36,971 nucleotides of DNA from an uncultured Pseudomonadota bacterium (GTDB lineage: Bacteria; Myxococcota_A; Polyangia; Nannocystales; Nannocystaceae), in contig CAJXVA010000033.1 in assembly GCA_913061055.1 (NCBI GenBank), forward strand, positions 1-36,971. The letters run 5' to 3'. How positions within the stretch are numbered: position 1 is the stretch's first letter; the number at the start of each line of letters is the position of its first letter. A model generated the notes under the pieces. That model was not told the DNA's origin. It saw only the letters and a list, made by a program, of their open reading frames with translations, and did not search any database. The translations under genes and the position numbers were made by a program. Shown piece by piece: positions 1-36,971 of this stretch.

Positions 1-50
1 TACGAGATGTAGAGAGGTCTCGTGGGCTCGGAGATGTGTATAAGAGACAG
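1..50 (+). other. Nextera sequencing adapter (artefact)
   Basis: The first 50 bases are not genomic. They match the end of the Illumina i7 adapter, then an 8-base index gtagagag (the N707 index as I remember it), then the Nextera read-2 transposase adapter ending in agatgtgtataagagacag. Native sequence begins at 51. Open frames starting here give the familiar artefact peptides MYKRQ and MCIRDS, so any start codon at 22 or 36 is false. Confidence 0.97.
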
Positions 51-1280
51 CTCCCCGAGCCCCCACCCGCCGCGTACGAGCCGGTGCAGCAAGCTTCGGC
101 ACCCGTCGCTGTCGCCAACGTCGCACCACCCCCACGCGGAACCGAGGGTCTCGGCTACAAGCTCGCACCCCAGCGGGTCGTCCCAACGGGGGAGCCTCGG
201 CTCAACGCCATGCTGCGCAACATGGTCGAGCTCGGGGCGAGCGACCTCCACCTGTCGTCCGACAGCCGGCCCATGATCCGCCTCGACGGCAAGATGCAAA
301 CCCTCGAGGGTTATCCGATCTTCAGCCCGACCGAGCTCGCCAGCATCCTGCTCGAGATCGCAGATGACGACGCCTACCGGGACTTCGTCGACAACGCAGA
401 TGCGGACTTCGCCCACTCGATCAAGGGCGTCGCCCGCTTTCGGGCCAACTACTTCGCGGACCGCAAGGGGATGGGGGCTGTCTTCCGACAGATCCCCATG
501 GACATCCTGAGCCCCGAGCAGATCGGCTTGCCAGCGAAGGTGCTCGACCTGTGCTGGCTGACCAAAGGGCTGGTCCTCGTGACCGGTCCGACGGGCTCTG
601 GCAAGTCGACCACGCTCGCGTCGATGATCGACTTCATCAACCGCAACCGCGACGACCACATCATCACGATCGAAGACCCGATCGAGTTCGTGCACGACAA
701 CAAGCGTTGCCTCGTGAACCAGCGAGAGGTCGGCCGACACACACGCTCCTTCAAAGCAGCGCTGCGTGCCGCGCTTCGAGAAGACCCCGACATCATCCTG
801 GTAGGCGAGCTTCGGGACCTCGAGACGATTGCGATCGCGCTGGAGACCGCCGAGACCGGCCACCTCGTCTTCGGAACGCTCCACACCACGACCGCACCCA
901 GTACGGTCGACCGTCTGATCGACCAGTTCCCCGGCGATCAGCAAGCCCAGATCCGAACGATGCTCGGCGAGTCGATGCGCGGCGTGATCGGCCAAACACT
1001 CCTGCGAAAGAAGGCCGGAGGGCGCGTGGCTGCGTACGAGGTGCTGCTGCACACCAGCGCGATCGGCAACCTCATCCGCGAGGGCAAGACCCACCAGCTC
1101 AAGAACACGATGCAGGTCAGCAAGGACAAGGGGATGCAGAACCTCAACGACCACCTGCTCCAGCTCGTGAAAGATGGCGTCGTCGAACCGCTGGAGGCCT
1201 ACATGAAGGCGGTCGACAAGAACAACCTGATGCAGATGTTCGAGAAGGCCGCGGTCCAGTTCGACGAGCCGAAGGAATAG
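51..1280 (+). CDS. pilT: PilT-type twitching motility ATPase (5' truncated)
   Basis: Hexameric cytoplasmic ATPase of the PilT family, which powers retraction of type IV pili. The native frame is open from 51 to the TAG at 1278-1280, about 409 residues, and the true N-terminus lies beyond the contig edge. A Pro/Ala-rich stretch of about 45 residues precedes the core, which makes it longer than the usual 340-370 residues. Visible motifs in order: Walker A GPTGSGKS (585-608), Asp box ITIEDPIE (663-686), Walker B DIILVGELRD (789-818), His box GHLVFGTLHTT (858-890), and near the C-terminus SAIGNLIREGK, close to the AIRNLIRE motif typical of PilT. PilU is an alternative, but the AIRNLIRE-like motif favours PilT. 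It converges on the lipoprotein gene at 1352-2344. Confidence 0.9.
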   Translation, partial: LPEPPPAAYEPVQQASAPVAVANVAPPPRGTEGLGYKLAPQRVVPTGEPRLNAMLRNMVELGASDLHLSSDSRPMIRLDGKMQTLEGYPIFSPTELASILLEIADDDAYRDFVDNADADFAHSIKGVARFRANYFADRKGMGAVFRQIPMDILSPEQIGLPAKVLDLCWLTKGLVLVTGPTGSGKSTTLASMIDFINRNRDDHIITIEDPIEFVHDNKRCLVNQREVGRHTRSFKAALRAALREDPDIILVGELRDLETIAIALETAETGHLVFGTLHTTTAPSTVDRLIDQFPGDQQAQIRTMLGESMRGVIGQTLLRKKAGGRVAAYEVLLHTSAIGNLIREGKTHQLKNTMQVSKDKGMQNLNDHLLQLVKDGVVEPLEAYMKAVDKNNLMQMFEKAAVQFDEPKE

Positions 1281-1351
1281 GGCGGCGGAGGAGGTCGAAC
1301 CTCCCACCCCCCCGCGGTTGTCCAGGATGCCGGGTCCGGTGGTTCCACTCG

Positions 1352-2344
1352 CTATGGCGCCCTTAGGCTCGCGCAGACCGCTCGGAGCTTCGCGAAAGGG
1401 TCCGATGACGAGGGACCCCAGCTTCTTGCCTGGCACTGTATCTGGCGTCCCCCAATCCAGTAGTAACCCCAGAGATGAGCGCTGTCCTGCTCCACGAAGG
1501 TGAGCTCGAGACCACGCGGAACCTTCTGAGCTTCGAACTTCCTCCGGTCCGTCAACGTTGCATCGCTCTTTGCACCTTCTAGAGTCTGCGGATTGTCAGA
1601 GATGTCAGAGATGTCGAACTCAAGACCGTAGGTCCTGACGGTGTAGCTGAACTTGGTCCCCGACACCTCCGGATCGGCCGGAGTCGTCATGATGAGGCCA
1701 AAGTGCGGGAGTGAAACGGTCTCGTCAGGAGGACCCTCGGCCCGCAGTGTGCGACACATTTTCAACAAGCCAGCGGTCCAGAGGCTGTCGGGACCCTCGA
1801 ATCCATCCGTCTTTCCGGTGCACAAGATCGGTCGTCCTGCGATCGTCCGCTGCACGATCACCATCGTTCGGTCGTCCTGAAGACGGGCCACAGCGGCCCA
1901 GCCATCGTCAAGGTCCTCCCAGTGCATGAGTTGGGCGTCGTTCCACAGCTCGGGGATGCGGGTCTCTGCATTGTCCCGCGTAAGCCCGTATCCACTGCCC
2001 CTGAACACGGAAACCTTGCCCCGCATCGAATGAAGCTCCTCGTTGAAACTCCCTGTATTGGAGTTGAACGTGTTCGTGACCTTGGACCCGTACCCCGACC
2101 GGATCCCCCATAACTCCGTCAGGGGGAGCTCAAGCCACCCTTCGATTTTCAAGTCCGGCTCTTCCTCTTCGCCCCCCTTGGAGGGGGAAGCGGTGTCGCC
2201 GACGTCTTGCGGCGTCACCGTGCGAACCGGCGGTTCGGGATCGGCGGATGGGCTGCCGTCGACCGCCGGACCCGCCGAGCCACAACCGAGCGAGGCCCAC
2301 AGGACGATCTGAAGGAGCGAGCTGGGCCTGGCGCGACGTTGCAC
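1352..2344 (-). CDS. Putative lipoprotein of unknown function
   Basis: 330 residues with a GTG start at 2344. The N-terminus is basic, then hydrophobic (SLLQIVLWASLGC), and the LGC lipobox puts the lipidated cysteine at about residue 21. A Pro/Asp/Glu-rich linker follows to about residue 65. The rest looks like one globular domain: it is rich in beta-type residues and Trp and has four widely spaced cysteines (LCTG, KMC, IQCQ, AVC). I do not recognise the family. The gene lies downstream of the giant TPR gene on the same strand, but a strong terminator at 2423-2458 separates them, so it probably has its own promoter. A GGGA directly before the GTG is too close to be a convincing ribosome binding site, so the start is uncertain. 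Confidence 0.75.
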   Translation of the reverse strand: MQRRARPSSLLQIVLWASLGCGSAGPAVDGSPSADPEPPVRTVTPQDVGDTASPSKGGEEEEPDLKIEGWLELPLTELWGIRSGYGSKVTNTFNSNTGSFNEELHSMRGKVSVFRGSGYGLTRDNAETRIPELWNDAQLMHWEDLDDGWAAVARLQDDRTMVIVQRTIAGRPILCTGKTDGFEGPDSLWTAGLLKMCRTLRAEGPPDETVSLPHFGLIMTTPADPEVSGTKFSYTVRTYGLEFDISDISDNPQTLEGAKSDATLTDRRKFEAQKVPRGLELTFVEQDSAHLWGYYWIGGRQIQCQARSWGPSSSDPFAKLRAVCASLRAP

Positions 2345-2422
2345 TCCCGACAGACGGCTCCGTTGGCCCGGGGTTGCAGAATTTCCCTGTGCAGTCAGCG
2401 CCCATGCAAAGTTGGACCGGAC

Positions 2423-2458
2423 AAAAAAACGCCGCGGACAGGTTTCCCTGCCGCGGCG
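2423..2458 (-). terminator. Intrinsic terminator of the giant TPR gene
   Basis: Read on the - strand: an 8-bp GC stem (CGCCGCGG paired with CCGCGGCG), an inner CAGG/CCTG extension with one unpaired base and a GAAA tetraloop, then seven Ts. It begins 23 bases past the stop of the 4002-residue TPR gene, so it is a textbook rho-independent terminator for that gene. Confidence 0.9.
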
Positions 2459-2481
2459 CCTTCGTTTCGAGGGCTACAGGC

Positions 2482-5400
2482 TCAGCTGACCTGGACGCCG
2501 ATCGCACGGCGAGCAGCGAAGTAGTCCTCGCTGATGCTGTAGAGCACGAGCTCCTTGATCTTGTCGCGAGGACCCATCGCGGAGCCGAGCTGAGCCTGCT
2601 CCTGCGAGATCATCTGACCGGCGATGCGCAGGTCGTGGCAGAGCAACAGGCCGACGCGGTAGCTGGTCAGCTCGACGGCTGCGGCCCAGCGTTTGACGTC
2701 GGTCGATCCCCCCGCATCCACGAACTTCTGGATGAGGCTGCGGAGGCGGTCCAGCGCAGCAGGCTGCATGCGGCTGGTGATCTCGCGCGCGATTTGGTCG
2801 AGCGCGGTGTTGTTCTCTCCGACCTGCATGCCGACCGCACGCAGACATGCCAGGAACACCTGCTTGAGGTTCTGCGGCGTGCGGTCGAGCGCGACGTAGC
2901 AGAAGTGCGGCAAGTAGAGGTCCATCATGTGCCGACCCAGCGCGAACGCGAGGTGCGACTCGGACTTGCCGCGCAGGAGGTTCTGGAACACGACCATCGA
3001 CGGGTGGATGGCGTTGTTGCGCTTGAAGTTCATCAGCTTCAAGTCGCCGGGGTCGCTCGGACGCAGGAACACGTCCGGCTTGGAGACGTTGAGAACGTCC
3101 TTGGTGTACTTCGCCATCCGCGAGAACAGCGACGGGTCGATCTCGACGTCGATCACCTCGGTCGGGTTGAGCGTGGCGGGCAGGTCCACTGCGCGCCATG
3201 CCGCCACCGCCGGTGCGATGAGTCCCAGGATTCCGGTCAGGTACAGGTCCTGGTCGGGGTGGAACACGTGGCGACGGAGCGTCTCTTCGCTGAGCCGCTG
3301 CCGTGCCATGACGAAGTCGCCGCGCTTGTTCTGCTCGGCGTAGGCGTCCTCTTCGGGCGTCGCCTTCTTGAGGAAGCTGAGCACCGAAGCCACGCAGTAC
3401 GCTTTGTCCACGGCGTTGGCACGCACGTAGATGTTGAACAGCGCGTGGTAGCTCTCGTAGCGGAACGGCTCGCTTGCGATCAGGATCTGATGCTCGCGCA
3501 CCGCCTGGTCGACGTACTCCGTCGGGTTGTCGCCCATGAGCCGCTCGTAGAGCTCGGCCAGCTTGATGTGGCGTCCGACGTCGTCGGGGTCGAGCTTCGA
3601 GGCGACCTCGAATGCCGCAGCGGCGGACTTGTAGTCCTGCATCCGAGACCGATAGATCTCGGCCAGGTTGCTCCACAGCGTGACCTTGAGCGGCTCGTTG
3701 CCCTCTTGCGGAAGGCGCTTGAGCATCTTGCGGTAGGACCGCTCCAAGGTCTTCCACTCGCGCTCCTTGGTGAGCATCGTGTCGATCGCCTGGAACGCCT
3801 TGAGCATGCCCGGGTCGTCGTCCAACACCTGGTTGAACCGGTCGATGGCGTCGGCAGAGCTTCCCAGCTCGTCGCGCATGAGGACGGCCGCGGTGTAGTT
3901 GTAGCGACTGCGACGACGGACGTCGGTCTCGATCTCTACGAGCCGGTCAATGACCGAGATCGCGTCGTCCCAACGCTTGGCGTTGGTGTAGAGGTCGAGC
4001 AACGTGTGCAGCGTCGGGTAGTCCTCGGGCCGCAGGTCGAGTGCCGACTGATACGCCGACGCCGACTTGTCGCGGTTGCCGAGCTTCTCGACGTACAGCT
4101 CACCGATGTCTTTCCACAGACCGAACTGCGCGTCCGGGTCGGGGGTGATGTCGACCAGTGCTCGCTTGGCTTCGATGACGCCTTCCCAGTCGTTCGCCTG
4201 CGCACGCAGGTTGATGACGGAGACCAGCGTCTCGTTGTGGTGCGGATCCACTTCGAGAGCCTTCTCGAAGTAGTTCAGCGCCTTGCGAGGCTCGCTCTGG
4301 CGATTCTTGATCGTTCCAAGGCGGTGGTAGACGCGGACCGTGTCCTCGTCGGCCTGGGTGTCGCGATGCTGGACCAGGATGGTCTGGTACAGCTTGAACG
4401 AACGATCCCAGTCTTCCTTCTCGAACAGAAGGTCCGCCATCCCGACCAACACTTCGTGGTCGGTGGAGTCGATGTCGTAGGCGCGCTTGTACTGCTTGAG
4501 CGCCTTGTCGATGTTGCCCAGTCGGCGAGCCACGCGGGCCGCCTGCACGAACATCTGCTTCTGCCCGTCGTCGTCCAGCTCGAGCTGGTCGACCTTGCGG
4601 GTCAGCATGTCGAGGACGGGGTCCGCCGCCTGCCAGTTCTCTTCCTCGGCGTACACCTCGGCGAGCACCGAACCCACCCGCACATGCTCGGGATCGTTTT
4701 GCAGGGTCTTGGCGAACAGCTCGACCGCGTGTCCTCGGTCCTCGAGTTCCTCGTAGTTGATGAACGCGGCCTCAGCGGCCAGGTTCGTCCGCTCGAGAGC
4801 GTTCTGCGAGTACTCCGAAGCCGCTTCCAGGGTGCGCGAGGCCTTGAGCCAGTCGGCACGCTGCTTGTAGATGTCGGCGAGCAGGATGAGCGCGGGCACG
4901 TGGCCGGGCTCGACGGTGAGCGCCTGGTTCAGGCGCATCTCCGCTTCCTCGCTGTTCATCAGCTTCTCGTGCTGCACCCGACCGATACGGGTCAGCAGCT
5001 CGATGCGGCGGTTGGGGTCGGGCGTGAGCTCGACCAGTCGGCCCATCGTCTCGACCGCGCGCGGCCAGTCCTCCATCGCTTCCTGGAGGCGAGACAGCGT
5101 GTTGGCAGCTTCGAAGTTGTTCGGATCGATCTCGAGGATCTCCTCGTACGTCTCGATCGCCCGATCAACATCCTCGACCTGCTTCTCGAAGACCTCTCCC
5201 ATTGCGGAGAGGAGCTCGATCTGCAGCGCCGGCTCTTCGGTGGATTGGATGTGCGAGCGGTACGTCTCGACCAACTCGGTCCACTTCTCGAGACCCATGT
5301 ACAGCTCCTCGAGCTGCCGGTAGGTCACGTCACGCTGGGGGTCCAGCATGATGATCTTCTCGAGCACTTCGGCTGCCCGATCACGATCGCCAGAGAGCGA

Positions 5401-8400
5401 GACCAGGGCGTTGGCCATCTTGTCGTAGATGGCCACCTGCTCCTCGACGTCCGCCGTCGCGTCGAGCTCGGCTTCGAGGATCTCCAGGTACTCGGGGATC
5501 TGGCTGCCGTTGAGGTAGAGCCGCTCGAGCGCCTGCAGAGCGTCGAAGTCGGTGGGCTCCTGAGCAAGGATGTCCTTGTAGGTTTCCACCGCCGCGCCGT
5601 TGTCCGCCAGGTTGGCTTCTTGGACGTAGCCGATGTGCTTGCGAAGTCGCAGGCCCTCGTCGGGGTCTTCGGCGATCGCCGCCCGCCGGTCGAGCACGCC
5701 GACCAGTTCCGACCACGACTGCTGCTGCTCGTGCAGCCGGATGAGCGCGTCCAGGGCGGTCGCGCTCTCGGAGTCGATCTCCAGCACGCGCCGGTAGGAC
5801 TCCACCGCGCCGGGCACGTTCGCCAGGCGCTGCTCCTGCACATCAGCCAGGGACAGCAGCGTTGCCGTCTGCCGCTCGGGCTCCGGCTCTTGTTGCACGA
5901 GTCGCTCTTGGGTCTCCGCCAGCTCGTCCCACGACTCTGAACGGGTCTGGAAGTTCACCAGCTCACGCAGCGCCGAGACGCTCTCGGGGTTGAGCTCGAG
6001 AGCCTTCTCCAGCGACTGGATGCCGTACTCGGCGTGATTGAGATGCTCGCCGTACCAGCGGCCGATCTTCACCCAGAGCTCGCAGCGCTCGTTGGGGTCT
6101 TCGATCTGTAGGACCAGCTCGTTGTACTCGTTGAGCAGCTCTGTCCACTTGCCGTGCTCGGTCGCGAGGCGCTCGAGTTCACGTGCGGTGTGGTCGTTGG
6201 CGTAGTCGACGTTGAACGCAGCCTGCAGCGTCGCAAAGGCCATGTCCGAGTCACCGAGGTGCTCTTCGAAGACGTTCGCAGCGTTTTGGAGTGCGGCCAC
6301 GCGGCTGTCGTTGTCCTCGAGCACCTCGGCACGGTTGATGAGCAACTCGCCCAACGAACCGAAGTCCTCGGTGTCCCGATAGATCTGCTCGAGGGCCTCA
6401 CCCGCCGGAGCGTGCCCGAGGTCGTTCTCGAGAATCTCCTGGTATGCGCCCGCCGCCTGGTTTTGGTCCTCCAAGCGCTCCTCCCAGATCGATGCGATCT
6501 GCATGAGGACGTCGATCTTCTCGTCGCCTTCGAGGACCTTGGTCTTTTGCTCGAGGATGTTGATCGCGTCGTTCCAGCGCGCCTCTTGCGTGTACAGGGC
6601 CTCGAGCGCCGCGAGGGCTTCCATGTTGCCCGGCTCCATGTGGAGAACCGAGTGCCAGGACTCGATCGCCTGGTCGGGCTGCATCAAGTACTCGCCGTGG
6701 ATACGGCCGGACTTCGCGTGAAGGTCCTGCAGCTCGTCCTGGCCGATGACGTGGGGACCCTGAGCGATGAGGCTCTCGACCACCTGGATGAGCTCGACCC
6801 ACGCCTGCGAGTCCTCGTAGATGCGGTGAAGCGCCTGGAGGGTCTCGAGGTTGTTCGGATCGAGGTCCAGCGCGTTGAGCCACGCATCGAGTGCGTTTCG
6901 ATCACGCTCGAGCTTGCCACCGTAGACACGGCCCAAGGTCTGATACGCGTCCACGCGAGTCTGCGCGTCCTCGATCACGAAGACCTGACGCTCGAGAATC
7001 TCGACCAGGTCGTCCCATCGTTCGTGGGACTCGTGCAGCGCAGCCAACTCACCCAGTGCGAGCGGGTCCTCGCCGCGCAGGTCCAACACGCGGTTCCAAA
7101 GATCGATGGCATCGGTCTCGCGATCCAGCGTGTCGGAGGCGAGCTTCGCCATCCGCTGGTAGCAATCCGCGGTGTCTTCGTCCGTGTTCGCGACGTCGAC
7201 CGTCTTTTGATAGACGTCGAACAGCTCTTCCCACTTGTGTTGGTGAAGGTAGAGCGTCTCCAGGCGTCCCAACGCCGTCGCGTTCGCGGGGTCGTTCTCG
7301 AGTGCCCGGGTGTACGCGGCAACGGCCTGCTCGTGGTTGTGCAGGTCGCGTTCGAACGTCTCGGCCAACCGAACCTCGAGGTCGACGAGTTCCTCGCCGT
7401 CCATCGTGATGCGGATGCGACGTTGGAGGATCTCAGCGAGGTCCTGGGCCATCCCCAGCTGGCTGTAGATGCGGTCCAGAGCGGCAAGCGCCTCGGTGTT
7501 CTCAGCGTCGAGCTCGAGGACAGCACGGTAGGCTTCGATCGCCCGGCCGCCATCGCCCAATCGCTCGTCCAGCACCTTCGCGCTGCGCATCAAAACGCCC
7601 TGCTTCACCTCAGGAGGCTGCTCCTCCTCAAGGATCTGCGCGCCGACGTCGACGATGTGTCCCCACTCGCCGGTCTGCTCAGCCAGCCGATCGAGCTCTT
7701 CGTGTACCTGCTCGCTGGACGGGTCGTCGATGTACGCCCGCAGCCACCAGATGTACGCGTCGCCGGGGCTGCCGAGGCGGTGCTCGCAGATCTCGGCCAC
7801 GTTTTGGATGATCGCGAGCCGCTCGTGCTGGTCCTCGGTCGCTCCGAGCTTCACCTCGCCAAGCTTCACGAGTGCGTCCCAGCGCTCGGCAGCTTGATAG
7901 ATGGGCTCGAGGATCTCGGCGATCTCGCTCTGGTGTTCACCGCTGGTGAAGATCAGCTCGAGCGCCTGCAGCGTCTGCTCGTGTGCCGGGTCGATGTTGA
8001 GGATCTCGCGATAGGCTTCGATGGCCTTCGCGGATTCGTTCATCTGGACCTGGTAGGTCTGGCCCATCCGGAAGTAGAGCGCGATCAGGTCGTGCTCATC
8101 GCCGGTGATGGCGACCTGGCGGCGCAGGTTCTCGACCAACTCCGGCCACTTCTCGGTGTGCGTGAAGATCCGATCCAGCGCACCGATTGCAGCGACGTCC
8201 TCGGGGTCGTTGTCGAGGACCTCGAGGTAGCGACCCACAGCGTCATCGACATTGGCCAGGCGCTCTTCCTGAATCCGCGCGAGGCGGGAGAGCATCTGCG
8301 TCTTGGCGTGCGGATCGAGGAGTTTGTCGGCTTGCTCTGAAAGCAGCGCCGCGAACTTGTCCCAGTCGCCCGTCACCTCAGCGAGGCGCTCGAGCTGCTC

Positions 8401-11400
8401 GACGGTGAGCTCCGACTTGGGATCCGTTGCGAGCGCACGCGCGTACGCATCGAATGCCTTATCAAACTCGGAGAGCTGAAGTTCGTAGATGCCCGCCACC
8501 TGGTGGAGCCGCTCGATCTTGCCGACCGGGTCCTCGGTGTGTTCGACCATCACCTCGTAGATTTCGACCAGCTTCTCCCACTCGGAGAACTGCTCGTATC
8601 GCGGCGCCAACACCTGGGCGGCCGCCATGGGCTCGTTGTCCCCATGCGCGATGCGCTGCAGCGCTTCGATGGTGGGCTCGTGCGCGGGATCGTGCACGAG
8701 GACCTCGCGGTACGCCTCGATCGCCCGAACCATGTCGGCGAGCTGGTTTTCCCAGAGCTGACCGATTCGGTACCGAAGCGCGGTTTGTTCCTCGGCGGTG
8801 TCGAACGCATCGACTGCCCGCTCCAGGATCTGATGTTGGTCGAGCCATCGCTCGGCCTGGCCGTAGAGACGGTCGAGAGCCTGAATCGCCTGCGGGTCGC
8901 CGGGCTCGATGTCCAGGACAGCCTGATACGTGTCGATCGCACGATCGGTGTCCTTGAGCTCGGCGTCGTAGACCTGCCCCAGCACGTACAGCGCCTGTCG
9001 CCGGTCGTCCGGGTCGTCGGCAAGCTCGCTCTTGCGCTGGTAGACGTCGCGCAGCGGCTCCCACCGCTCGAGCTGAACGTACAGACGCTCGAGTGCCTCG
9101 AGTGCCTCACCATCCGAGTCGTCGATCGTCAGCACCCGCTGGTACAGCTCGATCGCGCCCTCGGCATCCTCCATGACGCCTTCGCGAATGCTCGCCGCGT
9201 AGGCCAGCATCTTCTTTTGGTCGTCGGAGTCCTCGACCATCTCGGCCTTCCGAACAACCGCGGCCACGAGCGGCTCGAAGTTGTTGGTGCGTCGATGGAC
9301 CTCGATCAGAGAGTCGACGGCTTCGAAGTTTGCCGGGTCCGCCTCGAGCATCTTCTCGTAGGTGGCGGCGGCGCTCGTCGAGTCGTCGATCGCCGTCTCG
9401 TAGGTCCGGGCGACCTTGCCGAGGATGGCCAAGCGAAGCTGGTCGTCGACCACGTCGTCGACCACGCCCTCGTAGAGCCCCACCATCTCGGAGAACGCCC
9501 CCATCTGGTTGGCGAGGTTGTCGAGGCGCGCCTGCGTGTCTTCGCGGCTTGGGTCCTCCTTGAGGGCCCGTCCGAACGCATCGAACGCCTTCTCCGGCTC
9601 GTCGCCGGCCAGCTCGTACAGCTCACCGATCTGGTGAAGGAGCTGGATCTTCTCACTCGGCTCGATCGAGTGCTTGACCATGATCTCGTACGCCGCGATC
9701 AACTTGGTCCAGTCGTTGCTGGCCTTGTAGATGGGCTCGAGAATCTTGGCGACGGAGAGCTGGTGTTCCTCGTCTTCGAGCAACGTCTCGAGGGCTTCGA
9801 GTGCCGACTCGTTGACGGGGTCGAACTCCAACACCCGGTTGTAGGTCTCAACCGCAAGTGCCGGCTGGCTCAGCTTCTTGAGCTGGAGAGACCCCAGGCG
9901 CAAGTTGAGCTCGATCTGCTCCGACGGATCTGCGGTGAGCGCGAGCTGACGGCTGAGGTTCTCGGCCAGCTCGGTCCACTGCTCGGCGTCGAGGTAGAGA
10001 CGATCGAGCGCCGTGATCGCACGCGTGTTGATGTCGTCGTCCGCGAGGATCTCGTTGTAGGTGACGATTCCGTCCGCGGGGCGACTGAGCATGTCGACCT
10101 GCAGGTGTGCGATCTTGAAGCGAAGCTCCTCGCGGGTGTGCGGATCGTTCTCGAGCTCGACCTTGCTTCGATAGACATCGAGCAGCTGGTCCCAGTTCTG
10201 GTCCCGGGAATAGAGGGCCTCGAGCGCATCGAGGGACCCAGCGTCGCCGGGATCGATGTCGACGGCACGCTGGTAGCACGCGATCGACTTTTCGCTGTCG
10301 CCAAGCTGCTGGTCGTAGAGCGTCGCGAGACGCGTCAGCAACCGACGCATGAGACCGCTTTCGAGGTCCTTCGAGACGGCCTCCTCGTGGAGGTCGGCGA
10401 AGTCCTGCCACCGGTCTTCGACCGTGGCGATGTTCTCGAGCGACTGCGCAGCGACCTCGTTGTCGGGCTGCTCGCGGAAGGCACGTGCGTACACGTCGAA
10501 TGCCCGCGTGCTGTCCCCCATCGAGTGGGACAGCAGCTCGCCGATTCGGAGCAACAGGTCGACCCGGGACTGGCTGTCCTCGGCGGCGTCAGCCTGGATC
10601 TGCAGGCACTGGACCTGCTCGGCATGGGCCTCCATCGCCTCGTAGATCGGCAGCAGGATGCCGGCGACCTTCACCCGAAGCTCGGCGCGCTCCGCCGACT
10701 CTTCAGCGACCTCGCCCGTTTCTTCGTCGGTCTCATCATTCGCTTGGGGAAGCTCCAGCCAACCTTCGAGTCGATCGCGGGCCGAGTCGCTGGCCGGATC
10801 GATTTCGAGAACCTGACGATAGAGTTCGACGGCTTCTTCCGGCTTCTCGAGCCGGTCCTGCATGATGACGCCCAGGCGCAGCAGGTACTCCGCGCGCGCG
10901 TCCGCATCCTCTTCGGACGCGACGCTGAGCTCGCGCTCGAGAACCCCAGAGAGGTCCTCCCAGCGCTCGAGGTTGCTGTAGATCCGGTCGAGAGCCGAAA
11001 GGACCTCGGGGTCCTCGACGCCCGAATCCAACACAGCGTTGTAGGCCTCGATGGCTTTGTCGTGGTGTCCGAGCTGCTCGTGGATCGAACCGATCCGGGT
11101 CTGCGTCGCTCGCTTCTCGTCCTCGTCGGAGGACAACGACAGCTTGGTGTCGAGCACGGCTAGCAGATCCTCCTCGCGACCCAGCGCGAGGTAGAGACGC
11201 TCCAGAGACGCAAGAGCGGTGGGCTCTTCGGCGTCGATCTCGACGATGGCCTGGTTCACCGCCAGTGCCGCGTCGAGATCAGCCATGTGCTGCTCGTTGA
11301 TCTCGGCCAGCTTCAGCCGCAGTGGCAGGCTGTCCGCCTCTTCGCCGTACTCCTTGATCGCCAACTCGAGCGACTGCGCGAGCGGCTGCCACTGGTTGGT

Positions 11401-14400
11401 CGTCTCCGCCAGTCGCTCGAGATGCTCCCGCGCATCCGTGGCCGTGTGGTCCTCGTCGAGGGCCTTTTGGTAGTAGGCGAACGCCTCTTCCGGCTCGTGT
11501 GCAATCCGCTCGGAAAGGTCTGCCAAGCGCCGGAACAGCCCTTGGCGAGCCTCTGCGTCCTCTTCGTTGTCGAGCTTGATGCGCAGCGGACGGGCCAGAT
11601 GGCGCTCGTCGCCGGCTTCTTCGTAGAGCTCGATCAGCTTCTCGGCGACGGTGAGGTTGTCTCCGTCGGCCAGCGATTTCTCGAGTGCCCGAACCGCGCG
11701 GTCCGGCTTGCCGATCTTGTCGCGGTACAGCGCGGCGATCTTGAGCTGAAGTTCGACCTTCCGCTCTCCCTCAGCGGTGTCGGACTCGCGCTCGAGAACG
11801 CGGATGAACTCGGCCCACTTGTCCTGCTTGGCGTAAAACTGCTCCAGCGCATCCATGTCACCCTCGGCGACGTAGAGCTTCTTGAGCTGGTCTTGGGCGC
11901 GACGGTTGTCGGGCTCGACCTCGTGCAGCGCTTCCCAGGTACGGATCGCGGCGGCGTTGTCTTTGACCTTGTCGGCGTAGAGCAGGCCAAGCTTGACCAG
12001 GTACTGCGACTTTTTGGTCGGGTCGGCCGTGACCTCGATCAGACGCTCGAGCGTGCCCGAGAGCGCGGGCCAATTCTTCTCGCGCTCCTGCATGTGCTCG
12101 AGGTTTTCGAGCGCCTCGACGTTGTCGGGATCGGTCTCGAGAACCTGCGACCACAGCTCGATGGAGATGGCCGGCTTCTTGATCTTCTGTCCCGCGACGC
12201 GGGCGACCTCGAGGAGCTGCGCTTTGCGCTCTTCGGGATCTTCGATGAGCGCCAACTCCTTCTGCTGGACCGCCAGCATTTTCTCCCAGTCCCGCCGGCG
12301 CTGATACAGCTCCTTGAGCTTCCCGATTGCGGTGGGGTCGTACTCGTCGCACTCGAGCACGGCCTCGTAGCTCTTGATGGCTTCGGCCTGGTTGTTGAAC
12401 TTCTCGAGGAACAGCGCACCCGCCTGCAGGTGGAGCTCTTTGCGAGCGTCCATGTCCTGCACGAGTTCGGCCCGACGGCGAATCCGGCCGATCAGGTCCG
12501 GCCAGCGCTTCATCGACTCAAACTGCGTCTGCTGCTCCTGGACAACCTTGAGCAGCTGCTCCGTCTCGCCCGCGGAGTCGAGCAGCTTCTCGAGACCGTT
12601 GAGCGTCGTGACGACCAGGCCCGGCTGTCGCAGTCGTTCGCGATACAGCTCGACCAGCTCCCAGTGCAGCGCGACCTTCTCTTCGAGCTGCTCCGGTGAG
12701 TCGTCCGGGGTGTTCTTGATCTGGTCTTTGAGCAGATCTGCGACGTTGCTCCACTTGTTGTTGTCGACGTAGAGCTGCTTGAGGCGCGCCCGAGGGAACA
12801 CCTTGTCGGGCATCTTGTTGACGGCGTCGCGCCATGCGTCGATCGCCCGCTTGCCGCCCTTTTTGTCGGCCTCCTGGGCCTTCTCGATCAGCTTCATCTG
12901 ATCGGCGTCAAACGACTCGTCGCCAAGGGAAACGGGCTCGGGCTCAGGCTCGGGCTCAGGCTCAGGCTCGGGCTCGGGCTCGGCTTCTGCCTCAGGCTCG
13001 GCTTCTGCCTCTGCCTCGGCTTCCGGCTCGGGCTCGGCTTCCGGCTCGGGCTCGGCTTCTGCCTCGGGCTCGGCTTCCGCCTCGGGCTCGGCTTCCGCTT
13101 CTGCGGCTTCCGCTTCGAGTTCTGCCTTGAGCTCGGCTTCTTCCGCTGCGATCTCCGCTTCGAGTTCGGCTTCCTCGGCCGCGAGTTGTGCAGCGGCCTC
13201 CGCGTCAGCATCAGGCTCGGCTTCGGCTTCGGCTTCGGCTTCGGCGGCGGCCTCGGCGGCGGCCTCCGGCGCGGGTCCGAAGGAATCCAAATCCACCGCC
13301 TCGATCGCGCTCACCTCGTCTTGGTACGCGGTCACCGTCGGGTGGTCGGGCGCAACATCGACGGCCAGACCGAGGAACCGACCGGCTGTGCCGGTGTCCT
13401 GGAAGGACCGCCACGCGAACGACCCGGCCTCCAGGGCCAGCAGGACCCGCTCAGCGGGATCTTGCAGGGATGCGACACCGCGCTCGGCGAGGGGGATCAA
13501 AGCGTCGGCTTGCCCCGACTCTTCGGCGCTTGCGACCAGCTTTCGGAACGCAGCGACGTTCCACAGGGTCTCCTCAGACGAACCGAGCGTGCCGCTGGAG
13601 TACGCGAGGTCGAGTGCCTGGTGGAAGAAGTACGCGGCCATCTGCGGGTTGTTCAAACGAACGTCCCAGATGTCGGCGAAGAACCGGAGCATGTCGACCT
13701 TGTCGGAGTCGGTCTCCAACATCGATACGCGACGGTCTTGAAGTTTCTGCACGTGCTGCAGTTGGCCAGCGGCCGCAAGCATCGTGTCCGAGAGGTACCC
13801 AGCCGCCTCGTTGTTTGGATCGCACTCCAGCGCCTTGAACAGCAACGGAAGAAGCCGCTCGTCGTCGGGCGCTTCTTGATGAAGGATCTGCGCGCCCTTC
13901 ATGTACATAGCGGACAGCTGCGAACCACGGTTGGGCACCTTCGCCCCGAGGGGATCATCCTCGCCCGTAAGTGCAATCAGCTGCGCGTAGACGTTCTCCA
14001 GGCCCAGTTCCCAGTTGGAGCGGTCGTACAGCGTCTCCTGGAAACGAGCCTGGTACAGCTCGTTGTCCGGCTCTGCTTCCGCGGCGGTGCTGAGGTGCAG
14101 CTTGGCGTCGTCGAAGTTGCGAAGGCTCAGCTGCGCCGCACCAAAGTCGTAGTGCAGGCTTCCGGCGAGCGACTCGTCGCGGTTCGCTTTCAACTCGAGA
14201 CCCATCAAGCGCGTGACCATCTCGAGGTTGGCCATCGTCCCGTAGATCTGTCGTGCCCGACGCAGCGCTTCGAGGTTGCTCTGGTCGAGCTTGAACGCCT
14301 TCTGGTACGCCTGCATCGCGCGCGCCTTGTCGAGGAACACGTCCTCGCATGCACGCGCGAGTTCGAAGAAGCCCTTCGACTGTTCGGCTTTGTCGCTCGC

Positions 14401-14490
14401 CGCGCCGGCTTCGGCTTCGAGTTCGTCGACCACTGTCGACCAATCGTCGACCTCCCGAAGACGCTGTTTGATCCGCTGGGTGAGTTCCAT
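2482..14490 (-). CDS. Giant 4002-residue cytoplasmic TPR protein (GltI/AgmK-like)
   Basis: 12,009 bases, 4002 residues, no signal peptide or membrane segment, so cytoplasmic. ATG at 14490 has AAGGA ten bases upstream. Layout: an N-terminal TPR-like region (1 to about 400); an acidic Ala/Glu/Pro linker (about 405-521); then about 3,200 residues of paired-helix TPR units about 70 residues long, each with a leading Trp, a middle AIxxYxxVL and a closing DPxNxxALxxL (about 45 units, estimated from length); and a C-terminal domain of about 280 residues that is not TPR (from about 3720). TPR superhelices are protein scaffolds. Size, lack of export signal and position after an FHA/AgmX-PglI gene recall GltI (AgmK), the giant TPR protein of M. 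xanthus gliding motility. The orthology is inference. A terminator follows at 2423-2458. Confidence 0.93.
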   Translation of the reverse strand: MELTQRIKQRLREVDDWSTVVDELEAEAGAASDKAEQSKGFFELARACEDVFLDKARAMQAYQKAFKLDQSNLEALRRARQIYGTMANLEMVTRLMGLELKANRDESLAGSLHYDFGAAQLSLRNFDDAKLHLSTAAEAEPDNELYQARFQETLYDRSNWELGLENVYAQLIALTGEDDPLGAKVPNRGSQLSAMYMKGAQILHQEAPDDERLLPLLFKALECDPNNEAAGYLSDTMLAAAGQLQHVQKLQDRRVSMLETDSDKVDMLRFFADIWDVRLNNPQMAAYFFHQALDLAYSSGTLGSSEETLWNVAAFRKLVASAEESGQADALIPLAERGVASLQDPAERVLLALEAGSFAWRSFQDTGTAGRFLGLAVDVAPDHPTVTAYQDEVSAIEAVDLDSFGPAPEAAAEAAAEAEAEAEAEPDADAEAAAQLAAEEAELEAEIAAEEAELKAELEAEAAEAEAEPEAEAEPEAEAEPEPEAEPEPEAEAEAEAEPEAEAEPEPEPEPEPEPEPEPVSLGDESFDADQMKLIEKAQEADKKGGKRAIDAWRDAVNKMPDKVFPRARLKQLYVDNNKWSNVADLLKDQIKNTPDDSPEQLEEKVALHWELVELYRERLRQPGLVVTTLNGLEKLLDSAGETEQLLKVVQEQQTQFESMKRWPDLIGRIRRRAELVQDMDARKELHLQAGALFLEKFNNQAEAIKSYEAVLECDEYDPTAIGKLKELYQRRRDWEKMLAVQQKELALIEDPEERKAQLLEVARVAGQKIKKPAISIELWSQVLETDPDNVEALENLEHMQEREKNWPALSGTLERLIEVTADPTKKSQYLVKLGLLYADKVKDNAAAIRTWEALHEVEPDNRRAQDQLKKLYVAEGDMDALEQFYAKQDKWAEFIRVLERESDTAEGERKVELQLKIAALYRDKIGKPDRAVRALEKSLADGDNLTVAEKLIELYEEAGDERHLARPLRIKLDNEEDAEARQGLFRRLADLSERIAHEPEEAFAYYQKALDEDHTATDAREHLERLAETTNQWQPLAQSLELAIKEYGEEADSLPLRLKLAEINEQHMADLDAALAVNQAIVEIDAEEPTALASLERLYLALGREEDLLAVLDTKLSLSSDEDEKRATQTRIGSIHEQLGHHDKAIEAYNAVLDSGVEDPEVLSALDRIYSNLERWEDLSGVLERELSVASEEDADARAEYLLRLGVIMQDRLEKPEEAVELYRQVLEIDPASDSARDRLEGWLELPQANDETDEETGEVAEESAERAELRVKVAGILLPIYEAMEAHAEQVQCLQIQADAAEDSQSRVDLLLRIGELLSHSMGDSTRAFDVYARAFREQPDNEVAAQSLENIATVEDRWQDFADLHEEAVSKDLESGLMRRLLTRLATLYDQQLGDSEKSIACYQRAVDIDPGDAGSLDALEALYSRDQNWDQLLDVYRSKVELENDPHTREELRFKIAHLQVDMLSRPADGIVTYNEILADDDINTRAITALDRLYLDAEQWTELAENLSRQLALTADPSEQIELNLRLGSLQLKKLSQPALAVETYNRVLEFDPVNESALEALETLLEDEEHQLSVAKILEPIYKASNDWTKLIAAYEIMVKHSIEPSEKIQLLHQIGELYELAGDEPEKAFDAFGRALKEDPSREDTQARLDNLANQMGAFSEMVGLYEGVVDDVVDDQLRLAILGKVARTYETAIDDSTSAAATYEKMLEADPANFEAVDSLIEVHRRTNNFEPLVAAVVRKAEMVEDSDDQKKMLAYAASIREGVMEDAEGAIELYQRVLTIDDSDGEALEALERLYVQLERWEPLRDVYQRKSELADDPDDRRQALYVLGQVYDAELKDTDRAIDTYQAVLDIEPGDPQAIQALDRLYGQAERWLDQHQILERAVDAFDTAEEQTALRYRIGQLWENQLADMVRAIEAYREVLVHDPAHEPTIEALQRIAHGDNEPMAAAQVLAPRYEQFSEWEKLVEIYEVMVEHTEDPVGKIERLHQVAGIYELQLSEFDKAFDAYARALATDPKSELTVEQLERLAEVTGDWDKFAALLSEQADKLLDPHAKTQMLSRLARIQEERLANVDDAVGRYLEVLDNDPEDVAAIGALDRIFTHTEKWPELVENLRRQVAITGDEHDLIALYFRMGQTYQVQMNESAKAIEAYREILNIDPAHEQTLQALELIFTSGEHQSEIAEILEPIYQAAERWDALVKLGEVKLGATEDQHERLAIIQNVAEICEHRLGSPGDAYIWWLRAYIDDPSSEQVHEELDRLAEQTGEWGHIVDVGAQILEEEQPPEVKQGVLMRSAKVLDERLGDGGRAIEAYRAVLELDAENTEALAALDRIYSQLGMAQDLAEILQRRIRITMDGEELVDLEVRLAETFERDLHNHEQAVAAYTRALENDPANATALGRLETLYLHQHKWEELFDVYQKTVDVANTDEDTADCYQRMAKLASDTLDRETDAIDLWNRVLDLRGEDPLALGELAALHESHERWDDLVEILERQVFVIEDAQTRVDAYQTLGRVYGGKLERDRNALDAWLNALDLDPNNLETLQALHRIYEDSQAWVELIQVVESLIAQGPHVIGQDELQDLHAKSGRIHGEYLMQPDQAIESWHSVLHMEPGNMEALAALEALYTQEARWNDAINILEQKTKVLEGDEKIDVLMQIASIWEERLEDQNQAAGAYQEILENDLGHAPAGEALEQIYRDTEDFGSLGELLINRAEVLEDNDSRVAALQNAANVFEEHLGDSDMAFATLQAAFNVDYANDHTARELERLATEHGKWTELLNEYNELVLQIEDPNERCELWVKIGRWYGEHLNHAEYGIQSLEKALELNPESVSALRELVNFQTRSESWDELAETQERLVQQEPEPERQTATLLSLADVQEQRLANVPGAVESYRRVLEIDSESATALDALIRLHEQQQSWSELVGVLDRRAAIAEDPDEGLRLRKHIGYVQEANLADNGAAVETYKDILAQEPTDFDALQALERLYLNGSQIPEYLEILEAELDATADVEEQVAIYDKMANALVSLSGDRDRAAEVLEKIIMLDPQRDVTYRQLEELYMGLEKWTELVETYRSHIQSTEEPALQIELLSAMGEVFEKQVEDVDRAIETYEEILEIDPNNFEAANTLSRLQEAMEDWPRAVETMGRLVELTPDPNRRIELLTRIGRVQHEKLMNSEEAEMRLNQALTVEPGHVPALILLADIYKQRADWLKASRTLEAASEYSQNALERTNLAAEAAFINYEELEDRGHAVELFAKTLQNDPEHVRVGSVLAEVYAEEENWQAADPVLDMLTRKVDQLELDDDGQKQMFVQAARVARRLGNIDKALKQYKRAYDIDSTDHEVLVGMADLLFEKEDWDRSFKLYQTILVQHRDTQADEDTVRVYHRLGTIKNRQSEPRKALNYFEKALEVDPHHNETLVSVINLRAQANDWEGVIEAKRALVDITPDPDAQFGLWKDIGELYVEKLGNRDKSASAYQSALDLRPEDYPTLHTLLDLYTNAKRWDDAISVIDRLVEIETDVRRRSRYNYTAAVLMRDELGSSADAIDRFNQVLDDDPGMLKAFQAIDTMLTKEREWKTLERSYRKMLKRLPQEGNEPLKVTLWSNLAEIYRSRMQDYKSAAAAFEVASKLDPDDVGRHIKLAELYERLMGDNPTEYVDQAVREHQILIASEPFRYESYHALFNIYVRANAVDKAYCVASVLSFLKKATPEEDAYAEQNKRGDFVMARQRLSEETLRRHVFHPDQDLYLTGILGLIAPAVAAWRAVDLPATLNPTEVIDVEIDPSLFSRMAKYTKDVLNVSKPDVFLRPSDPGDLKLMNFKRNNAIHPSMVVFQNLLRGKSESHLAFALGRHMMDLYLPHFCYVALDRTPQNLKQVFLACLRAVGMQVGENNTALDQIAREITSRMQPAALDRLRSLIQKFVDAGGSTDVKRWAAAVELTSYRVGLLLCHDLRIAGQMISQEQAQLGSAMGPRDKIKELVLYSISEDYFAARRAIGVQVS
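12932..13275 (-). repeat. Low-complexity hexamer tract coding the Ala/Glu/Pro linker
   Basis: An imperfect tandem array built on ggctcg, ggctca and ggcttc hexamers on the + strand. It encodes alternating Pro-Glu and Ala-Glu runs at about residues 405-521 of the giant TPR protein. The array is densest at 12932-13105. The linker is strongly acidic and separates the N-terminal TPR region from the main superhelix. Such tracts change length easily by slippage and are also prone to misassembly. Confidence 0.9.
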
Positions 14491-14816
14491 GTGGGCGCTA
14501 TCCTTCGAGACTTACAGGGAAAACCCGCGCTCGAAACGTTGCTGGATATAACACGCGCGCGGCGTCGCTCACAAACGGCTAGGCACCCCTACGCGGCCAA
14601 TTTCTGAACCTCACGTTGGGGCGGGTCGGTCTCGACGATCGCACCAGGTGCGCCCTCAGGTCCCGGAGTTCCACACCCACGTGAACCCGAGTGCAGTGAT
14701 GGCGGAAATTTGAAACGCGCCCGCCGGTCCGAGAACAGGCCTCGGGACCACGACGAGCGCGACGGTCGATAGCAGCAGAGCCAGGGCCCTACGGCGATAC
14801 CGGAGCCTGGCTCCGA
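14491..14816. other. Intergenic region upstream of the giant TPR gene
   Basis: 326 bases between two - strand genes. It holds a putative promoter (14545-14574) and, directly after the upstream stop, a perfect inverted repeat cggag-cctgg-ctccg (14801-14815) that has no T-tract. On the - strand the stretch 14656-14815 stays open and would encode a short hydrophobic peptide, but I see no start codon or ribosome binding site for it. No other gene is visible. Confidence 0.7.
14545..14574 (-). promoter_or_regulatory. Putative sigma-70-type promoter for the giant TPR gene
   Basis: On the - strand, TTGTGA (-35) and TATATC (-10) are separated by 18 bases, and the start codon lies about 50 bases downstream of the -10. 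It is the most AT-rich spot in a GC-rich gap and follows a potential hairpin. Both boxes are partial matches, so this is only a candidate. Confidence 0.4.
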
Positions 14817-15725
14817 CTAGATCACGTCCTGCATCCGGGCGATCGTGCTGTTGGCGGCCTTTTTCAGGTGCTCAGGAACGTCGTTGCCGGCCTTGGAGAG
14901 GAATCCCTGGAGGGCTTCCACCGCTTCGTTTCGTTGACGGAGGTCCGCATACGCCATGCCGAGGCCGAACAGGACGTCCGGCATGTCCGGGTCGATGGCC
15001 TTGGCGGTCTTGAACGAATCGACGGCTTCCTTGGGCTTGTTGAGGGCCCGCTGGGCTCGGCCGAGGCCGTTCCACATGTCGGCATCTTTGTCGTTCACCT
15101 TGACACCGGTCTCCAGAACCGCTTGGCCAACGTTGGCGTGGCCGTAGTCGATGTACATGTTGCCGAGGGAGACGAACGACGCGCTGAAGTTCGCGTTGAG
15201 CTCGATGGCCTTCCGGAACGCCGAGTCGGCCTGCACCGGGTTGTCGAGTCGCTCGTAGAGCACGCCCATGCGGTAGCTCGCCTGGTAGTGGTTCGGGTCG
15301 AGCTTGAGCGTCTCCTGATACTTGGTGATCGCCTCTTTGTACTTCGCTTCTTTGTCGGCTTGCGCCGCGCCGGCCTGCTCGCCCTGGGCTGCAGTCACAA
15401 CACCGAGCTTGAAGATGTAGTTGGCGTCGGGCGCATCGCCCATGTTCTCGACGGCATCCTCAAACGCCTTCGCAGCGTCCACCAGCTTGCTTTGCTTCTG
15501 GTAGACGAGCCCAAGCGTGTAGTGAGCCTTGGAGTGCGTCGGGTCGATCTCGATCGCTTCTTTGAGGTAGCGCTCTGCCGACGAGGTGTTGCCCTTCTTC
15601 TCCGCCTTGATGCCTTCGTTCATCCGGTTGGTGGACTGGACGCGCTGGCGACTCGCCAACTGACAGCCGGGCGCGACTGCGACAACGGGAACGGACAACG
15701 CGAGGAGGAGGAGGATGCTGCGCAT
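14817..15725 (-). CDS. TPR-repeat lipoprotein
   Basis: 302 residues from ATG at 15725. Longer in-frame starts were set aside because this one gives a clean lipoprotein signal (MRSILLLLALSVPVVAVAPGC, lipidated Cys at residue 21). Five or six TPR units follow, with typical AxxxxxxALxxDP spacing: for example YLKEAIEIDPTHSKAHYTLG, YQETLKLDPNHYQASYRMG and FRKAIELNANFSASFVSLG. The general form is that of NlpI/PilF-type TPR lipoproteins. It is probably anchored in a membrane facing the periplasm and acts as an assembly or docking factor. It sits between the FHA/AgmX-PglI gene and the giant TPR gene, where M. xanthus has gltH (an outer-membrane barrel, as I recall). It is isolated by a terminator upstream (16074-16101) and has a candidate promoter of its own. 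Confidence 0.85.
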   Translation of the reverse strand: MRSILLLLALSVPVVAVAPGCQLASRQRVQSTNRMNEGIKAEKKGNTSSAERYLKEAIEIDPTHSKAHYTLGLVYQKQSKLVDAAKAFEDAVENMGDAPDANYIFKLGVVTAAQGEQAGAAQADKEAKYKEAITKYQETLKLDPNHYQASYRMGVLYERLDNPVQADSAFRKAIELNANFSASFVSLGNMYIDYGHANVGQAVLETGVKVNDKDADMWNGLGRAQRALNKPKEAVDSFKTAKAIDPDMPDVLFGLGMAYADLRQRNEAVEALQGFLSKAGNDVPEHLKKAANSTIARMQDVI

Positions 15726-16073
15726 GTCGATTGGGCCCCGCCGGGTGAGGGGGAACGGGGCGGCTCGGATTCGGATGGTATCGGCGCCGCTCCTAGGTGA
15801 CAAGACCGGCCGCCAAGCAAACCGATCTCCGCTGAACACCAGGCGAGCCCCGCCCGGGTTCACCGGCCAGGAGTTCGGGCCCCACCAGGAACGCCCCGGT
15901 GCCGAACTGTGAAGCTCACCTACAAACCAACAGCCGTTGAAGAGGCGTCCGGGCACCGGGCCCCGGAGTCACTCCAGCTGCGCCCACAGAGCGACCAGCA
16001 GCCCAGCCGGGCGCGCGCCAGAGGCTCCACCCCGAAGCGAGGGCGACCGCGAGGGCCCCTTGCAAAACCAACG
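15726..16073. other. Intergenic region upstream of the small TPR lipoprotein
   Basis: 348 bases between the small TPR lipoprotein gene and the terminator of the FHA gene. It contains one candidate promoter (15775-15803). Open frames that cross it are upstream extensions of neighbouring genes and have no coding features that I can see. Confidence 0.65.
15775..15803 (-). promoter_or_regulatory. Putative promoter for the small TPR lipoprotein
   Basis: On the - strand: TTGTCA, 17 bases, TACCAT. This is a 5-of-6 match to the -35 consensus and 4-of-6 to the -10, with ideal spacing, about 50 bases upstream of the ATG at 15725. Together with the terminator just upstream, it suggests independent transcription of the lipoprotein gene. 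Confidence 0.42.
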
Positions 16074-16101
16074 AAAAAGGCGAGCCCGGAGGCTCGCCTT
16101 T
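16074..16101 (-). terminator. Intrinsic terminator after the FHA/AgmX-PglI gene
   Basis: On the - strand an 11-bp perfect stem (AAAGGCGAGCC with its complement) closes on a TCCG loop and runs into five Ts. It starts about 18 bases past the TAG/TGA-proximal end of the gene at 16120. This is strong and well placed. Confidence 0.92.
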
Positions 16102-16119
16102 CTCTTCGAAGACCCTAAA

Positions 16120-18291
16120 TCAGCCGGGCTCGAGGACGAACGGGTACGTGACGACCACGTTGCCGCCACCTTGCGGCTTGGGGAACTTCCAGCGCTTGAC
16201 CGCTTTGGCCACGCAGTTGGCGACGTTCTTGTCCTTGAGGGAGGACTGGGCGACGACTGCGACGGGCACCTTGCCGGTGGGTCCGATGGTGAACTGGACC
16301 GCGACGCGACCTTTGAGGTTCGGGTCCTTCACGAGGCCCTGGTTGTAGCAGTGGCGAACCTCGTTGATGTGGGCGCGAACAATCCGACGAATGATGTCCT
16401 TGTCGAGCGCGCCCTTGACCTTCGCCTTGGCCTGACGGATTCGGGGGACTCGCTTACCGCGACCACCGAAGCCAGCACCGGAACCGCGACCGTAGCCGGA
16501 GCCAGTACCGCCGCCGCCGCCCTTGCCGATGAGGCCGGTGTTGCCGAGACCGATGGTTCCTTCACCGGTACCACCGCCGCCGCGACCCGTGCCGACCAGA
16601 CCCAGTCCGCCAACGCCGAATGCTTCGCCGACTTCGGTGCCAGTCAGGCCACCCCAGACATCCTCGTCGTCGTTACCGACCGCGAATGCTCCTCCATAAG
16701 GAGACGCCAGGAAGTGGCCGCTCTCCGAGGCCATCATGCCGAGAATACCGGCCTGACGAGCCTGCATGTCGGGGTCGAAGTTCCGCGCCATCTGCGGGAT
16801 GGCGTCCTTGGGGCCCTTCATGGCGTAGAGACCGGACTTCTGCTTCGAAGTCGGCTTACCCATCTTGCCCTCTTCACCCTTGTGGCGCTGACCGCTACCA
16901 CCGGCTTCGTCGTCAGAGTCTTCTTGCTCTGGCGGAGGCTCTTCTTCGGGCGTCTCGTCGGGCTGGTTCATGTAGCCGACGAAGCGGTTCTCGCCCATCT
17001 CGTCGTCAAGGCTCATGCCATCGCCCGCAGGCAGGGCAAGGTGCGCGAGCACCAGGAGCGAGCCAAGGACCACCAGCGACGCGGCGCTGTAGAGCCAGAA
17101 CGGCTTGTCGGTCTCGGACTTCTGGGCAATGACCTTGCCGGGCGGAACCGAGTTGACGTGGAAGACCAGACCGCTGTGGGCGACCTTGCAGTGCGCTCCG
17201 GCGGGGATCGGGAACGAGTAGGTCGAGCCCATCGCCGCCGCGCGGCCGGAGCTGACCAGCTCTTGGAGGCTGAGCTTCTGACCGTCGAGGGTGACGTCAC
17301 CCGTCATTTGAGCGGTGAAGTTCAGCGTCGAGTCGCCGGAGCCACTCCCGCGAACCAGCGGGAAGGCGGTGCCATCGGGAAGCCCCGAAGGCGGCGCGGC
17401 GAACGTGGCATCGGTGCCCTCACCGATGGTGTAGTTGGGCGTGCCCTTGTCGGACAGTCGAGCAATGCCGATCCCGAACGGCACGAGACCGAAGAAGGCA
17501 AGGACGACCCCGATGCCGCCAAAGCCAGAACCCGGAGCCATCGGCGCCGGGCGACCCGTTGCCTGCGCTTCTGCGGCTTCGGTTTCGTAGGCTTGCCACT
17601 CGCTGGTCCGAAGAATCGTGTCGCTGGCGAAGAACCCGGCGCCGCCGACGAGCATGAGACCACCGAGCGCGAGGAAGACCGGCGCAGACGCGCGGCGGCT
17701 CTTCACCTGGCCGACGTGCTGGACGTCGAGCACGGTGCGACCGTAGATGGTCATGACCTCGGTGACGGTGGAGCCGTCTTGACGCTCGACCTCCGAGGCG
17801 TCGACCTGCATCACCGGGCGGGCGGGCGCAGCCATCGGGGCAGCGGCAGCCATCGGTGCAGCAGCGGCCGCCATCGGGGCAGCCGCCATCGGGGCAGCGG
17901 CCGCCATCGGGGCAGCGGCCATCGGGGCAGCGGCCGGCGCGGAAGGCGCAGCTGCGACGACGGTCTGGGACTGTGCGCCAGCGACGGCGGCGGCAGCGAA
18001 GACAACCTCGACGCGGTAGGGCCCGAACTCGAGAGCATCGCCATCCTTGAGGACGGCGTTCTTCTCGACCCGCTGTTCGTTGAGCGTCGTTCCGGTGGAG
18101 CTGCCCAGGTCGATGACCCGGACGTCCGATCCAGAAACCTCGATGACGGCGTGCATGCGAGCAACAGCGTCGTCTTCGAGGCAGAGATGCGAGCTCTTCA
18201 GCTTGCCGATCTTGATGACGTCCTGGGAGAGCGTCTTCTCTTCGACCAGCGCGCCATTGTGAAAGATTTTGAGGTTCAGGGTCTGGGACAT
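16120..18291 (-). CDS. FHA-domain membrane protein with AgmX/PglI C-terminal domain (GltG/PglI-like)
   Basis: 723 residues. ATG at 18291 (MSQTLNLKIF) is preceded by AAGGA at good spacing, so the longer frame to 18453 is rejected. Order: FHA domain (about 1-100) with IGK at 28-30 in place of the usual GR, Ser34, Arg45-x-His47 and LGSSTGTTLN ending at Asn71; Ala/Met/Pro repeats (about 115-155); TM segments near 200-222, 255-277 and 396-419; an acidic Pro/Glu region; a Gly-rich region (about 557-613); and a TonB-like AgmX/PglI C-terminal domain (about 620-723) with HCYNQGL, GRVAVQFTIG, NCVAKAVKRWKFPKP and VVVTYPF. The layout gives a cytoplasmic phosphothreonine-binding end and a periplasmic TonB-like end, as in gliding-motility GltG (PglI). 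A role in carrying force or a signal across the inner membrane is inferred. Confidence 0.9.
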   Translation of the reverse strand: MSQTLNLKIFHNGALVEEKTLSQDVIKIGKLKSSHLCLEDDAVARMHAVIEVSGSDVRVIDLGSSTGTTLNEQRVEKNAVLKDGDALEFGPYRVEVVFAAAAVAGAQSQTVVAAAPSAPAAAPMAAAPMAAAAPMAAAPMAAAAAPMAAAAPMAAPARPVMQVDASEVERQDGSTVTEVMTIYGRTVLDVQHVGQVKSRRASAPVFLALGGLMLVGGAGFFASDTILRTSEWQAYETEAAEAQATGRPAPMAPGSGFGGIGVVLAFFGLVPFGIGIARLSDKGTPNYTIGEGTDATFAAPPSGLPDGTAFPLVRGSGSGDSTLNFTAQMTGDVTLDGQKLSLQELVSSGRAAAMGSTYSFPIPAGAHCKVAHSGLVFHVNSVPPGKVIAQKSETDKPFWLYSAASLVVLGSLLVLAHLALPAGDGMSLDDEMGENRFVGYMNQPDETPEEEPPPEQEDSDDEAGGSGQRHKGEEGKMGKPTSKQKSGLYAMKGPKDAIPQMARNFDPDMQARQAGILGMMASESGHFLASPYGGAFAVGNDDEDVWGGLTGTEVGEAFGVGGLGLVGTGRGGGGTGEGTIGLGNTGLIGKGGGGGTGSGYGRGSGAGFGGRGKRVPRIRQAKAKVKGALDKDIIRRIVRAHINEVRHCYNQGLVKDPNLKGRVAVQFTIGPTGKVPVAVVAQSSLKDKNVANCVAKAVKRWKFPKPQGGGNVVVTYPFVLEPG
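17829..17935 (-). repeat. Short tandem repeat coding Ala-Ala-Pro-Met units
   Basis: Imperfect 12-18-base repeats around the core gccatcggggcagcg on the + strand encode repeated APMAAA units between the FHA domain and the first TM segment. This looks like a flexible cytoplasmic linker. Length variation between strains would be expected. Confidence 0.8.
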
Positions 18292-18459
18292 CGGGAGTCC
18301 TTCGGGTTCAGGCGCCAAGACACCCCGCCCCGCGGGAAGTTCCGGCAACTCTGATTTTTTTTCGTGGGATTCGTGGGTGGGGTGGCGGGTCGACACGGCG
18401 CCACCAGCGCGGTCTCGTTCCACCCCAGGGTCCGGCCAGGGGGCGGCCGGCAAGCGGCT

Positions 18460-18744
18460 CTAGATATCGAACGAGAGCGAGATGAGCTCGGAGATGAAGT
18501 GTGGCCGGATCGTGATCAGGCTGGCGTGCTTCACGCGGGCGCGGGAGTTCACGTTGGCACCGTCCGGGCTGAGGATCTCACCGTCGACGTTGTCATCATC
18601 GAAGTCGTAGACCGTCGTGTCGCCGCCTTCGACGCGTGCGGCCGAGTCAGCGTCTCCGTCGTTGCCAGGAGCAGCAACCGCGGTGGATGCAGCCGCCATG
18701 GACAGAGCGAGGGTCGTGGTGATGGCGAGGAGCTTTGCGCGCAT
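18460..18744 (-). CDS. Small exported protein of unknown function
   Basis: 94 residues from ATG at 18744, which has an excellent GAAGGAAG ribosome binding site. The longer frame upstream is rejected. Signal peptide at about 1-24 (MRAKLLAITTTLALSMAA then AVA|AP), an acidic middle (TVYDFDDDNVDGEILSPDG) and a C-terminal segment KHASLITIRPHFISELI. I recall similar small myxobacterial proteins with a DFDDD...G-x-x-x-PDG centre and a SLIxIRxxF tail, but know no function for them. It lies between the second TPR lipoprotein and the FHA protein, the slot of gltF in M. xanthus. Similarity to GltF itself is not established. It probably acts in the periplasm. Confidence 0.85.
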   Translation of the reverse strand: MRAKLLAITTTLALSMAAASTAVAAPGNDGDADSAARVEGGDTTVYDFDDDNVDGEILSPDGANVNSRARVKHASLITIRPHFISELISLSFDI

Positions 18745-19097
18745 GGGTCTTCCTTCTTTCGACAACGTGGTTGAAACGATGGCTGATGCGCCAGGGCCTG
18801 GCACGCGGCCGCCGGACGCACCTTGGGCGAGTCCACCGTTCGCGCGCATCGTATCTGTGGGCTGGGGGCGTTGTCCACTGCTCCCAGACGCCGAAATCGC
18901 GTGTGCGCGGCGCAGCTGTTCACCCAGGCCCGCGATCACGACTACGGTTTCGTCACTGGCTCGGGTTTTCTTCGCTGCGAGACCGTCCGATCTCCGAAAA
19001 ACCGGCCAACGACGGGCGACAGCCACCACGACGGGTGCAGGTCTTCGACGGCACCCGGCGCCGGTGACCGCGCCCATTCCGGAGCGGACCAGCCGGT
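18745..19097. other. Intergenic region upstream of the small exported protein
   Basis: 353 bases between two - strand genes. It holds a candidate promoter (18848-18877) and the ribosome binding site of the small exported protein. Frames open through it look like chance extensions. I see no clear terminator for the TPR lipoprotein gene that ends at 19098. Confidence 0.65.
18848..18877 (-). promoter_or_regulatory. Putative promoter for the small exported protein (and perhaps the FHA gene)
   Basis: On the - strand: TGGACA (5 of 6 to consensus), 18 bases, TACGAT (4 of 6). The ATG at 18744 is about 100 bases downstream. No terminator separates the small gene from the FHA gene, so both could be read from here. 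Confidence 0.35.
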
Positions 19098-20450
19098 TCA
19101 GCGGTTGGCGCCGGCCTCTTCGTCCAGGGCCTGCTTCGCACTGCGCTCCAACTCCAGCAGCTCCTCCCGTCGAGCCTCGAGTTCCGCGCGATGCAGCGCT
19201 TCGAGTTTCGCGGCATCGGCCTCGAGTTGGTGCTGCACCCCGATGAAGCTGGCGTACTCGACGAGGTTTGCCATGCGGTGATGGGCCTCGGCCACCGCGT
19301 CGGAGTACTGCGGGTCCTTTCGGGCCATCTTCGTGAAGCGCTCGAAGTAGGCGGTGGCGGTCTCCCCTTCGGGCACACCATCGCCGTCGGACTGCGGGGC
19401 AACGTGCTCCTGGTACAGCACGCCTGCGTTGTACAGCGGCCGAGGATCGGCTCCGTTCAACTCGAACGCCTTGGCGTATTCCTGCTCGGCCGCGGAGAAG
19501 TCACGGGTTCCTCGCTTCGCGACACCGAGCGCGAGCGCGGCCTCGTATTTTCGGGCTCCGGTCCCCAGTCCCTGCGCGACCTCGAGGTTCTCTTCGGCCG
19601 ACGCAAAGTTTCGCAGCTCGAGTTCGAGCAGTGCCGCGTTGAGTCGCGCATCAACATGCTGCGGGTCGAGGTCGATCGCTTTCTCGAACGCTCGGAGGGC
19701 GCGCGTTGGTTCTTCGCCCTGAAGCGCAAGCAAGCCTTGAATGTTCCACAGCTCCGCCGAGGTCCGGCCCGTAGCCGTCGCACGTCGGTGCGCTTGCGTG
19801 ACCACGAGGTCCGCAAGCAGTGCATACGAACGGTCACCCGCGACCGCCCGTTCGTAGTACAGGCGCGCCAGTCCTTCGTACGCGGTGAGATTGTCGCTAT
19901 CGAGCGCGAGCACGGCCTGCAGGCTCCGCTGTGCCTCGTCAAAGTCGGCGACGTTCCCCGACTCCAAGTACCGCGCGCGATAGACATGCGCGAGGTTGAA
20001 CCACGGTGGAAGCGGGCGCCCCCGCCCCCTGTAGGCGCGGCGGTACAGCCGAATCGCCTCGTCCGTTTGGCCGTCGCGATACGCAATGGAGCCGAGGTTG
20101 TTGTAAGCGAGCCCGAAGTTCGGGTCGAGGCGCACCACGTCCGAGTAGGCCGCCTTCGCTTGCTCGGACGTCCCGCACATCTCGAGCGCGACCCCGGCAT
20201 TGAACCGATGCTCGACGTCGCCGGTCAGTGCAAACGCCCGGTCGAACGCAGCGACGTGTCTGCGGCAGGTCTTTGCATCGAGGGTGCCAGCGGCTCGCGC
20301 TCGCTCGAAGGAGCCCGCGGGGTCTTCCAGCTCTCGAGCCGTCGGACACGGCTCGGGACAGGCCGTCTGGGCGCCCCGTTGTCCGACACCACCGCTGACG
20401 CACCCCATCACGCCTGCACATACCCAGCCGACCCAAACCCACCGTCGCAT
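19098..20450 (-). CDS. TPR lipoprotein, second copy of the GltE-like gene
   Basis: 450 residues from ATG at 20450. Lipoprotein signal MRRWVWVGWVCAGVMGC, lipidated Cys17. TPR units run to about residue 390 (for example YSDVVRLDPNFGLAYNNLG and FEKAIDLDPQHVDARLNAA), followed by a charged Glu/Ala/Arg coiled-coil tail. It is clearly a paralogue of the protein at 21911-23341: both have YNNLG, LARLYYxR, LLADLVVTQ, DPRPLYNxGVLYQ, then a PxSDGDG loop and a YSDxVAxA helix. The copies have diverged strongly, so the duplication is old. It is probably a periplasm-facing outer- or inner-membrane lipoprotein. It starts 58 bases after the hydrolase gene ends, so the two are likely co-transcribed. Confidence 0.88.
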   Translation of the reverse strand: MRRWVWVGWVCAGVMGCVSGGVGQRGAQTACPEPCPTARELEDPAGSFERARAAGTLDAKTCRRHVAAFDRAFALTGDVEHRFNAGVALEMCGTSEQAKAAYSDVVRLDPNFGLAYNNLGSIAYRDGQTDEAIRLYRRAYRGRGRPLPPWFNLAHVYRARYLESGNVADFDEAQRSLQAVLALDSDNLTAYEGLARLYYERAVAGDRSYALLADLVVTQAHRRATATGRTSAELWNIQGLLALQGEEPTRALRAFEKAIDLDPQHVDARLNAALLELELRNFASAEENLEVAQGLGTGARKYEAALALGVAKRGTRDFSAAEQEYAKAFELNGADPRPLYNAGVLYQEHVAPQSDGDGVPEGETATAYFERFTKMARKDPQYSDAVAEAHHRMANLVEYASFIGVQHQLEADAAKLEALHRAELEARREELLELERSAKQALDEEAGANR

Positions 20451-20508
20451 GCTCCATTGCACGACGAGGTTGCACGCGGGTTCCCACGGTTTCGAGAAAA
20501 CGAGAGCG

Positions 20509-21777
20509 CTACTCGAAGAGGGCTTCGGCCACATCCGGGTAGGCGGTCTGGATGACCTCGAGGTTCTCGGTGCCAACGCTCGAGCAATGCAGCGTCTCCT
20601 CGAACGCGGCGGACGTTGCGTACTCCACGATCGCCCAGCCGGTCTCGTCCGTGAGCAAGTCGTCGCTGCACTGAAACAAGAATCCTGCAGCCGCAGCGCC
20701 GCAAACCCCGGTCTCCTCGGCGATCTCCAGCAGGTTCTGCCCTGCGGTGTTCGACGCGGTACAGATCTCCGAGGGCACCAAGTGACCGGCGTTCGTGATG
20801 CCGATCAGGCGCTTGGGGGACGCGGACGCTGCGTAGCCGTTTTGCAGGTTGCCGTAGGCCACCACGGAGTCCGCCGTTCCACCGAGGATCAGCGAGGACT
20901 CCAAAGCTTCTCCGCCGCCAACGGTGGGGCCTGCCGACAGCGGCACAATCACGCGAGCGTCGTCAGCGTACGGGCCGACAGCCCCGCCTCCGGCGGAATG
21001 CCCGGTCATGCCGATACGGTCGGCGTCCATCACCGGGGCCAGGTCTACGAGTTCATCGGTCTCCCCGCGAACGGCAGCGAGCATCGCCTGCACATCGGAG
21101 TCGAGGTCTCGCGGCGCCGCTTCCCCGCCACACAGCGGGGCCAAAATATCCCGGAGCATCAGGCCGGGGTGATCGGCGGTGAGCACCACAAAACCCCGGC
21201 TGGCCCAGTGCGTGAGATGCCGAAGAGACTGCGTGCGCCACCCAGCGGTCCCATGCACGAACACGATCACCGGGTACGGACCGAATGCGTCGTCGACCGG
21301 AAGGTCTCGGCCGCAGTCGCAGATCTGCCAAGGGTTCTGCTCGTCGCTGATCTTGGCAGCCTCATCAGGAGGCAACGCGTCGCGGATGTCGAACCGAACC
21401 GGGTCCCCGCTCGGCGACTCCGCAGCGGGATAGAACACCTCGACCGTGAGGTCGTCGATGGTCACAGTGCGGGTGCCCACCGGCCACGGGCCACGCACAG
21501 CGGTGTCGTTGGGCTTCGCTCGCATCACCGCCCCCTCGCATGCGTCTGCGTTCTGGTCGTCGGGCAGCCCGGTCGTAGAACCGCTCGTGGTGTCTCCGGA
21601 GCTCGAGTCCGCGGACATCTCCGAGATCGGGCCCGAACTCGACCCGGTCGAGGCTCCTCCGGTGTCGCTCTCGCCCGCGGTTGTCGATGCCTCGGTTTCC
21701 GTGGCGGACGAGGCCGCGCCATCGTCCCCGCACGCGAAGCTCAGAAAGACACTGGAGACGAGCAACCATCGAGGCAT
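20509..21777 (-). CDS. Alpha/beta-hydrolase lipoprotein (PAF-acetylhydrolase/dienelactone-hydrolase type)
   Basis: 422 residues from ATG at 21777. Lipoprotein signal MPRWLLVSSVFLSFAC (Cys16) followed by about 65 residues rich in Ser, Thr, Gly, Glu and Asp, a linker style common in Nannocystaceae lipoproteins. The alpha/beta-hydrolase fold shows an oxyanion-hole region VIVFVHGTAGW, the nucleophile elbow GHSAGG (Ser at about 261), a likely acid in GGTADSVV (Asp about 302) and the base in NAGHLV (His about 332). Such proteins hydrolyse ester or lipid substrates; the substrate here is unknown. Six or more Cys in the C-terminal part suggest disulfides, which fits an exported location. The gene interrupts two paralogous TPR lipoprotein genes and is isolated upstream by the terminator at 21854-21886. 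Confidence 0.88.
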   Translation of the reverse strand: MPRWLLVSSVFLSFACGDDGAASSATETEASTTAGESDTGGASTGSSSGPISEMSADSSSGDTTSGSTTGLPDDQNADACEGAVMRAKPNDTAVRGPWPVGTRTVTIDDLTVEVFYPAAESPSGDPVRFDIRDALPPDEAAKISDEQNPWQICDCGRDLPVDDAFGPYPVIVFVHGTAGWRTQSLRHLTHWASRGFVVLTADHPGLMLRDILAPLCGGEAAPRDLDSDVQAMLAAVRGETDELVDLAPVMDADRIGMTGHSAGGGAVGPYADDARVIVPLSAGPTVGGGEALESSLILGGTADSVVAYGNLQNGYAASASPKRLIGITNAGHLVPSEICTASNTAGQNLLEIAEETGVCGAAAAGFLFQCSDDLLTDETGWAIVEYATSAAFEETLHCSSVGTENLEVIQTAYPDVAEALFE

Positions 21778-21853
21778 GGGATGGTCATACAGGACCCGGG
21801 CCTGCGCCGCGTTCGCCGACCAAGAAACGCCGTCCACGGCGGTCTGAACCACG

Positions 21854-21886
21854 AAAAAAGCGGCGAGCCCTGAGAGCCCACCGCTT
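21854..21886 (-). terminator. Intrinsic terminator after the GltE-like gene
   Basis: On the - strand, AAGCGGTGGGC pairs with GCTCGCCGCTT through 11 pairs (two G-T), with a 7-base loop, followed by six Ts. It begins 25 bases after the stop at 21911 and ends the transcription unit of the TPR genes upstream. Confidence 0.85.
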
Positions 21887-21910
21887 CTTCGGAGTCCCGA
21901 GCGTGCTCGG

Positions 21911-23341
21911 CTATTCCTTCTTTTCGGCGGGCTTGTCCGCCGGCGGCGCAGCAGCGGCGGCGGATGCCCCAGCAGCAGCGTCGCGAGCCTTCTTCTCGAG
22001 GTCGAGAAGTCGCTTCCGCTCTTCAGCTTCTTGCTTCTTCTGGATCTCCTCGAGCTTCTTGGCTTCAGCCTCGAGCTTCTTCATCTCCTCGAGGTCTTTT
22101 TTGTACTGCTCGATGTTCTCGATGCGCTGTTTCGCATCGGCAACGATGTCGGAGTACTCCTTGTCGCCACCAGCCTTGCTGATGAACTTGCTGAAGAACC
22201 CCTTGGCGGTGTTGTTCTCCTTGATTCCATCACCGTCGCTGTTGGGACCGATGTGGCCCTGGTACAGCACGCCAAGGTTGTAGAGCGGACGCGGGTCCTT
22301 GCCGCTCATGTCCATCGCCTTCTTGAACGACTTCTCGGCGTCCTTGTACTTGCGAAGGCCACGCTGAGCGACGCCCAGTCCGAGGAAGGTCTCGACGTTC
22401 TTCTTCTGACGCGAGTCCTTCAGCGCGATGTTGAGGCTCTTCTCTGCCTGCGCGTAGTCGCGGAAGCGGATGGAGATCATCGCGATGTTCATGTGCGCGT
22501 CGGCGTGGTCGGGCTTGATGCTCGCCGCCTTGGTGAACGCCTTGAGGGCGTCGACCTGGTTCTCACGCTCCATGAAGATGAGGCCCTTGATGTTGTAGAT
22601 GTCGGGGCTCTCGACGCCCGTCTCTGAGAACACCCGCAGGGACTGCGTGACGACCAGGTCGGCAAGCAGGATGTACGACTTGTCCTTGAGACGACCGCGG
22701 TCGTAGTACAGACGCGCCAGGTTCTCGTAGGCGAGCTGGTTGGACGAGTCGACCGCGAGGACCGTCTGAAGGTTCCGCTCCGCCTTGGAGAAGTCGTCAG
22801 ACTTGGGATCGCTGGAGTACTTGTCCCGAAGCGCCGCCGCGAGGTTGTTCCGCGGCGCCTTGGTCTTGGGGTTCGCTTCCACGGCCCGCTTGAAGTAGTC
22901 GAGCGCTTTGCTCTCCTTCTTACGGTTCCAGTAGATGACGCCCAGGTTGTTGTAGGCGAGGTCGAACTTCGGCTCTTTCTTGATGATCGCTTCGTAGATC
23001 TTCTCGGCCTCCTCCGTCTTGCCGCACTCCTCGAGTACAGCACCGGAGTTGAACCAAGCGATCGTCATCTGGGAGCCGTACTCCTTGTAGACCTTGGCGA
23101 AGTCCTTCGAGAAGGACTCGCACTGCCCAGCGCTGAGCTTGCCCGACGCCTTGGCTTTGTCGTAGCGAGCGCCGACGTCCCCGAAGGCCTTCTTGGCCTC
23201 GGCCGAAGCCTTGGAGGGATCGGTTGCAGCCCCGGCCGTGCCCGCGGGCGCTTGGGTGTCGGGGTTCTTCTTCTTGCAGCCAGCGGCGGTGGTCAGCGCC
23301 AGCGAGAGTGCGATGAATCCGAAGATGTTTTGGATACGCAT
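21911..23341 (-). CDS. TPR lipoprotein (GltE/AglT-like)
   Basis: 476 residues from ATG at 23341, with GAGGA nine bases upstream. Lipoprotein signal MRIQNIFGFIALSLALTTAAGC (Cys22). TPR units span about 85-370, then a PNSDGDG loop, then a long Glu/Lys coiled coil (about 395-450) and an Ala/Pro/Lys tail. The DxDGD-like loop could bind calcium, which is inference. The start is 30 bases after the stop of the large exported TPR gene, so the two form an operon. In M. xanthus the pair gltD-gltE (AgmU and the TPR lipoprotein AglT) is arranged the same way. I infer a periplasmic or outer-membrane-anchored component of a Glt-like envelope complex. A paralogue lies at 19098-20450. Confidence 0.9.
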   Translation of the reverse strand: MRIQNIFGFIALSLALTTAAGCKKKNPDTQAPAGTAGAATDPSKASAEAKKAFGDVGARYDKAKASGKLSAGQCESFSKDFAKVYKEYGSQMTIAWFNSGAVLEECGKTEEAEKIYEAIIKKEPKFDLAYNNLGVIYWNRKKESKALDYFKRAVEANPKTKAPRNNLAAALRDKYSSDPKSDDFSKAERNLQTVLAVDSSNQLAYENLARLYYDRGRLKDKSYILLADLVVTQSLRVFSETGVESPDIYNIKGLIFMERENQVDALKAFTKAASIKPDHADAHMNIAMISIRFRDYAQAEKSLNIALKDSRQKKNVETFLGLGVAQRGLRKYKDAEKSFKKAMDMSGKDPRPLYNLGVLYQGHIGPNSDGDGIKENNTAKGFFSKFISKAGGDKEYSDIVADAKQRIENIEQYKKDLEEMKKLEAEAKKLEEIQKKQEAEERKRLLDLEKKARDAAAGASAAAAAPPADKPAEKKE

Positions 23342-23371
23342 GATGATGTTCCTCGTGATGCGAACAGAGAC

Positions 23372-26300
23372 CTAGAGGCCCTCTTCGGAGGCCCCTTCTT
23401 CGGACTTGGCAGGCTGCTTCTTCGCCTTGGGCTTCTCGCCGTCGAGCGAGGTCTGAACGCCAACGACGTCCAGGCGGCTGTCGGTGTAGACCGACGTTCC
23501 GAACAGCTCCTCGGTGGCCGGGAACTTCTCCGGGTCACGCTGCTGAAGCTCGGCCTCACACATGCGGCTGAACTCGTTGAAGAACTGGAACTCGGTGGAC
23601 CGCTCGAGGCAGTAGGTGAATGCGTCGTTCGCAAGCTTCTGAGGCATGGCAGCCTGGTCAGCGAGCGCATCGCAGTAGGCGAAGACCTGGTCCTCGACCT
23701 TGAAGCTGCGTGGCACCTCGGCGCGGTACAGCTGGTCTGCGAAGTTCTGCATCGAGATGGCCGAACGAGCAGCGGCAGCGAGGACCCAGTACGGGCTCTG
23801 CGAGGTCTTCACCTTCGCGTAGCGCTCCTGGAGTTCCTTGGCGACGGAGACCTTTTTGTCGAAGAACTCTTTGAATCGCTTCTTCGAGTCCTGCGCGGTC
23901 TTCATCTGCTCTTTGTACTCGCGCTCCCACTTGGGAAGGCCCGAGTCCTTCTTCCACTCCTCGACGGTGAAGTCGAGACCGGCAGGCATGACGTTCTGCA
24001 GGTACTCCTCGTACTTCTGGTCGGCGGAGTAGACCATCGACATGCCGACGGCGTTCTTGTAGGCCTCGACGCGCTCGACCTCTTCGGCCGGCATCTTGGG
24101 CTTCTTGCCCGACAGCTTCAGCGCGGTCGAGAAGTGGCCCTGTGCCTGCTTGGCCTTCTTGCCGTCCCGAGCGTGCACGGTGACGATGCCCTGGGTCGGG
24201 TTTCCGCAGTACTTCGGCAGGTCGTTCTTCTTCTTCTTGGCCTTGCGGCGAAGCTTCCGAGCCTTCTCTTTGACGTCCTTACCTGCGTTCGCCTTCTCGC
24301 GTTTGATGCTGATGCAGCTGTCGAACAGGAGGGACTTGGAGCAGGACTGGCGCCAGAGGATCTGGCCGATGGCCGCTTCGGCGACGACGCGCCGGTCGAC
24401 GCCGCCTTTGGTGCCGTAGCGAGAGACGAACTCACGTGCGTGCGAGAGCTTCTCGTCTTCGTTGTCCAGAAGCTCGTGCTTGGACCAGAAGATCTTGGCC
24501 GCGGTGCTCGGGTCCTTCTTGCGATACAGACCCTCGAACTTGCCGAGGTTGGACTGGGCTTTCTCTTCGTTGCCAAGGCCCAGACGGAACAGGTACGCGT
24601 TCTGGAGGGCTTCGGGTGTGAAGTCGTCCTTGGTGTACTTGTCGGCGTACTGCTCGTAGCGATCCGCCGCGTCGGAGTAGTAGGCAACCGCCTGGTAGTT
24701 CTGCCCGAGCTCGCGCAGCGTCTGCTGGTAGTGCTCGGAGTCCGTGTGCGCATCGAGTAGCGCGCTACGGATCTTGATGGCCTTACCGACGAGGAATGCA
24801 GCCTCGTAGCAGCGAGCGGCGTTGAAGAGCAGCGTGTCAGCGCGCTCGTGATCTTCGTGGTCGTTGTAGACTTGGACGAAGGTCTCGGCACAGTTGACGT
24901 ACCCCTCGGGGTCGCCGGCCTTGCCCTGCTCCTGGTAGGCCATCGCCTTCTTCCAGCCGATGCCCGCGAGGTATCCCGGGACCGCTTCGCGGATACGGGA
25001 CGACTCGGCGTGCTTCCACAGCTTCATCTTCTGAAGGTCGGTGGCCCACTTCTCGAGCTCGTCGGACGTCTTGACGGTCTGCTCGGGAGTGTTGTCCTTG
25101 TCGGTCCAACGGATGACCAGCAAGTCGATGAGCATCTCCGCAGCCCATGCTGCGTAGACCTGACCGTCGAACTTCTTGACGATCTCTTTGAGGACCGGCT
25201 CGGCCTCATCGAACTTGTTGTGGATCATCATCAGCTTGGCGCGGTGGTACTGGATCTTCGGAAGCTCCTTGTCCTTCGCGTCCTTCACGTACTTCTGATA
25301 GATGTCGTACGCGCCGAGCATCGCGGCTTCGTTGTCGGTGTAGTCCGACTCCGGGAACTCCTGCGCCTTGTCGGTCGCAGTGTCCTTGTCGCGATTCTTC
25401 TTCTTGACCTTTTTGTCTCGGTAGACGCAGACGCCTTCCGAGTTGGTCTTGCAGGCCTTCTTCTTGCCGCCGGTCTCGTCGTACTCGAGGGCGTTCTTCA
25501 TCGCCAGCATCTGGGCGTATGCGGCGTCCTTCGTGTACTTGCCGTCAGGCTTGATCTCGAGAACCTTCACGAACTCGTCGTGCGCGTTGCGGAAGTGCTT
25601 GAGGCCAACTTCCTGCTGGTCGCGGTTCTTCGAGTTGTAGTTGTTCGCCCCCTGCGCCCACAGCAGCTCTGCAAAGTAGAACTGCATCTCATAGGCGTCC
25701 TTGTCCTTGGGGAAGTGCGTCGTGAACGAACGGTACGCCTTCTCGGACAGGTCGTAGGTGCCCGGCAGTCGAGTCTTCTCAGCCTCGTCGTGCCAAACGG
25801 TGGCCATCTGACGCATCGTGTCGCGAGCTTCGTCGCGGCACTTCTTCTTGGTGGCCTTCTTGAACTTGGAGCTCTTGTACTCCTCCCAGTAGTTGGCGAG
25901 ACGGTCGGTCTCTTTCCACTGAATGGTCTTGTTGTCGGTCGCGAGCGCGTTGACAACGACCTGGGCTTGCCACTCACAGCGCGCGGAGTCTGAGCCGAAC
26001 TCGGACTGCAGCGTCTTGTAGATCGAGCTCGACTCGACGTACTTACCGTTGCCGAAGTAGGCGTTGGCCAGAAGCTCCATCTGCTTCTTGGCCATGTTTT
26101 CTTCCTTCTTGGGGCCGTTGCCGACCTTCTGGAAGAAGCCCCATGCGGCGGACGGCTTGCCTGCGTTGACGTAGGCCTTGACCATGTCGCGGCGAGCGTC
26201 GCGGCGCAGCTGCTTGGCGTTGGCTTCGCTACCGGCTTTGCCGGCCATCGTCGCCTTCACGGTGCGCACGAAGTAGTCGAGGCTGGTGCGGTACGAAGGC

Positions 26301-27178
26301 TCGGCGGTGCCGATCGGGTTGAGGTGACACCACCCGATTTTGTACAGCGCGTACGCGAAGACCGGGCTGTCGGGATAGCCGTCGACGATCTTCTGGTAGA
26401 GCTGAAGCGCCTCGTCGATCTTGTTGTTGCCGTACTTGAAGTCCGCGAAGCTGAGGTAGGCGTTCGGGATGTACTTCGAGGTGGGGTAGTCGCGGATGAG
26501 GCGCAGGTAGGCGTCCTGCATCTCGGCGTCCCGCCCGAGTTGGCCGAGCTCGAACGCGTAGAAGTAGATCGCCTCGTCGAGGCGCTTGTACTTGGCGAAC
26601 GCCTTGGCGTTGACCAGAGCTTTGTAGATCTTGACCGCGTCGGCCGAGGCCTGCTTGCTGCCCTTCTCAAACTTCTTCTGGCTGGCCTTGAGCTGGTTCG
26701 CCTTGGCCGTTTGGCCGGCTTCCTCAGCTGCGTAGATCTTCTCGTAGAGCGTGCCGGCCTGGAGGTCGAAGTAGGCCTTCTTGTCGAGGTAGTGATCCGC
26801 AAGCCGGAACAGGAGGTCCGGATACTCGGGATCGGTCGACTCGGATGCGTTGAGCAGGCGCTTGAGCGTGCCGATCTGCTTGTCGGCGATCTCCTGCGCG
26901 ACGGCTTCCTTCTGACGAGCGAAGGAGGCAGCGTCCATCATCTGGACCTTCTTCTTCTTGTCCTTCTCGGCAGCCTTCTGCTTCTTCTTGAACTTGGTGT
27001 CGAGCGTGTTCTTGGCCTTGACCTTGCCCGATTTGCGCTCGTAGCGAACGCTGTCGTCGCCGCCTGCATCCTGGGCGAACGCCGTCGTGGGCACGCTGAG
27101 CATCATCATGCCCATGACCCCAGTCATGATGCCGATCGCGAGCGGCGAACGGCGGTACTTGTTGTTGTTGGACGACAT
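23372..27178 (-). CDS. Large exported TPR protein (GltD/AgmU-like)
   Basis: 1268 residues. ATG at 27178 (MSSNNNKYRRS) has AGAGG a few bases upstream; the frame continues to 27484 but lacks coding character there. Signal peptide at about 1-34 ending TAFA|QD. A very basic segment (KFKKKQKAAEKDKKKK) follows, then many degenerate TPR units over about 95-1000, such as YLRLIRDYPTSKYIPNAYLS and YQKIVDGYPDSPVFAYALYK, in the YfgC/BamD-like style that binds unfolded or partner proteins. The C-terminal 250 residues are charged and end in a Lys/Glu-rich tail. The length is close to what I recall for AgmU/GltD (about 1,200 residues). It is probably a periplasmic scaffold. It shares an operon with the TPR lipoprotein 30 bases downstream. 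Orthology is not proven. Confidence 0.9.
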   Translation of the reverse strand: MSSNNNKYRRSPLAIGIMTGVMGMMMLSVPTTAFAQDAGGDDSVRYERKSGKVKAKNTLDTKFKKKQKAAEKDKKKKVQMMDAASFARQKEAVAQEIADKQIGTLKRLLNASESTDPEYPDLLFRLADHYLDKKAYFDLQAGTLYEKIYAAEEAGQTAKANQLKASQKKFEKGSKQASADAVKIYKALVNAKAFAKYKRLDEAIYFYAFELGQLGRDAEMQDAYLRLIRDYPTSKYIPNAYLSFADFKYGNNKIDEALQLYQKIVDGYPDSPVFAYALYKIGWCHLNPIGTAEPSYRTSLDYFVRTVKATMAGKAGSEANAKQLRRDARRDMVKAYVNAGKPSAAWGFFQKVGNGPKKEENMAKKQMELLANAYFGNGKYVESSSIYKTLQSEFGSDSARCEWQAQVVVNALATDNKTIQWKETDRLANYWEEYKSSKFKKATKKKCRDEARDTMRQMATVWHDEAEKTRLPGTYDLSEKAYRSFTTHFPKDKDAYEMQFYFAELLWAQGANNYNSKNRDQQEVGLKHFRNAHDEFVKVLEIKPDGKYTKDAAYAQMLAMKNALEYDETGGKKKACKTNSEGVCVYRDKKVKKKNRDKDTATDKAQEFPESDYTDNEAAMLGAYDIYQKYVKDAKDKELPKIQYHRAKLMMIHNKFDEAEPVLKEIVKKFDGQVYAAWAAEMLIDLLVIRWTDKDNTPEQTVKTSDELEKWATDLQKMKLWKHAESSRIREAVPGYLAGIGWKKAMAYQEQGKAGDPEGYVNCAETFVQVYNDHEDHERADTLLFNAARCYEAAFLVGKAIKIRSALLDAHTDSEHYQQTLRELGQNYQAVAYYSDAADRYEQYADKYTKDDFTPEALQNAYLFRLGLGNEEKAQSNLGKFEGLYRKKDPSTAAKIFWSKHELLDNEDEKLSHAREFVSRYGTKGGVDRRVVAEAAIGQILWRQSCSKSLLFDSCISIKREKANAGKDVKEKARKLRRKAKKKKNDLPKYCGNPTQGIVTVHARDGKKAKQAQGHFSTALKLSGKKPKMPAEEVERVEAYKNAVGMSMVYSADQKYEEYLQNVMPAGLDFTVEEWKKDSGLPKWEREYKEQMKTAQDSKKRFKEFFDKKVSVAKELQERYAKVKTSQSPYWVLAAAARSAISMQNFADQLYRAEVPRSFKVEDQVFAYCDALADQAAMPQKLANDAFTYCLERSTEFQFFNEFSRMCEAELQQRDPEKFPATEELFGTSVYTDSRLDVVGVQTSLDGEKPKAKKQPAKSEEGASEEGL

Positions 27179-27234
27179 CTTGGACCTCTTCTCGTTGCCG
27201 CCCCCAACTTGATGGAGCGCGGCCGGCTTACGAA

Positions 27235-27268
27235 ACCCCAACGTGGGGCCTCCCTCCCGATGAGGGAG
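27235..27268 (-). promoter_or_regulatory. Tandem hairpins between the two large TPR genes
   Basis: On the - strand, a 7-bp hairpin CTCCCTC/GAGGGAG (27250-27268) is followed at once by a 5-bp hairpin CCCCA/TGGGG and TTTC (27235-27248). It lies in the 166-base gap between the genes at 27345 and 27178. The T-run is short, so it could be a weak terminator or attenuator, or a processing or stability element that sets the ratio of the two proteins. Confidence 0.4.
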
Positions 27269-27344
27269 TGGTTTGGCCCGAGAAAAGTTCCCAGGCCGAG
27301 TGAGCCGGGCCCCGTGCGCGCGACGGGAGCCGACTCGAGTAGAC

Positions 27345-29144
27345 TCATTCTTTGCAGAGACTGGTGACTTCGTAGCGGTAGAAGCCGAGCTCGTCCTGCC
27401 AGTATTCGCCGTTGTAGTTGTAGATCTCGTGCTCGGAGTCGATCTCAGGCTTCTGAGGTTTGGGAGGCACGGCTTCGAGCTCACCTTGCTCTTTGCGCTT
27501 CTCCTGAATCTCGTACTCGACCTTGATCATCTCTTTGTTGAGGTTCTTGATCTCTTTGATCTGCTTGGTGATCCGCGTCCGGGCCTCGGCACCAGTCCGC
27601 TCCTTCGCAGCTGAAGCCGCGAGGTCGAGATCCTCTGTGACGCGCTCACCGACACCGCTGGAGATGAACTCGCCGCTCATCTCCTCGAGCAGCACCTGCT
27701 CACGCTCGAGCTCCTCGACGTACAAGAAGTACTTCGAGAGCGTCTTATCCTCGAGCGCCTTCTGGGCGACCTTCTCGACGAACGGATCCAGGCCGGACTC
27801 GTCGTTGAGGATCTTCCGGGACAGCTCGAAGAGCTCGAAGTCCTCGGGGGCCGAGTCGAGGATCCCGCGCAGCTCTTTCATCGTCTCCGGGTAGCGGCGT
27901 TCGAACTCGTCGACGGTACGCTTCGCGGAGTCGTAGCGGCAGTTGAAGTAGTACGTGACCGCCTTGAGCTTCAGGGCGTCCGGGTACAGGTAGTCGTAGA
28001 AGAACGGCGCGTTGAGCGTGTGCACGTAGCCCAGCGTCCGCTGGTAGTGGCTGTTCGCGTTCGCGTCGTCGACCTCGACCTTGCGGAACTCGGCCCAAGC
28101 AGCCCAGTGCACGCCGTCGAGGAAGTACTTGGAGGACAGGTCGATCTGGTCGAGGTACTTCGTCGCCGTGTCGAACTTGCCCACCATGTAGAAGATGTTG
28201 GCGAGGCCCAAGGACGCGAGGTCCTGGTACTGCTTCATCTCGTCTTCGAAGGTGACCTCGAAGCTGGTCTTGTCCTTGCGCTTGCGCTTGCCCTTGTTCT
28301 TCTTGGCCTTGGCGCGCTTCTCTTTGCGCAGCTTCTTCTTGTTGGCCTTCTTGTTGGCAGCAGCGGCGTCACGAAGCTCGACCGAGCGGCGGATGACCTG
28401 CTTGAATGCGTCCACGGCGGGCTCGCCCTTGAAGTCGCGGGTGTGCGCGACGCCCAGGAAGAACTGCGACGGGATGTAGTAGTCGGAGTTCTTGGGGACC
28501 TGCTCGAGAAGTGCGATCGACTGCGGGAGATCGCCCTTCTGGTAGTGGAAGCGACCCAGCAGGTAGTACAGCTCGTCACGCACCTCGTCGAAGTCCTCGT
28601 CTTCGAGGTCGGTGGGCTTGTACGTACCGATCTTCTGCAGCACCTCGGCGCCCTCGGGCAGCTCGCGAGAGAGCGAGGCAAGCCAGGGAAGGGTCAGCTT
28701 GTGGAACGGGTGCGACGGACCGGCCTGGACGATCTCGTCGAAGACGGAGAGCGAAGCCGAGTAGAACTCGAGCTTGTACAGCGCCTTGCCGAGCCAGTAC
28801 TGAGCGCGAGGCTGGTCTCCGGGAATCTCTCCCGCCGAAACTTTGTAGAACTGAATCGCGGAAGCCTGGAAGTCCTCCGCCTTGTAGAGGGCTTCGCCTT
28901 GAGCGTTAGATCCACCGGCGGTGGCGGATGGTGCTGGCGCTGCGGGCGGCGGAGGCGGAGCACCGGCATCGGGAGCCGGCGGCGCACCACCATCCGCGGG
29001 ACCACCAGGATCCGGCGGCGGCGGCGGTCCATCGAAGGACGCGCTCGCGCTCGTCGCCGAGAAGGCGAGAGCAAGGCCCAGCATGATGCTGAGGCGAGAG
29101 GACAAGAGGGACGCCGTGTGCCTGCGCGAGGTCTTCTTGGACAT
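27345..29144 (-). CDS. Exported TPR protein with basic insert (possibly GltC-like)
   Basis: 599 residues from ATG at 29144; the frame open to 29528 is not coding-like. Signal peptide at about 1-37 (LGLALAFSATSASA|S), a Pro/Gly/Ala linker to about 80, TPR-type helices (about 85-250, again about 290-450), and a striking Lys/Arg run at about 259-290 (codons at 28276-28370). Near 520-555 is a coiled coil (KQIKEIKNLNKEMIKVEYE), and the C-terminus has YNGEYWQDELGFYRYEV. The role is probably periplasmic scaffolding in the same complex as the TPR proteins downstream. M. xanthus GltC is a periplasmic TPR protein of similar size, but I cannot confirm homology by eye. It is the first gene of the - strand block and has a structured leader upstream. 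Confidence 0.88.
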   Translation of the reverse strand: MSKKTSRRHTASLLSSRLSIMLGLALAFSATSASASFDGPPPPPDPGGPADGGAPPAPDAGAPPPPPAAPAPSATAGGSNAQGEALYKAEDFQASAIQFYKVSAGEIPGDQPRAQYWLGKALYKLEFYSASLSVFDEIVQAGPSHPFHKLTLPWLASLSRELPEGAEVLQKIGTYKPTDLEDEDFDEVRDELYYLLGRFHYQKGDLPQSIALLEQVPKNSDYYIPSQFFLGVAHTRDFKGEPAVDAFKQVIRRSVELRDAAAANKKANKKKLRKEKRAKAKKNKGKRKRKDKTSFEVTFEDEMKQYQDLASLGLANIFYMVGKFDTATKYLDQIDLSSKYFLDGVHWAAWAEFRKVEVDDANANSHYQRTLGYVHTLNAPFFYDYLYPDALKLKAVTYYFNCRYDSAKRTVDEFERRYPETMKELRGILDSAPEDFELFELSRKILNDESGLDPFVEKVAQKALEDKTLSKYFLYVEELEREQVLLEEMSGEFISSGVGERVTEDLDLAASAAKERTGAEARTRITKQIKEIKNLNKEMIKVEYEIQEKRKEQGELEAVPPKPQKPEIDSEHEIYNYNGEYWQDELGFYRYEVTSLCKE

Positions 29145-29191
29145 GAGGATTTCGGTTCGAGTGTGGAGCTGGCCTAGGGCCACATCGGGAC

Positions 29192-29277
29192 CGGAGCGGG
29201 TCGGGCTCCGACGTTCGAACAAGGCACGAGGAGCCTTCGTTCGGTGTCGTGGGGGGACCTGGGTAGGAACCCCCCCG
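29192..29277 (-). promoter_or_regulatory. Three stem-loops in the leader of the TPR block
   Basis: Three hairpins stand in a row between the candidate promoter and the ATG at 29144. CGGAGC/GCTCCG encloses a 7-base loop (29192-29210). CGAACAAGGC/GCCTT-c-GTTCG makes 10 pairs with one bulge (29216-29243). GGGGGG/CCCCCC has an inner CCT/AGG (29251-29275). None carries a T-run, so a leader or RNA-stability structure fits better than a terminator. Confidence 0.45.
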
Positions 29278-29292
29278 GTTCGACGCGGCTGG

Positions 29293-29322
29293 ACATTACC
29301 AGTGGCCGGCGCTGCGTCGCAA
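29293..29322 (-). promoter_or_regulatory. Putative promoter for the TPR block
   Basis: On the - strand: TTGCGA, 18 bases, TAATGT, with TGG just before the -10, which resembles an extended -10 element. The predicted transcript would begin near 29285, about 140 bases before the first start codon, and includes the three stem-loops. The matches are partial. Confidence 0.3.
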
Positions 29323-29685
29323 CACCGCACATCCACCGCCAAGCGAGGGCTAGCCGGCGCTTTTCGCAGTTTTGATCGACCGGTGGGATCGCTGACTCCT
29401 CGAACCACAGCGCTCGTGTCACGCGGGCCCGACGACGCGGGTTCCCATCCCCCAGGGATCGGGGCCGGTTCGGGCCTGGGGACGAGTTCGGTCACCGCGG
29501 GGTGACGGCAGGAGCGCCGGGTACACACGGGAAAAACCGTGACCCGTGCGCTTCGCAGCGGAAGCCTCTTTACACTTCTTTCACTGTGCGTGGGTCAGCA
29601 AGCCTCGCATCCCAACCTGCCCCACCCGGTTCGGGGCAACGCAGGAAGGAGATCGGAACACCGTGCTACTGCCCTTCTGATGCAC

Positions 29686-29713
29686 TTGACCGTACGGCCG
29701 GGGAGTGTACGAT
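29686..29713 (+). promoter_or_regulatory. Putative promoter for the Cys-rich lipoprotein
   Basis: TTGACC (5 of 6 to the -35 consensus), 16 bases, TACGAT (4 of 6 to the -10), about 118 bases upstream of the ATG at 29831. The same TACGAT appears as a candidate -10 at 18848-18853 on the other strand. Confidence 0.38.
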
Positions 29714-29830
29714 GGCGCGGGTTCGGAGGTGTCGTCCCGACGCGCCCCCGTCCCTGTCTCTAGCTTGGGCCACCCCCCAGGCGCCGGACATGTCGACAGT
29801 CTGACTGCCGACTGCCCCCCGAGAGCCAAC

Positions 29831-30466
29831 ATGCAAACGAACGATACGTCCCGTCGTCTCCCGCTTCAGTGGCTTCGCAGTGTTGCTGTGACCCTTGGCG
29901 TGCTCTGCATCGCGCCCGCCCTGACCGCCTGCCCCAAGGGGGATGTCGGTGCGCCGTGCAACCACGGCCGCGTCAACCCTCCCGAGTCCAAGCTCGTCAC
30001 CTTCCCCGCGCTCAGCTGCGACGAGCTTCTGTGCGTCTACGCCGACGAGGAAGAGCCGCCAGCGTTCAACTGCACGGTGGGCGCAGCCGGGGACGCGACC
30101 TGCAACGAAGCCGACACGTCGAAGACCCGCTTCGAGTGCGTGGCTTCGGCAGACGGCACCAGCGGAAGCTGCCGACTTCGCAACCAGTACGTCCTCGAGC
30201 GCTCGATGTGCTCGAAGAAGTGCAGCAGCGACGCAGACTGCCAAAGCGCCGGGATCACCCAGCAGGTGGTCGTGGACGACACTGCTTGCCAGTCTGGCTT
30301 CACCTGCGCTCGAATCCAGACGCTCGGTGAGTTCTGCTGCGAGAAGCTCTGCGTCTGCAAGGACGACCTGAACCAGACTGCCGCGGACGACATCGAGATG
30401 GCGTGCTCGCTCGGTCAGCAAGAAGGCTGCTGCGACCAGGACGTCGTCCCCGACTCCTGCAAGTAA
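29831..30466 (+). CDS. Cysteine-rich lipoprotein
   Basis: 211 residues from ATG at 29831; the in-frame extension to 29705 is rejected because this start gives a clean signal. Signal RSVAVTLGVLCIAPALTAC with lipidated Cys34, then a mature part with about 20 cysteines, many in pairs or close spacing (KKCSSDADC, FCCEKLCVC, EGCCDQDVVPDSC). This pattern points to a disulfide-stabilised extracytoplasmic domain and resembles other small Cys-rich myxobacterial surface lipoproteins. I do not recognise a named family. It is monocistronic: promoter at 29686-29713 and a very strong terminator 17 bases after the stop. Confidence 0.85.
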   Translation: MQTNDTSRRLPLQWLRSVAVTLGVLCIAPALTACPKGDVGAPCNHGRVNPPESKLVTFPALSCDELLCVYADEEEPPAFNCTVGAAGDATCNEADTSKTRFECVASADGTSGSCRLRNQYVLERSMCSKKCSSDADCQSAGITQQVVVDDTACQSGFTCARIQTLGEFCCEKLCVCKDDLNQTAADDIEMACSLGQQEGCCDQDVVPDSCK

Positions 30467-30482
30467 GAGCTCTCGCCCAACG

Positions 30483-30517
30483 AAACGCCTCCGTCCTCGG
30501 GACGCGAGGCGTTTTTT
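30483..30517 (+). terminator. Intrinsic terminator of the Cys-rich lipoprotein gene
   Basis: AAACGCCTC + CGTCC pairs with GGACG + GAGGCGTTT around a TCG loop with one bulged C, making 14 pairs, followed by six Ts (30512-30517). It begins 17 bases after the TAA. Confidence 0.96.
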
Positions 30518-30587
30518 GTTGGTTGGTTTCGGCGTGGGTCAGCTCTACGGCGGGAACAACGACGGGTTGCGCCGTGTCGAACTCCAC

Positions 30588-31187
30588 ATGGAGCCCGATC
30601 GAACGCACCCGTACCGAGGTGTGAGCGAGGGTCCACTTTCGGAGCCACGCTCGGAGCCCCGTTTCGTTTCACCTCGGGAGCGCATGCTCGCCGAGACCGT
30701 CATCGATTGGCGGGCGCATAGAGGGCTGAAGGACGTCGCTGCCAACCCTTCGCCGTGGACGTACGCCGGACCGAACCCGACCCGGTACGACTGCGACTAC
30801 CACCACCGTTATTCGCCCCTGGAGGAGCGTCCCGTGTACGGCAAGGTTGCGTTCACGCTGGTGATCGGCTTCGCGGTGTCCGTGGCAGGTGCCTTCGCAT
30901 GGGTCTGGGTCCAGTCGCTCGAAGCCCCGCTTCTCTCCCGCTTCCTGTACTCGGTCACCGCTGCGTGTGTGCTCTACCTGGGCGCTCGCTTCCTGCGAAG
31001 CCGCAAGGGTTCAGACTTCGTAGGCGCCGGGGATCCAGCGGACGCGGAGTCGGCCCGGCCCGATCGTGACGCCGACGACGTCGAACCGAACAGCCACCAC
31101 ATCCCAGAGATCGCGCTCGACGAGCCACGCCGTGGCGGCACGAATCACATGCCGCTGCTTCGCAACACCCACCGTCTCGAGCGGTGA
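30588..31187 (+). CDS. Two-TM membrane protein of unknown function
   Basis: 199 residues if the ATG at 30588 is used. An earlier TTG at 30516 lies in the terminator T-run and is rejected. A shorter start at 30684 has GGGAG nearby and is possible. There is a hydrophilic N-terminal region (about 1-85, with a WTYAGPNPTRYDCDYHHRY patch), TM1 near 87-110 (VAFTLVIGFAVSVAGAFAWV) and TM2 near 117-139 (FLYSVTAACVLYLGARFL), then a charged tail. It is likely an inner-membrane protein. The last 177 bases overlap the 3' end of yraN on the other strand, so the tail may not be under normal selection. I do not recognise a family. Confidence 0.6.
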   Translation: MEPDRTHPYRGVSEGPLSEPRSEPRFVSPRERMLAETVIDWRAHRGLKDVAANPSPWTYAGPNPTRYDCDYHHRYSPLEERPVYGKVAFTLVIGFAVSVAGAFAWVWVQSLEAPLLSRFLYSVTAACVLYLGARFLRSRKGSDFVGAGDPADAESARPDRDADDVEPNSHHIPEIALDEPRRGGTNHMPLLRNTHRLER

Positions 31188-31394
31188 GCCTCGGTCTGCG
31201 CGGCTTCGGGATCTGACCTCGACGAACACGTACTCGGGATCCTCCAGCCGGAGATCGAGCGCGATCAGGTCGATCTCTCCCCCGGCCCGCTCGACATTTC
31301 GATCGAGGATGCTCAGCCCGCGCTCGCAGAGGTACTCAGCGACCCGCGCTTCGACTCGCATGCCCAGCGCCCGAGTCGACCCGGCGGGTTCCAT
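31011..31394 (-). CDS. yraN: YraN/UPF0102 family putative endonuclease
   Basis: 127 residues from ATG at 31394, the family's usual length. A TTG at 31487 lies inside the rplS terminator and is rejected; ATG 31361 is another option. The fold is restriction-endonuclease-like: GxxxEARVAEYLxxRG, then GGEIDLIALD, then YVFVEVRSRS, which supply the Asp and Glu-x-(Val/Lys)-type active-site positions of this Holliday-junction-resolvase-like family, then a conserved KQRHVIRAATAWL helix. The biochemical role in bacteria is still unclear. It closes the rpsP-rplS translation cluster, as in many bacteria, but a terminator lies between it and rplS. The 3' end overlaps a convergent gene. Confidence 0.87.
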   Translation of the reverse strand: MEPAGSTRALGMRVEARVAEYLCERGLSILDRNVERAGGEIDLIALDLRLEDPEYVFVEVRSRSRADRGSPLETVGVAKQRHVIRAATAWLVERDLWDVVAVRFDVVGVTIGPGRLRVRWIPGAYEV

Positions 31395-31485
31395 CAGCGC
31401 CCAGGCTGACACCGATGCACGGATCTCGCCCGCGAATCCGCGGTCTGGGGACACCCCCCCTACCGCTTGCTGGGAACCAGACGTC

Positions 31486-31521
31486 AAAAAGCCGACCCAC
31501 AGCCAGGCTGCGAATCGGCTT
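31486..31521 (-). terminator. Intrinsic terminator after rplS
   Basis: On the - strand, AAGCCGA pairs with TCGGCTT. An inner CAGCC/GGCTG stem is nested within it, and Ts follow (five in all). It starts 26 bases after the rplS stop and ends most transcripts of the ribosomal cluster before yraN. Confidence 0.85.
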
Positions 31522-31547
31522 CGTCCTCCGAACGGACAGAAAGGTGT

Positions 31548-32057
31548 CTAGTCTTGCGCAGCCTTGGCGGCTTTTGCAGCCTCAGCCTTGGCGGCTGCTG
31601 CTTTGGCGTCGGCGGCTGCCTCGACCGAAGACTGGGCTTGAGCGGTCTTGGCCTGCTCTTGCTTCTCGGCCTGGCGGGCGAGGATGGTGCCGTAGTTGCC
31701 CAGCTTGGACGTGATGCGGGCTGCGTTTCCGCGAAGCTCGCGGAGGTAGTAGAGCTTGGCGCGGCGGACTTTGCCGCGGGTGACGAGCTCGACCTTGGTG
31801 ACGCGAGGGGAGTTGTCGGGCCAGACGCGCTCGACGCCGACGCCGTGCGAGCTGGAGACCTTGCGGACCGTGAAGGACCCGCGGCCGCCACCGCGCTTGC
31901 GATGGATGCAAACGCCTTCGAAGACCTGGATGCGCTCTTTGTTTCCCTCGGAGATGAGGGCGTGAACGCGGATGGTGTCACCGGCGCGGAACATGGGAAG
32001 CTCGTGTCGCTTCTCTGCTTGCTCGATGGCCTCGATGGCTGGAATGCTGTTGCTCAT
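31548..32057 (-). CDS. rplS: Ribosomal protein L19 with long C-terminal tail
   Basis: 169 residues; standard bacterial L19 is about 115. The core (about 1-115) has the expected [47 protein letters not shown] and [18 protein letters not shown] segments. L19 binds 23S rRNA at the interface with the small subunit. The extra 50 or so residues are Ala/Lys/Glu/Gln-rich and probably disordered or helical. The start (ATG 32057) matches the family N-terminus. It lies 34 bases after trmD in the rpsP-khpA-rimM-trmD-rplS order and is followed by a terminator. Confidence 0.97.
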
Positions 32058-32091
32058 GGCGTCGCCTATCCGTCGCTAGTCTGTCGCGTGT

Positions 32092-33378
32092 CTATCGGAG
32101 GAGGAGTCCTGCAAGGCCACGATCTAGGATCGTCAGCGCGGGCGGGCGCGAAGAGTCCTCGATCCCTGGGCCGGTTGCAAGGATTTGATCTTGGGTTTGC
32201 GCACCTTTTCCGCTCGCCGACGGATCCCCCTCAGGCGGGGGCTCCGAAGGCGCGTAAACGGCCGTCGCATCCACGCCCCAAGGGTCGAGCCCGGCGACCA
32301 CGATCAGGCTCGCAGGCGGCTGTGTATCGGTGGAACGCAGGATGTCGAGCACCCACGAGGGATCGGCGGAGGACCGGGGATCTCTGCGCGGATCCCCCGG
32401 CTCATCTGAGAGCAGATCTTCCGGACGCGCGATCGCCACAGTCGCGGGATTGCGCCCGTGGCGCTGCCGCAACCGGCGTCGGAGCTGCTTGAGGCTGGCG
32501 AAGCCCGCCACCGAGACCCGACCTTGCGTGGCCTCGACCCAGGGAAGGACGGCCGCCGGATCGCCACCGAGCACCACCAAGGCCTTCACGCCGTGGCCGC
32601 GCAAGACATCGACATACTCGGCCGAAGGCACGGCCGACGCGGGGACGGCGACATGCAGCTCGCACGACTCCGGGAGTGGTTCCACGTGGCGGAGTTCGGG
32701 ACGCAGCTCGAACGTTCGCGCGCGTGCTTGCTCCAGCCGCCACGCAGCGATCGCCTCGTGGTTGCCCCCGAGCAAGACGCCCGGGACTTCGTGGCCGCGG
32801 AACGACTTTGGTCGCGTGTACTGGGGATGCTCGAGGTACGAGCCGGCATCTCCGGTCGCAAAGGACTCGGTCCGGGCGGACTCCGGGTTACCCAAAACGC
32901 CTTCGCGCAGGCGCGACACCGCCTCGATGATCGCAAGCGCCGCGACCTCGCCCCCATTGAGCACGAAGTCTCCAAGCGAAACACAGACGTCGACGAAGTT
33001 CTCCCGAACCCGGTCGTCGATACCTTCGTAACGGCCGCAGAGCAGCGCGATGCGATCGTGCTTCGCGAACGCTTCCGCCGTGCGCTGATCGAACAGCGGG
33101 GCCGAAGGCGTGAGCAGCACGCGAAGCATCGGGCCGCGCTCGTTGTGGACGTGCTCGAGTGCGTCGACGACCGGCTCGGGCTTGATCACCATGCCGGCAC
33201 CGCCGCCAAACGGCGCGTCGTCCACGGTCCGATGCTTGTCGGTCGTGAAGTCGCGAAAGTTGGTCGTGCGAACTTCCACGAGGCCGCGCTCCACGGCCTT
33301 TCCAAGCAAGCCCGTCTTGGCAAATGCCTCGACCGCTTCAGGGAACAGCGTGAAGACTTCGAAGCACTGAGCGGTCAT
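32092..33378 (-). CDS. trmD: tRNA (guanine37-N1)-methyltransferase with C-terminal fusion
   Basis: 428 residues; usual TrmD is about 240. ATG 33378 (MTAQCFEVFTLFPE) is preferred: it has GAGG five bases upstream and fits the family. ATG 33396, one base after the rimM stop, is an alternative. The SPOUT domain (1 to about 225) has DDAPFGGGAGM, LLCGRYEGIDDRV and SLGDFVLNGGE, the knot that binds S-adenosylmethionine, and LEHPQYTRPKSFRGHEVPGV. It methylates G37 of tRNAs to prevent frameshifting. The remaining 200 residues (LHVAVPASAV ... NPATVAIAR ... TILDRGLAGLLL) look like a divergent copy of the SAM-dependent RNA methyltransferase domain (Pfam Methyltrn_RNA_4) often encoded next to trmD. That assignment is tentative. 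Confidence 0.95.
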   Translation of the reverse strand: MTAQCFEVFTLFPEAVEAFAKTGLLGKAVERGLVEVRTTNFRDFTTDKHRTVDDAPFGGGAGMVIKPEPVVDALEHVHNERGPMLRVLLTPSAPLFDQRTAEAFAKHDRIALLCGRYEGIDDRVRENFVDVCVSLGDFVLNGGEVAALAIIEAVSRLREGVLGNPESARTESFATGDAGSYLEHPQYTRPKSFRGHEVPGVLLGGNHEAIAAWRLEQARARTFELRPELRHVEPLPESCELHVAVPASAVPSAEYVDVLRGHGVKALVVLGGDPAAVLPWVEATQGRVSVAGFASLKQLRRRLRQRHGRNPATVAIARPEDLLSDEPGDPRRDPRSSADPSWVLDILRSTDTQPPASLIVVAGLDPWGVDATAVYAPSEPPPEGDPSASGKGAQTQDQILATGPGIEDSSRPPALTILDRGLAGLLLR

Positions 33379-33397
33379 CGCAGCCTCGGCGTCCATC

Positions 33398-34030
33398 TCA
33401 GGAACCGGGCTCGAGAGCTTCTGGAAGCAGGCCCAGGGGCGGATCGACGAGCACACGCTTGTCGTCGACATCTTTGACGAACCCGGGGATCACCGGGATG
33501 AGCCACCGCTGCGCGCGACCGCTTGTGCCGAAGAACTCGATCTCGAACAGGTCCTGCGCACCGTTGGTGGTGACAGCGACGACCTTGCCCAACGCCTGCA
33601 CGGTCCCGTCCTCGAGCACCCGCTCAACGGGCAGACCAATCGCATCGACAAGGTAGAACTCGTCGTCTTCGAGGTCGGGAAGGACATCCCGTTCGACCTC
33701 GATGGTGAGTCCGCGAATCGCCTCGACGGCCTCGCGTGAATCGACCCCCTCGAGGTCGGCCCGGGCGATGGGCTTTCCGGGGATCATCGAGACCTTGTTC
33801 AAGACCTTGCGAGTGACGATCGCCTTGGTCTTGCGATGGACGAGCACCAGCTCGACGCCCTGTTTGAGCGCGTGCGACCCACCGTCGAACAACTGCAAAC
33901 GCGTCGTGCCGCGAACACCATGTGCTCCCAACACGAACCCGACAGACAGGCGCCCAGATGTTTCGGCTTCAGTTGTTTGGCTGGTCCCGGCGGGGCCAGT
34001 GGTCCGGCTCGTCATGGTCGACTCGCACAC
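33398..34030 (-). CDS. rimM: 16S rRNA processing protein RimM
   Basis: 210 residues from GTG at 34030, with GGAGGG four bases upstream. ATG 34015 is the alternative but its spacing to the same site is poor. RimM helps 30S head assembly by binding ribosomal protein S19. After an about 25-residue Ser/Thr extension, the first barrel has LSVGFVLGAHGVRGTTRLQ. The second, PRC-barrel domain begins at DDEFYLVDAIGLPV and contains DLFEIEF, RWLIPVIPGFV and VDPPLGLL. The gene is nearly joined to trmD (TGA, then one or 19 bases to the next ATG), so translation is probably coupled. Confidence 0.96.
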   Translation of the reverse strand: MCESTMTSRTTGPAGTSQTTEAETSGRLSVGFVLGAHGVRGTTRLQLFDGGSHALKQGVELVLVHRKTKAIVTRKVLNKVSMIPGKPIARADLEGVDSREAVEAIRGLTIEVERDVLPDLEDDEFYLVDAIGLPVERVLEDGTVQALGKVVAVTTNGAQDLFEIEFFGTSGRAQRWLIPVIPGFVKDVDDKRVLVDPPLGLLPEALEPGS

Positions 34031-34084
34031 ACCCTCCGCTCGTCGACCGCCGAGGCGGGGCGACGTCGGGGGGCGCGGAATGCA

Positions 34085-34333
34085 TTACTCGATGATCTCG
34101 AGGTCAGCGCGCTTGCGAAGCTTGGATGCAGCGGCGCTCAAGATCGCGCGCATCGCCTTGACGGTGCGGCCCTGTTTGCCGATCACCTTGCCAAGGTCTT
34201 CTTTGGCGACGCGCAGTTCGAGGACTACGGTTTGTTCACCAGAGATTTCATCAACATGGACGTCGTCGGGCTTATCGACGAGAGACCGCGCGATGAACTC
34301 GATGAGTTCTTTCAGCGAAATGGTGGAAGACAT
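34085..34333 (-). CDS. khpA: KH-domain RNA-binding protein KhpA
   Basis: 82 residues. A single KH domain with the [15 protein letters not shown] core (GxxG loop GKQG) places it in the KhpA/YlqC family, small RNA-binding proteins linked to ribosome biogenesis and cell-size control in Gram-positives. The N-terminus [20 protein letters not shown] is typical. ATG 34333 has GGAG seven bases upstream. It keeps the usual place between rpsP and rimM. Confidence 0.95.
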
Positions 34334-34426
34334 GAGGAGCTCCAGCGGCAGCGTAGCGGTACGTCCTCAGGGACGTAGCAGAGCGGGGAAGGGGTTTGCC
34401 GCGTAGATACGGATCATCCCACACGA

Positions 34427-34467
34427 AACGGGCGCCGGCAAAACAACAATTCTGCCAAACGCCCGTT
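34427..34467 (-). promoter_or_regulatory. Nested hairpin between rpsP and khpA
   Basis: An 8-bp perfect stem (AACGGGCG/CGCCCGTT) encloses a second GGCA/TGCC stem with an AT-rich loop of 12 bases. No T-run follows on the - strand. It sits in the 178-base gap between rpsP and khpA and may be an attenuator, a processing site or a protein-binding leader for the downstream genes. Confidence 0.4.
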
Positions 34468-34511
34468 CCAGTACCCTTCGCCTAGTCGGCAGGGGTTGCG
34501 CTGTTAGCGCG

Positions 34512-34769
34512 CTATTCTTTCTTGTCTTCGGCCGAACCGAGGTTCTTGATCAGCCGAGCGACGGTCTCACTTGGCTGAGCGCCGTTACCCATCCAGTACT
34601 CCACGCGAGGCATGTTCAGCTCGACGGTGGAGGGATCGGTGTTGGGGTTGTACGTGCCGAGCTTCTCAAGGAAGCGGCCGTCTCGCGGGGAGCGAGTGTC
34701 AGCGGCAACAATACGGTAGAAGGGGCGCTTCTTGGCGCCACCACGGGCAAGTCGGAGTCGAACGGACAT
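34512..34769 (-). CDS. rpsP: Ribosomal protein S16
   Basis: 85 residues, normal length for S16, a 30S assembly protein. Family motifs are complete: [43 protein letters not shown] and the [19 protein letters not shown] helix. It is the first gene of the cluster running to yraN. A good candidate promoter lies at 34803-34831. Confidence 0.98.
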
Positions 34770-34802
34770 CTGATCTTATCTGGCCTGGCGAAAGGGTGCG
34801 CG

Positions 34803-34831
34803 AAGGTAGCGGTCGCGGCGAGCCCGGTCAA
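34803..34831 (-). promoter_or_regulatory. Putative promoter of the rpsP cluster
   Basis: On the - strand: TTGACC, 17 bases, TACCTT, about 33 bases upstream of the rpsP ATG. This is a 5-of-6 match at -35, a moderate -10, and ideal spacing and position for a ribosomal protein operon. Confidence 0.5.
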
Positions 34832-34929
34832 GCTGGGTAGGCGGACAATGTGCGCCCTTCATTGAGGATCAGATCTCACATGAACGGCGAGAAACCGCTG
34901 TTCCGGGCATTGCGCGCGATGCGCCATGG

Positions 34930-34946
34930 CGATCTGCGGCAGATCG
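34930..34946. promoter_or_regulatory. Inverted repeat upstream of rimO
   Basis: CGATCTGC and GCAGATCG flank a single G as a perfect 8-bp inverted repeat, 19 bases before the rimO start. A second perfect palindrome, CGCCATGGCG (34922-34931), overlaps its left edge. Spacing suits an operator or a small hairpin masking the rimO leader. No regulator is known from the sequence. Confidence 0.35.
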
Positions 34947-34965
34947 TGCCAAACGGCGATCTTCA

Positions 34966-36339
34966 ATGGATGCGCGCAAGGTCTACTTCGTCTCCCTGGG
35001 CTGCCCGAAGAACCAGGTCGACACCGAGGTCATGCTCGGCGTGGTCCGGCAAGGCGGGCACGAGGTGGTGGACTCCGCCGACGAAGCCGACACGCTCGTC
35101 GTGAACACCTGCGGATTCATCGAGGCGGCCAAAGAGGAATCGATCGAGACGATCCTCGAACTCGCCCAGGCCAAAGAAGGCACGAAGAAGAAGCTCGTCG
35201 TCGCGGGCTGTCTCACCCAGCGCTACCCCACCGAGCTCGCGGCCGAGATGCCCGAGGTCGATCACTTCCTGGGCTCGGCCGACATGCTGGGGTTGGCCAA
35301 GGTTCTCGGCGGCGGCGGCAAGCGGCTCGGCGTCAGCGAGCTTTCCAAGCGCGCCTACCTCTACGACCACGAGACACCGCGCGAGCTCACCGGCGTTCGG
35401 CACACGGCCTACGTCAAGATCGCCGAGGGCTGCGATCGCCCGTGCGGCTTCTGCATCATCCCCAAGCTTCGCGGCGCGCAGCGTAGCCGCGACGTGTTCT
35501 CGGTCGTCCAAGAGGTCCACGCGCTCGTGGGTGCGGGAACCAAAGAGATCTGTCTGGTCGCCCAAGACCTCACCCGCTACGGCAGCGACCTCGAAACACC
35601 GACCAACCTCGAGATGCTGCTGGATGCGCTCGTCGAGGTCGAGGGCCTCGAGTGGATCCGGCTGCACTACGCCTATCCTTCGGCGGTCACCGACGGCCTG
35701 ATCGAGCGCATCGCGATGCAGCCCAAGGTTGCGACCTATCTCGATGTGCCGATGCAGCACGTCGACAGCGACGTGCTCAAGGTGATGCGCCGCGGCTATG
35801 GAGAGCGTGCGGTGCTCGAGCTCGCCCAGAAGTTGCGGGATGCAAAGACCTCCGAGGGCCAGCGTCTGTGGCTGCGGACCACCATGTTGGTCGGCCATCC
35901 AGGTGAGACCCCCGAGGCCTACGCACGCCTCAAGGATTTCGTCAGCCAGGGCTTCATCGACCACCTCGGTGTGTTCCCGTGGTCCCGGGAGGACGGCACG
36001 GTCTCGGCGATGAAACCTGGCCGCGTAGAGGAAGCGATCGCTGCCGAACGCGCCGCGGAGCTGATGCAGATCCAAGAAGCGATTCGGGCCGAGCGACACG
36101 CAGCTCTCGTCGGTCAGCCCATCCGCGTCTTGGTCGACGGCCCCAGCAGCGAGAGCGACCTTCTGCTCGACGGTCGTCACGAAGGCCAAGCGCCCGAGAT
36201 CGACGGCAAGGTTGTGCTCACCGACGGCACCGCCCAGCGCGGAGACATGGTGATGGCCACGATCACGCAGGCTTCGGCCCACGACCTGATCGCATCGCTC
36301 GATCCGGAAGCTGCGGCGGAAGCCATCGCGCAGCAGTAG
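34966..36339 (+). CDS. rimO: Ribosomal protein S12 methylthiotransferase RimO
   Basis: 457 residues, normal length. A radical SAM enzyme that adds a methylthio group to an Asp of ribosomal protein S12. The N-terminal UPF0004 domain has VSLGCPKNQVDTE with Cys13, Cys49 and Cys82 as ligands of the auxiliary iron-sulfur cluster. The radical SAM motif CDRPCGFC supplies Cys156, Cys160 and Cys163, followed by IIPKLRGAQRSR. A TRAM domain occupies about 375-440. The MDARKVYFVSLGCPKN start and the SLGCPKNQVD motif separate it from MiaB. It is divergent from rpsP across a 196-base gap, which puts it beside other translation genes. There is no clear ribosome binding site before ATG 34966; the inverted repeat at 34930-34946 occupies that region. 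Confidence 0.97.
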   Translation: MDARKVYFVSLGCPKNQVDTEVMLGVVRQGGHEVVDSADEADTLVVNTCGFIEAAKEESIETILELAQAKEGTKKKLVVAGCLTQRYPTELAAEMPEVDHFLGSADMLGLAKVLGGGGKRLGVSELSKRAYLYDHETPRELTGVRHTAYVKIAEGCDRPCGFCIIPKLRGAQRSRDVFSVVQEVHALVGAGTKEICLVAQDLTRYGSDLETPTNLEMLLDALVEVEGLEWIRLHYAYPSAVTDGLIERIAMQPKVATYLDVPMQHVDSDVLKVMRRGYGERAVLELAQKLRDAKTSEGQRLWLRTTMLVGHPGETPEAYARLKDFVSQGFIDHLGVFPWSREDGTVSAMKPGRVEEAIAAERAAELMQIQEAIRAERHAALVGQPIRVLVDGPSSESDLLLDGRHEGQAPEIDGKVVLTDGTAQRGDMVMATITQASAHDLIASLDPEAAAEAIAQQ

Positions 36340-36394
36340 TCCAGCCGAGCCGCGCGGGGGGAACCTTTGCGGCGCCGTTTCGTACTACCGCCCC

Positions 36395-36924
36395 GTGCGT
36401 CGTCCGAACCTCCGTTGGCTCTGCAGATGCTCATTGTGGCCGAGCCTGGCGCTGCTCGGCTCCTCGGCCTCCTGCGCGGAGCCTGGGGAGGAACACGTTG
36501 TCGCACCAGTCACCGAATCGACGGACGGGTCCGAGTCCGAGTCCGGCGAGCCGCAGGACGAGCTGCAGGGATGCGGATGTCCGGCTGTGACCGAAGACCT
36601 GGAGGCTGATTGTGACGTGCAGCTGCTGCTTGCAGCGTTCTCCAGCTGTGACGATGAGTACGATTTCACAGTGCCTTGCCCGGTGATCGAAAGCGCGTGC
36701 GATGGCGAACCCATCAACCCGGCGGCAGTGGACTGCGTCCTCGAGCATGCTGCCGCGGGCGACCAGTTCATCTACGCCGAACAGCGTGATGCATGCGACG
36801 ACAGCGGCCCGTACGTCGTCGTGGTCCGCGCACAGCGGCCCGGTCCCCTGCCTCGATACCTTGGACTGGAGTGCTACAGCCACCAAGGGTCCCAGATCCC
36901 CTTTGAGGCGATGTTCAGCTGGCC
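36395..36924 (+). CDS. Secreted or lipoprotein, 3' truncated
   Basis: A frame starting with GTG at 36395 stays open to the adapter junction at 36924, about 176 residues, with no stop. It begins RRPNLRWL and a hydrophobic stretch (SLALLGSSASC), then an acidic Glu/Ser/Thr/Pro linker (VAPVTESTDGSESESGE) and a Cys-rich part (GCGCPAV, DCDVQLL, SSCDDEY, CPVIESACDG, VDCVLEH). The lipobox is imperfect (SASC), so it could be a plain secreted protein. The linker style matches the other lipoproteins in the window. I do not recognise a family. The start is uncertain because no good ribosome binding site precedes it. Confidence 0.7.
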
Positions 36925-36971
36925 CTGTCTCTTATACACATCTCCGAGCCCACGAGACCTCTCTACATCTC
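36925..36971 (-). other. Nextera sequencing adapter (artefact)
   Basis: The last 47 bases are the reverse complement of the adapter at 1-50: ctgtctcttatacacatct, then the i7 side and the index ctctctac. Native sequence ends at 36924, and any translation beyond it is false. Confidence 0.97.

Follow-up and report, generated by a model that had tools for sequence, protein, structure and literature searches.

The window analysed here, a stretch of 36,971 nt corresponding to contig C33 of a fragmented MAG (10.65 Mb, 89% complete), carries a genuine gliding-machine (Glt) cluster in its standard gene order, with a small lineage-specific insertion. The closest named relatives of the MAG are Nannocystaceae, together with other myxobacterial MAGs; as the assembly is incomplete and fragmented, missing genes carry little meaning. 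The initial annotation had taken the locus for the Glt machine of a distant myxobacterium, and NCBIfam matches for GltC, E, F and G, synteny and the Nannocystaceae-like character of the MAG all bear this out.

The locus

The cluster spans 29144 to 2482 on the minus strand, with nine genes for proteins of 599, 1268, 476, ~422, ~450, 94, 723, 302 and 4002 aa; the nine same-strand genes first described, with their features, are all found there. The exported proteins bear signal peptides or lipoboxes. Starts for the hydrolase (ATG 21777) and gltE2 (ATG 20450) are best guesses. The features are as follows.

27345..29144, minus strand: gltC, exported periplasmic TPR protein, 599 aa (NCBIfam GltC, NF033756)
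23372..27178, minus strand: putative gltD-type gene, large exported TPR protein, 1268 aa (size, position, cross-family profile)
21911..23341, minus strand: gltE, TPR lipoprotein, 476 aa (NCBIfam GltE, NF033758; lipobox AAGC)
20509..21777, minus strand: inserted alpha/beta-hydrolase lipoprotein gene (GHSAG nucleophile motif; Pfam PAF-AH_p_II)
19098..20450, minus strand: gltE2, second GltE-type TPR lipoprotein (NCBIfam GltE match)
18460..18744, minus strand: gltF (CglF), small exported protein, 94 aa (NCBIfam CglF, NF033764)
16120..18291, minus strand: gltG, FHA, TM and TonB/AgmX-PglI C-terminal domain, 723 aa (NCBIfam GltG, NF033760)
17446..17706, minus strand: extra transmembrane hairpin of GltG, residues ~196-282 (insertion by GltG comparison)
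14817..15725, minus strand: tprL, TPR lipoprotein, 302 aa, encoded between gltG and the gltI-type gene (conserved position)
2482..14490, minus strand: putative gltI-type gene, giant cytoplasmic TPR protein, 4002 aa (homologous C-terminus in other giants)
12933..13271, minus strand: low-complexity linker within the giant TPR protein, rich in Glu, Ala and Pro (tandem repeats, translation)
2482..3318, minus strand: non-TPR domain at the C-terminus of the giant protein (resembles M48 peptidases, lacks HExxH)

Identification of the cluster proteins

M. xanthus was compared through NCBIfam profiles and published descriptions. The GltC model NF033756 matches the product of the first gene at E=1.4e-64 (219 bits, below the curated cut-off); the initial annotation rightly called it an exported TPR protein, and missed its specific identity as the GltC that heads the cluster. 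The GltE model NF033758 matches the 476-aa lipoprotein (E=6.4e-30, residues 15-442) and also the ~450-aa lipoprotein gltE2 (E=1.5e-20), in agreement with the suggested duplication of gltE. The 94-aa protein is matched at E=1.7e-17 by the model for CglF (NF033764), which is GltF (PMC4488436). The GltG model NF033760 matches the 723-aa FHA protein end to end (E=8e-107), and the C-terminus of this protein exceeds the myxo_SS_tail cut-off; its FHA domain, three hydrophobic segments and AgmX/PglI C-terminal domain are seen as first reported. None of the window proteins reaches a curated full-length NCBIfam cut-off. The GltG cut-off is reached by 0 of 284 Myxococcota genomes, and the GltJ cut-off by 0 of 106; because none of the 284 genomes reaches the former, the NCBIfam cut-offs seem to fit only close relatives of M. 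xanthus.

The profile search that had been proposed for the cluster proteins thus places GltC, both GltE proteins, GltF and GltG, and gives no curated GltD or GltI match for the 1268-aa and 4002-aa proteins. In M. xanthus GltD has 1191 aa and lies beside gltE, and GltI has 4132 aa and no signal peptide (PMC3169522). A GltD-type profile built from relatives picks out the gltE neighbour in every cluster, at 297-709 bits for other families, and scores 120 bits on the paralogous cluster of genome G108. By size, position and cross-phylum homology the 1268-aa protein is probably GltD-type. The 4002-aa protein, in which no TM segment was found, as expected of the cytoplasmic protein first proposed, is probably GltI-type by size, position, absence of TM segments and a shared C-terminal domain.

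G108 served as a control, with a cluster of the window's order (GltC 415, GltE 151, CglF 82 and GltG 400 bits) and a paralogous cluster (GltC 176, GltE 56 and CglF 40 bits) in which a GltJ-type protein replaces GltG and the order is VWA-like protein, outer-membrane barrel, C, D, E, F, J. A Cys-rich lipoprotein encoded upstream in the window was considered as CglC/GltK and set aside, having no profile match.

Gene order across Myxococcota

Genes were called with a simple codon-usage caller in seven named loci and in the clusters of thirteen genomes. Two of these coincide (G100 with L016 and G095 with L018, the same contigs as judged by length) and were counted once. In addition to that of the window this gives 18 clusters, which belong to more than one class and to several families. 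All 18 read gltC-gltD-gltE-(gltF)-gltG; where the sequence continues, a gene for a TPR lipoprotein of ~300 aa and then the giant TPR gene follow. The sequence of L018/G095 stops at gltG, and gltF is uncalled in G013 and G233. Many clusters adjoin rplS, trmD, rimM, a KH protein gene and rpsP, like the window.

The common pattern is thus a cluster that opens with gltC and has a TPR lipoprotein gene ahead of the giant one, and the gltC-headed C-D-E-F-G-TPR lipoprotein-giant TPR cluster is the usual Myxococcota arrangement. The initial annotation had called for a synteny comparison across the phylum, which yields the same order in the 18 other clusters and so overturns its own claim that the genes are arranged differently. 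The order headed by gltC is probably ancestral in Myxococcota, in line with the ancestral form of the apparatus first considered, and since it is the usual one the split clusters of M. xanthus are probably derived. Luciano et al. 2011 (PMC3169522) reported that Anaeromyxobacter has its homologues of the M. xanthus clusters G1 and G2 in one group and that Plesiocystis has Glt genes.

An unrelated operon of TPR lipoproteins might appear Glt-like through general TPR resemblance, and the TPR-only matches (the GltE model, tprL) do score against many TPR families too. However, specific matches are obtained outside the TPR regions, with GltF/CglF, with the full length of GltG and with the C-terminal half of GltC, and synteny throughout the phylum opposes chance resemblance. 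Synteny, together with the matches to GltF and GltG, in effect refutes this explanation, which we regard as extremely improbable, and we treat the locus as a Glt cluster in what follows.

The TPR lipoprotein and the end of the giant protein

Every inspected cluster whose sequence extends far enough has tprL at this position, after gltG and before the giant TPR gene. This makes it a regular component of the cluster that the published Glt list does not include, and not a replacement of gltH, as had been supposed; the gaps flanking it measure 394 and 326 bases and leave no room for gltH. In M. xanthus the gap between gltH and gltI holds MXAN_4864/65 (agmV), which were hit by a transposon and set aside as probably not real genes (PMC3169522).

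The giant proteins of 19 other genomes, read to their ends, have 3350-4216 aa and a C-terminus homologous to that of the window protein, whose last 278 residues are non-TPR. An AlphaFold model of this domain, from an alignment of 20 sequences, has a pLDDT of 91. In Foldseek its highest-ranking PDB structure is Ste24, at prob 0.80 yet an E of only 0.06, and the related ZMPSTE24 is found too; when the whole 402-aa tail is used, TPR matches dominate. With hhalign the domain aligns to a profile of 18 M48 peptidases at a score of 28.3 (P=2.4e-5, probability 51%), in register across the active-site helix; among the controls, the scores of seven unrelated profiles do not exceed 11.3 and those of 40 column shuffles 10.7. 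The HExxH motif is found in no member of the domain family, and Pfam holds no family for the domain. The predicted fold and the profile alignment give moderate support to a dead M48-type domain at the end of the giant protein, which likely serves for docking. The conserved M48-like end of GltI-type proteins is a new observation.

We tentatively suggest that every Myxococcota Glt machine of the window's type contains two unlisted parts, a TPR lipoprotein encoded between gltG and gltI, in M. xanthus in the place of MXAN_4864/65 (agmV), and a dead M48 docking domain ending GltI. The conserved lipoprotein and the pseudo-peptidase domain would be machine parts that can be tested genetically.

Lineage-specific features

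The hydrolase lipoprotein matches Pfam PAF-AH_p_II at 2.7e-5. Among the clusters inspected, only those of the window and of its closest relative, L012, have the hydrolase gene and gltE2 inserted between gltE and gltF; G223 has a separate gltE duplicate of its own. GltE2 groups outside the Nannocystaceae gltE clade, and is 56% identical between window and L012, against 89% for gltE. In the same comparison dS is 1.2 for the hydrolase and 1.7 for gltE2 against 0.43-0.77 for their neighbours, and dN/dS is 0.17 and 0.22, respectively; from these values both genes appear constrained, with a different history. The two genes are an addition specific to the lineage. Their fast evolution could be taken as a sign that the locus is a decaying, non-working remnant of the machine, but all frames are intact and the glt genes show purifying selection against L012 (dN/dS 0.10-0.13), and we consider decay most implausible.

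The TM segments of the window GltG lie at residues 205-223, 259-277 and 402-420, so that two extra TM helices precede the cytoplasmic beta domain, whereas a single TM helix is described for M. xanthus GltG (PMC5349195). The extra hairpin is an insertion in Nannocystaceae GltG and in that of G077, from one other family; it is absent from seven GltG of other families, each with one TM helix. GltG topology is a variable feature. No GltG relative outside the FHA domain was found in the PDB.

Partner genes elsewhere in the genome

MglA and MglB are certainly encoded in the genome, side by side on contig C455; the 195-aa MglA matches the M. xanthus structure at E=1.3e-105. These two proteins also serve type IV pili, a point against the Agl-Glt reading. 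The N-terminus of a GltJ-type protein, with a zinc ribbon and a match to NF033761 (1.8e-23), lies at the end of C584 and is cut by the contig end. C6 carries two adjacent OMP_myx_plus barrels, one above cut-off, which are GltA/GltB candidates by domain make-up, not orthology.

TolQ-TolR-TolR triads occur on C423, C438 and C144. The C423 triad keeps both proton-site Asp residues, has TonB-like AgmX-tail proteins encoded upstream and is the best candidate for an AglRQS-type motor, again by domain make-up rather than orthology. With the GltJ-type protein on C584, it agrees with the expectation that gltJ and the motor genes lie elsewhere. The C144 motor is ruled out as the partner, since it belongs to a second complete core system on C308 and C144 (GltC-, D- and E-like proteins, TolQRR and a GltG-like protein), whose parts are joined in relatives. 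The C438 motor is less likely, and probably belongs to a TonB system, because a gene for an apparent TonB-dependent receptor comes next.

Proposed mechanism

The locus very probably encodes the envelope-spanning part, from cytoplasm to periplasm, of an Agl-Glt machine, and by analogy we lean towards gliding motility as its output. To the observed parts and order we fit a mechanism modelled on M. xanthus Agl-Glt (PMC5349195, PMC4488436), for which we infer the identities of motor and barrels and the gliding output. A proton-driven TolQ-TolR-TolR motor encoded elsewhere (C423 being the best candidate) would drive GltG, with its FHA domain in the cytoplasm and its TonB-like C-terminus crossing the peptidoglycan. 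That C-terminus would contact the periplasmic TPR proteins (GltC, D, E and TprL) and outer-membrane barrels (the C6 candidates), and the surface would be moved through the action of GltG on these periplasmic and outer-membrane parts. The GltI-type giant would be a cytoplasmic scaffold, its dead M48-type end probably binding a partner without cutting, and MglA/MglB would set direction.

The same kind of machine might instead do another surface job, such as moving coat polysaccharide, as Nfs does in spores. Nfs and Glt are paralogous with one motor in common (PMC3858216), for several of the copies in M. xanthus the role is either unknown or other than motility (PMC3169522), and the window cluster holds no barrel or motor gene. 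Yet Nfs has no GltI paralogue, while the window cluster has a GltI-type gene and the genome a GltJ-type protein and MglA/MglB. We judge this other output less likely than gliding, which remains our preferred reading; nor do these proteins and the barrel and motor candidates point to the possibly non-gliding apparatus of the initial annotation.

Comparison with known systems

The Agl-Glt genes of M. xanthus form clusters G1 (gltD-J) and G2 (gltK, B, A, C) in Luciano et al. 2011 (PMC3169522), where the cluster that the initial annotation named G2 is G1. The window shares with them GltC, E, F and G homologues by profile, the putative D- and I-type giants and the relative order D-E-F-G-...-I. It differs in being gltC-headed, in having no gltH or gltJ in the cluster, in the TPR lipoprotein that occupies the place of gltH and the discarded MXAN_4864/65, in the two additional TM helices of GltG and in the inserted hydrolase and second GltE.

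The Nfs system of M. xanthus sporulation (nfsA-H) lacks GltI, J and K (PMC3858216). Both have C-D-E-F-G in a single run, with D putative in the window, but Nfs has A, B and H in its cluster and no GltI paralogue, and the window the opposite. An Nfs-type assignment is ruled out by the giant TPR gene and by the lack of A/B/H or barrel genes in the cluster.

The ancestral 7-gene core complex consists of gltC, D, E and G with aglRQS at one locus (PMC3169522). The window cluster shares C, E, G and the putative D with this core but has no motor genes, and has GltF- and GltI-type genes in addition; the second system of this genome, on C308 and C144, is closer to the ancestral core than the window cluster is.

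Hydrolase lipoprotein and gltE2

The inserted hydrolase lipoprotein gene and gltE2 (window 19098-21777) are shared with a close relative, L012, from which their synonymous divergence is ∼2–3 times that of the adjoining genes; this difference in divergence suggests that the block has had a history unlike that of its neighbours.

Cluster ends and flanking genes

The giant TPR protein ends in an M48 metallopeptidase-like domain without HExxH (window 2482-3318), kept in 20 sequences. Divergent from gltC lies a gene for a Cys-rich lipoprotein, which is kept close to gltC across Nannocystaceae and matches no family in Pfam or NCBIfam.

Genes flanking the glt cluster (minus strand)
29831-30466, divergent from gltC: Cys-rich lipoprotein
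210-1280, strand opposite to the cluster, past its end: PilT-type ATPase

GltG paralogues and further clusters

The Gly-rich and AgmX/PglI C-terminal region of GltG recurs, at 58–77% identity, in many otherwise dissimilar proteins. Some relatives have an extra GltG paralogue placed between gltG and the TPR lipoprotein gene, and the window genome has a pair of adjacent paralogues on a different contig. This genome also carries a second core system, complete as A'-C'-D'-E'-x-TolQ-TolR-TolR-G' and adjoining rplU-rpmA-obg; in all copies seen, Asn stands in place of the proton-site Asp in one of the two TolR proteins. In G108, which has one cluster in the window order, the paralogous cluster is a single run of genes for a VWA-like protein, an OMP_myx_plus barrel and GltC-, D-, E-, F- and GltJ-type proteins.

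Paralogous loci
L013 12548-14473; L014 9922-12066; L016 12470-14449: second GltG paralogue in relatives
L030 (C190) 11108-14814: adjacent GltG paralogues, window genome
G000 contigs C322, C51, C23, C35, C154, C4 and others: proteins with the GltG-like C-terminal region
L038 (C308) 1-7776 and L048 (C144) 395-5172: second core system, window genome
L150, L151, L152, L160: second core system, further loci
L111 5362-16577: G108 paralogous cluster
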